Below are positions 1-64,000 of a stretch of 64,000 nucleotides of DNA, one piece after another (positions within the stretch are counted from its first letter, which is position 1; each line of letters opens with the position of its first letter). The stretch covers positions 12,249,041 to 12,313,040 of the forward strand of contig CM055902.1 in assembly GCA_029582155.1 (NCBI GenBank), given 5' to 3'. The position numbers were made by a program, and so were the translations under genes. The notes beneath the pieces were generated by a model that saw only the letters and a program-made list of their open reading frames with translations, was not told the origin of the DNA and did no database searches. This stretch comes from Panopea generosa (lineage: Eukaryota > Mollusca > Bivalvia > Adapedonta > Hiatellidae).

Positions 1-60
1 CTCCCCCACCACGCCCCTGTGTTCGTTATCATCGGACAAAACCCGATTTCGCAGATACAA
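1..60 (+). other. GC-richer left edge, possible upstream exon (unresolved)
   Basis: The first 60 bases are clearly richer in G and C than the AT-rich sequence that follows, which suggests the end of an exon cut by the window edge. All three plus frames are open here, so composition alone does not fix the frame. Frame 3, ended at base 60 before GTTTTT, would leave one base over and so agree in phase with the downstream exon candidates. GTTTTT is a poor donor, however. Transcript data would be needed to call this an exon of the gene ending at 4073. Confidence 0.2.
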
Positions 61-410
61 GTTTTTATTTTGTAAAATTAAATGTAAACCAGTTATATTC
101 TTAGCATTGCCCACAGGACTCGAAAACCTAAACAATTTCTGAATCTATTTTCAATACAGTAAACAGTAACTCAAACAGGTTTTAGGTAAAAAATATCTCT
201 TTAAGGTATAACTGGATTTGAGACATAATCTGCATGCGTGTTTGCCAAATTTTATTATACTCCATACGCCTCAACTGTAATTATGTTTTATTAACGAGTC
301 CCGAGTATTGTTGCGTTGTATCATGATTTAGATAGAAATAAGTATCCATATATTTGTCTTTATTGCCATGTGTATTCGTTTGTTGTCATGCTCTGACATA
401 ATTGTTGCAG

Positions 411-425
411 TAAATCACTTGCAAG
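411..425 (+). CDS. Possible 15-nt microexon of the unknown spliced gene
   Basis: A TTGTTGCAG acceptor ends at 410 and a very good donor, GCAAG|GTATGT, follows at 425/426. If both are used they define a 15-nt microexon. Read in the phase required by the next exon it gives xTA-N-H-L-Q plus one base, with no stop. The donor could instead end a longer exon whose start I cannot locate. The phase agreement is suggestive, but such short candidates also arise by chance. Confidence 0.28.
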
Positions 426-514
426 GTATGTATCGTAAAAGGTTCACCACCATTTTATTGCTCTATAACATAATTACGATGCACTATAGTTACACAATTT
501 CAACTTTATTTCAG

Positions 515-571
515 GACACCGGCAATATTCAAGATTGAATCCCAAGACATGGTCCAGAAATATAAAAATGG
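515..571 (+). CDS. Internal exon of unknown spliced gene (57 nt)
   Basis: The exon is bounded by a good acceptor (CTTTATTTCAG, ending at 514) and by GT at 572-573 in the context AATGG|GTATGC. It is 57 nt long, so both ends share one phase. In the phase demanded by the exon at 2590 it reads without a stop as HRQYSRLNPKTWSRNIKM followed by a split Gly codon. A second frame (TPAIFKIESQDMVQKYKNG) is also open, but it would not join in frame to the 2590 exon. The peptide is basic and I do not recognise a family. The next exon is about 2 kb downstream, across an intron that ends in a CTTA microsatellite. The call rests on splice sites and phase only. Confidence 0.45.
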
Positions 572-2215
572 GTATGCTGCATGCGTGTTTATTGGTTTAA
601 GGGAAAATATATAATGTATTATATTACACTTAATTAGTACTTAAGTTAAACTAATTATATTATCTAAAATATGCGACCTTGTACAATGACGTTGTCTTCT
701 AGTAAGGCCGGAAAATATTTGATATTCAATTATTTATACTAATTGCGCGAGAGAAACAGGGATTTCGTTTCAAAAATGATTATCATGACATATCTCTGAT
801 GTAATCTGGTTGTCTCGTAGTACATCATTAACGTTTAATGGTTGCTCTGATATCAATGTAATAACCAAAGTCCTGTGGGAATCATAATACTAAGGCTGGT
901 CATTAATATGTTAGGCAAATTCTCCTTAGTTGAAAATGACATGTCAGATTTATATTAAGTTTGACATGTGTTACATTTAATCCAACTGCAAACTGTATGT
1001 AAAAATTGATGGAAATATATAGCCAAACGAAACCGTTACATGCATTTCAAATTATGTACAGCCATCCACCACAGATCAGATTTGCGTTACGACATATTGG
1101 CGTCATTCCTATTGCAAGACATGTTCATCATTCTGTTACACATCGCTCCGATTTCTTAGTCATCTTGTGTACTGTAGTGTGCGCAATATCTGGTTCACAA
1201 CATATTTAATTAATTGTATAAAACGATGTCCCATGTCTAGCAGTTCTTTCGACTTCATTTGTGCTCGATTTTGACATATGCCGGCTACACTGTCACAATT
1301 CATTATGATTTCTTATCCCCCAGTTTTCCAGTTGTGCCACTTGTAGGCTATAGAACACACAACATATGACTCCCGAAACATAACTAAGCAATTCATCGTC
1401 TTAACCGAGGTTTTGCTAATAGCAAAACAAACTTGTATAGCCTATGTTGTTTCACTTTTTGACACAATTTTTGCTTGTTAGCGCTTCTGTCTTTTAAACG
1501 TACATTTTGCGTAAATCCCTAACAATTGCACACACTGTTGTTACTGAAGTGACGTAGGTAGACATCAATGAAGCGACTTCGATAGTATATTTTCCCGCGA
1601 AGTCTTATTATTTTTCACATATACACCTATCAAACTGTTGAATAATTTGCTATGGGTACCACATTATTCTTACTGATGTAAATCTGCAGCCACTTGCTGG
1701 GTATTTATGAAAAATACATCAACTCCTAAGTAACACTTGCATCAAAGTTGGATTTGCCCACGAATTTAATGATCAGCCCTCGTACACGCAGCATAGTTCG
1801 ACAGACCCTGTTCTCTGAAGTGTCTGTCAGTTTAGACATTCATTCGAAGCATGAGATAGAAGTCGCATGTCAAACAAGTATTTACTTTATAATACCAGAA
1901 CCTTATAATGATATATTTGAGGGAAATCATTTTCATATTAAAATATGGAAATACATTCCACTTGAAATAGAATTACATATGACATATCTTTAAACATTTA
2001 TAAATAAATTTCTGAATTGGGTATAATGCGACTTGTCATTAATGAAAATGACAACTACTATTTATTAGTTAATATATTGTTTAGTTTGTTTCTTTTCTGT
2101 TTGATTTTGTTGTATTTCATGATACATGATTTTTATATTTATTGTAAAAACATTTTATGCAATATCCTGTATTTTGTTATTATATATAATGATTTGGCTT
2201 CCTCCCTATGTAAAA
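572..2215 (+). other. Intron sequence, no gene seen
   Basis: AT-rich DNA between the candidate exons at 515-571 and 2590-2862. Short open frames here (for example around 1006-1209 and 1748-1993) have no coding character, no good splice context and no recognisable motif. I see no RNA gene and no intact mobile element. Confidence 0.5.
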
Positions 2216-2583
<368 letters not shown>

Positions 2584-2589
2584 TCACAG

Positions 2590-2862
2590 GAGGTATAAAA
2601 CGTAGCGGCTTTGACATGCTTGACCTTGATAGTATACTGAACGATCCCATCTTTATGGAAATGAATGAAGAGACAGAACAACATCATAATAATGGCTTGG
2701 CGCCAGTTGAAACTGTTGAAACTGTGAGACCAGTTAAAGACGAAATGTCTAATGTGATACCTGGATCTCAAGGGCCGTTTGATGAAGCGCCTCTCAGGAA
2801 AAAAGAGCAAGAGATAGCCGACACCATGATGGATGATTTTATGTTATTTCTTACCATGAAAG
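2590..2862 (+). CDS. Exon of unknown protein, 91 codons, acidic
   Basis: The region is open from a TTTTCACAG acceptor to an AAAG|GTAATA donor and is 273 nt long. Its codon use and base composition stand out from the surroundings. The peptide starts GIKRSGFDMLDLDSILND, continues through an acidic, Glu/Asp/Met-rich stretch (MEMNEETEQ), a low-complexity PVETVETVRPVKDE part, and ends RKKEQEIADTMMDDFMLFLTMK. The alternating acidic and bulky hydrophobic residues near its start and end resemble docking or activation peptides, but this is only an analogy. It begins at codon position 2 and ends after codon position 1, which fits both the upstream candidate (515-571) and the terminal exon at 4018. I do not recognise the protein family. 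The frame and the exon status are fairly secure; the function is unknown. Confidence 0.7.
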
Positions 2863-3574
2863 GTAATATAAAAGAAAAGTAAACAGGATTCATGTAGTAT
2901 ACAAACCTATAAGCACTAGGAAATAAATCATAGACTAACACAATCATGTTTTCCGATGTTTTATATATATGCTAGCATTGTTCATGAGTGAGTAATGTTA
3001 TAAAATAATAGAAAACTCGGACCCGTTTCACTAACTTTCGTAAGTCTAACGATTTTCGTACGAACAAATGAGGATGGCTAGCACCGTTTCATTTGTGCAG
3101 TATTTTTGCAAATTTTAAAAAGAATACTATTGATGAATTTGTAAAATGATGTAAGTGAAACACTAAAGGAATTTCCAGATTTATTCGTTATTTCAAATTT
3201 TATAAACGTTAGTGAAACAGATGCAAAATACAGTATATGGAGCAAAATGGAGAAAATGACTGTAAAACAGCACAAAAATGCATCACATCGAATGAACCTA
3301 TTCAAATTATCTTTTTGTGAACACAATTTTAAAATAATCTTTATATTTGTTAATTCAAACATATATATATATATGCTATTAATAAATCAATTATTTATCG
3401 CTCAGGCAATATTTGTATTGATAATTGATATACAAGCAATAGAATCTACAACAATAACATTTTTCTTTCTTTATTTGTATTTTACATTAATGCGATGATT
3501 CATTATCATTTCATAATGAAAGCGTCTTCCATGCAATATTTTCTTGTTTATTTGCTTGTAAGTATGATTGTTTG

Positions 3575-3832
3575 TATGGTGTTTAGCGTCGGTTCGAACA
3601 ATTGTCATCTATATCGCGACGGTGTCTAGTTAAGACAGTTTTCTATCACGCCGTGGAGACATTATACTATCACGGGCCAACCAGACCTAAAACTATCCTG
3701 TCCTATAACTATCACCTAACCGCGGTGCGCTAAACAAAGCAACTTGCAGTACCATTTTTCAAGTATGTGGTATAACACTGCCGGGTATCGAATCCACGAC
3801 CTCTACATCTAGACCACAACTGAGGTTACCAT
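3575..3832 (-). mobile_element. tRNA-derived SINE, family 1, minus strand
   Basis: Read on the minus strand, the element begins with a tRNA-like head. It has an A-box-like GTTGTGGTCTAGATGTAGAG near 3822-3803 and a B-box-like GGATTCGATACC at 3795-3784. A body of about 190 bp follows, including the stretch around 3660-3690, and it ends near GTTTAGCG at 3581. A second copy lacking the head lies at 43485-43705. It sits in the intron between the exons at 2590-2862 and 4018-4073. It is not a functional tRNA, because no cloverleaf closes. Confidence 0.6.
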
Positions 3833-4017
3833 GCCTTATTTAATCGTACACTAGTTGCCTTGTATGTATGACGTAAAATGTACATGCTGTCAATTGTAAT
3901 ACTACTCAAAATCAATGTACGTTTGTCCTATTGACACGACTTTTTTGTCTTTTTTATCGCCATGCAATTCTATGAGCAGTTTTACACTTTTATAGTATTG
4001 TTATTCTTTATTTTCAG

Positions 4018-4073
4018 AAATGGGAATGTTGGACGCATGTTTAGGTTCAGACGGAGGAAGTAACACGATCTAA
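4018..4073 (+). CDS. Terminal coding exon of the unknown spliced gene
   Basis: A strong acceptor (CTTTATTTTCAG, ending at 4017) is followed by AA, which completes the Gly/Glu-type codon left open by the upstream exon (G + AA = Glu). The frame then reads MGMLDACLGSDGGSNTI and stops with TAA at 4071-4073. Phase agreement across the 1155-bp intron, together with the strong acceptor, is the main support. The C-terminus ends ...GGSNTI; a short hydrophobic C-terminal end could be a peptide-binding tail, but that is speculation. Possible polyadenylation signals downstream are ATTAAA at 4457 and AATAAA at 4862; I cannot choose between them. Confidence 0.62.
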
Positions 4074-6002
4074 AGGGACATAACACAATGGGGAGAAGAG
4101 TTTTGCATATCATTCACTATTGTTTACCTTTCGGTTGATTGCACACAGTCATATCGTCATCATTTTGCGTGTTAAAATAGATTAATTTCATCAATGATAT
4201 CATTTGTTTCAATTCTTATTGCTACAATGTACAATTCTTTTTTTTCAATTTCAATCGCTAAACGTGACCCGTTTAATCGACATGTAATATGTTTGTAAGG
4301 GTCGTGGTTGACCATCCTTCAACAAGCTTTACATATACGAGTGCTAATCAAGTTCTTTATATAGTATTCTTAAAAATAACACAATGCAGTCTCAACAAAT
4401 ACTAGTTTGAGTTTATTACTTTTGATATGATGCACTATAGATACGTGTAACAATGGATTAAAAACAAAGACGTCATGTGTCCGTCTATTTTTAACGAAAC
4501 CATCTAAATTTTATCAAGTTGATTGTAAGGATTTCTTTCATCACTATTACCATTTTAAATATTGTAACACATTTAATTCAAATAACATTTATTAGAAACT
4601 TTTGTAATACAAGTGCATGTAACATACTACTATATAATGAAATAGGAAGAGAACTATTTGAAACATTACATTTAAAATGATTATTGAAAATCAATTTGAA
4701 TTTCATAATCAATACTATAGGAGTAGTACGATTTCAAGTAACATACATAATGAAATAAGAGGACAACTATTAAAAACATTAAATTTAATAAGGTTTTAAA
4801 GCAATATTATATGAAAAGTAAGGTTAAATATTTTTGGTAAAAGCATAGAATATGTCATAGAAATAAAAATACTAGACTCGGTGAAACATACTTTTACGCA
4901 ATCCCCTTCACGTACCCAACCACCGGATTAAGTTTATTTTTAACTTATACTGAATGAGCATCCTGATTTTATGGAATTAGAAATTATATCAACACTGCAT
5001 TGTTTTGACTAACAAGTAAAACAAATAGTAAGGTATAATAGTTAAGTATATATTTGTAACAAACTTGCTACGATTAAAACTTCTATATATGTAAATGGTT
5101 CATGCATGAGATATATAAATAAATATACTTTATATTAGCATTTATTTTAAACAGACCCTTTCGGGAGATTTAAAAACACTGACATAAAGAAACTTACCTG
5201 TTGACATTTTTTTATTAAATGTACTCGATCAAAAAGTGAGAATTTAAAATTAATTCATGTATGTTCAATATAAGTATTCCAAACTTCCATATGTCACACT
5301 GGTTGTTCAATTGATATGTATAATTATTATTTTATTGTGATAAAAAATTATATAAGTGCAAGAGACTAGCCATTTTTATGATACAACGTGTTTTATGTGT
5401 TAGTATTTCTAACCTATGTACACATGAATTGAAATATTAAAAATGAAAAAAAATGCAATACTTGATTAAAATATGATGACATATAAGTTGTTTTTGTTTT
5501 TATTAATTTACCAACTAAATATCAAGCACTGTAATATTTAATTCAGAATTCAAGTTATATGTGATGCCTATTCTAGATAAAAAAAATTCATGTAAAAAAA
5601 ACTATTTTAACTCGAAATATCGCTGTTAGATATGTCAAATATATCTCAAGCTCATAGGGAATGTCAAGAAGTTGGTGTAAGTATCTTGAAATTAAAAGGG
5701 ATATACCGTAAGGCGACTGTGTCTTCACTGGATTAAGCTGCGAAACGGTCTAGCATGTAACTATGTCAAACAATGTTCTTCAAACAATATAATATATACA
5801 TTTTCTTCAGGCTTCTTGCCTCATGATTCATTAACTTCAAACAAAAATAAAATGACTCTTATATTTAGAAATCATACAAACAAATGATTACAACCAATTA
5901 TATAATTATGCAGTATAATGTTTCTAACCATGTAGTGTTGGACTAACTGTTGCCCAACAATCTTTTATATGATGAGACTAGACAACATGTCTGAACAGCA
6001 TA
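4074..6002. other. 3' UTR and AT-rich intergenic DNA
   Basis: Follows the TAA at 4073. It is very AT-rich with many A and T runs. No open frame of interest, no SINE and no clear tandem repeat was seen. The first part is presumably 3' UTR of the upstream gene. Confidence 0.5.
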
Positions 6003-6290
6003 TGTTTGAGAACTGTTTCAAACTCAAACCAAAACTTTATGCTTGGATTAATCCTCACTTCCAGCACAAAATTACACGTATATATTTGAAGACTGTTTCA
6101 AACCTAAATCTTCGAACTAAGTTAATGCGCATGAAACAAAGTCAAGTTCCAGCACCAAAACTAAATTTAATATGTTTGAGAACGGTTTCAAACTAAAAGC
6201 ATCAAACTCAACTTATGCGCATCAAACAATCTCAAATTCCTGCGCAAAAATTACTCATACGAGTTTCAAACACCAACTTGAAGCCTTCCC
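6003..6290 (+). repeat. Degenerate tandem repeat, period about 85-90 bp
   Basis: The core TTTGAGAACTGTTTCAAAC recurs in decayed form near 6005, 6091, 6173 and 6258, each followed by Lys/Asn-codon-rich sequence with GCGCATCAAAC and CCAGCACCAAAA motifs. There are about 3.3 diverged copies. Open frames over it (5969-6196, 6172-6363) are by-products and are frame-shifted between copies. Confidence 0.6.
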
Positions 6291-6363
6291 AAAGCCTAAA
6301 GCCAGTAGGAATCTTTGTCGCAATCCACTGGCTGTAACAAAGATATGTTCCAGTTATAAATAA

Positions 6364-9300
6364 TACTCACGTATTACACGCCGGGTCTTAATAGTTTATG
6401 TTGAAAGTAAGACATATTAACATATAGATTCCGAACTAAGATACTGTACTGATAACGTAATTATTATTTCAAACAGAGTGATTCTTGGACAATCCCAATT
6501 ACTGTACATATTATTACCATTTCAATAATTTTATTTTTTAGTATCTATAAAAAGTTATGTTGCATTTGGTTATTTCTATCACTTCAGTTTAATATATTTA
6601 TTTCTATTCTATGAAATTAAATTAAGTAGTCAATTTCATCTTGTTATCTAATGATTTTTATTGAAATACATTTAACGATTTAAATTATTTCAGTTAAAAC
6701 ATTTATATATAATGAAATAATAGTCATTTTTATGATATCGGTGTAATACAATGACATCACTATACACTTAATAACGTTGCCTGCAACTGATTTATGTTAC
6801 TATTATACATAAAATTATCCATTATACTAATTAAATGTGCTAATTGTTCCATTACTCAACCAGCATTCGTTAAAGCATATTTAACGCAAAACTTCAGATT
6901 TTTGTAATTAAAAATGGTATTCTTCGTCTATAACTGTTATAACTGTTATATTGTCATATGAATGTAATATTAAATTGAAGACATGAAGAATATAATTGTA
7001 ACATATCTACTCTTTTCAAAAGTAAGTCATGACTTTAACACTGAAACTATGACTTTGGTATTACATGTAGCCATTTGATGGAATGGCATGACATTTGGAT
7101 AAAAGTCAGTATTGAATAACGATTAAAATTATCTATACTGAAGTGCTTTATGCACCAGCATATATATAATCGTATAACTATAACAATTTTTAAAAGCGAC
7201 AACACGAATGGTGACCTTGACATGTATAAAACATTCCACATTTGATGTCAATGATATTTCAAGGAACTACTTATTTGACATTGAAATTGCTAGTCGATTA
7301 GCACACACGTTTATAGCCAAGAACCTGATATCGCACATCTCGATGCACACATGCAAGTACTTGCCCAGTGCACCTTCTGTTTTGGTTTCAGAGTAAACCA
7401 ATTAATAGACAAATTGCTTATCCTTTGTATAATTATCGGGTAAGACATCCCTAGAGAAACGAGTCGGAAGAATGATTTCTTTGGTCCTAAGAAGTCAGCA
7501 AACCAAAAGAGTTTGAATTATTTACAAAAATACGTTGCAAGCCATACACTGTTTTACCAAATATTGCAATTTTTATTGAATTTAGAAAATTTGAGTTGTA
7601 TCTTATGCATATGTTCCGCGTTGGTTAGAGGTCATGTGATCGAAAAATGATGGAATAATATTATAATCGTATACAAAAGAATTTAATGTATATCTTTATA
7701 TAAACATTAAGGTGTTTTTGTCTTTTATATGATGCCGATATTTGCGAACAGGCAGTCAGTCTAAACTTTTTATCACCTAAAATATATTAATCTTCAATTA
7801 TGTATATGATCATTGTATGCAATGGATGTTTGAAATTGGATCTATTAAAATAAAAGAAAAAAACCCATGTAAAACAAGGAAATACTTTTGTAACTTAGAC
7901 AAACTGTAAGATATTTGCTTAAAAATCAGTAAGCTCGATGACATGAATCCGTTGCCTTTGTTGGTGGATAGTGTTTTGTTTAGTACAAAGCGGTTTGGCT
8001 GATATTATATCAATATCCTTGGAGCTGTTTTACGACCCATTTTTTTATTTGAACACTTTTCTTAAACATTCTTATGTTTATATGTGTAATTAGTGTTATA
8101 GATCTAATGTGAGGTAAACATTTTATTACCGAGAATTTGCGTTTCAACTTATGCACATGCGCATCGTTTATCCGTTTCTGTCTATCTGTTTGTGCGTTTC
8201 ATTGTGTGTATAATCGTGCCTGGATGCATGGTAAATGATATCTGTCATGTTCATAGTCAGTGTATTATTAATTAGAATTTACATGTCTAACGTCATATAT
8301 TGCATTAATTTGTACCATGATTTTAAAGTTATGTGTACACATGATTGTCACTATTTGTTTTGGTATGTCCGTATTTTCATTGCTCATGATCACATGCTAC
8401 ATGTAGTTACATATTAAATATTGTTCACACGTTCGTAGTTGTATGCATTAAGCTGTTTTAGATCAATGTTTTGAAACGCAATTGATAAATCTTTGTAAAT
8501 AATATTGTCAATAATTAAAATCAAAAGATATTACATTCGTTTATTTTTGCACATATAGCTTAAATAACGCCAACTTTTGTTATAGAATTAAATCTCTTCA
8601 AGGCAAAATGTATTATCAAAGGGAAATAAGTATGAAAAGTTTCTTACGAAAGGAACTTTCTGTAGTAATGTACCTTTGAGCTTTCAGAACATTGCTTACT
8701 ATAATAACATTGATAGTACGTTATTCAGTGTAATTGTTTAAGTTAAACATTATTTCATTTACATGATAGAACAGTGCAGAATATCAGCATTATAGCATTA
8801 TAAATGGTTTTACCATAATTATCCCAAAAACATGAAGCATATACAACAATCTAACCAATAATAAATATAGTTATTATGAGTAGTTTAGAAGTTGTAGTGA
8901 GAATGAACATGGCTGATTAAGTCCAACTTTAAATGATACACGTTTATTTTTATTTCTTATACACTGGATTATGTCAATCGTCAATGGGCGGTTTCATTAC
9001 TAGATTTATGTGTGCTAGCGTCCGTCGTCCGCCGCCATCTCAGTTCTCGTTGTCTGACTGAAATGCGAGATGTATCTTGCTCATTTCAAATATTTGCTTT
9101 TCTACAAAGATAAACAATGTTTGTTGTTTTGAAACGTATGCACTGAACATAATCATGATTAATGCAAAATAGGCGAGATAAAAATATATTATAATTATTC
9201 CAGTCGGTTTATTTTGCATAAAAGCAATTAAATGTTTAACATTATTTGCAATATTTTCGCATCAACAAATAAATATTGAAAAAGAAATTAATGATCTACA

Positions 9301-10378
9301 GACGCTCATTGATTACTTCATAAAACTAAAACATCGGCTTATGAAAATGCATCAAAATGGGTAATTAAGTGTGAAATGTAACATAAAGTGCGAAATGTAA
9401 TGTTTAAAATAGCAAAATTAAGTCACAGAATCGTGTTTTAATCTAAATCGGTAGAGTATGTTAATGTAAGTTAACATTGATGTATGTAATTCATCTCCTT
9501 ATCTTATCTATATAGTAGTATACTTTGTCCAATGTTACCTTACGTAATTCAATATACAATTTTAAAAGAGCAGATGATCATTAATTTTATACGTATATTT
9601 TTAATTTTTGTCTCGTTATGGATATTATATTAATACAAATGCAAACAACTGAAAATAAATACTTATATTTTGATAATTATATTACTAGTAGCAGTATATA
9701 TCAATCATATCTTATTGAGTTGTTTGTACTAAGAATTATGTTCTCGCATTTTAAACACTTAAATACAAAATGATGCTAGTTTATTTAAAACAATTTTTTT
9801 CGCTTGAATTTAAGCTATATATAAATTTGAATATACAGTTATTTGATATAATATTTTGGAAAATATGTCTTACGCATTTCGCATAGAACGATTTATACAT
9901 ATATCGTCACTTATGTAAACTACTTATTAAAAAGCAATTATACTGACGATTTTGATTTTAAATAAATATTAAGACATTTAATTGACTTATAACGATATTA
10001 ACGACATCCGTTTATCGTTTTAGAAAAAAAACATAAACCCGACTCACAATTTATGTCAGTCGTCAGGTAAACCTGTACCAAACACAAATTAAAGTCTTGG
10101 TAAGTGTCAAACGCGATAAAGAACGAATTTGATAACTGATTGCGATGTTGTCTTAAGTTAAATGTGAATTTTACATGACTTTACACTGACAGGTCTAGTG
10201 GTAAAGTCTGATTCAGCATATGTTTATGTCTAAATGAATTTTTAAATGGTTAAACGGCAATGATGAAATCAAAATTATCTAATGTTCACGATTCAAATAG
10301 TTTAAAGTTTATATTTAAGAAATTATTAACACTTTTTATAAGGATATTGAAGTCACTTGATTTAATTTGATACTAATT
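6364..10378. other. AT-rich DNA, no gene seen
   Basis: About 4 kb without a convincing exon, RNA gene or intact repeat. Open frames at 7208-7396 and 8235-8417 have random composition and no splice context that I trust. Confidence 0.5.
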
Positions 10379-10592
10379 GGGTCCTCCGTGGCCGATTGAT
10401 TTAAGGCATCCGTCTATAGATCACCTACCTCTCACTGCTTATATCGAAGGTTCGAGTCCTGTTTGGTCCAAAAAGATACATTAGAAAGTTTCTTGCGGAA
10501 GGATTGTTCAGATTCATTCTATCTATAAAACTAATATTTCCATATATAACCTTAAATGTGTTAAATATGTCGTTAAACCCCTTTAAACAATA
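10379..10592 (+). mobile_element. tRNA-derived SINE, family 2 (plus copy)
   Basis: The head GGTCCTCCGTGGCCGATTGA resembles the 5' part and A box of a Leu/Ser-type tRNA. The B box GGTTCGAGTCC is exact at 10449-10459. The body continues with TTGCGGAAGG, CAGATT, CCATATATAA and GTCGTTAAACCCC. The same head-body order recurs at 55774-55980 (plus), 36126-36245 (minus) and 59836-59997 (minus). Partial copies lie at 17838-18025 and 62776-62901. Confidence 0.75.
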
Positions 10593-11270
10593 ATTTATAT
10601 TATATAGGATATTTTCTCGAGAAAAACTGATAAAGGAAATTGGCCCGTATTGTCATATATGACAACAAAGCTAAAAATATAAAAATTCCATATGCATTTG
10701 AGGTTCAAGTACAAAATTCCGTCCTGCGGGATAACTGTTTTGGCGGAAACGAGGCTTTCCTTAATTCCCGCGAAAATGCTAGAATAGGCTCCTTACTGCA
10801 CTGATCATGTAGGTATCGTATTGTAGGCTTACGACACTATTTTTATAACTGCGTCAATTTTAAATCGATATACTGTTTAAAGGGTTACTGCTTGCATATA
10901 TAAAGCATGTGAAAAAAAAAAAAATTCAATGAATAAAAACTAGTTCCTATAAGGTACGGTCATTTTGGATATGTTTCAGACTGTTAAATCTGAGCACGAC
11001 GGCGTAAGCAGTGCTTTGCCTTTGATATAAATCCCTACAAATATTGCATAAATACAAACATTGCGAAGAAATAACAGAAGTCACGGTTGTTTAGCTGTTT
11101 CAAAAAATATACGCCACTCGGTGGTTTAAACCTGTTTTACAGGTGCACCCATCTACGCTTTTTGAACATTCGTCACACTATAAAACTAATTATTAAAATT
11201 ATAATCATCCCACATTTATATACGATATAAAACCCAAATATAAAACGCAAATTAACTGTGTGCTACAACG

Positions 11271-11359
11271 TTCTGTGAATTACGATACAAGCTTCTTTAA
11301 ATGAAAACTAAACAGCTAAACAGTATTTTAAGAAGAAGCTTGTATCGTAATTCACAGAA
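11271..11359. repeat. Perfect inverted repeat, 27-nt arms, 35-nt loop
   Basis: The arm 11271-11297 (starting TTCTGTGAATTACG) is the exact reverse complement of 11333-11359, separated by a loop rich in AAACAGCTAAACAG. I checked all 27 positions and found no mismatch. The right arm ends 9 bases before the target-site duplication of the SINE at 11380. It could be a tiny foldback element or a recent templated inversion. Confidence 0.9.
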
Positions 11360-11368
11360 TGGTGTTTG

Positions 11369-11691
11369 TTTTAACAAAGCCGGGCCCGATTAGCTCAGTC
11401 GGTTTCGCGTCTGACTATCAATCCAGGGATCGTGAGTTCGAATTCCCGCCCGGCAACAGTCTCCGTGGTGACTGCTATACGACATTGTGTCTCATTATCA
11501 TTCGTCTCTCATTGCTGATTAAAGTGGGAAAGTTATCAGTTACTTGCGGAGATGGAGTGTGCTCGAGTACTGGTTAACCTTTCAGAATCCCAGGCAACAA
11601 TGGTTTGGTTAACGGATCGTCTGTAAGCCCTCGATGGCATAAAAATGAAGCTAAATATTCAATCAATCAATCAATCAGTCTTTTAACAAAG
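11369..11691 (+). mobile_element. Complete tRNA-derived SINE with 11-bp target-site duplication
   Basis: The element runs 11380-11680. Its head GCCGGGCCCGATTAGCTCAG has a good A box, a loop resembling an anticodon arm (CTGACTATCAATCCAG), and the B box GAGTTCGAATTCC. The tRNA part closes with CCGCCCGGC pairing to the 5' GCCGGGC. A non-tRNA body of about 220 bp follows and ends in a CAAT-type simple tail (11660-11676). TTTTAACAAAG occurs at 11369-11379 immediately before the element and again at 11681-11691 immediately after it, a perfect target-site duplication. The perfect duplication suggests a fairly recent insertion. Confidence 0.88.
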
Positions 11692-12033
11692 ACTTATGGC
11701 TTGTTATGTACCAATTATGTAAATGTATAACATCGGTTATTTCATAATAAAAGCTCTATTTTTATTACGTTTTTTTATATTAACGTAATGCAAAAAACTC
11801 AAAAATAAATAACATCTGTTTAGTTTAGTTGTTGTCTTATTGCATTATTGACTCGGTTTATACTATATATATTTTTTGTATATATATATTAATATCGATT
11901 AGAATATCTCAATGATAAACTGTTTTCAGCTCCAGAAATATAATCTGGCTCCGATTTAAGAAAATGTCAAATGTTCCACTCAACGAATTGATCCACCTTT
12001 ATATACCCACGCCACTTTTTTGATGAAATAAAT

Positions 12034-12170
12034 CTTTATAAAGCATGTGAGTAGTCATGAATTAACTAAATCCTACCCATATAAAACCGTTTATGTATGT
12101 AAATTGTCCGTTCATTCCAGATGTGTTGCACGTAAAACCATAGTATATAATTCATGATTGACTTTAAATT
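12034..12170 (-). mobile_element. Fragment of long-armed MITE (one arm)
   Basis: Matches, in inverted orientation and with substitutions, the right arm of the complete element at 40902-41408. The order is AAGCATGTGAGTAGTCA, then ATCCTAC, ATGTATGTAAATTGTCC, CCAGATGTGTTGCA, TAGTATATAATTCATGA. Only one arm plus a few internal bases remain. Confidence 0.7.
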
Positions 12171-12892
12171 GATTGGTTTGGCAGATGCCTTGATAATGTG
12201 GATATGGTTTGCATACTGTTGTTTTCATGTACTACTCTCAATCATTATGTATTTCATTTGCATATTCCATAAAAAGATATCGAAAAACAATTGCATTAAT
12301 TTAGGTATTGTAGCCTTTTAGTTTGCCGATAGGTCTGACATGATTTTATACATTGCAATTTGATATTTTCTGCAAGATATTAACAATAAATACATAACAA
12401 ATACAATTCACGTGTTCATTCCTTTTAATGTTTCAATAAAGAATATGTCTTATTTCTGCTCTTAATCTACTTCTACACTAAGCCACAGACTTTAAGCATT
12501 CACAGCGCTTCAATTTCAATATGTAAGGAAACGAACGCTATGTTTAGAAATATTTATGATAAATTATGTAATGCACATTTATATCATTTATTAAAGAGAC
12601 ATGTATAACGATACGTGTAATAATATATGTGCCAGTAAGGCAAAATAAATACAAATGTTAGAATTATCTATTAAATTGTGAAAGTTAAAAATATATATGT
12701 CACTTATTTTTACACTTACAGGAGTGCAATTTAAAATCATTTTTTCCAACTTGATATCCTATTCTACGGCTAACGTAAAATCTAAATTTCCTAAGTTGTT
12801 GCATTATAAATAAGGTACGTGTTTAAATTATTTGACTTATCCATGACTCCAAATTTAACACTGGGGTATCTCTGCAATACCTAAAAAGTACA

Positions 12893-13048
12893 TTCAGGAC
12901 AAAATCATTATAGATGAAATCAATGACTCGCCTAGATGGATAATATCGGACATATTAGTGAGGTTAATCGATTTGTTGCCAGATTTAATCAATTTCAGAA
13001 ACGTCCAACACTAGCAAAGGGACCAATTAAGAAATGTTTACAAACCCA
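12893..13048 (+). repeat. Dispersed repeat, inverted partner at 57535-57690
   Basis: Contains CTAGATGG, GAGGTTAATC, TTAATCAATTTCAGAAACGT, CCAACACT and CAAAGGGACCAATTAAG. The reverse complement of 57535-57690 has the same blocks in the same order and spacing. The two copies are about 44.6 kb apart. The family is not identified. Confidence 0.6.
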
Positions 13049-14606
13049 TGCTGTATGTAAATAAATGACCTTTCGCAGCACTGGCAAAGTTATTTCCAGC
13101 TAGAAAAAGATAAATCTGGTTTAATGACATTTTGTTATGCTAATTGTTTATTAAAATTTTATGCTTGACTTAATTACAAAAAATAACAAAATATATCATT
13201 AAAGCACAACATTATATACATCTTGCATTAGGTGATTTTTGTTCAAACATGTTTTCATATTTTCATAGTTTTTTCATATATCTGCAAAGTACCAGTGAAC
13301 ATTGTTAAAACATTACGCTGGTACAGGAACAATTTGTAATGTAATATATCTCGTTGTGAATTTGTTACTGTTTTTTCTTGCGGGGATACTTTTATTTAAA
13401 ATGTCTCGTGTTTTGATAGTAAGACGTGTGAAGAGCAGGTTTGGTGCACAAATTACCACAGTTAAACTCAACAGTGACGTATTTTGTTTATTGCTGTTTT
13501 GAGGGCGTTTATTGCTGTTGTCACTTCTGATCTAAGTATCTTTTGTACTTATTATAATGATTCAATACTTTGGTGGCTGTGTCCATTGAGTGCTACGTTT
13601 CCTGTAGGAGGTTATACTTTTATATTATCAAATTTGTTATTATACTTATTTCTGATTCATTTTAGTGGCTTTAACTTGCAAAGAATTTACTTTTAATGCA
13701 ATGTTTCTGTAGCAATTTAGGATATATAAGATATAAGCATTTAGCTCGTGTGTCACGATTACATGCCAATGTTTTAAAGAAAACTTAAAAATGACAGTTT
13801 CATACAGTATGTAGTGTGTAACATATTTATACCACTGCAATAGTTGCAGTCAAACCATTGGCAAGAGGTAAGTGTAAAGTGATTTTATTATCAAATTATA
13901 TATAACTTGATAAATAAACCCAGCAATTATATTGTATAAACACAAACTCTATTGCATATACGACTCATCGTTAAGTTATATTGCTTCGGAGTAAGAGAAA
14001 AACGGCTAACTGATACGTATAACCAACTGTTAAACTAAATAATTGCACACTTACAATGCCGTGACGGGCACTCGGTCTAACGTTACATAGTTCAGAAATG
14101 AAGGTGTTGTCGAATGCGAACGTTGACAATTGTTGACATTCATTGCTGAAGATTAAAAGACAAAGGGCATTTTGATAAATTCTCACTTAGCACTTTATTT
14201 TAAAATTGCAAAGCTACATGACAAAAATATGAAAATAAGATACCTTCATTATGCATTTATACCTTTAATATGTTTCTGCTTTGGAAAAGAGCATATAAAT
14301 TAATAGGTTTAGGATTAAAAGGTGTCACTATATTATTGAGGTCAACTGTGAAAAATATTGTTAATATATACATGTATTTACTTTCGTTCATATATTTTTG
14401 TGGTAAGACTTCAAGGAGAAAAACAATCACCCGTTTTATACAAAATAGTGTAACTACTTTTGTAAACATGTAGTGCCAGATAGTAATATTTTGGGATACG
14501 AATTTACTTAATATAAACATTACGTTCATATATTTATGCAAAAACTTGATCAGTGAATATGAGAAAAATATCAATTTCCCCATGCAAATAAATAAATATC
14601 TGAAGT
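13049..14606. other. AT-rich DNA, no gene seen
   Basis: Only short random open frames (for example 13302-13502 and 14270-14473). No RNA gene or recognisable element. Confidence 0.45.
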
Positions 14607-15065
14607 GGATGAATGAATGAATGAATGAATGAATGAATGAATGAATGAATGAATGAATGAATGAATGAATGAATGAACGAACGAACGAACGAATTAATGA
14701 ATGAATGAATGAATGATTGAATATAATTAAATGAATCAATCAATCAGTTAAATGAATCAATCAATCAGTTGAATGAATGAACTGAATGAATGAATGAATG
14801 TATGAATGAATGAATGAATGAATGAATGAATGAATGAATGAATGAATGAATGAATGAATGAATTAAATGAATGAATGAATGAATGAATGAATGAATGAAT
14901 GAATGAATGAATGAATGAATGAATGAATGAATGAATGAATGAATGAATGAATGAATGAACGAATAAACGAATGAACGAATGAACGAATTAATGAATGAAT
15001 GCATTAATTAATTAATTAATTAATTAACTGATTAATAAATAAGTAAGTTAATAATAAATAAATAA
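14607..15065. repeat. GAAT microsatellite arrays
   Basis: Two main arrays of GAAT (14607-14722 and 14764-15003) are interrupted by GAAC variants and a duplicated AATCAATCAATCAGTT linker. A TTAA and AATA-rich tail follows to about 15065. The Phe-Ile-His-Ser minus-strand frames here are repeat artefacts. Confidence 0.97.
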
Positions 15066-15920
15066 ATGAATAAATAATATTTAAAAAAACAAATAAATAA
15101 AATGACGAAAAATGAATATTAATAAATAAATAGATAAACACATCACGTGATAATAAAAGTATATGATGTATTGTTTTTTTCTGTGTCCATTATAAATAAT
15201 GATTTGTTCTATATATAAAACCAAATGGAAACTTGAATCTAGACTAATTGCAAGTCGCTGAACTCTAATGTTGAACACAAGCCTTTGAGAATTCTTTCTC
15301 AGCAATGATATATTACTTTAAAATTATCAATACAAGCTTTAATAGTGTCTGACAAAGCAACAGCTTATTTGACATTGTAAGCACTATCGTTGCAGCAATT
15401 TACGTAATTGCTATCCTTATAGAACAGTTGACATTTTCACAATGTTTTTCTTCATAATATGTTCAGTGGGGGTCGACGCTATCCCACACTTAACCGTACA
15501 CAGTATCATAATTATTTTGCACCAAGTCATTATAACGTAAGAGCAAAACCAGAGCATAAACAAATTTAAATGTTGTTTTTTTAAATGCTTAATTGTTGGA
15601 AATCAGTGTGACTAAACTTTCTTATACTACTCATCACAGGAAAGGAACATTTCATAATTTGATATGGCTAAAATTCACAAATAAAGACAGGACATATGAA
15701 ATATCTCGAATAAGCATTTGATAGATACACATATGTTTTAGGTATTAAACTTGTACTCGTAGGTAACATTCAAATGCTTCAAAACTGTCATAATAGCATT
15801 CTTATCGAGTTGCATTTATCTTTTTTTTAATTTACAATTTCAAAATAGTTTAGTAAATATTGTTAGCCATTAAAAAAACACTTTGTATGTTTCAGTTCAA
15901 TATCAGATAACAAAAATACT
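15066..15920. other. AT-rich DNA, no gene seen
   Basis: Nothing beyond short open frames. It joins the GAAT arrays to the 51-bp minisatellite. Confidence 0.45.
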
Positions 15921-16514
15921 GATAATCTACCTCCTGACTGGTTACCTGCTGACCATACCGCTACATCGACTGATATTCTTACTCCTGATTGGTTCCCTGC
16001 TGACCATACCGCTACATCGGATGATATTCTTACTCCTTACTGGTTCCCTGCTGACCATACCCCTACATCAAATGATATTCTTACTCCTGACACTGGTTCC
16101 CTGCTGATCATACCCGATATTCTTACTCCTTACTGGTTCCATGCTGACCATACCGTTACATCGAATAATACTCTTACTCCTGACTGGTTCCCTGCTGACC
16201 ATACCGCTATATCGAATGATATTCTTACTCCTGACTGGTTCCTGCCGACCATACCGCTACATCGAAATTGATATTCTTTCTCCTGACTGGTTCCTGCTGA
16301 GCATACCGCATTCTTACTCCTAACTACTTCCCTGCTGACAATACGACTACATCGAATGCTTTTCTTACTCTTGACTGGTTCCCTGCTGACCATACCGCTT
16401 CATCGAATGATATTCTTACTCCTGACTGGTTCCCTGCATACCATACCGCTACATCGAATGATATTCTTACTGCTGACGGGTTTCTGCTGACCATACCGCT
16501 ACATCGAAATTGAT
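15921..16514 (+). repeat. Minisatellite, period about 51 bp, about 12 copies
   Basis: The unit contains GATATTCTTACTCCTGACTG, GTTCCCTGCTGACCATACC and GCTACATCGAAT. Starts of successive units near 15971, 16022 and 16073 give a 51-bp spacing; later units carry small deletions (for example a 42-bp unit around 16073-16115). Because 51 is a multiple of three and the unit has few stops, it produces open frames on both strands. These break whenever a unit has an indel and are not taken as genes. Confidence 0.92.
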
Positions 16515-16601
16515 TAATCACTGACACAAACAATAATTCTATATTGTAATGGCCAACATGTCAGATAATACTCTTTTAATTTATTCCCACCAGGGACCTT
16601 T

Positions 16602-17388
16602 ACGTAATACAAATACAATTACAAATATATGACATTTATATAGCACAAATTATAAAATATTCTATTGCGCTTCACAATTACACAATACACATTTAAAACA
16701 TACATTCAATATATTAACAGGGTTCTAGAACTTAGATTTAGACATGTATATATTTATATCAATACTTTTTTATATTGCTACAGGTATTTTGTATTTAACC
16801 AAAGCACACTCATTGTTCATGAAACTGACTATGCAAATGTGTTTTCAGTTTTGATCTAAAACTGGCTTCAGATTGAATGTCTTTCAGATAACTCGGTAGA
16901 TTATTCCACCATTTGGGACCAACAACCGCCATATATCTGTCTGCAGAAGTCAATGTGGGAATGAACCAATCCATGCACTAATGATTCAGATGACTTTTGT
17001 GTGAGATGTTTACGTATAGCTCGAAGATTTCGTAACTGCACATGAGCTGTCTGACACTTTTTTTGGATGTGATGGTCAAAGTTGAGTGTATTGGTCATGA
17101 TTACACCGAGGTCTCTGGCATGATCGACACATTTTACGTCACACCCACCAACGTTTACACTTGTGATGCTCAATTTCGCTAACTGTTGTCTGGATCCATA
17201 TATAATTATTTCAGTTTTAGACTGATTCATTTTCAGTTTGAAAGTTGTCATCCATTGTATGATTTTGTTGAGGCAATTGTAAAGTTGTTGAAGAACAGTT
17301 GTCTCGTTTTGAGCATTTCCCGATTGAATTTTTAACGCAATCTTGTGATCATCCGCATATCCATAGAGATCGGCTTCACAACTGCCAA
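16602..17388 (-). pseudogene. 3' end of a non-LTR retrotransposon (CR1/Jockey-like reverse transcriptase)
   Basis: Read on the minus strand from 17388, the translation gives LYGYADDHKIALKI, which holds the reverse transcriptase catalytic YADD box. It continues with LNKIIQWMTTFKLKMNQSKT, the HARDLGVIMTNTLNFDHHI thumb-side motif, HIDFC, and after a break the C-terminal motif WWNNLPSYL ... FRSKLKTHLHSQ with a stop at 16812-16810. At least one frameshift near 16900 and loss of everything upstream of the YADD box make it dead. After the stop the tail contains GTGAAGCGCAATAG and GTGCTATATAAATG, typical of CR1/L2-type LINE 3' ends, and finishes in ATTTGTA-type short repeats near 16602-16630. A MITE arm abuts its truncated end at 17396. 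Confidence 0.85.
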
Positions 17389-17395
17389 ACCAATA

Positions 17396-17514
17396 AATGT
17401 GGTGTCAACCATGACGTATATACTATGGTTTTACATACAACACATCTGGACTGGACGGACAATTTACACACATGAAATGATAGCTTTATATGAGTAGGAT
17501 CCAGTTAAGGATTC
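17396..17514 (+). mobile_element. Solo arm of long-armed MITE
   Basis: About 119 bp corresponding to the left arm of the element at 40902-41408: GTGGTGTCAACCATGACGTA, CAACACATCTGGACTGGACG, CATGAAATGATAGC, GAGTAGGATCCAGTTAAGG. It starts within a few bases of the truncated 5' edge of the LINE fragment. Confidence 0.75.
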
Positions 17515-17837
17515 ATGACTACTTTCACGCTACATGTACCAGCTTTCTGGACAATTCTGTGTCATTTCAGAATTGTTGGTTCGAACCGCATCTAGGGCGA
17601 ACAGTTGACATATTATTGCTCCGGAAATTGATAGGTCTCACAAAAGCATTGATTTTTTTTAAAAAAACCTTGTCAAGGTATACTTTTTATCCTTTATACT
17701 TGCATATCTTGAACCAGTGAAGAATTTGAGCCCAGACACATGCTGCAGAATTAAATTGTTCACTCTGATTTGGACATAAATGTTACAATGGAGCCCTATG
17801 GGAAATGTAATAGTGATATGGGACGTAATGACGGTTT

Positions 17838-18025
17838 ATCTCTCGCCGCTGAAGCCGTGGTTTCGAACCTCACTCGGTCCAAAAACTCCATATGGGAAAA
17901 TATACGATTTAATTGCGGAAGGAAAGTGATTCTACTCAGATTTATCTTGAAGTTTTTGTCAGCTAATAAAATGGATATGCAATACATACTCTATCATTTG
18001 TTAAAAATGGCGTTAAGCAAAATTG
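17838..18025 (+). mobile_element. 5'-truncated SINE, family 2
   Basis: It starts inside the tRNA-like head (CTCGCCGCTGAAGCCG), has B box GGTTTCGAACCT at about 17859, then CTCGGTCCAAAAA, TTGCGGAAGG, CTCAGATTTATCTTGA and the terminal GGCGTTAAGCAAAA. Open frames on both strands (17770-18045, 17796-17987) are simply the SINE. Confidence 0.65.
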
Positions 18026-18218
18026 AGGACTTCAGTGTAGATTAAACTTGCCTTATAACGTAAAAGCAAACACAACACAACATCATAGTTATTATAAATT
18101 TGTTTAGTGTCATATATATCAAGTGTCTGTGTAATATATTATAAATAATGTATGTTAGTTTAATATAGTTAAGATTTACAATAAGAAAAAAATCATTAAA
18201 TAAATGTTGTTTTTTTTT

Positions 18219-18296
18219 CCCGCCTTGACTGCGGTTTGAACATGCGAAATCCGGATTGACAGTTAAAGGCGTAGACCACTGCACCACTTTGGAGCC
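18219..18296 (-). mobile_element. tRNA-like SINE head, minus strand
   Basis: On the minus strand: GGCTCCAAAGTGGTGCAGTG, then GTCTACGCC, and a B-box-like ATGTTCAAACCG, ending GGCGGG before a T-run on the plus strand. The A and B box spacing fits a tRNA-derived promoter. The body is not clear. Confidence 0.5.
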
Positions 18297-18818
18297 TAAT
18301 AATAACGTAACTGTTAACACCTTTTAAAGTTGTTAAATCTTGAAAGGGGAGTAATTCAAGTTGACCGGAAATGGAATTAATTCATACGTTTGATATACGT
18401 TTTATTCTATGCAAATTGTTTTAACCGACTGAAAGGTTTTGTTGGTGGGTATAAAATACCCCGAAATGTGTACATAGCATCCATTTATATTTGGCGGTTT
18501 GCAAGTACAGCAGAAAGCCTAGTTTTCAAATCCTCATGAAATTGAGGTTAGCCCATCTTTTGGGATGTGGCTATCTTACAATTGCTATAGTCACCGGTCG
18601 TGGATGATTGTGCGCCTTTCACTGTCTTCTCTATATCTTATGTATACTACACTAACTTCTTTTTTTTCTGGTTTTTGAACAACCCAGTCTGAGTCTGTGA
18701 ATTTCATATTTTGGTAAATGATTATTCCAACACTAAAGCTTCAATCATTCTGGTCCTATTTCTGCTAAATTTTCTTTCTTTATCACAAAGTTCTTTATTT
18801 ACTGAAAACCAAACAACG

Positions 18819-19299
18819 TAGATATTTACTGGGAGCTTAACAATGTAGACGTAGACTGAGAGCAAAACAATGTAGATATCGACTGTTAGCTAAACTATGT
18901 AGATGTTGACTGGGAGCTAAACAATGTACTTATCGACTGGGAGCTAAACAATGTAGATGTAGACTAAGAGCCAAACTATGTAGACGACGACAGAGAGCCA
19001 AGCTGTGTAGATATCGGCTCAGAGCCAAACTATGTAGATATCGACTGAGAGCAAAACAATCTGCTGAGATATCAACTTAGGGCTAAACAATGAAGATGTA
19101 GACTGAGAGCCGAACAATGTAGATGGAGACTGAGAACCAAACTATGTAGACGTAGACTGAAAGCCAAACTATGTAGACGTAGACTGAGAGCCAAAACTAT
19201 GTAGATATCAACCGAGAGCAAAACAATGTAGATTTTGAATGGGAGCTAAACAATGTAGATGTTGACTGAGAGCCAAACTATGGAGATGGAGATTGGAGA
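18819..19299 (+). repeat. Minisatellite, period 27 bp, about 17-18 diverged copies
   Basis: The unit is GTAGATATCGACTGAGAGCC followed by AAACTAT, with many substitutions (GACGTAGACT, TGTTGACTGG and so on) and a few single-base or small indels. Although 27 is divisible by three, in-frame stops (TGA, TAG) occur in every reading frame across the array, so it is not coding. Confidence 0.85.
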
Positions 19300-19593
19300 A
19301 AGGTTAAGTCTAATCTAATGAAACTGTTTTTTTGCAAACATTTAATGAACGAATGAATGGTATTTTACATACGATAAAACACCATTTACAAGTAGAGAAA
19401 ACTGCTTTCAACATACAAATAATCTGGACTTACCGGCTCGTCACACAGGATATTGTTATAGTTTATTACAGTATTACAACTTGTTCTTCAAATATACACT
19501 ATACGCAAGCTGATTGGCGCAATGATAAATAAGTAATCATGATGAAAACAAAAACAACAATTAGTGTTGTATATTCAGCTGCGATGGTAAATC

Positions 19594-19775
19594 TCTTTTT
19601 GGTAGCGTTAAATGCCGCACCGACGCTAATGTCGAAACCAACGTTATATGTCGCATTGCTGGTACCAACGTTTAATGTCTCACAACCACATGTCAATATC
19701 GCACTTTTGACGCTATATGTCGTAAGATGTGCACAACCAGTATATATCGTAACCCCAACTCTTTATGTCGTATTG
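19594..19775 (+). repeat. Short degenerate tandem repeat with ACG..ATATGTCG motif
   Basis: Repeated variants of ACGTTATATGTCGCA and ACAACCA occur at 18- to 27-bp spacing. The open frames over it on both strands (19539-19835, 19499-19696) are low complexity. No family recognised. Confidence 0.45.
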
Positions 19776-19907
19776 TTTTATCAGAGCAAAACATGTTTAA
19801 TAGTTAATCATTATGATCATTATCATATTCGGTAGTAACCACCATCCCTGACAATGAAGTGTGTGGAGGGGTGAGGATTGGGGAGGTTGTTAACGTACGC
19901 ATATATT

Positions 19908-20335
19908 CAGGCGCGTAGCAAGGCATACTCAGCTGAGTAATATCCAAATCAAAGCCTAAATATTGAAAAGACTAAAAGTAGAGAGAAGCAATATAAATGC
20001 AACAGGAGCGGGTTACAAAAAGTGCATAAAAGTTTCGTCATGAACTGTTCCATGCATAAAGTGACAGTGTCCACTGTGTCCTTTATGTAAAACATCGACC
20101 TAAGTTAGAGTATGCAGTCCGGGCCGACATTTCCCGATGTAGGTTATTAGTTTTTAAGTAATGTGTTCTAGCCAAATGAAGCATAAAATCTTTTGAAAAG
20201 AAAGTCATCATTTCTACTTCTATTTCAAATAAAATGCCGCGGGGGAAGTTTCCCTAGACTCCCACCAGCGGAACTGGAACCACCACCGCACGTCCTGCCC
20301 TGATCAACTTCCAAAGTTGTCATGCTACGCCCCTG
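19908..20335. mobile_element. hAT-like MITE
   Basis: The left end CAGGCGCGTAGCAAGGC and the inverted right end CAGGGGCGTAGCATGAC (reverse complement of 20319-20335) form terminal inverted repeats of the CAGKGGCGTAGC type common in non-autonomous hAT elements. The element is 428 bp with no coding capacity. Flanks CATATATT and ATATTGTT share only a partial match, so an 8-bp target-site duplication is not certain. Confidence 0.55.
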
Positions 20336-20367
20336 ATATTGTTCTGAATTCCACGGCTATTTTTATT

Positions 20368-20540
20368 GTGGCGCCCAAGTATAGTGGTTGTGTAGTTTGA
20401 TAAGCATTCCACGGGACCCGGGTTTGATCCTCTGCATGACACTGGAAAGTGTTTCCCACATGTCTGATGAATCGGTGTTGTACACCGCGCATGTAAAAGA
20501 AAGGCCCTCCCGGGGAGTTTGGAGAACTGGAGAACATGGC
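20368..20540 (+). mobile_element. tRNA-derived SINE, other family
   Basis: The head GTGGCGCCCAAGTATAGTGG and B box GGGTTTGATCCTC (20420-20432) are spaced as in a tRNA promoter. The body runs into CCTCCCGGGGAG and a tail of GAGATCTGGGAAACA-type repeats that resemble those at 22456-22630. Confidence 0.5.
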
Positions 20541-20822
20541 CATTTAATTTCAGAGATCTGGGAAACATTTGCTATTACTTTAAGAGATCCAGCGACTAAA
20601 GGTCTAATTTTAGAGATCTAAGGATATTGTGCATAATGAAAAAAGTACCTTATTTGATCAATTTTATCAGATACATATAAACAGAGATAGGCAACTAGAG
20701 GCACTTGTCTAAATTTCAGGTGGCACATTTTGGCTTTTTCTAGTTTAGTTTACTTATTTATTTTACTTCGATTTTGAAACAAGTACTTACGATTTAAACA
20801 AATCACGCTCGAACTTTTCCTG

Positions 20823-20954
20823 GGTATAACCAGTACTAAGCATATGTGGAAAGAGTGTCTTGCTCAAGGACACCACTCATAGTCGTGGCGAAGGATTGAA
20901 ATACCCACCACCCTCCAATCAAGGGTTCGGTGCTTAACCACAAGATCACGTGAC
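20823..20954 (-). mobile_element. tRNA-derived SINE, minus strand, with GAGCAAGACACT core
   Basis: Minus-strand reading starts GTCACGTGATCTTGTGGTTA (A-box region), then TATTTCAATCC (B-box-like), followed by GTGTCCTTGAGCAAGACACT. That core motif is widespread in SINEs of aquatic animals. No target-site duplication is obvious. Confidence 0.5.
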
Positions 20955-21660
20955 GTTTTCTAAATCATCCTCCAGAATCAAACAACATAATTTTGTGTTT
21001 ATGGTATCAAAAGAAAGGGCTTGATTTGGGAGATAATTTTTTTCTTTTTTAAATTTAACGAAATGAAGAATTTTTGTGTGATCGTTTTCTCTTTTTTAGC
21101 CCATTTTTTAAATAAGAAATAAGAAACACGACTTCAATAGATATCAATATGAAACTTCCGCCACCGGTGGAAAACTTACTTTATTGTGTTTTGTTTAAAC
21201 GTACCGGGTATTAGCTGAATCAAGACTACCGTTTTTTTGTTTAAAATCTTTTTTTTTTATGAAATTTCAACATATTTCAATTTCAATCCGTAATAATTTA
21301 AATTCAGAAGAAAAATTTTAAATTACTGATAATTGGAATTGGCCATCATTTTATCAGCTTTACTTTGGCACCAAAATTGTTAAATTCAGACCAAGAATTG
21401 AAGAGTTATTATAGAAATACTAAAAGTGCCGTGGACTTTATATTGCTATTAGCCTGCCAGTTTCTGTAATTAAGTCACTGATTTTATGTATAATTTTTAT
21501 ACTTGATCATAATTTACTTTTAAAATGAGATGTCGACTGTTTGAAACAGCTTTTGACAGCTTTTCTTACGTGTTAGTCTGGGCCCCTGCAAAATCGTATG
21601 TACCCGAAATAAATTTTGGATGGTAATTCCGACCAAAGATATATTTATAGTACTGATGAG

Positions 21661-21745
21661 TAAAGGCAGAACAGTGCAGTGGTTAATATCGTCGATTACG
21701 GATCGTGAGGACTTGTGTTCAATCCCACCCGGCGTCTACTTGTTT
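21661..21745 (+). mobile_element. tRNA-like SINE head
   Basis: GTGCAGTGGTTAATATCG (A box) and TGTGTTCAATCCCACC (B box, about 21713-21728) with tRNA-like spacing. It shares GTGCAGTGG with the minus-strand head at 18219-18296. No clear tail. Confidence 0.45.
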
Positions 21746-22250
21746 TATTAGATCGTGTTTACACAATAAAGTCAATTATTTATGTGTATTTATAATTATT
21801 TATGTGTATTGATTGCCTTTTGTTAATAAACCGTTCAGCTGTTCATTTTTTTTTGTCTCTTCTGTCCTTCCGTCGATATCTTCTTTGGCTCTACTTGCCA
21901 AAGGCCAGCAGGGCTTATGTCGTGGTAAATCGTCCACCGTCCATCCGTTAACTTTTTTCTTGTAGAAGCTATATCATCCCCCACATTTTTCAAAGAATCT
22001 TATCCAAACTCGCACAGCATTTGAATAACCACAACTCTTGAAGTTCTTAAACCAGCATGATTGAACCAAAAATGCTCAGTGCCACAGGACTTCCAAGCAC
22101 ATTTTTAAGGAAACTTTTCTCTGAAAGTTCAAGCCGTAGACCATAGATATTTTAAACAAAGAAAAGAAGACAGTACATGGATTTTGCCTATTATGATGAT
22201 GTGTAAATAATAATAAAGATGATTATAATAGACGTTTTACTTAAGGAAAC

Positions 22251-22449
22251 CAGTGGCGTAGCTGACCCTAAAATGACGTGCAAGCCCAACAGGTTCTAGT
22301 ATAGTCTAGGGGCATGTGCCAGCAGAAAAAAAAGACTTTCGGGTTGTATTTCCTGCGTTCTGAGGGGTATTTTAAGGAGATATTATGATGCTTAAGCAAA
22401 AATATGTAGAAGCTATATGTGTAAAAGGGTAAAGGCAGCTACGCCACTG
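22251..22449. mobile_element. hAT-like MITE, 199 bp
   Basis: The perfect terminal inverted repeats CAGTGGCGTAGCTG (22251-22264) and CAGCTACGCCACTG (22436-22449) are those of a non-autonomous hAT-type element. The flanking 8-mers (AAGGAAAC and GCTACACT) do not match, so the target-site duplication has been lost or one flank rearranged. Confidence 0.75.
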
Positions 22450-22455
22450 GCTACA

Positions 22456-22630
22456 CTATTTGGTACTTTCAGGGAACTATGTTTAAATCTTTTGGAGATC
22501 TAGGGAACAGCGGAAATACTTAAAGAGATCTGGGGAACATGGACAGAATACTTTTGGGGAACTTTGGCAAATACTTTTGGAGATCTGTGAAACAATAGGC
22601 ATTACTTTAAGAGATCCAGAGAACAGGGAC
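22456..22630 (+). repeat. Degenerate tandem repeat with GAGATCT/GGGAACA motif, about 35-40 bp
   Basis: Repeated TTTGGAGATCTGGGGAACA and AATACTTT blocks. Related sequence ends the SINE body at 20520-20630, so this may be an expanded SINE tail. A GC-rich CCCCCACCCCCCGCCCC tract follows at about 22625-22650. Confidence 0.5.
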
Positions 22631-23261
22631 CTCTCCCCCACCCCCCGCCCCTTGGGAGGGCCTCAAAAGAACCAGGTATGCTTCTGGAATAGACTCCAAA
22701 AATCTTACATAAATAATAGTCACCACTAATAATTATCACGAAGAACGTAATAACACCGACCGCAAGATAGGAAGTTGTGCGAGCTACCTAAACTATTGCG
22801 CTCCCATTTTACTTGTGGTAAAGGTTTCCCTGACATGACGGTAGGACGATTGTTGCGCACAAGAAATTAGGACTGTGTTAATCGGTTGGGCATTATTTCT
22901 GTTAAAATGCATACATTTGTCACATTATTTGAACATATGAGAACATTTGACACATTTTCATGAGTTCCGTTAAGTTTGAATGACATTGGTTATTTCTTTA
23001 TGATTCTTGCATACCGGAAGAGGATTTCCGCGTAGTTTTTGACCGGGTACAGAATTTTCATCATATACACCGTTCACACGCTCATCCTACGCTGCTGTGA
23101 CGTTGAAAAAAAGTATGACGTGACGTATTTAAACATATGACGTAGTATTGTTAATTTGACGTATAATGAGGGTCTGTTAATTGAACGTGTTTTTTAGTTT
23201 AGTAATCAGTACTGTTCTTCTCCTTTCAAAAGGAGTTTCTTTGATGAACATACTTTTTTCC

Positions 23262-23307
23262 TTCTGCATGTGAGTCGGATGCTCTACCACTAGACCACTG
23301 CTTTGGT
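23262..23307 (-). mobile_element. tRNA-like SINE head fragment, minus strand
   Basis: Minus reading AAACCAAAGCAGTGGTCTAG then TGGTAGAGCATCCGACTCA is a good A-box and anticodon-arm-like stretch. The B-box half is missing. Confidence 0.4.
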
Positions 23308-23435
23308 TTTCGACTATTCAAATCTTGTCATCAACGGAAATTTAAATATTCGCCAACTTTCAGAGATATAAGCGCACATACCAGAAGAAGAATATGTTTT
23401 GGGAAGAGATAATATTATTAGTGTCAGGTATTGGA

Positions 23436-23745
23436 TATGTTGACAAGCTTTTAGAGGTGCATACCAGTTAAATATGTTATAACATGAATAAACCTGGTAC
23501 CTGCAAACTATACTATTAGAGAAACGTACCTGTAAAGCATGCTTTTAGAGGTATGTACCTGTAAAACATACTGCTGGAGGTATCAGTCAAACATGCTGTA
23601 AGAGGGACGTACCTGTAAACCATGTAACCTGTAATATATGGTGTTAAATTTAAGTAACTGTAAAAATATGATGTTGGAGTTACGTTCCTGTAAAACATGT
23701 TGTTACAGGTACGTGAATGGTTAGCATGCTGTGCAAGGTAAGTGC
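23436..23745 (+). repeat. Degenerate minisatellite with GTACCTGTAAA/ACATGCT motif, about 33 bp
   Basis: GTACCTGTAAAGCATGCT, GTACCTGTAAAACATACTGC, GTACCTGTAAACCATG and further variants recur with about 30-35-bp spacing. The minus-strand frame (23516-23764) is a by-product. Confidence 0.6.
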
Positions 23746-23840
23746 AATTTGCTGAGGACATCAATTAAGATTAAATTTCACTAAACTTTAATATTGAATA
23801 AAGACTTGCACCTTACCATGTTTAATATCACTTTTAACAA

Positions 23841-23935
23841 GGGATCTCCGTGACGGATTGGTCAAAGGAGCAGACGACTAATGGACTCACACCACTATCA
23901 TCGCCCTTGAGTACTCCGTACCTACAGATGAAGGA
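23841..23935 (+). mobile_element. Possible SINE head, family 2, decayed
   Basis: GGGATCTCCGTGACGGATTG resembles the start of the family at 10379 and 55774, but the B-box region is degraded (CCTTGAGTACTCCG). Confidence 0.35.
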
Positions 23936-24025
23936 GGTAGAAATAAAACTTTAGTTCTCTTTTTCTTCTTTTTTCAGGGCTTTGTACTGCAATGGTTTGT
24001 TTTCTTCTAGCATGAGTTAAATGGT

Positions 24026-24165
24026 CAGGCCCCGGTTTCACACAAATTCTTAAGTCACTTATTTTACTTAAACTCGATAGTGTGCTCAATTCTATACTTA
24101 AATTGAGCACACTATTTGAGTTAAAGTAAAATAGCAGACTTAAGTATTTTGAGAAACCTGGCCCT
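24026..24165. mobile_element. Palindromic foldback MITE, about 66-bp arms
   Basis: The left arm 24026-24091 (CAGGCCCCGGTTTCACAC ... TGTGCTCAATT) pairs with 24100-24165 (reverse complement CAGGGCCAGGTTTCTCAA ... TGTGCTCAATT), leaving an 8-nt loop. Arms match with scattered differences. This is a short hairpin-type MITE of the kind common in invertebrates; no coding capacity. Confidence 0.82.
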
Positions 24166-24210
24166 GTATTTTAGAAATCACCACTGAAAATTTGGTACTT
24201 ATACATGTAT

Positions 24211-24303
24211 ATAAAGGGCATATCTAGAAACCCGTTGGAGCATGAAGATACAGTGAATTTATATGTATCATATTTCATAAAGGGAGAGAATTAAATTTAC
24301 AAC
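24211..24303 (+). mobile_element. Internal fragment of long-armed MITE
   Basis: Matches the internal part of the element at 40902-41408 in inverted orientation: ATAAAGGGCATATC, AAACCCGTTGGA, AGATACAGTGAATT, TTTCATAAAGGGAGA, AATTAAATTTACAAC. It stops where the TA/TG microsatellite begins. Confidence 0.7.
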
Positions 24304-24757
<454 letters not shown>

Positions 24758-24808
24758 GGCCTCTGTCAAACCAGACGCTCATTCACAATGAATGTTATAT
24801 ATAAATCG

Positions 24809-24830
24809 TTAAATCGTTACACGTCCGTAG

Positions 24831-24928
<98 letters not shown>

Positions 24929-24945
24929 AACGTGTAACGATTTCA
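24809..24945. repeat. AT-dinucleotide array inside a short palindrome
   Basis: AAATCGTTACACGT (about 24809) and its inverted match ACGTGTAACGATTT (about 24932) flank an AT array of roughly 90 bp. The whole block could extrude as a cruciform. Confidence 0.85.
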
Positions 24946-25759
24946 TTATGGTGTATAAGCTACGAATGAAGTGTTACTTGCATTGTGTTTATATATTACT
25001 GTTTTCAAAGTATAAAATGTTGTTTTAACACATACCTGCTTTCGTTATATGATAATACTTTTTCCTTACTACCAGTTGCTTGAACCAAACAACAATGTAC
25101 ATGATTTGAGATGAAAGCTTAATTATAAATCATGAAGAAGAAAAAAATCAAATATAAAAGCCCGTAATCATATAGACTCTAATAAAGCTCTCACCTTCAT
25201 TGATGCCTTTTCACAGAAGTCACGTTATCATATCCGCCTTATTGCGTCACACTATATGGAATATTAGACTATTAGACCGAAATTTGCCCGCGTCACTGCT
25301 TTAAAGCTAATTATCGCTATTCATGTGCGTTTAATTGTAAGAGCGTAGCGTCTGTATAGAGGTACATAGGTATTATTTGAATCAATGCTTAATTTGATAT
25401 CAGTGTAAATGTGCTATCACATTAACATTTTCTATTTATAATGTATGTCTTCGAAATTGTCCATTTTTAATTATCTCCGTATTAGGAAAGAAGGCCAGGT
25501 AACTTGAGATTTTATGCAACAACACTAAAGCTAATTTTGTGAATTTTGTATTTCAAAGTTCGTTTAGCAATATAAACTATAATATTTGAACTGCCTGTAA
25601 ATCGTAAAGTCAATGCCGGCGAAAGGGTCTGAACGTACTTCGCATATAAGGATGAATTATTGTGGTTTTTGATTAAGGCGTTTTGGATTAGGGCGGGATA
25701 AAGTAGATAATAAAAGTCCAACAATTTGTGACCGCTCATATTAGTAGGATCTGGATCAA
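24946..25759. other. AT-rich DNA, no gene seen
   Basis: No exon, SINE or tandem repeat that I can support. The minus frame at 25512-25739 has no recognisable motif. The segmental duplication begins to the right. Confidence 0.45.
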
Positions 25760-26446
25760 CGAATCTGATTTAAATATAAAAGATCAAAATATATATTAAA
25801 ATTAGCTTTCAAGTTACTTTTACTTTCATTGGAAATATAACATAACCACTTTTTTACCTGGAATATTAATAAAATGCATTTTGTTCTTTAAACAAATGGG
25901 AAATATTTAGAACACAACTACCATAATATCGAAGTGTTTATGCAAAGATATATATTTCCATGATAACTGAAAAATAACTATGCGAATAACTAGCATCATT
26001 TATGATAAAGAATGTGCACTCTTGTTGCAGTTTTTCTCATCGAGTGTTTCTTGCCCATGTTTGTCTTTATGTACATCATCCCCATTGTCATCATTGTGTT
26101 CAATGCTAGTAAATATGACTTTATAGTGGTAATGAACTTTGTAGTTTCAAGTTACATATACAATTTCTTATTTAAGCCGTTTTTGGCGGGGACCGATCCT
26201 TATCAACGGAATTAATACTAGAAATAACCAGACTTGATTATCGAATCGTTTAAATTTAGAGACATTTCGTCGTTGTATGAATTCCTTCAATAATGGTGAC
26301 CGTATTATTTATAACTTGTTCTTATGGGTTAATGTAACTGTATAACCGACTAACTGTCTATCCAAGGGTTGATAGCTCGAGGTTCCATCCTGCTACCATC
26401 TACTCTGTAACAACTGATGTAACAGTTATGCTAGTATAATTGTTGT

Positions 26447-26525
26447 AATTATAATTATAGTATAATCATTTTGATAATAATTATAGTATAATCATTTTGA
26501 TAATAATTATAGTATAATTATTTGA
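26447..26525 (+). repeat. 26-bp tandem repeat, about 3 copies
   Basis: ATAATTATAGTATAATCATT followed by TTGATA is repeated three times with 26-bp spacing. It lies where unit B has its 52-bp minisatellite, and 52 is twice 26, so the two arrays may have a common origin. Confidence 0.8.
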
Positions 26526-28587
26526 ACACTAATGCGAGTACAATTTTTTTATACTAATGGTATTATACCTACTGTAGCAATAATGCTAATGTAATTTTTG
26601 AAACAATTATGTTAGTGTTATTGATGTAAACTTTCTGTAAGTATAATTCATGTTACAATATTGTTAGTGTAGTTGTACTTATAGTGTAAATATAATAAAT
26701 GTAACAGAAATATTCGAAATTCAACGTATTTTAATTGTTGCAAAACCAATGTTAAATGTAATGAACACTAAGGTTAGTATATTTGATGTAAAAAAGTAAA
26801 GTGGTACACATGACTATAAAACCTAAAAGAAAACACAAATGAAATTATTTTATCCAAAAAAAAATTTAGAAATTCCATTGAAATAGTTTCATGTTATGTC
26901 TAACTATGTAAACTTGTGACTGCTGTCTGCATCTAAACATAACTTTAGAGTAGATAACATTTTACTTAATTTTTATCCGTACTATCTTTGATGCTGTATT
27001 CAAATGTACTCTTCCATAAAAGTTACTTCAGATTCATAATAGGGAAATTGTTCTGCCATATTAAGATTCAACTCGGCTCAAATATTAGACCGTATAGTCG
27101 TTGTATTTGATGAGGATCCGTATTCACCAACCATTATTGAGTATAATCGTAGGCTTGATTTTGAAAATCCAAAGTTTTGTCTAAAAATTGTCTCTAAATG
27201 TGTTCTTGAGTTAAAGTCTAATATTATGTTTATCAATGGTTTGTAAAGAAGACTCGAGGACGGCAGTGAAGATTTACGTGTTGGAAACAGCCATCATCTT
27301 TAGCTACTGAACAGTATATATGTAAAAACGTATATCAAATTGTCCACTTTAATATAAGTTTAAGGCCGTGTTTATCACATATCACCAGAAATCACAAAAT
27401 ATACTTTTAACACATACATTGAAAATGAAATGAAATGTTTATGATCCTTTCCTCAACAACTAAAGCGCCATAACCTTTCAACTCAATATAATCTAATTCT
27501 ACAATTGTTTGAAATATACTGAAGCACATCAATTATTTTACAACAACGTCCTCATGTCACACGTGCTTTATGTTATTTTTGTATTATCTAGATAGTTATG
27601 GCTGTTTTATTAGATATACGGCCATAGGCCATCTGCTCTAATTAAATAGCAATTAGTCTATTGTTGTTCGCCTGCATTGTTGTTATTATAACTTCCTCTT
27701 AACCTGATAACGTTGCTCATCAGCCTGGGTTGTTCAACAAGCTGTTAACTTGATGAACTATTGTCTATCCGATATCTTAAAAATTCTGAAAGTTGCTTTT
27801 ATAATAAATACAATACTTTATAGAAAAGTACGATTGACAGTTAATTCTTACCTTGAAAGTATAGATTTCCAAGCACCACGATTCTAATTTTCATGTTAAC
27901 ATTAATTTGAACAATTGGATCAAGGTGTATACGAATTATCATCATTTATAGTGTAAAAAGAAATATACTATAAGTATTAGTATATTTAACTGAAATTTGC
28001 CTTGCTGAAATACGTATGTTTGTGTTTTGAGTTATATGTTCCACAAAAAACATATTTAACTGATCTGTCTTGTATCGAGACAATGATTGATACTGTTCTT
28101 GAATTTAATCCCCTTCATATTAATTCAGGTTATTTCAAGGTGGCAGTTATTTATGTAAATTAACGACAAGAGGCAATAAGATAAGTAGTTTTTTTTGTTT
28201 TGTTTTTTTCTATATCAAACTGGGTTTCAGTGCACTTGAACATTTAAAATATGAATCGGTACCCTCAATAATGTCAACTTAAACATTTCAATGCCTTCCT
28301 TTTATCACGAGTTTATTTAATGATCGTATTTGGTTTCCAACAGCCGGAAGTAATTGTATTAGTTTAATTCCGGTTCATATTGGCCTTGCTGTTTCCGTAT
28401 TAGCCGAATTCAGCTCGGATTGACCAAGGTCGCGACGTAAAACGTCAAAGTATATCCCTATGAAAAGGCCAATACAATAAAGTTAATTAACAATGCCTGT
28501 TATTCTCTTATTTATGCTTTATACTGCAGGCTATCTCTTCTTCTGTATAGGTATACTGCTGTCAATATAAACATCAATGAATTAATG

Positions 28588-29310
28588 AAAGTCTTTTAAC
28601 GAGGGTAGCCCAATTAGTTCCAACTAATCTTCATTGAAGCCCTCTAAAGTGTATTTACATATTATTTATACAATAGCAAAATAATATAAAAACATTTTAA
28701 GCATTGCATGCAAATTGATTGTACATGAGAAATGATAACTACATGTATATATATTTTTTAAATTTTCAACCAATCCTTTGAAAGTCTTTTGAATAATACA
28801 TATATATACACATAAAACAACAATACAGCAAGTATAATTATGTACAGTTAATAATATATTAATAATATTTGTGTATACATTGGAGGTGGTGCATTTTTTG
28901 TAGCACGTGCGATACTAATTGTTAATTATTACTAAATGCTGTATTCGGGACATATGAAGTAGTTCATTCTGTTTGTAATCATTTAACAAACTTTTGACTG
29001 TAGTACAGCTTTTGATATTATCCGGTATACTATTCTAGATTAAAGTTCCAGAGTAGGACACACTACCTTTGAATGATTCCCTATTAGGTTTTGAAGTGAT
29101 AAAGTTTAATTCATTAAATTTGTTGAAGATAAATTTCTACTAACGTTATCATGGGTATTAAACATAGCGGTTATATAGGAAGATGCATTGTTTTTTGGAA
29201 AATATGTACATCAAGTTTGCTTTTTGGAGAAATGTTCTTTGTTTAATGAAAAGTGCATTTATAAACTTCATAGCGTCTGCAAATGTTGAATATTGATGAC
29301 ATAAGATAAT
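28588..29310 (-). pseudogene. 3' end of another LINE (CR1/Jockey-like), insertion specific to unit A
   Basis: Minus-strand translation gives LFIKQRTFLQKANLMYI, then in shifted frames SSYITAMFNTHDNVSRNLSS and RESFKGSVSYSGTLI, a stop where WNS is expected, then NSIPDNIKSCTTVKSLLNDY. This is the usual order at the end of a CR1/Jockey-type reverse transcriptase ORF ('SYSGA.LWNSIP...LK.FK'). At least two frameshifts and two stops make it dead. The 3' UTR contains AATGAAGATTAGTTGGAAC and CTACCCTCGTTAAAAGAC and ends near 28588. It falls at a point where unit B (about 44320-44540) has no such sequence. Confidence 0.75.
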
Positions 29311-30769
29311 ACTATGTTATGTAGATACTGTTTTTTGTTTCTTTTTGTGCACAATTCACTTTTTGACTGCCATGACTGTATGTTGTTGGATTTACGTTAA
29401 ACAGTAATCTTCATATTGAATGTTATCAAACGACTATATTCAAGATTGTAGCCGCCATATTCTAACTATAAAACATTTACTGAGAACATAAACAACTATT
29501 CACATAAGGTAAAATGCATTGGTCGCCCCTGTTTAATAGTATGTTTGTCATCTATTTGTGTCCGATCAATTCAAGCAAATGAAAATTGTTTAAATCCATA
29601 TGAGAATACATCGTTAACTGCCAGATTAAAATATTTAGAGTACTTAACCATGTGTTCCAATATATATGGCATACTGTATAATTGTCAATAACACTCAAAA
29701 TGTATCGAAGTATCAACCAGACACGATGTGCTATTAAGTTCTAATTAAAAATACCAACCAAACCTTATACAATGGAAACGACCTGAGATATCGCCAACAA
29801 ATCAATGCAAATGTATTATGCCAACTTAATGGGATCGCTATTGCTACATGTGTTGTAACATTAACGTTATCTATTAAAGCATCTGAAATTTAAACAATTC
29901 TATAAACATTTGAATCAAATGTCTTCATGTAATGATGCTATAGATGACAACCAAACTGCATTTTACAGTTGACATGCCAGATACTGGGAATGCCTATTTT
30001 GATGTTCAATAGTTTGAAGAGTTATATACGGTGACCGAGAGCGTATTTATACTCGGAGGAATCTTTTTGATACTTTAACGCACAACACATAAATGTTATG
30101 TTACTGTTAGTCTTCTTAGATTCAAAGTGTCATTGCGATTAACTCGTACTGAAATTCAATAAAAAACTTCGTAAATTGAAAATCTAGAATTAGAATTTCA
30201 TTCCATTGTTATTTCTAATGAAATTTTAAGGCATTAAACGATGAATTTTATACATACTGTTTCCTGTAAATTGTGCGTTTATTTTAAAAATGATAGCTAT
30301 TTATAACATGCACTTAAGCTCCATCAATGTAATCTACTACATCAGTGTATTTTGTTTCTTTATATATGCTATAACTTTGCAGGTATTCAAATGGATGAAT
30401 GGTGCAAAAACTCTGATGTGTATAATTATGATTATATATTTAATTTTAACAAGTAAATATATTATTTTACTATACCGTGACGTCATTTATACAATCGCGT
30501 GGCATCGAGACTGTCAATATAACAGATAATAATTAAATGTTGTTTTTCTACTTTATACCCATCAATATAAAACAAGTGAGATATCATTGAGCTTTTTCTC
30601 ATTGAACTCATTTTCCTTTTCGATTTGGTATATCGAAAATATGTGCGATTAGCAATATCTCGATCTACAGTTAAACCTGTATAATCATTCACCTCTATTA
30701 AGCAGCAACTTGTCCTAAGCAGCCACATTTGCTTATTTCCATTTCTATTCTTTCAGAGCAAATTAACCT

Positions 30770-31200
30770 GTATTAATTTTATACTGTAACTACAGCATGT
30801 AACACAATAGCTTAGGCCATAATATCTTTGTTAACACACAACCTGTTGTTTTTGTTAGCAAAATAGCTTATTCCTCATATTTGGTTAAGAAACAGATCAT
30901 TCCTAATACTTTTCTATGAACAATAGCTAAGTCATTGTACATTTATTAACAAACCAGCTTAGACATTATATAAATAGTTAAATCATCATATATTTAGTTA
31001 GCAAAATAGCTCAGATATTATATAATAAGCTTAGATAATCATATTTATGTGTTCTAAATAGCTTATTCCTAATAGTATCTAGGCAAAATAGCCGAGTCAT
31101 CATATTTGACTGTGCCAAATAGTCGAGTCATTACAATTTTCTTATGATAATAGTTTAGATATTTATGTTTTTCTTTGGATAATAACTTAGATCATCATAA
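30770..31200 (+). repeat. Degenerate minisatellite (AAATAGCTTAGTCATCATATTT type), unit A copy
   Basis: Variants of CAAAATAGCTTA, GTCATCATATTT and GTTAGC recur at about 30-37-bp spacing. The same array stands at 45650-46120 in unit B, so it predates the duplication. Confidence 0.75.
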
Positions 31201-31814
31201 TGTGTAAGCATATTTTTATTTTTATTATATTTAAGTTGGTGTATGCGATACAGTGTCAACTCGTACTTAATATCGCTACAATCAGTATTTATTACTTTTA
31301 CCTTTGTATCACTGTTTTTAGGACCGTTTAATGTTAAAGATAATTCTTTAAATTGGTAACTCGAGCTAAAACATACAATCATTGCTTCGTTCAAAATGTG
31401 AAACAGTTGTAGATAAGGCCAGACAAAAATACATGTGTTCATGAACGAACCAAAAATCACATCCAAACCATAAAGTTTGTTTTCATCTTGAAAAATAAAA
31501 ATAAAATTTTATATTTTGTTTTTAATTAGAAATACGAAATGCTACTGTAGAAATCTGCCTACTTTGTCAACGAAAATTATATTTGAATTGTTCCTTATTG
31601 ATTTAATATCTTATAAAGATTAAATATCGAACAAAAAAAACAACTAATTTGTTCATTATTATTACAGAGTGTCTTGAAAAAACAGAAAAAATGTAAAGTA
31701 TCTATTTACCCTACATATATGTCTGGCCTGAGAGGTTACAACATGGTTCACCGCCTTAGCTTCGTCATATCATACGACGAGACAGTACATGCATTTGTAT
31801 TATGTCATTGAAAT

Positions 31815-31930
31815 TGTAGTGTTTTATGTTAAATTCGAATTTCAAAACGCAATACATACTCTTAAATTGCAATACTAGTATGACATAATATTTCAACATG
31901 AAAAGCCTGGTTTCTATTTCGTCCAACCTA
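31815..31930 (+). repeat. Repeat copy on left side of Tc1-like pseudogene
   Basis: GTTTTATGTTAAATTCGAAT, AACGCAATACAT, TATGACATAATATTTCAACA and TGAAAA match, in order, 33520-33630 and (weaker) 33690-33810 on the other side of the transposase pseudogene. Confidence 0.6.
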
Positions 31931-32262
31931 TCTCGATCCCACCCCTTCGACCATCGTCATTCCGGTAGACAAGAAAGTATATACACTGAACAGGTACAAG
32001 TAGTCCTAACCCTAATGTTCAACGAAAAAAATGTACTTAAATAAAAAATTATGATTATACGACGTGCCTTGTTTATAAGCTATCTTCTACGGTACAGTTG
32101 CACGTGATATATCGTGCAAATGGCGTGTCGTCACGGTTTAGTTCATTTCCCATGCTTTGCAAGTGGCGCTTAAGGTAAAGGATTTAGCGAGAACTAAAAT
32201 GTACACTACCAATTTACATTTCAGAAACACCACATCTAGATTTATTGCTACACACCGGTTGT

Positions 32263-33347
32263 ATGCCGCATTTACCAGAACATGTTAGGCCGAAGGTTAT
32301 CGGCATGTTAAACGAGCTATAAAGCCGTCACAAGACACTGTTATTACCATCATTTAACGATTTTGCGTCTAAAACTACGCATGCCACTGGAACCATCAAA
32401 TACCGCCCACGACCAGCTAAGCGCCGAATAAGCACAATAAGACAGAATGGGCGGATGAGCATGCTTCACATACGGGACCGCTTCCGGTCAACTACCGTCA
32501 CTGCCAGGCGAATCATTGGTGTTCACGGGTATGTTAAACATTTGATAATTTAAAAATAAATGTTTACTTTAATTCTACAACACAATAAATGAGTTAAACT
32601 TATTTTTAGATTTCTTGTAGACGACAAATTCATCCTTGCACTATTCGCCGTCCGCTTCGTGACGTGAAATGCCGCAGACCACAAAAGGGACCTATCTTGA
32701 TTGTCAGACATAAAGCTGCACGCGACCAATGAGCTAGACGGAATAGGAGATAGACCCAGTGTCAATTGGAAGCATTTTCGTTTTCGGGCGAATGAAATTT
32801 AATTTAAATCACGCGGACGGCCGTGTACGCGTTTACAGGGCTCGTGGGGAACGTCACTCGGGCTAGTATGTTCTCAAACGGAACAGGTAGGGTGGTGATA
32901 GCGTTCATGTATGGGCTGGCATCCCATTTTTGCCAGAACCCATCTTGTTGTGTTGAATGGAAATGTGAATGATCAATCATACATTTATAATGTTCAGCAG
33001 CCAGTGGTCCTCCCATTTTGAGAACATCATATTCCTTGTGGACGTTACGTTTTTAGCACAATAATGCATCTGCACATAGGGCGCGTATAACCTCAAAGTC
33101 ATTGGTGCATAACAATGCAACTGTCATAGATTGTCCAATTATGTCTCCTGTTGAGCATGTCTGGAATTACCTTGGTCGCAGGGTCTATGCGCGTAACACC
33201 CCTCCAAGTACAGTTCCAGAGTTACCTCAGACTCTTGTACAAGAGTGGGCTAACATCCCTCAACACCGCATAGCAACAACCATTCTCTGTATGAGGTGTA
33301 AATGCATCGCCTGTATACGTGCAAATGGGTCATACACACGGTATTAG
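32263..33347 (+). pseudogene. Decayed Tc1/mariner-superfamily DDE transposase, with an intron-like gap
   Basis: The N-terminal part MPHLPEHVRPKVIGMLNEL is followed, after a stop and frame changes, by helix-turn-helix-like sequence and TGTIKYRPRPAKRRISTI, HIRDRFRSTTVTARRIIG, then RQIHPCTIRRPLRD and KGPILIVRHKAARDQ. Further on come VVLNGNVNDQSYI, HNNASAHRARIT (where the family has QDNA.PH, so the second catalytic Asp is Asn), SPVEHVWNYLGRRVYARN with the third catalytic Glu kept, and the C-terminal NGSYTRY stop. The first catalytic block (FSDESRF) is not intact. Several stops and frameshifts make it inactive. It would be about 330 residues, normal for Tc1-like transposases. I found no terminal inverted repeats. 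Bases 32529-32620 interrupt the frame like an intron (listed separately). Confidence 0.85.
32529..32620 (+). other. 92-bp GT-AG intron-like insertion in the transposase pseudogene
   Basis: The family sequence is interrupted exactly between GTTCACGG and ACGACAAATTC. The gap starts GTATGT, ends with a T-rich tract and TTTCTTGTAG, and has an in-frame stop (TAA) soon after its start. Removing it joins ...IIGVHG to RQIHPCTIRR in frame, the order expected for the family. This could be a real intron carried by the element or a chance insertion. Confidence 0.55.
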
Positions 33348-33484
33348 CAATGTGACTTGAGTAGTTTGTCCATATGTTACGGATAATGCTTTTCAACTTT
33401 GTACCTTGTAATGTTGAATGAAATATGTTGGCTACATTTCAGTAAATTATAAAATATATGACGTGTGCGTTTCAAAGCTTTTCA

Positions 33485-33810
33485 ATATACTAGCCCGTGG
33501 ACTTTTATAATTACATTTTGAATATATAGTGCCTTATGTTAAATTCAAAGTTCAGAACGCAATGCATTATCTTTACAATATGACACAATGTTTCAACATG
33601 AAAACCATGAAATACGCGTTCACAAACACTAACTCGTCCCAATCGTCAAAACAATAGTCGAGAAGTGTATATATATTAGTCCGTGGAGTTTTATAACGAC
33701 ATTATTAATATAATCATAGTGCCAAACGTTGTATTTGAAGTACAGAGCGCAATATATAATCTTAAATAAAAAAATAAGATAATGCTTTAACATAGAAAAT
33801 AATATAATAG
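33485..33810 (+). repeat. Tandem pair, period about 180 bp, right of the Tc1-like pseudogene
   Basis: ATATACTAGCCCGTGGACTT at about 33486 and TATATTAGTCCGTGGAGTT at about 33671 start two units that both continue with ATAGTGCC, an AACGCAAT or AGCGCAAT block and CAATGTTTCAACAT or TAATGCTTTAACAT. The second half matches unit B near 46440-46500. Confidence 0.65.
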
Positions 33811-36125
33811 TTTTGCCACGTGGCATTGTTTGTCCAAGTAAATACAATGTACAATTTGCTTAGACTCTGTTCGTTTATCTAAGGAAAATGTCATAATAGC
33901 AAAAAATATCGATCGTTGATTGGATTGTCAACCTGTCTAGGTGACAGTCCGTACCAGGCCAAATATATAATACACGTTAAAGCATACACCAAGGTATCAC
34001 AACACAACACGGAGTCGTAGGTAATTTGGTACGAAATATTTGCAAAATGGTTCGTATGTTGCTGCAGATGTGTAAGGAAAAGCTGACTTAGGTTATTCTG
34101 CAGTAAGACATAACTGGTGTAAAAAAGTGACTTGTATAGAGTATAGCATATGCACGTATGTATGGGCATTGCATGTTTGTTTTTAAAAAAAACAAAACAA
34201 CAACTTGGGGTGCCACTGCACTGTCTTTAAAAAACAAGCTTGCCAAACTACTGTTTAGTTTGCATTTGTTTGTGCGGATTAATTCCTGTTACGAAAAAAT
34301 ACTTTAATATAAAAATAATCATTACATAACATGTATTTTGTTGTTTCATACACTGTATATTAATTATTTGTAGGGGACGGGCCGAATTTAAGTATTACAT
34401 GGGAACTTGTGGACCAATCCCATAAAAAGTTGAAATCAAATTTGGTTAAACTAATAGAGCAAAGAACAAAATTCAACTGTGTAGTGAGACTTAAATGCAG
34501 ATATCACGCGGAACCAAATTGATCAATTGTCTGATACGGTGACTAATGCGTAGTCTCTGAAGAATCGGTTTGATACTTTAATGTATAACACGGTAAAGAC
34601 TTCCGACTGCTAGTCAATATAGATCCAGATTGTAATCTCGCTCAATTGTGACAGAAACTCAATACAGGTGAACGAATTGAAAACTAGATTTAACATTTAA
34701 CATTTTATTTCTGAAGCGATAGATGTTCAATAGTTTAACCATTTAATTCTGTTTTTTGTGTACATAATGCTTTCTATGCATTGTGTCTTTTTTATATAAA
34801 CACTTTTCTTTTATCACTGCAAAGTCTCGGCGGTGTCGGTAGACAAAAAATCAAGATAAATCATCACAGAGACTGTGACTAGGTCACCATGCAAACTACA
34901 AAAGACAATGAGTGCAAGGCACAAACAAAGGAAAACATACACCACGAAAGTCGATTGAATTGGTAGAGTGATAATGATCAATCTGGACTTTCATTGTATT
35001 AGACTGATTTAAAGCATTTACCATTAGCGGTCTTTACATGTGTTAATATCATCTGTGTTTTAAACCACTTGGTGTATTTGGTTTAAGCAGTGAACATTAT
35101 TTAGGGAACTTAAAACACTTTTTTATACATTGTTTTTGGATTGTAGGCCATCCTCAAAAAAAGGCATACAAGAATAAATTTCATTCATCTTCTAATATAT
35201 ATAGTTAACATTTTCTCTAATGTGGGTTGTATTTCAGCATATACTGTAACAAACAGAAGATGTTGGTTGTACCTGTCACATTTATTGGTAGAAAAATTCC
35301 ATTCATAAGAAAATGTTTTTTCATTTGATATTATGTCAATGTTTATTTGATTTTGCATCAGAACAGTTACTTGAAACAATTTCTTATTATATGACCGCAC
35401 ACATTTGAAGCCAGAACGCATGTTTTAATTCGTTGGTGAAGGATGGCAATGTAGAATAACCGACAAAACTGTTATATTATTCAAAAAGTTGAGTTGAGGA
35501 ATATATATGTTAAAGATAAATATTGGCCTAGGTTTATCAATGAAAATAATCATATCTCCATAAGTCTGTATTAACGAGAGATTTATTAAGTCATTCTCAT
35601 GTGTTTTTACAGGAATCAATCAAGATTTATTCATTGATTCATTTATAATTATAAATGCAAATGATCAGACGTTTCATGAGTGATTATGAGTGAACAAATA
35701 TCAACCAAAACAGAAAACATGAAAGGAAACATATACATATGAACTAGAATAGCTTTCTGCTTAATCCTTTTCACTTGTAATTTAATGTATGGCTTCCATG
35801 TATATTGTGAATACTAAATACCAATCGGTTGGTCAAATGTTTCAGACATCATATGAAACCAGATATTGGTAAACGTAAATATGTTTTGATATGACATGTC
35901 TCTGTTAATTTTGCTATCATTACAGCAGACATATTAGCTTTCATTAAACCTGATAGATAAAAACTATAATTATATGATGAGACTTTTAGATTATGATTAT
36001 TAAATGATGTGACATACAATGTAGGGTAAACAGATTCGAAATAAAGTAATGAATTTGTAGGCTGAGAGTTCGAAATGCAGGTTTGTGAATGTGAATGAAC
36101 ACATTTCATATATATATATACATTT

Positions 36126-36245
36126 ACCACCGTCCTTCTGCAAGTAAAAGGCAAAACTTCGTTCAGTTGGATAATTTTTGAGCAAACGGGACTCGAAGAA
36201 CCTACGATCTAAGCGGTGAGAGGTAAGTGATTTTGAGAAATCTTA
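36126..36245 (-). mobile_element. SINE, family 2, minus strand, unit A only
   Basis: Plus-strand ACCACCGTCCTTCTGCAAGT, AGCAAACGGGACTCGA and GCGGTGAGAGGTAAGTGA are the complement of the family-2 SINE (compare 59860-59970). The 5'-most head is missing. At the matching point of unit B (about 49100-49135) the sequence is uninterrupted, so this insertion followed the duplication. Confidence 0.7.
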
Positions 36246-38640
36246 AACGATTTTTTTTAATTATTGGAGAGAATTGTATATTAAACGGGTTTAAAATGTA
36301 TCACATAATATGTGCTGGTTTATGAAAAGTCACTATTTGAGTTCGAATGAGTAAAAAATAAAATTGGTTGTTTTCGTGAACTGGTAGTAAAAAATAAACA
36401 TAAGTATATTTCGAAAGACAATTAAACACCACGACACTTAAATATGGATTAATTAATTGATAAATGCAACATAAGAATGAATGACATCGTTTAATGAAGA
36501 GACGACGGGGAAAGGAGCGATGTTGGGGTTACCCGTATGTTAACTCTACAGTGGCTGTTTTGTCGCCGACCTTTTCGAGACGATGACCTGTGTTGTAACT
36601 TCTTCTGTATGATTTGCTATTTTTATAATTATTCAATACAGCTTATTCATAGCTGAACCCAGAACGTGATATCTCTCGAATCGGATCTATTTACTTTATC
36701 ACCTGTCTTTTTGATTTAGCATGGTACTGACATTGTACGCTGGCGTATTTGCGTCAAAAATATATTTCCTCAAATATAGAAAGCTTCAGTTTATATATGT
36801 GTTACATATGTTACGTCATATCTCTCACAAAACAGGAATTGTATTTATCCTTGTCGTACTATTCAACCAAAAGACAGAGAGGCAGTCATGTTTTTGGTGT
36901 CGTGGTTAAATTTATGTCATAAATATATATACATATATATACATAGCTATGCAATTGTTGTAGTTGTCCATGTATAAACTGACGTTCTTACATTTCTTTC
37001 TCAAGATAAATGCTAAACCCATACAATGCCAATTCGGTGTTTTTACACAGAATCTCTATTACTTAATGAGAAAATAAAATTGGTCAAATTGTGTAATTAG
37101 AATTACTTTCAGCTCTTTCTGACTACTGTAACTTAATTTAAAATGAAAAACACTACCGTGAGTTAATTGAAAATAGTGTCATTTATTTAGTGACTTTTAT
37201 TCGACCAGTTATTGGTCCTTGGAAAATTCTCTTTCGAGCTAGTAAAGCAATTATTGCATCGAGCTTTGCTGCTTATATATGAGTTAACTTAATGAATAAC
37301 ATCTGGTGTTCATAAATTAATCATCATCATGCAGGAAGAGAATGAAAGGAAATAACGGTTTAACGCCTTATAAACGTTTTATAATGTTACCGTGACATCC
37401 AGAATCTTTGATTGAAGAAAAAAAAGCTGCAGGTACCGTACAACTTCCATTTTGTAACAAAAAGTTTTTTTGGCTCACTACCTTAGCGGCACTAGTTAAT
37501 GACGTTGGCTCGTAAAATAAAAATTATGAGTTTTTTTTATCAATTTAGTTAAAAACCATATGTATTATTATCTAAGATGATTGCTTATGAAAAAATGTAT
37601 GTTGCCGTGCTCCGTTTTTAATATGATACCTACATCAAAATCTAATGTTTTGTTCTTTTTGATAAAATTGATGTCATTAAGATGTCATTCCATTACACAT
37701 ATAAAACTGAGCTTAAAAATGAGCACCATAATTAAAAATGGATAAAACTAATTCATCCTTGAAAAAGGACACTGAAAACTAAGTTTAACATAAAATTCAC
37801 GAAAATGTAAGCTCTTCCAGAATTTACAAAGACTGCCGTGTAATTTTAACTTATCGTGAATAGTGAAATGTTTTTGTGTTATCTGAAATATGTTTATATT
37901 TGGTAACATCAGAAAATTATAAATGTTATGTTTTAGTTTAGAAATAGTCTTAAAACCGTATTTACAATCATTCATTTGTAAAACCTTTTGAAAAGACAAA
38001 ATAAGAATTTCTATTTAAAAAAAAAACATATTGATATTACTAAAAGTTATCTATAACCCCTACTTTCCCTAGGTCTAGATCGACTGGTATGATTTTAATG
38101 TAAAATCATATCAATCGTGAGATAAGCTATAAGTGTACATTCAAGTTACATTGATTGGAAATTAAACAAACCTTTTTTTTAAATTAGATTTGTTCTTTAT
38201 CAAAATATATGGGAACTATTGTAAAAAGACCACTATCAAATTCTCGATGTATTTGATTTTACCTACAAAGAAAATAATTATATTTCCATGAAAATTAAAA
38301 CAAATAATATGAATAACTCGTATTACTTATAATATAAAAATAAACTCCCCTGTTGCAGTTTTTTCCACTGATTGGTTCTTGTTTCTTGTTTCTTCAAGCA
38401 TGTCATCATTTTCATCATTTATGTATTGTTAGTAAATATGCCTTTATAGCGGAAATGAACTTTGACATATCCCGTTACACATACAATTCCTTATTTATGT
38501 TGTTTGGGAAACCGATCCTGGTCAATTGAATTAATACAAGAATTGACCAGACTTGATTATTGAACCGTTTAAATTTGGTTAAATCATGTCGTTGTATGGA
38601 TTCATTCAAACATGCTCACCGTATTATTCATAACTGTACA

Positions 38641-38712
38641 AGTACACGTGTTATTGTGGGTTGTTGTAACTGTATAATTACACGTGTTATTGTGGGTTGT
38701 TGTAACTGTATA
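38641..38712 (+). repeat. Tandem duplication, period 35-36 bp, two copies
   Basis: ACACGTGTTATTGTGGGTTG and TTGTAACTGTATAA occur twice in direct succession, starting near 38643 and 38680. The single-copy counterpart in unit A is at about 26318-26350. Confidence 0.8.
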
Positions 38713-38990
38713 ACCGACTGTCTTGCCGACCGTCGTTGGTTTGAGGTTCCGACCTGCTACAGTTCATTCTGTGATGATTTAACGACATCTTTGTTTTACG
38801 GCAATGGATCTCTCAACTATGAGTATGTTGTGAAACGGTCAGGGAATTGAAGAAATTATAATTGTCGTTCATTGGTTTGAGATGCGGTTGGATCATTTTT
38901 GTCCCTCGGGATAACTGTTGCGGAAATTTCCATTGACGCCGCAAACCCATAAAAGATAGTTTTTCTTATGAACAACCCAAACTGTACAAT

Positions 38991-39355
38991 TATCAGTGTA
39001 GTATCAATAACGATAGTATGATTGTTGTAACAATAACACTAGTATCAGTGTAGTATTAATAACGATAGTATGATTGTTGTAACAATAACACTAGTATCAG
39101 TGTTGTATCAATAACGATAGTATGATTGTTGTAACAATAACACTAGTATCAGTGTTGTATCAATAACGATAGTATGATTGCTGTAACAATAACACTAGTA
39201 TCAGTGTAGTATCAATAACGATAGCATGATTGTTGTAACAATAACACTAGTATCAGTGTAGTATCAATAACGATAGCATGATTGTTGTAACAATAACACT
39301 AGTATCAGTGTAGTATCAATAACGATAATATGATTGTTGTAACAATAATGTTAAT
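38991..39355 (+). repeat. Minisatellite, 52-bp period, 7 copies, highly uniform
   Basis: TATCAGTGTAGTATCAATAA, CGATAGTATGATTGTTGTAA, CAATAACACTAG repeat with exact 52-bp spacing (38991, 39043, ...). Copies differ at only a few sites, so expansion or homogenisation is recent compared with the surrounding duplication. Confidence 0.95.
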
Positions 39356-40901
39356 ATAAGTTTTGTAACACTATAATTGATATATATGTTGTAACAAAAC
39401 CACAGTAGATATACCAATATTGCGATTTATGAATTCGACCGAGACGGTACTCGCTCTCAGATTTTCGACCAAGTAATGCGGTTTTCGTCCGAGAGGTACT
39501 GTCTTCAACAGTCGAATTTTATAAGGGTACAGTGACTTTGAAGGTGTTATTTTTCATGAAATATATATGAAAAAACACGATATTTAATTTAATATACATA
39601 GATATAATGTGAATGCATTGTATAGGTACTGATTTTAGGTTATCTGTCCGTTTTTATTGTATTTTTTACACCGAACACTAGTAGCATTACAAAACCGTTT
39701 TCATCAAGTAAATGTTATTGATTTTTAAAAATAATCAGAAATTAAATGTTTAATACCATGTTTTTATTGCATTTTGCATAAAACAATTGAATGACAGTGG
39801 AATAGTTTCAATTTATTCGAATAAAAATTTTTCCATGATACGATTTTCGATGTTGTTGAAAAATGGACTGTACGGTTTTCGTCATTGATTGATACCAATA
39901 CTCATCCAGGATTTGTGTATATAATCTGTTGATAAATAAAATGTATTAACGTATTATTAAAGAATCTTAAATGATCGATTTAAAAATGTTTCCACTTATA
40001 ATACATTCTGAAATACTTAATCTGCTATCCCGCTTTCTTGCATGTAGCTTGTCTCAGAATGCATAGATTTATAATGATATAAATAGTGCATGAAAAGTAA
40101 TTTGCATCTCATTTTCGTAGACAGTGTTGCATTTTCTCCTATCAGTTGATTTATACTTCTATCTATATGTAAACATATATAAACAGTAAACATCATAACC
40201 TTGTGATGTTGCCCCCGAAATGAATAAGCGTGTTGCAGTTGAGTGTAGCAGCCTCCGACATTAATAATTCAATATCTAAACTTTTGCACAAATATACTAA
40301 TTCGAGCTCATAAAGAAGAAAGAGTATTTATTATCTAAATTATTTCATTTTTTTATTTATATAGAACTACATTGTATGTCGAATGTTTCTCATGAAATTT
40401 AGATACTCTTTTGGAGCTAGCTCATGTTTGATTTGATTATGTACTTGACTATTGTCGTTTTAATAGGAATAGTAAAAGATTTCAGTACATATCATGTATG
40501 TATTATCGAATGAGAACTAAGAACTGATAGATCTATCATCACGCGTGATAAAGCCTCGATGAAATTTCAGTTTTCACAAGTTTCACATATTTAACTGTAT
40601 AACTGGGGACATCGAAAACAATTATTTTTAGATATTTTTTTGCTGTTGAGCCCGCTTGCGCGACCACAAGAAAAGTGAGAATAAAACCCAGAGTGTTTAT
40701 GTGTGCATGTGGCAACAGCGGTAAATGGAGATCTTGACTAGCAAGACATAAGACAGTTTGTGTTGGTACAGTCGAGAAATAGGACGAGTGTTGTTGTTTT
40801 TTCGAGATATAATTACATATTTTTGCTCTGTTGGATGTTCAGTTTAATGTTAAAGTATGTTTACTGTAGTTTACAATATCAAAGCCTATGCCAAAACAAT
40901 A

Positions 40902-41408
40902 AATTTGGTGTCGACCATGACTTATATACTATGGAACTACATGCAACACATCTGGACAGGGTGGACAAATTTACATACATGAACTGAAAGCTTTATAAGA
41001 GTAGGATCCAGTTAAGGATTCCATATTGTATCTATGGTTTGCATTGTAGCTAGGTGCACTCGCCGTAGTCTGGTCTGTACATTTATGTCTTGGTTATTCA
41101 CAAATAATTATCTCCATATTTATACATCATGCATTGTGAATGAGCTTCTGAAAAGATCCCAAAAATAGTAAATTCCGTTGTGAATTTAATTATCTCCCTT
41201 TATGAAATTAAATATATATTAATTCACTGTATCTATATGATCCAACGGGTTTATAAATATGTCCTTTATATAGCATGTGAGTAGTCACGAATCCTTAACT
41301 GGATCCTACTGATATAAAGCTATCAGTTCATGTATGTAAATTTGTCCACCCTGTCCAGATGTGTTGCATGTAATTTTATAGTACATAAGTCATGATCGAG
41401 ATCAAATT
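40902..41408. mobile_element. Complete long-armed MITE, 507 bp with 120-bp inverted arms
   Basis: The left arm 40902-41021 (AATTTGGTGTCGACCATGAC ... GATCCAGTTAAGGATTC) pairs with the right arm 41289-41408, whose reverse complement begins AATTTGATCTCGATCATGAC and ends the same way. Arms are equal in length and mostly identical. The middle (41022-41288) has no coding capacity. Related pieces occur at 12034-12170, 17396-17514, 24211-24303 and 24434-24757. No target-site duplication could be assigned, so the superfamily is open. Confidence 0.85.
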
Positions 41409-43004
41409 CTTGATTTCTGACTCGTTCCAGTAAAACTGCATGTGTTTTCATTGATATTGTTTATATTACAGATAAAAAACTAGTCAAAACTCAATTAAGC
41501 TATTAAGTATGTTAGCAAAATGTTGGTTAAACAGAAGCCAAGACGGAAGCGCAGGTTAGCGAGTGGGAAACAAACATCACTTGCAGCTTAAGATAATTAT
41601 AGATGTTTAAACACGTATCTAATTTTTATCTTTAAAGTAAGATGATGAAGGCGTTTTATAACATATATCGCCTGAAATAACAAAAGAAAACTTTTAATAC
41701 ATGCATCAAAAATGTTTGTTTTTTGTTATATAAGTCATTTTCCTTAACAGCCATAGCGCCATAATGTTTCAATTCAATAAAACCTAATTATACAATTGTT
41801 TGAAACATACTGATGCTCATCAATTATTTTACAACAAAGGTTATTTCGTCCTCATGCAACACATGCTTTATGTCATTTTTATATCATCTAGATTGTTATG
41901 ACTTTTTATAAGATCAACTGGCCATAGGCCATCTGATCTCATTAGAAAGCAATTAGTCTATTGATGTTCGCTCGCATTGTTCGTTATTCCCCCACCCCAC
42001 CTGAACCTAACAACTCTCCTCATCAACCGGGGTTGCAGTGTTCAACAAGATGAACTATTGTCTATTTGATATCTTTAAAATGCTGACATTTTCTTTTATA
42101 ATACATACAATAGGTAATAGGAATACAGTAACATTTTGTTTCGATAACCATTTCATTGTTATCATGAAAGTATAAATTACAAGTTATCATAATTCTAATA
42201 TTCATCTTAAAGGGAATATACAAGGATTTTTCCCTTTTTTTTAAATTGGCTAAAAACATTTATTTCCAATAAAGCATCCCTATATACACTCACTGATCCC
42301 GCATTGCCAAAAGGATATATATTTAAACATGCCAAAATATTATATTGAAAAGGGATATCCTAACTTGTGCTACGAGCCTATGTTAGACTAAAATAGATTT
42401 CCCGCTTAAAATTGTAAAATATTTTGTGATGTATTAAATGAGTCACGCGATTGCATTTTGATTTCAATATGATCCGTTATACATTTCATCTTAGAAAGTG
42501 TCCGAATGACGATACATATAGGTAAATAAGTGCCGTTTACTTTTAGAAAGGGGGTTTCGTTTCAAGTTTTGCAATCCAATTTAAATATCGATTATGTCAC
42601 GGTTTGGTGAATTTGACATACCAAACCATTTTGATTTTATTTATGCATGATAATGAGATGCTCTATTTTTAAAATAATTCTAAATTTTTTAGACATTTAA
42701 TGCTCCTTTTTCCTGATATAATCCCTTTAACATTAACTTTAACAATTGTATTCAGGTATATACTAATAATCAGTATTTATAGTGTAAAACAAACATACTA
42801 TTATTATGAGTATATTCAAATGGAATTTGCCTTGCTTAAATGCGTATATTTTAGTTTGTGTTTTCAGTTATATTGTTCCATCAAAACCATATATAACAAA
42901 TTTGTCTTGCATCGTTTAATATACAATGACTGATACTGTTTCAATTAAGGAATCCCGCTACATATATTTCAGGTTATCACAAGCAAGGTTGCAGTTATTA
43001 AAAT

Positions 43005-43930
43005 AACGCTTTGTTGAAGAAAAATATACATTTCCTAATCATGGTGAACTCCCAACTCATCGATATAGGTTGTTCTCACTCGCAAACATAAAATTATTGA
43101 ATAGAATATCAAGGCTTTGTGTAAGTATTTATTTCTTTCCTAATGAGAGTTTGCTTTGATTTTATTACTATTGTGTTGGTAATTTTACTTCATTTGTAAG
43201 GTCATCGACAACATCCTCGTTAAACATTTGTGTTTTTATTGTATACATCAATATCTACTTGAGTGTAATTTTGTGTTAAACTATTCACATGTACGTACTG
43301 CAATAGAGTGGCAGATCTTTTTTTATCATATACATCAATATCTACTTGAGTGTGATTGTGTTTTAAACTATTCGCATATACGTACTGCAACAGAGTGGCA
43401 GATCTTTTTTTATTATAATACCTTGCTTGTTTATGTAACAGAAGCGAATAGGCGATCTATGGCTCACCCGTTGTTGTTGTTTTTGTCATGGTGTTTAGCG
43501 TCGCCGTCAGCAATTATTCAGTTATGCTGCGACCGTCGTCTACTTGAGACAGTATTCTAAGCAATGCCGCCCTGAAGTATCATGCCGCAGACATTTACTA
43601 TGTTACCCCACCCAGTCACATTATACTGATACCGGGCCAACCAGACCAAGCACTTTCCTTTAAATGATGAACGCCAAGCGGGGAGCTTCTAGTATCATTT
43701 TAAACTATTAAATAGAAGCGAACAGTGAGATTTAGTTCATCTGTAAATCAGGTTTTAAATAGATACCGTCAATTTAAAGGCGATACTATATGGGTATCAA
43801 TTTAGTGATTTCATATTGATTCAGTTATTGATTGTTATACATATATTGGCCCAAGGCTGTTGCCAAAGATCAAAAACTTAATTAATAAGAATGTTTCTGA
43901 ATACCGAGAAATTATTTAATTATTTTATAT
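43005..43930. other. Unit B-specific insertion of about 0.9 kb
   Basis: Unit A has no counterpart here (compare 28145-28160). The block contains a two-copy tandem repeat with an 89-bp period (43243-43415, CATCAATATCTACTTGAGTG ... GTGGCAGATCTTTTTTTAT) and the SINE fragment at 43485-43705. Confidence 0.55.
43485..43705 (-). mobile_element. SINE, family 1, head-less copy, minus strand
   Basis: TGTTTAGCGTCG, CGACCGTCGTCTACTTGAGA, AGTATCATGCCGCAGACATT, ACCGGGCCAACCAGACC and AGCTTCTAGTATCATTTT follow the order of the copy at 3575-3832. The tRNA-like head is missing. Confidence 0.65.
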
Positions 43931-44344
43931 GTGTACATTAATGAAAAGAGATGGCTGCATAAGTAGGTTTCGTATTTTTTTGTTTTTATATCTAACATTG
44001 GTTCTAGACGTGTAAAAAGCAATACTATATATATAGGTTTCAGTGCATTTTAACATTTAAAGTATGAATCGATACCTCCAGTAATGTCAACTTCAGCATT
44101 ACAATGCATCGTTTTATCACGAGTAATGTTAATGATCAGCTCATGGTTTCAATGAATTCAACGTAACCGAATTAGTCTAGTTCCGGTTCGTATTAGCCTT
44201 GTTGTTTTTCGTATTGGCCGAATTCAACTCGTCATAATCTATCTAAATGACAAGGCCAATACGATAAAGTAAATTATTACTGCTTGTTATCTGTTCTTTC
44301 ATATGTTTATACTGCTCTCATTATAAGCATGCCTCAGGTCTATT

Positions 44345-44520
44345 AACAAACAATGGAAAAGCAGGGAATTATATGCCTGTCCCACAATTCATAGCAATTG
44401 AACGCTTACTTAAATTATGACGTCATTCAAACTTCCTTGAAGCAACTGTCCAATCAGTGTGCTCGTACCAATTGCTATTGAACGTACCCGATCAGGAGAG
44501 CTGGGTTCGTTCTACAAACT
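44345..44520. repeat. Dispersed repeat, copy 1 of 2
   Basis: Shares with 49590-49745 the ordered blocks CACAATTCATAGCAATTGAA / CTCAATTCACAGCTATTGAA, GACGTCATTCAAA / ATACGTCATTCAAA, AGCAACTGTCCAATCA / AGCAACTGACCAATCA, CCGATCAGGAGAGCTG / TCGATCGGGAGAGAGCTG and GTTCTACA. Both copies are in unit B at non-equivalent places. Confidence 0.65.
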
Positions 44521-45649
44521 ATGTAAATATTGTTTGTTTTTCCGTGCAGGATTCACTTTTTGACCGTCACGTCTGCGGTTGGATTTCCGTTAAACTATAA
44601 TGCTCAAATTTTACCAAACGACATTCAAGATTTTAGCCGCCATATTATAACAAGAAAGCAACAGAATTAAGATAAAACGAAAACAATCCTTTGTTTCTCC
44701 AAGTCATTTTAAATATTACTGATATCATAGACAACAGTTTTTTACTATACATATTAAGTACAATGCAATGATCGCCCCAGAGTAACAGTATGTTATTTTT
44801 CCGATCGTCAAAAGCAAATGGAAATAGTTTAAAATCCATATAGGAATACATCGTTAACGGCCAGGTTGAAATATTAGAATACACACTTTATCAATGTGAA
44901 TAGCACTAAAAATGTATCGAAGTATCAACCATACACAATGTGCTATTAATTTCTAATTAAAATAACCAATCAAAGTTTAAGCAATGGAAACGACCTGGGA
45001 CATCACCATCAAATCAATGCAAATGTATTATGCCAACTTAATGGGATCGCTTTTGTTCCATGTGATGTAACATTTATGTTATCTATTAAAGCATACACAC
45101 AATCCTATAAATATTTGAATAAAAATTCTTGTTGGTAATGATGCTATAGAGGACAACCAAACTGCATTTTACAGTTGATATGCCAGATAATGGGAATGCA
45201 TGTTTTGATGTTTATTAGTTCGAAGTGTTATATATGGTGACTGAGAGCGCATTCATTCTCGAAGGAATATTTTCGATACTTTAATGTACAACACGTAAAG
45301 GTTCAGTAACTGTCAGTCAACTTTAATGCAAATAGACATTTCTATTAATTGTTACTGAAATTCAATAAAACTTTGTAAATTGAAAAACTAGATTTCGTTT
45401 TCAATTCTGTTTCTAAGTTTATGGAATAGTAAAGGCATTTTATAACGTATTTTATACATAATGCTTCCTGTAAATTATGTTTTCTTATTTTAAGAATGAT
45501 AGCTATTTTATAATTTGCACATAAGCCATCAATGCAATGGTCTAAGAAAAAAAATACAGCAGCAAGAAGATTGAACACCAACTGCAACGGTTGATAAGAT
45601 GGTTAGAATGTGTGAGCAATAATCACAATAAACACCTTAGCAATTCTAT

Positions 45650-46120
45650 AACAACAGCATGTATTACAATATCTTAGCTCATCAGAGTTTGTTAGCACAA
45701 TACCTTAACTTGTCATATTTTTGTTAGCACAATAGTTAGTCATCGTATATATTTGTTAGCAAATTTGCTTATTTCTCATATTTTTCTATACACAATAGAT
45801 TAGTCATCATACGTTTGTTAGCCAAATAGGTTAATCATTATATAATATAAGTTAGTCATCATATTTCGTTGGTTAAATAGGCTAGTCATTGAATTAATAG
45901 CTTAACTCATCATATTTATCTATGCTATACAGTTATTCATAATATTCTTATATGCAAAATAGCTCAGTCATCATAATTGTGTTACCAAAATAGCTAAGAT
46001 AATCATAGTCAGGTATCTTAAAAAGAGTATTTCTCATATTATTATATGTAAAATGGCTGATTCATCATATTTTCGCTAACAAAATAGCTAAGTCATCATA
46101 TGTTTGTTTTCAAAAATTCA
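45650..46120 (+). repeat. Degenerate minisatellite (TTAGTCATCATATTT type), unit B copy
   Basis: Counterpart of 30770-31200, with about 12-13 decayed units of CAAAATAGCTAAGTCATCAT type. Confidence 0.75.
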
Positions 46121-46879
46121 GTTGATGTATGCGATGCAATGCCATTTCTTACTAATCATTGTAAAATTCAATACGTATTACATTTCACTTTGGTATATTT
46201 GTTTTAAGCATCGTTTAATGTTTCAGATAATCCTTTAAATAAGTAATTCGAGTTATAACATACAATCAGTGCACATGTTTCGTTCTAAAGGTAAATCAGT
46301 TGTAGATAAGGCAAGACAATTATCTGCATTTGGGGTTACTCGACCGAACCTAAAGTCAAATCCCAACCTTAGCGTTTGTTTGGATCTTGAAAAAGAAAAC
46401 AATGTAAAAATGTTATGTTATCTAAAAAATGTAAAAAAATGCGACAATCTTAAATAACATGTTCTTAAATAAAATATGAAATAATGCTTTAACATGAAAA
46501 ACAAACGCACTAGTTGAAATATTTCGATATATACGCTATGTATATTAAACTCTTCAATAGGAGAAACAATTGAAATAATGCACGTTCTTACTAAACAGCT
46601 GCGTCCTTTTTTCCACGGTAACATGATTATTGCACATAAAAAGTATTATGTAATTGTGTTTGAAATGTGTTTCAAATGGTTCTGTGATGGGGCTGTGATA
46701 TCTTGCTGCAGATGAGTCAAGCAAAAAGCTAGCACAACATACATGTACTGCATTAAGGCATCACTATTGTTAGAAAAGCTACGTGTTTAGGATTCTGCAT
46801 GTATTTATGAGCACTTGGTGACGTATTTTTTTAAAAAAAGGTCTTAAGGTGTCAATACACTGTCTTTAAAAAAAACTAG

Positions 46880-47430
46880 CTGATCAACCTATCAGTTATT
46901 GTGCATATTCATGTGCGGATATCATCCTGCCATGACAATATGCCCTAAAAAAGATTATATGTTTATAACCATGGAAACCCTAGAATTTATAAAGAATAAA
47001 GAACAAATTCAACTGTGTAATGAGACCAGGAAACTAAGATGGTCAACCTTCAGTTATTGTGCATTTTATTTTGAGTACTGTGCACACGATATACCTTGTT
47101 TTACAAAGAACGAAATTAAACTGTGTAATGAGAGCTGAAAACCAAGCAGATTAACCTGCCAGATAGTGTGCATTTTTATGTGCGGATACATTCCTGATAT
47201 TGAAAAACATTATATGTTGAACATTTTATTACCGTGGACTACTTAGACTTTTTTTTATAAAGAACAAAGTAAAAACTTCAACTGTGTGGTGAGAGCTGTG
47301 TGATGAGAGCTGGAAACCAAGCTGGTCAACCTTATTATTACAGTTAATGTTCATTGTTATGTGCGGATATCGTGGAAATCCTATACCTTATTGTAAACAA
47401 TACAAAGAACAAAACACAACTGTGTTGTGA
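46880..47430 (+). repeat. Four-fold tandem repeat, about 125-140 bp units, unit B
   Basis: Each unit has TGTGCATATTCATGTGCGGA-like, ATTCCTG-like and AAAGAACAAATTCAACTGTG / TAATGAGA blocks (near 46995, 47105, 47260 and 47405). Unit A has a single copy (34250-34495). The open frame at 46899-47138 is a by-product. Confidence 0.7.
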
Positions 47431-49589
47431 AACCTGATAGTCAGATATATTAATAAACCTAATTGTTCATTAGGTTTAAGTGTTTTATACGGTGACTAAA
47501 GCGTATTCTCTTAAGAATCATTTTGATAACACGTTAAAGAGTTCCGACTGCTGGCAACATAGATCCAAATTGCAGCCTCGCTCATTGTTACAGAAACTCT
47601 ATATGGTTGTTTGAATACAAAACTAGATTTAACAGTGTATTTCTGAATCGACGTATATTCAATAATTTTAATGTTTAATACTTTTTGTGTGTACAAAATG
47701 TTTTCTGTTCATTGCAATGTTTCTTTTCTATATAAACACTATAATCATTGTTTCATCTCTGCGAATTCTCGTTATATTCAGGCGGGACAAAATTTCATGA
47801 CGAATCATCACTGAGTCATCACTGAAACTGTGTCAGTTACAAAGGTCAATGCGAGCGTGAAACAAACAAGGTAAAACATACGCCATGAACATAACGTAGA
47901 AAGTCAATTTGAGTTGGTATAGTGATTGTTGTATTTTTGGACTTTCATTACGAAGGATAAACAGCATTTATCATTAGTTGGTATCGGACTTTACACACAT
48001 TTAAAGCATCTGTGGGTAATGATTTTTTTATTTGTATTCAGGATGTAATCAATTTTAAAACATTTGGTGTACACATGTTTTTGCAATTTAAAACGCTTGT
48101 TTTTTATACATTGATTTTAGATTGTAGGCCGTCTTTAAATTGGTATAAAAGAATATACTGACATTCAGTTGTATTTCAGCATATAGCTTAATTGTAATAT
48201 CATGTTTGCTTCCGTTTTAAATTAATTGTTTCTTTTAGATATAGAAAATGTTGTATATGTCATATTTATTGGTTAAAAAGGTACATTTATTAGAAAATAT
48301 TTTTTTCCATTTAATATTATGTCAATGTTTATCTGATTTTGTATCAGAATATTTCTCGAGACAATTTCTTATTATTTGACCGCACACATTTGAAACCAGA
48401 ACGCATGTTTTAAATAGTTTGTAAAGGATAGCATGCAAAAATAGTGGACGAATCTGAAGTAAGAGCAGTTCAAATGTTTGAGAATAGGATGTTAAGTGAA
48501 AACATGGCATGGGTTTCTCGATGAAAAAATAATTATATCTCCGTAGGTAACCGAAATATGAAGTCTTTCTGTTCCGTTCGCGATCGATCATGATGTGATT
48601 CATTGATTCAATTATAATTATTAATGCAACTTAATCAAACTCGATATAAAACCAAAATCCATTTGAAAATTAAAGACTGAGCAGCAAAACTCAGTTTGCA
48701 TTACGCAATCCGATTTCATTTCTCACTAACGACCATTAATTCATTATTTATTACTTTTTCAGCGATGACATTGCTTTAAGCACCATTCACTTTTTTCATT
48801 AATACGGTGAGATTTAAATTGGCAAATCTAGCCATAGCATTCCGTCAGTGCACAAAGATCAATCGAAACAGAAAATATAGTTGGTTAAATGTTTAAGACA
48901 CCACATAAATTTACATATTTGTAAATACAAATATGTTTTGTAATGACATGTCACTCCTATTGTTGTTATTTATATTACATACGTTTTAGCTTTCTTTCAA
49001 GCTGATCGATATAGAATATATAGTTATACGATGAGGCATTAATAAATTTGAAATGTACTAAAGTCTAAACGGATTTGAAATACAGTAAAATTGTGCAGGT
49101 TGAAAGGATTCGAAATGCGATTTGAAATGTAGAAGAGAATTGCATATGATACGTGCTTGAAATGTATCACAGAATATGTGCAGGTTTACAGATTTAATGA
49201 AAAGTCAAAATATAATTTGTGTTCGAATAAGGGAAAAATTATGTCGATTAATTTTGTGAACTGTTTATTATAAAATATGTTTTTCTATATTTCTGAAGAC
49301 AATGCAACACTACGATACTGAACTATAAGGAATTGACCTATACGACAATTAAATCAGTGCACCTCGTCTTATTACATAACGACGTGGTTAAAAGGAAGAT
49401 TAGAATAACCCGTAAAACAAGTGTTAACTCTACGTTACCGTAGTGATTTTGCAGCTGACCATTTCAAGGCGGTGGCTATTATTTTTACCTCTTCTGTACG
49501 ATTTGCGTTTTCTATAATTAATCAATACAATTCATTAATAGTTTATCCCACTATCTAAAACTCCCGAATCAGGTATACCTACCTTCAAT

Positions 49590-49745
49590 CAAAAAAGCAG
49601 AGCATTTTATATCCGCCCTCAATTCACAGCTATTGAACGCCTACTAAACTGATACGTCATTCAAAAAAGCAACTGACCAATCAACATGCGCCAACTCATT
49701 GCTATGTAACGGACTCGATCGGGAGAGAGCTGTGTCCGTTCTACA
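49590..49745. repeat. Dispersed repeat, copy 2 of 2, within a B-specific insertion
   Basis: See 44345-44520 for shared blocks. It lies in about 400 bp (49560-49950) that interrupts the alignment with unit A at about 36670-36720. Confidence 0.6.
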
Positions 49746-51589
49746 GACTACCTTATGTGTCCAGCCGGGAAACTATTAAATAATCACAAATGAAAATGAA
49801 ATCAAGCAAACATCTCATTTGCAAATGACGTTTTCCTAATAGGGAGGACACGTCAATATAAGAATCTACAAGTAGTTTTATTGCATTGTCAATGTAGCGG
49901 ATAAATAAACATGGCTTCTTTTTCAATTCCAATCAGTTTTTAATTATGTATCTAATTTAGCTCGGTATTGCCATTGGATGACTGCGAATTCATGTCAAAA
50001 ATATATTTCGTGAAATATAGACAGCATTACTTTAATCTGTTTGACTTATTTTACGTCACATCTCTAGCATAATAACATTTATATTTTTATTCAATATTTA
50101 CTATTAAATCATAGAACAATAAGGCAGTCATGTTTCTGACGTCGTGGTTAACATCTAAGTAGTGAGCTGTAATTGTCGATGTATAAACTGTAGTTTTTTC
50201 CCAAAAAGTGTCATCAATACAATTAAAATTCGGCGTGCATAACAAAAGCCCTGGTAAGACATGTATGATACACGGTAAGAGTCAAATTGTATAATTAGAT
50301 CTACTTTCAGTTATTTTTATTCAAAATATCAAAACACTCTTGAGTTAATTGAAAAGATTGTCATTTACATGTTTTAAGTGACTTCAATTTTATTAAGTTA
50401 TTGGTCTTTGGAAAATAATATATTTGCCGATAATCTGCGCCTTGGAGCTTGTAAAGCAATTATTGCATCGACCTTTGCTGCTTCACCGTGAGTTAACTTA
50501 ATGTATAACATCTGGTGTAATCATCAATTAATTATCAACATGCAGAAAGTGAAAGAAAGAAAATAACGGTTTAACGCCTTGTGAACATTTTATAATGTTA
50601 TCATGACGTCCAGATTTAATGATGTAAGGAAACAATAGAATCGCATAACTTCAGAAACTGCAAAATTTCCACAAATGTTTTTTAAACTTTTGGGCTTACT
50701 TACTTATACTCAGAGGATAAAGTTAATGACGTTGACTCGTAAAAAAAAAGTGATAATGTTTTTTTATTCATTCAGTTAAAATCCGTATTTATTATTTTCG
50801 AAGATTATTGATCACGAAAAAAGCATGTTGCCGTACTCCTTTTATTGTGATATTTTTTTTTAAAATGATACATGTACTTATTCAAATCTAAACATTTTTT
50901 ATTATAGGCCATTGAGTTATCAATTCTAGTATGCATGTTAACTGAATTTAAAAACGTGCATCATAATGAAAATGGATGAAAATATGTATACCTTGGAAAT
51001 TGACAATATGTGTACATTTTATAAAGAAATTCATAGACTGCCGTGAATTTTAAAGGAAAAAAATACTAGAAGAGAGACTTTGTACATGCTAGAATTGTTT
51101 TTCAACTCAATTCGCTGTATATTAACATCTGAAAACTTCCTAGACGGCATTCTTAAGTGATCTTGAGACATTATGCAACAACGAAGCGTCTTGACGATTA
51201 TCTATCTCTGCCATCAGCATTCCAGAGTATATAAAATATCCCGTTGTATACATAATGGACGATGTCACTCTTATCGTAATGAATCGTTTTAGAGAGAATA
51301 TCTCGTATAAGTACATGTACATAAACTTTAATTTCGTTGATTCGGAGGAGTAGATACAATATTCTTTTTAAAAAACACATACCTAGTTATAGAAACAGTT
51401 GTATGGGAAAATAGTTTTCATATAAATTGCCAAGATATATATAGAATATTCCAAGGTGTGGATCGGTTGTAATTTGATATCTGATAAAAGGAACTGCAGG
51501 AAGCAGAGAAGAGAACGCCCCTAAGGAAAGAAAGCAATTTGTTTGTTATAGAAAATGGTCAAACTTGGTCATGTATGCTATAAATAGAG

Positions 51590-51830
51590 AGAGAATATCA
51601 TGTTAGTGTCTGATATTATCACATTTACCAGGTAAGACTTAGAAAAAAACTTTTTTTTGTGCCGAGTCTGATAAAGCTGATAATACTAGACGCTTACATG
51701 AAATTCTGTTTATCATGTCAATATTTCTAGTTTGTTTTTATTCATTCTAAGTAGGGTTAAAAGTAGTTCCGACCATGTCAAAATGTATAATTATACATAA
51801 TGACGTCATGTGCCTGATACACTTGTATTG
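51590..51830 (+). repeat. Dispersed repeat, inverted partner at 56930-57190
   Basis: CATGTTAGTGTCTGATATTA, CTTAGAAAAAAAC, ATATTTCTAGTTTG, TTTTATTCATTCTAAGTAGG, AAAGTAGTTCCG and ATCATGTGCCTGATA-like blocks match the reverse complement of 56930-57190 in order. The two lie about 5.1 kb apart in opposite orientation. Confidence 0.7.
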
Positions 51831-52949
51831 ACGTGATAAATCTATGTTTATCGGACAGGAAGTTTATCAAAACAATTGAATACATTGACATGATAAAACT
51901 CATTTCCGCCAGATATGAAGAGCATTTACGTAATAAAATGTACAATCAATACACGGAAAACAAATTGATAATGAGTAAATTACTATAAATTTAATGTACC
52001 ATGTCAACAACATCAAGTTAAATGTAACACATTTACAAAATAATTCATTTTATATCTCAGTAAATAGCAAGTAACCTGATCGCTTGCATGTAGGATTCTC
52101 ACGAGTGTCGGTAGTAAATATAACTATTGAACATGACAATCATTGCACAAAAACAAGTAATGAAATTGCTGATCTTGATTTAATATTGAAAGTATTATTG
52201 ATTGTCGATACAATTGTTTATTAGTGTCATAACATGATTAAACGACACGAACAAACTTACAAACAACTATATCGTGACATGTAACGAGATTAACATGAGA
52301 CTCAGAAATGGTTGTTTGATTATTTTGAAAGTATTTCAGTAACGTATGAAATTTAAATTGAATTTGATATAAAGATATTCACTTTTAATATGATTATTAA
52401 TAATAAAAGGTTAACTTCAAGTTCCTGATGACTTTGTCACCTGCAAACAGAAAGTAATACTTATTAGCTTTTGTTGAATATTTGCAAACTTGTAAACTGA
52501 TTTACACAGTTATCGATGCAACGTGATTGGTCAATAAATAATTGTTAAACCCTTTATTTGGTACATTATATGGCAAATATGACAAAGTACATGTCGATTG
52601 TATGTCAGAAAATCATGGTTTTCAGATCAAACTTGGTTGCATCTCACATAGTTTTCTACAGTTATTCGTAGTTGGTTTAAGCAAATGTATTCCATGATAT
52701 TATACAAAAGGACACAATGAATGATATATACTAAATTACTAAAACAATCAGACACAGTTGACTTGTTCATTGTTCTTCGTAAAATAAGATCTATGATTTC
52801 CACGGTAAAAAAAAAATCAAAATAAAAATATAACCCACATAAACAATGCACAATAACTAGTAGGTGAACCAGCTTTGTTGTTTACGAAGTGCAGTGACAT
52901 CATAAGATGTTTTCTTTACAAATACTCCTATTAAAGTCACCTTTTTACA

Positions 52950-52999
52950 CTAATGATGTCTAAATGCAGTAGCTGCTTTGGCAGCTTTGATCTTCTCAT
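52950..52999 (-). CDS. Possible minus-strand terminal exon (weak)
   Basis: On the minus strand a good acceptor (GATTTCTTGCTGCAG) precedes a stretch richer in G and C that reads, two bases in, EKIKAAKAATAFRHH and then TAG. The Lys/Ala-rich end looks protein-like. A second frame (MRRSKLPKQLLHLDIISVKR) is also open, and I could not find an upstream exon with matching phase. It may be chance. Confidence 0.2.
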
Positions 53000-55773
53000 C
53001 TGCAGCAAGAAATCACAAAATGTTTGAACCATTTTGAAAATATTTCAAACGAATTTTCGTAAGACATGAAATCTTGCTACCGTGGCCAAAAAGGGGAGCG
53101 CTATGTAGTGAGACGATGTAATTGTAAGGTACAATAGCATTATAATTGATAAAACTTTGACAGTAAATAATAAAATAAATTATGAAAGAACCAACATTAA
53201 TTATTCATATTCAACTTCGGTTAGTCGTGTTAACTGTCAAAGAGGCAGATTAAGATAGTGTAAATGACAACCAAATCATCCCCAGCTGCTTCGTCCTGTT
53301 TTGTACATATGTAAAAGCTGCATTGATAAATTTAAAAGTAGGTTTTGTATTGTACATGCCACATAAAACAACGGATTATACTACAAGGGACGTTCAATGA
53401 GTAAAGTCATTCGTCTCATACAATTATAAACCGTGAAGATGGAAATCGTGAAATATCATAGTAAGAGATGTGTTTATAATCACCCAATGATACCAATAAA
53501 CACATCGTGCAATCTTTAATAGACTTTGTATCATAGCCATGACCACATACAGTCCTATACACTACAGTCAAATATAGTTACAGAAAAAGCTGCTAAATGT
53601 GTTCAACTACGGAGCTGTATGAGTGCGCGTTGCTCAAGTGAAGAACATGCAAAGCATATTTTATATGAATATATTTTAAGCAAGAAAATTAAACATAAGT
53701 TCACTATTTTGAACCCCATAGCACGAATAGCAGCAAAAAAATGACAACCAAAGACAGACAAATTTCCTGCATCGCTAACAGAAATGTGACATTTCAGTGT
53801 CGGGTGGGTATAAACAAAACAGACCTTGACATATTTCATAAGTTGTTAAAAAGATTGAAAAGTGTATTTCTGTTTTAGAAGATTACTTTAAAGGTATGAA
53901 CCAAATATCACTAAGATATTTTTTGTTGTTTTTATTTTATTACCAATATAGATTACTGCATGCCCCTCGTAGAAACACATTTTCTCTGCATTGCTGCAAG
54001 GTTTGCCATGTCCTAAATGTCACATTGAAATAATTTCCTTTCAGATCTGCCACGGGACAAATGTTGCAAGATGTCAAATATAATAGAAAAAAAATCTTGA
54101 TAATTTTACCTTAAGTTTACGACGCTCAGCAGGATTTTTTATGTTCTTACATATTGTATATATAAAGTTTTATTAGCTCTACCGGCTATCTCCCAATATA
54201 ATATAATTTGAAACTAATTATGTTAGAATGACCGTCGCAAATTGGTTTGTATGACGATGCTGACCATAGCATAAGTAAATAGATTCATAATTACTTAGAC
54301 CAACGTTTTTCATAATGCTTCAAACCAATTAAATACTAAATAAAAATACCATAATTTCAATATGTGGTGAGTTTGTTTTTTATTATTCTGTCTCGTTTTA
54401 TGATGTGTTGCCGACAGAGGCGCGAGGTTGGATACATCTGTTGTCCCGGTTTGAGCTCTACAGCGGCGGGCTGACCACTGGTCGTTCCGAGGCAGGAACC
54501 CTGTTTGTTTAACTTCTTCTGTATTTTTGTGTTATACATTTTCGAACTGATCTCCGCTATAAATAATGCTTGTATTTATGCTGCCGTGTACTTCAATGCT
54601 ATATGTACGTTTATTATAATTTGTCAAAAAAACATACACGCTTGAAAATCTTAAATATTGTAAATAGTACCATTTTACATGTATTTACTTGATATAATAA
54701 AAAAATGTAATTGTTAAAGATATTGAAATAACAAAAAAAACACTTAACACGATTTTTTAACAAATCATCAAACTCGTTTAAAGGCAGTGTGAGTTTTGTA
54801 ATTATTTTTAAACCTCGATGGGTTAGCGCTTTAGCAGATGGCAACAAAAGGTTGGACATACATAAAAGACTTGAACTGTCATGGTGTATCATCATTATAC
54901 ATACACATGAAAATCGAATTTGCATGATAGATATGAACATGCACTTGGAACATTTATATTTGGATTATATTATAAACCACATCTGATTAAGATACCATAT
55001 CAACGTAATATGAACATTCCATGTTGACTTATGAATAACTTTAAGTGCTTACATTTTACTCGAATACTCCAAAATTTATATTTAACCATAGAAGTTCTAA
55101 TTAAGGTTATACGATGTACATCGATTGCTTAGTTTATGAAACCATTATTAATGATCTTATTGAAGATATAAGGAATCAAATTTATAAATGTACGACTGTA
55201 TGGAGAAAAAAAATGAACACCAACATCTAACACTAATGTCGAGTAATCTATGCGGACGTTGTAACGTCAAAATGAACTGCCCCACCTCCGGTACCCCTTT
55301 GTTTTTCAAATGCCTACTAATTCCATGACGGGTAGATCACACGGCTGAAATCCAAACGAATATGTTATTCATCACTGGCGATTTTCTCTTGTCTTTATCA
55401 CCTATAGCAAATGTGTACGAAATTCTGGGACACCCCTCGTATATTACTTCAAATACTTCGAAATTACACTTAAAACGGAAACAGAACTATTATAAGAAGA
55501 ATGTGGATGAAAATGCATAACTGACTTATATTTGAGGAAACTTGATATATATATTTTATTAAAAAATAGGACTATTTACTATCTAAAAATGGATTAACGT
55601 AGTTCGCAAGAAACCCAATCGAGGTCACAATATTTGACAAAACACACACAAAGGATTTCATGGCATGACGTTAATCTTACTATAAAAGTTATAATTAACA
55701 TTATGGAACGTATTAAAGTTGTGCGATATAAATGTATTGGTGATATCTAGTAATATGTTAGAACACGGTACAT
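53000..55773. other. AT-rich DNA with a small GC-rich island at 54390-54500
   Basis: No secure gene. The island stands out in composition and is open on the minus strand (QGSCLGTTSGQPAAVEL and on to TSRLCRQHIIK) with possible acceptor AAACAAACAG before GGTTCC. No family is recognised and there is no convincing donor. The rest holds only short random frames. Confidence 0.4.
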
Positions 55774-55980
55774 GTCTTCCGTGGTTGAGTGATCTAGGGC
55801 CTCGTCTCAAGATCACTTATCTCTCAACCCGGATGTCGTAGGTTCGAGTCAAGCTCGATCCGAAAAGCTTGCCATTTACTTACGGAAGGACGGTGATACT
55901 GCTCAGATTTATTCTGAGGTCTTCCTCCACCATTAAAACTGAACATGCCATATATAACATTAAAAAATAGCATTAAAACA
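55774..55980 (+). mobile_element. SINE, family 2, near-complete plus copy
   Basis: GTCTTCCGTGGTTGAGTGAT (A-box region), TAGGTTCGAGTCAAG (B box), CTCGATCCGAAAAG, TTACGGAAGGACGGTGATAC, CTCAGATTTATTCTGAGG, then TCTTCCTCCACCATTAAAAC and CATGCCATATATAACATTAA. The last two blocks are the tail that forms the 50-bp minisatellite at 59493-59835. Confidence 0.8.
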
Positions 55981-56341
55981 CATATTAATCAGAGCACAGT
56001 ACAGTACAATTAATCGCTCCAGCTCAAGTTTCATTTTTTTGGAAGCATTTCTCGCACATAAATTATGTAATATAAAGAAAGACATAAATGATATTCGAAA
56101 ATAGGCTGGTAAGGTTATCCCATGCAGGCATAAGCATTGCTTGTTAAAAGTTGTTAGTTCAGACAGACAATAGCGGTAAAAGACGTTTGTATCTACTAAT
56201 TAAGGGGGGGGGGGGATGGTGGGGAGTCAAATGATATACCTATTTCAGACAAGATCTATAAAATAATATAAAAAGATTGTTTCATGAAATAAAAAAATAA
56301 ATTTGTAAGATTACCAAACATAAGATCGCAAATATTCGCTA

Positions 56342-56707
56342 GAAATTCAGTTGTCCCTACTTATACTCCGAACCTCGTAGAATCCATGTGATAAATGGCA
56401 TTTAAATTCAGTCATCCCTTCTTATACTCTGAACCTTGTAGAATCCATGTGATAAATGGCATTTAAATTCAGTCGTCCTTACTTATACTCCGAACCTTGT
56501 AGAATCCATGTGATAAATGGCATTTAAATTCAGTCATCCCTTCTTATACTCTGAACCTTGTAGAATCCATGTGATAAATGGCATTTAAATTCAGTCGTCC
56601 CTTCTTATACTCCGAACCTTGTAGAATCCATGTGATAAATGGCATTTAAATTCAGTCGTCCCTACTTATACTCCGAACCTTGTAGAATTCATGTGATAAA
56701 TGGCATG
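56342..56707 (+). repeat. Minisatellite, 61-bp period, 6 copies
   Basis: AAATTCAGTCGTCCCTACTT, ATACTCCGAACCTTGTAGAA, TCCATGTGATAAATGGCATT repeat with exact 61-bp spacing from 56342. Two variants (TCATCCCTTC..CTCTGAA and TCGTCC..CTCCGAA) alternate in the first four or five units, which suggests some duplication of two-unit blocks. Confidence 0.95.
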
Positions 56708-56929
56708 TAAGAATATAAAGCAAGTTTATTGTTACAATTATAATCACGAATGTTCTGATACTGAAACCTCAATCAGCCGTTATACCCGAACGACAATAAT
56801 TCTCGTTCGTACAATAGATTAAATACGCTGTTTGGCAGGGCAAGCATAAAACAGTTATTGATCCTTGTTAAAAATTGTTGAAAAAATGGGCTAATTGATG
56901 GGAAGGGATGATTTCTTTCCTTTCCTTTT

Positions 56930-57190
56930 AGAACAGAAGTTTATCAGGCACATGATGTCGTTATCTTTACTTATACATTTTGACCTTGACGGAACTACTT
57001 TCAACCTTACTTAAAATGAATAAAAAAACGAACTAGAAATATTGACATGTAAAATAGAATACCATGTAAATGTATGTATTATCAACTTCATCAAGTTCGG
57101 CACGAAAATAAACAAGCCTCGTCTTGTTTTTTGTTTTTTTCTAAACCTCACCTGATCAAGTTGATAATATCAGACACTAACATGGTAATC
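56930..57190 (-). repeat. Inverted partner of 51590-51830
   Basis: See 51590-51830. On the plus strand it contains GTTTATCAGGCACATGAT, GACGGAACTACTTTCAACCT, TACTTAAAATGAATAAA, CTAGAAATATTGACATG and TTGATAATATCAGACACTAA. Confidence 0.7.
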
Positions 57191-57534
57191 TGTATATCGC
57201 TTTATAAAATATGGAAGACGTGAATTTTATTATAAATCAAAATAGTTATGTTTATGATACAAGTATTGTTACATAATTATCATCTACACGTACATTGAAT
57301 GAAAACAAAAAATAATTAATCCAAAAATCATTACTTTAATATAAATGCTAATATTTTTGTTATAAAAATGTATTTTTGCCATAGGTTTTCACGTTACGTT
57401 CTAAATTTGAGCCACCACGTTATAAAGTTGAATCAACATCATATGCATATTGCTAAATGTTAGCTTATCTTGTCGGAAGTCTATCCGACAGTGTCACGAT
57501 CGCCTAATTACTCACAAACATTCTGCTCGATAAT

Positions 57535-57690
57535 TACTTCTTAATTGGTCCCTTTGAAAGTGTTGTACGTTTCTGAAATTGATTAATTCTAACAACAAAA
57601 TGATTAACCTCAATAAAATGTCAGATACTACCCATCTAGTATTGATTTACATCCTCTCTGCAATGAATCTGTCATAAGTGTAAAGTTTAT
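57535..57690 (-). repeat. Inverted partner of 12893-13048
   Basis: CTTAATTGGTCCCTTTGAAA, GTTGTACGTTTCTGAAATTG, ATTAACCTCA and CCATCTAG are the complements of blocks at 12893-13048 in reverse order. Confidence 0.6.
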
Positions 57691-57764
57691 AGTAATAAAG
57701 TGATCATCGCCAACCAACGTTGAACGTTCGGTATTTTCTCGTTAAAAGTCTCTCGGTAAAGGTC

Positions 57765-58080
57765 TGGGCGCACTAACGCACGACAGACTTGCAATGTTGT
57801 GCGAGGCTCTTACGAAATATAATATTCGTGAGACAATCTTTTCGTAGGACAGTTGTGCGACTGTCGTAAAATTGTTTGGCTTAAAAAATTTTCTTCTGGT
57901 ACCCACGATAAGATATTTATCTCACGACAGACTCACGACAGCCACAATACATAGATACTACTAAAAATCGCCGAACAAAAAATGTGCATGTCGAATTTTG
58001 GTTCACGACAGTGCCACGATGATCAAAATTTCGTAGGACGATCTTGTGACAACCCCCGATGACCCACGATTTTCCCATAA
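57765..58080. repeat. GC-richer segment with repeated CACGACAG / CGTAGGAC motifs
   Basis: CACGACAG or its variants occur near 57780, 57937, 57948 and 58003, with inverted forms (CTGTCGTAAA near 57862). TCGTAGGAC occurs near 57844 and 58031. The composition differs sharply from its flanks. It could be a MITE of unknown type; no terminal inverted repeats were established. Confidence 0.4.
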
Positions 58081-59492
58081 GTCTTTATATATTTCGGGAA
58101 AGAAGGGAATAAAAGTAGATATCTTACATGGTTTAACTGAAAATACACGTACGTACCTAAAATCGTATAGCTATAAAATAACGTTGATGCCATTACGATG
58201 GCATAAATCTGGATAAATCTGGGCCTAAGTTACGCTGAAGGCCAGGCACATACGTCTAGCACATCCGTCTGGGAATCCGCTACCTTTTAACGGTCTATGT
58301 GTTGGTTTAGATTTCAAAATGTATGTGTCTTAGTATGAAGATTTTGTCATTGTACTTATCTCGGTCATCATCCATGCTTGCTTTTAAAGAAAAAAGCAAA
58401 CGTTGATGATTACCAATAATAACCACAGCTCAGTGAATCACTGGATTTTTTTTTCAAAAGCTTTTTTTTTTATTATTATTGACCTTATTGTTATAAACAT
58501 AATATCTTTGAATAAATATACCTTTTATATAGCTAATTTCAACATTCCCGTTCGAAATAATCGTAAAATACTGAGATAACTGAAATTAAAGTAGTAAAGA
58601 AAAACACCATGTCAAATTAGAATTCTTATATTCCAATTGGCATTAGCTTCCAATAGGATTATATTTTGACGTATGAAAATGCTCACAAAACCTCTAAATT
58701 AAATTAAACAGGTGAAAAACTAACTGGTTTGCAATTATTTTTGCAGAACTATCCTATTACCGTGTATGTTTATAAACTTCTTAAATAAAGACAAAGTCGA
58801 TTTACCATGAGGTCGTTTCGGTCATAAGGATGTGTATTAATTTTGTTCCTGAATTCACGTCAAAACTATTTTATAAAACAAACTAATCTTTATTTGAATA
58901 GTATATCTTTATAGAACAGAACAGTTCAACGCAGTTGTTTGGAGTTCTTAATTAATTACTTTTTGAAGTCTCAACATGTTAAGTTGATAGTAATATCAAA
59001 TTCACAGGAATGTTTAATACTTTCTTTCGGATACAATTGTTACAATAAAAATACACAAACCTGTGCCTCGAAATTATATTTCAATTAAAATCTTTAATTT
59101 CAAATATATTGTATTCTAATGGTAATATTGGTATACAAAACGAAAAGGAAATTGTATTTTAATTCACAGGTAATAATATATATTTTGTAGAAGATAAAAT
59201 ATCTACTGTATAACCCCTAAAATGTCTCCCATCAGTGTAATAAGGTACCAAATATATATGAAATAAGAAGGCTCTCGATACCTTTTTGCACTAATGGAAC
59301 GCACTATTTGCATTGATTTGTCATCCATGTTATTTTATTGTTTAATTATGATAAGCGAAGACTTTAAAACAGAATTTAAGAGAAATTTAAATAAAAATTT
59401 AAAGACATGAAATGAAAAAGAAAATAAGTGTAAGTTTCATCGAAATAGTGTTGTTTTAACGGGGATTAACACCATTTTCAACGCGTATCAGG
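58081..59492. other. AT-rich DNA, no gene seen
   Basis: No exon, RNA gene or recognised element. Several T and A runs. Confidence 0.45.
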
Positions 59493-59835
59493 TTATATAT
59501 GGCATATCCAGTTTTACTGGTGGGGGAAGACCTCAGACTCAGTTTTATATGGCATATCCGGTTTTACTGGTGGGGGAAGACCTCAGACTCAGTTTTATAT
59601 GGCATATCCAGTTTTACTGGTGGGGGAAGACCTCAGACTCAGTTTTATATGGCATATCCGGTTTTACTGGTGGAGGAAGACCTCAGACTCAGTTTTATAT
59701 GGCATATCCGGTTTTACTGGTGGAGGAAGACCTCAGACTCAGTTTTATATGGCATATCCGGTTTTACTGGTGGAGGAAGACCTCAGACTCAGTTTTATAT
59801 GGCATATCCGGTTTTACTGGTGGAGGAAGGCCTTA
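59493..59835 (-). repeat. Minisatellite, 50-bp period, 7 copies, derived from a SINE tail
   Basis: Plus-strand units ATATGGCATATCCGGTTTTA, CTGGTGGAGGAAGACCTCAG, ACTCAGTTTT are spaced exactly 50 bp (ATG at 59499, 59549 ... 59799). Units split into GGGGGAAG and GGAGGAAG variants ordered from left to right. On the minus strand a unit reads CTGAGGTCTTCCTCCACCAG, TAAAACCGGATATGCCATAT, which is the 3' tail of family-2 SINEs (compare 55915-55960). The open frames (59499-59852 and shorter ones) are repeat artefacts in three frames, since 50 is not divisible by three. Confidence 0.95.
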
Positions 59836-59997
59836 AACTGAGGCAGACTTAGTAGAACCACCGTCCTTCCCCAAGTAGCTCGCAAACATTCTCAAATAAA
59901 GCTTTTTAAGCAAACGGGACTCTAACTTACGACCTTTGCGGTGAGAGGTAAGTGATATTGAGAAGGCTCCCTAGACCACTCGGCAACAGAGGACCCC
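59836..59997 (-). mobile_element. SINE, family 2, minus copy with expanded tail
   Basis: Minus reading GGGTCCTCTGTTGCCGAGTG then GTCTAGGGAGCC (A-box and D-arm-like), ATCACTTACCTCTCACCGCA, a decayed B box GTTAGAGTCCC, TTGGGGAAGGACGGTGG and CTCAGTTTAAGGCC, leading straight into the minisatellite at 59493-59835. Confidence 0.8.
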
Positions 59998-60886
59998 AGC
60001 GAAATAGAATCATATTTCATCCAGCAAGCAATATATTGGGGTGGTAACGAATGGCGAAGCCTCCAATGAGAATGACAGTTTAAGCGCCCATGAGTGAAAT
60101 CCTTATTACTACCCTTACCAATAATCATTATATTAATTTCATATTTGATAACTGAATTCACCATTTATAATTTTCTAAGCATGATCTTCAGATGCAAGGG
60201 TTGTCAGAATTGAGGTCAGTCCTGGACCGTGGATGACACAAGATGGAACTATGTGTCTCATTTCAATGTCATTATTTTATGTCACCTAAAGCAAGGCATA
60301 TGGATTTCACCATGAGATATTTGTTTCACGGGCTTATCAAATCTTTTTTATACGTCGATCAGTACACGAGTCACGTCATGAACATTTCACACCGATATTC
60401 GATAATTCGTTATTAATCACTTTGCTTCAGTGGTAACCTTGTTTTAAGCATTGTTTAATGAAGTCTTAATAACTGTTATAGTTTTTACGGGAAACTCTCG
60501 ATTGAATTCGCATTACTAGAACGTCGTCAGTAGTGAAGTGTCGATCAATATTTAAATATCTCTCACTCCCATCACTATCATCATAAAAACTGTATACAAT
60601 TAATAAAATATAAAAAATACAGGTTTGTTCAAAGGTAGACAAAGGTAGAAATTGTCTTATTTGTATATTGATTATTTTTTAGTATTTTATCATTATGAGT
60701 AAAACAATCATGCAACAGTGGTCATTACGTTTGAATCATTGAATCTTAACATACCACTGATACCTTGCACCAACATATTTAAGTATATGTTTAAATACTT
60801 AAAATCTTAAATTTAAGAAAAGCATCCAGGTGTTAAACTGGTTCCAGTAAAACTGTATTCGATTTCATTACTTTTGCTTTTATAAG

Positions 60887-60888
<2 letters not shown>
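59998..60888. other. AT-rich DNA, no gene seen
   Basis: No supported feature. The minus frame overlapping 59922-60164 covers the SINE head. Confidence 0.45.
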
Positions 60889-60938
<50 letters not shown>

Positions 60939-60952
60939 TTATTAATAAATCG
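60889..60952. repeat. TA microsatellite
   Basis: A run of TA dinucleotides with a TTATATATTTATTAATAA margin. Confidence 0.95.
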
Positions 60953-61399
60953 AAAAAATTACTTTGCTCGGAAATTGAACGTTTCTTATACTTTTCTATC
61001 TCATTTAGATAGCATTCCTTAGAATGAGTAAGTCTATATTTTCCTTGAATAACAAGACGAAATCTTAATAAACTGATCTTCCAGGAAACTATCTTATAGA
61101 AAATGAACTCATACCATAGAAACCGACGTGCAAAATCAGCTAACTAAGAATAGATATCGGCCATGGACTGTTATTCACAAAATACTTTCAATAAAAATCA
61201 CCGTAAGCAAATTTGACAAATTCTACGTTGTATTTTCAAATTATGATCGATGTATAAATAAATTGAATTTCCAGAAAATATACCGTTTTCTGTATGATTT
61301 GAGTCAATTTTAATTAATTTTGATGCATATTAAACATTGTATGAATATTTTTTTTTTTTTTACGACCAAACGGTTTTGTCAAACGCAGCCTTTATCTAG

Positions 61400-62045
61400 G
61401 AGTGCACATTAATAAAAGGTAGCAAGAAGGAAGTATCCAAAATTTTATCTGGTTGTTTTAACTAACCGCTATGTAGATAAGGATCAAGAGTTCGAGATAG
61501 ATCGCAGTGTATAGTAAGGGTTTTATGCAAGTAAGCAAAAAATGAAATTGTTAAGGGTTTTCTCAGCATCTTATTTCAACAAAACTAGAATAAAATCCCC
61601 ACTTAAAATGGTTTATTTTGTACATAAATTGAAGAAAAAATACGAAAAAACACCCGGATGTTGCCTACAGGATATAAACAAATTTGAGAAACCCGGTCTA
61701 AAGTCGGCGCCTTCAAAATTTGGATCTTAAAACATCGGAAGCGTTTATTACGGATATTTAAGACTAACCTATTAATGTATCCATAATATTTATATTTATT
61801 TGGAAATACACTGACACATAATGAAAATTACAGAATCAAATATTAAAAATGCAAACTTCTCAATTGTATTAACTTGGAAATATGACCGGTTGTCCATTTA
61901 TAAACACTCCTTTACTGTACTTTTGTCGCAATAATATTCTACTATAAAAAAGGACAAATATATTTGAAATGCACATTAATGGATAGTTGGATACCCCTGG
62001 TTTCTCTGCATCTTATTTCAACAAATAAAATCCCCAATTAAAACG
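61400..62045 (+). repeat. Two-copy direct repeat about 440-560 bp apart
   Basis: GCATCTTATTTCAACAAA, TAAAATCCCCA, TTAAAA and GGTTTA occur at 61567-61613 and again at 62008-62051. TGCACATTAAT also occurs at about 61403 and 61970. The frame 61542-61730 overlaps the first copy and is not kept in the second, so I do not treat it as a gene. Confidence 0.5.
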
Positions 62046-62113
62046 GTTTAAATTTTAAACATAGATTAAAGCATCATAGTTACTATTTCCCATTTTATAT
62101 TTGAGAGTTAATT

Positions 62114-62404
62114 AACCTGTATTAAGCAACAACTTCACATGGTCACTTTTGCTCCTTCCCTTGACTGGTTACTTAACACAGGCTTGAATGAAGGAAATAC
62201 ACAGTCTGGACATAAGTTCTCTTCAGTTCTTGTCCACTCTTCTACAATCTAGTTTTAATACTAAACAGGAACAAACAAAAAAGACAAAAATATAGCCTCA
62301 GCCTGATTCGAATGAATCCAAAACTAATTACTGTGTATGTTAATTAATCATTCAACCTTTGTGGCTGCTTAATAAAGGTGGTCGCCTACACAGGTTTGAC
62401 TGTA
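62114..62404. mobile_element. Possible MITE with AACCTGTATTAAGCAGCCAC-type ends
   Basis: AACCTGTATTAAGCAACAAC at 62114 and its inverted counterpart at 62363-62404 (reverse complement TACAGTCAAACCTGTGTAGG ... TTATTAAGCAGCCAC) bracket about 290 bp. Similar sequence lies at 30660-30730 in unit A (CTACAGTTAAACCTGTATAA, CTCTATTAAGCAGCAACTTG). No coding capacity. Confidence 0.5.
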
Positions 62405-62775
62405 TTACGATATGCCATCTGCTAATTTGGGAATTTAAGTAAATGGAATGGTACATGTGTGTAGTCAGGCTTTTATGGTACATGGGAGATGGATGTTTAA
62501 ATTACTGACATGTCCAAATACTTCTCTCAAACTGTTTTTCTAGTCAAGTGACCCTGGAGTTTCTGACATTTGATTGATCTTGTCCAGAGAAATACATTTA
62601 ATAAGTCATTGTTTAACATTAAAACCAAAAAAAACTCTACTTATGCTTAAATACAGCATGCATGTCTGATGTTTAGAATTATACAAATGGGTCATGGGTG
62701 GTAGAGTTGTCCAAGGTGGTGTTGACAAATGACCACTTACTTCTCGCTGCTTAAATTGTTGGTTACATCCCCGAT

Positions 62776-62901
62776 CTTTGAACCAAAAACATATTGTGAA
62801 AAAATTAGGAGGTTACTTGCAGAAGGACGGTTGCTCTACTGAGATCCATTACTAGGTATTCTAAGAATGTTTGGAATTGGCGTTACACCCCATTAAAATA
62901 C
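62776..62901 (+). mobile_element. SINE tail fragment, family 2
   Basis: CTTTGAACCAAAAACATATT, TTACTTGCAGAAGGACGGTT, CTACTGAGATCCATTACTAG and GGCGTTACACCCCATTAAAA follow the body order of family 2. The tRNA head is lost. Confidence 0.55.
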
Positions 62902-62984
62902 ATACTGGCTATCGACATAATGTAAATTATAGTATAGACATGTACTTTGTTTATGTCAGAGGGCAAGAAAAATATGCAGCAAGT

Positions 62985-63058
62985 CTGTTACTCGAACCTG
63001 GAACATTTTGCTTACACTTGGCAATGCTCTACCGACTGAGCTTACCAGACTGCTGACA
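62985..63058 (-). mobile_element. tRNA-like SINE head, minus strand
   Basis: Minus reading GTCTGGTAAGCTCAGTCGGT then AGAGCATTGCC is a good A box and D arm. CCAGGTTCGAGTAACAGAC holds a near-perfect B box, and TCTG/CAGA ends pair as an acceptor stem. The middle has extra bases and no clean anticodon stem, so it is SINE-like rather than a working tRNA. Confidence 0.55.
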
Positions 63059-63835
63059 TAAAATATGTGTCTCCTAACAGGTTAGGTACACACTGTGACA
63101 TTTAAATTATGCAAAAACAAATTAATAACAGGAGAAAAAAACATGTCCGGAGGTCCTGAAAACATTTTGTGATCAGCACCCATTCATGATAATATAAATG
63201 TTTGATTATGTTTGTGTTATATGACTGTTGTGTCGGTGTTTTTTTAAATAAAAAAGTGTTTTCATAACATTAGAGGGTATCATTTTAAGCGCTACTGACC
63301 AAAGGACTCGTCTGTTATCCTTTAGCAGCACATCCTCTGAAACCAATAGGGCAATTAAAATTGAAACTTCACATGGATGTTTCTATTGCATAGGAGATTT
63401 TAATATTTTAATCTGACCACCATGACTAAAAGTTGTCAAAAACTTAAAAAGTCTTCCGATGAATTGCTCATCATATTTTGGAAGTATATAAGTAGACTAG
63501 TAATGATACTCAACTACATGTATAGTTATAATAAACATCAATATTTTTTTTAATGGAACTGCGTTTGCCTATACATACACGTATTTCCATAAGTTGGGGT
63601 TTCATGTTTGTACAAAAATAGATTTAAAATAGACAATTTCCAAAAGTTTTCTTCTAAACAACAGGTAAGCATAATTTGTTCATATTTTTTTAGTTGTCCC
63701 TATGATTAGGGGTTTAAAGTTTGTACAAATCAAGGGGTTTGTGTGTATAGAGGTCCTGTAATGGGGCTTTGAGTTTTACATAGGAATACTATAGGAAAAG
63801 AACATTCTTTTTTTCCCCATCCATTTATGATTTTT

Positions 63836-63841
63836 TTTATT
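63836..63841 (-). terminator. Polyadenylation signal AATAAA
   Basis: AATAAA on the minus strand, 52 bases after the stop codon of the candidate terminal exon at 63894-63968. Spacing is suitable, though the region is AT-rich and the hexamer is common. Confidence 0.4.
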
Positions 63842-63893
63842 CAATTTGAGTTTTGAAGCATCATCTAGTCGTGACAACTTTCCTCTCTTCCTC

Positions 63894-63968
63894 TCAATAA
63901 CTCTTCTGTCGAACTTGTTCATATATGATATAAGCTTGCATATTTGCATCAGCAAGTGATTGGAGACT
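63894..63968 (-). CDS. Candidate terminal exon of a minus-strand gene entering from the right
   Basis: On the minus strand a pyrimidine-containing acceptor (CCCAGCCCCTTGATTTGCAG) ends at 63969. The following frame reads SLQSLADANMQAYIIYEQV, then RQKSY and TGA (63896-63894), 24 codons plus stop. The composition is less AT-rich than its surroundings, and an AATAAA follows at 63841-63836. A longer open frame exists in another phase (63776-63979, VSNHLLMQICKLISYMN and on), but it runs through the putative 3' UTR and becomes Lys/Asn-rich, so I prefer the shorter one. I do not recognise the protein. Upstream exons would lie beyond base 64000. Confidence 0.4.
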   Translation of the reverse strand, partial: SLQSLADANMQAYIIYEQVRQKSY

Positions 63969-64000
63969 CTGCAAATCAAGGGGCTGGGATAAATTGGGGC

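Follow-up and report, generated by a model that had tools for sequence, protein, structure and literature searches.

An ancient direct tandem duplication with no evident gene, and a younger copy of its neighbourhood about 1 Mb downstream

Two adjacent stretches of DNA at this locus resemble each other unevenly, and the question is whether they are a true tandem duplication and, if so, whether the unevenness reflects constrained elements, patchy gene conversion, a product of assembly or the decay of an old duplicate. The window examined here is the whole stretch of 64,000 nucleotides at C9:12249041-12313040, on contig 9 (C9) of a 1.474-Gb assembly of 39 contigs; positions are those of the window unless given in Mb. 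A self-BLAST of the window returned one clear off-diagonal chain, collinear and on the same strand, that runs from 25724/38049 to 37799/51033 and joins two blocks:

25724..37799, forward strand: block A, the first of the two tandem copies, from self-comparison
38049..51033, forward strand: block B, second copy, starting 250 bp past the end of A

The chain consists of 13 ordered alignable islands with 7,224 paired sites, and the E values of its two best alignments are 0 and 9e-165. An earlier note, made from sequence alone, had proposed an old direct tandem duplication of adjacent blocks, and this continuous chain bears it out; the anchors it quoted (29705/44915, 35330/48315 and 37200/50395) align to 44917, 48316 and 50388, that is 2, 1 and 7 bp off, respectively. 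Ungapped identity between A and B is 77.2% over 6,871 sites, and their divergence (K, Jukes-Cantor) is ~0.272 substitutions per site, both with the tandem-repeat island 26415-26795 excluded (it is included in the 7,224 sites above and in the 7,059 sites used below). Identity per island spans 67.8% to 85.7%, and the main landmarks are:

27896..30333, forward strand: best-preserved tract of A, with islands 27896-28158 (84.2%), 28210-28527 (79.7%) and 29318-30333 (83.4%)
42727..45538, forward strand: B counterpart of the best-preserved tract, differing from its 1-Mb copy at 10 of 2,632 sites
34447..36111, forward strand: A's longest island, 75.8% identical to 47394-49147 without gaps
47394..49147, forward strand: B counterpart of A's longest island, from the island alignment
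36714..37799, forward strand: A's right-end island, 75.6% identical to 49955-51033 without gaps

The best-preserved tract of A also holds a 61-site island (28147-28207) with 73.8% identity. Tandem segmental duplication of non-coding DNA is a known general class, and A and B resemble its members in being adjacent, in the same orientation, collinear, low in copy number and decayed by indels; they differ from the class only in their age and in a nesting of three tiers. A/B is a direct tandem duplication, old and with no gene evident in it.

The oldest tier lies inside each block, where we found traces of internal duplication that had previously been missed:

29895..30290, forward strand: older internal duplicate within A, 62% identity to 34415-34800
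45128..45482, forward strand: older internal duplicate within B, 63% identity to 47387-47722

Block B holds a second collinear internal pair (46113-46302/48686-48883, 64%). A further candidate pair in B, 44294-44521/49531-49750, was rejected as an interspersed repeat, the same sequence recurring outside the window. The three tiers of identity are ~62-64% with gaps for the internal pairs, 77% ungapped for A versus B, and ~98% for A and B between the two copies of the neighbourhood that lie 1 Mb apart (below).

Similarity between A and B is uneven, as the earlier note had it, and the unevenness exceeds sampling noise: per block of 200 sites, gaps ignored, identity ranges over 66-87.5%, and with the tandem island kept, none of 2,000 permutations gave as large a variance among blocks; with that island excluded, 34 blocks of 200 sites span 0.665-0.875, and the variance was likewise reached in 0 of 2,000. 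A likeness of 85-90%, once claimed for some stretches, applies to the best of them only (maximum 87.5% per 200 sites, gaps ignored), identity elsewhere falling to 66%. Part of the 'barely alignable' DNA is sequence that only one block has, in the form of insertions and tandem arrays:

31987..33492, forward strand: interspersed repeat in A and its 1-Mb copy, absent from B, from genome matches
38991..39407, forward strand: 52-bp tandem array in B, loosely aligning with 26415-26795 in A
40873..41416, no strand assigned: element with inverted arms in B, with related sequence at 12.03, 17.4 and 24.2-24.7 kb of the window
42211..42726, no strand assigned: 516 bp private to B, insertion-like, the flanking islands overlapping by 4 bp in A
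43007..43924, no strand assigned: 918 bp private to B, the flanking islands overlapping by 12 bp in A

The interspersed repeat forms the middle of ~2.2 kb of A (between the islands ending at 31515 and starting at 33760) that faces 43 bp in B, and it matches scattered sites on many chromosomes; an ORF within it (33057-33344), in which Pfam found no match, carries motifs that we take as a resemblance to a Tc1/mariner transposase. In B, the 52-bp array has a longer counterpart array in the 1-Mb copy, ~2.1 kb facing 429 bp of A includes an element that recurs elsewhere in the window, and the private 918 bp contain an 87-bp tandem repeat (43233-43417). Insertions, tandem arrays and deletions account for part of the unevenness, and significant variation in identity goes beyond them; the better-preserved tract at 27.9-30.3 kb could stem from regional differences in rate, from an old conversion or from constraint in the past.

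Genome searches show that the A/B unit is low copy and not an interspersed repeat. Probe 29495-30333 has four matches genome-wide, all whole and all on contig 9: A, B and their recurrence as a pair, at 13.287 and 13.304 Mb. Among the 40 of 646 candidates scored, probe 34440-36100 matches two places in full and two more over ~1,200 of its 1,661 bases, where B and the B copy are expected; what else it matches is a separate piece for the partial pair and otherwise short repeat pieces of <110 bp. The neighbourhood as a whole recurs ~1.009 Mb downstream, in the same order and on the same strand, with both A and B (hereafter A' and B'), a recurrence that the first reading of the sequence had missed. 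Within the 100 kb fetched, this 1-Mb copy is collinear from window position -12195 to 88012.

The 1-Mb pair extends at least 0.70 Mb. A probe at 12.200 Mb matches 13.2085 Mb, counterparts were also found for probes at 12.039, 12.080, 12.170, 12.400 and 12.700 Mb, and one probe has weaker matches at both 12.739 and 13.737 Mb. Direct sampling of ten pairs of short stretches matched three (12.170, 12.400 and 12.700 Mb). At 11.700 and 12.000 Mb, paired sampling and genome search found no second full copy; the 11.850 Mb pair shares only a 153-column repeat match; the 12.080 Mb counterpart, missed by paired sampling, was put 26 kb off by genome search; 12.100 Mb is a repeat with at least 25 other copies among the matches listed, and its paired sample was unmatched; and the paired sample of short stretches gave no match at 12.550 Mb. 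Farther along, 12.850 Mb was likewise unmatched in the paired samples, and genome search found no direct counterpart of it near 13.86 Mb, its relatives being inverted at 14.34 Mb (91-92%) and elsewhere on the contig; the fullest relative of a probe at 13.0075 Mb is inverted at 14.632 Mb (90%), and another, direct but incomplete, lies at 14.018 Mb (89%). The distal part is therefore rearranged or more complex. A 2-kb stretch at 13.068 Mb contains no N and matches ~13.859 Mb at 78-82%, and further relatives, mostly inverted and 70-92% alike, occupy 13.72-14.78 Mb.

In alignments of >300 columns and >88% identity (1,452 window bases unaligned, 744 in gaps), the window differs from its 1-Mb copy by a mean of 3.3% mismatches, and by 2.1% in the aligned parts of A and of B. 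Each block has a K of ~0.021 to its 1-Mb counterpart (vs. ~0.272 between A and B), and the age of A/B is ~13 times that of the 1-Mb pair. The mismatches fall in kilobase tracts that range over 0.1-12.3% per kb, tandem arrays holding some of the top values, and across 89 well-aligned 1-kb bins the variance/mean ratio is 17 and the lag-1 correlation 0.57. Divergence would be mosaic in this way for two alleles of an outbred population, and could be so for true duplicates that exchange sequence.

Either a false haplotype duplication or a true segmental one may account for the 1-Mb pair. We lean, if only slightly, towards a false heterotype duplication, in which two haplotypes of one locus were laid consecutively in the scaffold: the neighbourhood is collinear, mostly 92-99% identical and interrupted by allele-like indels, its divergence is mosaic, and the outside probes at 11.70 and 12.00 Mb lack a second full copy. 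Assembly errors of this kind are documented; in PMC9516828, heterotype duplications are the main source of false duplications in the older assemblies available for three vertebrates, with 7-24% of the total on the same scaffold. The 1-Mb pair is like the duplications described there in its allele-like divergence and in sharing scaffold, order and strand over at least 0.7 Mb, whereas A/B itself does not fit that description. However, no N was seen in any stretch checked, a set of stretches that excludes the junction of the pair; 12.85 Mb lacks a direct counterpart near 13.86 Mb; and the relatives at 13.72-14.78 Mb, together with the older local tandem copies, mark this stretch as prone to duplication. 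A tandem joining of two haplotypes as the origin of A and B themselves is, by comparison, extremely improbable: adjacency is the one point that speaks for it, their ungapped divergence is 23%, and both members of the 1-Mb pair, ~2% apart here, hold both A and B. Because the 1-Mb pair already shares A/B, the tandem duplication is very probably not itself a haplotype-joining artefact.

Since both blocks have a young counterpart 1 Mb away, constraint can be tested directly, although with limited power because the 1-Mb pair is itself mosaic. The earlier note had suggested that regulatory DNA or a non-coding RNA was kept in both copies, which would make the best-preserved islands (mainly 27.9-30.3/42.7-45.5 kb) constrained elements; we regard this as unlikely. 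The significant heterogeneity of A-B identity is in its favour, and in B the islands changed more slowly than the rest of the block (113/6,771 vs. 123/5,533, p 0.03), with the best-preserved tract at only 10/2,632 (0.38%). In A, however, the islands changed faster than the rest (151/6,694 vs. 79/4,778, p 0.03), and the same tract is not slow (53/2,418, 2.19%); moreover, the low values between B and B' span kilobases, as they do elsewhere in the 1-Mb pair. Pooled over both blocks, islands and the DNA outside them differ from their 1-Mb copies equally (264/13,465 vs. 202/10,311, both 1.96%), in a comparison that excludes the tandem island 26415-26795 and B's array 38985-39407. With tandem arrays kept, the corresponding counts are 166/7,037 vs. 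80/4,790 in A, 137/7,137 vs. 126/5,586 in B, and 303/14,174 vs. 206/10,376 pooled. Rank correlations between A-B identity and 1-Mb divergence were significant at none of the block sizes of 100, 200 and 400 sites (smallest p 0.10), though all were negative, the direction that constraint predicts. Changes polarised by the ancestral state were about as frequent at sites where A's ancestor matched B (~2.4%) as at sites where it did not (~2.5%). The opposite signs in A and B are more readily explained by the mosaic of the 1-Mb pair than by a constraint common to both blocks, though B alone may be constrained.

Patchy gene conversion between A and B, the other suggestion made for this locus, would have made some stretches younger than others. 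A contiguous better-preserved tract at 27.9-30.3 kb and overdispersed identity are what an old conversion tract would leave, but no recent exchange is seen: of 7,059 four-way sites, 0 fall in the diagnostic class (A=B, A'=B' and A≠A') and 1 in the control class, and a further 4 are doubly variable. Conversion seems to us an improbable source of the unevenness.

A protein-coding reading of A/B was rejected after six-frame ORF, tblastx, gap-length and codon-phase tests, in agreement with the first impression that no gene was evident. No conserved open frame between A and B emerged from tblastx, which matched in all six frames with similar strength and nearly always with stops; the sole stop-free pair of 30 residues (35370-35459/48355-48444, minus strand) lies where other frames match as strongly. 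Neither the gap lengths (48/145/66 for remainders 0/1/2 mod 3) nor the codon-phase share (0.444 vs. a null of 0.433, sd 0.011) gave a coding signal. Among nine window ORFs searched against Pfam, ORF 16904-17404 has weak similarity to RVT_1 (E 0.003) and AHJR-like (E 0.044), both below the family cut-offs, and the other eight gave no match, nor did two of 3 further peptides.

For RNA, a search of the whole window against Rfam at gathering thresholds gave no match. A fold scan of the island alignments (248 windows, 30 column shuffles each, which do not keep dinucleotides) gave 13 windows with z < -3 and none above 3, which is in the direction of constraint, but 8 of the 12 best windows listed lie in tandem or interspersed repeats. 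Three of the four non-repeat windows, refolded with their counterparts as six single strands, gave z -1.28/-2.25, -1.26/-5.03 and 0.33/1.03; the fourth, at 36834, lay outside the refolded set. The second of these pairs is a predicted hairpin whose outer 10-bp stem is near-identical in A (28389-28510, minus strand, z -1.26) and B (44180-44310, minus strand, z -5.03, with 0 of 200 shuffles as strong). The predicted fold is strong in B only, and any such comparison of A with B rests on just two diverged sequences. We find no convincing RNA fold in the duplicated unit, and no function of the unit was detectable; the proposal of constrained elements or a non-coding RNA goes unsupported by these tests.

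The genes that flank the blocks appear to be the following:

2580..2879, forward strand: probable 3'-terminal coding exon, an open frame followed by a stop, its frame also intact in the 1-Mb copy, which differs by one residue
81856..82920, minus strand, window-relative and outside the window: 355-codon open frame in which W-x-x-x-Y-G-K-R units recur

The exon would form the left edge of the intergenic DNA. The 355-codon frame lies ~31 kb right of block B, and the 1-Mb copy has it with four residues changed. In Pfam it matches a repeat family, CTD, at E 8.6e-5, below the cut-off of that family, and we take this match to be a repeat effect. The frame resembles the Wx3Yamide precursors named in two oysters in PMC4200219, the matching of motif to name being our own reading, and the animal is therefore a probable mollusc. 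If so, A/B sits between a convergent pair of genes. The tract 27.9-30.3/42.7-45.5 kb might be a duplicated long-range regulatory element of a flanking gene, for example of the neuropeptide-precursor gene, that both copies have retained since the ancient duplication, in a megabase that is truly present twice, but we consider this very unlikely.

The best explanation, and in our judgement a probable one, is an old tandem duplication that has decayed without clear constraint and was later copied, or retained, 1.009 Mb downstream. A ~12-kb intergenic piece would have been duplicated in tandem long ago, by a mechanism such as unequal exchange, a suggestion that goes beyond the anatomy directly shown. 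Both copies would then have drifted without clear constraint to ~0.27 substitutions per site, while mobile-element insertions, growth of tandem arrays and deletions produced much of the uneven similarity; and much later the whole neighbourhood would have been duplicated again, or the assembly would have retained both of its parental haplotypes, and the second A/B pair would be the outcome of either. Against this explanation, a single uniform rate of drift does not explain the tract at 27.9-30.3 kb, and the islands of B are slower than the rest of B, with the B tract so little changed from its 1-Mb copy.

A/B is thus an ordinary, though old and nested, intergenic tandem duplication in a duplication-prone part of contig 9. 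At least 0.7 Mb of this contig, including the neuropeptide-precursor exon, appears twice, and claims about gene copies here call for the caution of read depth. More generally, constraint does not have to follow from uneven similarity of old duplicates, and it was the younger copy of the whole locus that gave a direct, if weak, test of it.

The neighbourhood that includes the window occurs twice on contig CM055902.1 (C9), at 12.04-12.74 Mb and 13.09-13.74 Mb, with the second occurrence ~1.0-1.05 Mb downstream. Identity between the two is mostly 92-99%, their divergence forms a mosaic, and the pair represents either two joined haplotypes or a true duplication. Both copies keep a neuropeptide-precursor-like frame of 355 codons open, with four residues changed between them, and both carry an old local tandem array whose units are 75-82% alike and ~6-8 kb apart:

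81856-82920 (window-relative, beyond its right end), minus strand: neuropeptide-precursor-like open frame, repeated W-x3-Y-G-K-R units
C9:13339742-13340806: second copy of this frame
C9:12184414, 12192383, 12200040: tandem array, first copy
C9:13194363, 13202208, 13208544: tandem array, second copy

Probes from 12.85 and 13.0075 Mb found further relatives at C9:13.72-14.78 Mb (mostly inverted, 70-92% identity), two of which occur again ~145 kb apart.

The window itself contains four minisatellites, the 61-bp one having a longer array in the second megabase-scale copy; a possible reverse-transcriptase remnant, suggested by a match (E 0.003) short of the curated cut-off; and predicted hairpins with a common outer stem in A and B, the adjacent blocks of the old tandem duplication:

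15920-16508: minisatellite, ~51-bp units
18785-19300: minisatellite, ~27-bp units
56343-56710: minisatellite, ~61-bp units
59492-59842: minisatellite, ~50-bp units
16904-17404, minus strand: possible reverse-transcriptase remnant (RVT_1)
28389-28510, minus strand: predicted hairpin in A (folding, z -1.26)
44180-44310, minus strand: predicted hairpin in B (folding, z -5.03)

Finally, C9:12.0985-12.1035 Mb holds an interspersed repeat, inside which ~58-bp units form a tandem array. It looks recently active: at least 25 other near-full copies match it at 92-99% identity (26 of 1,537 candidates scored).
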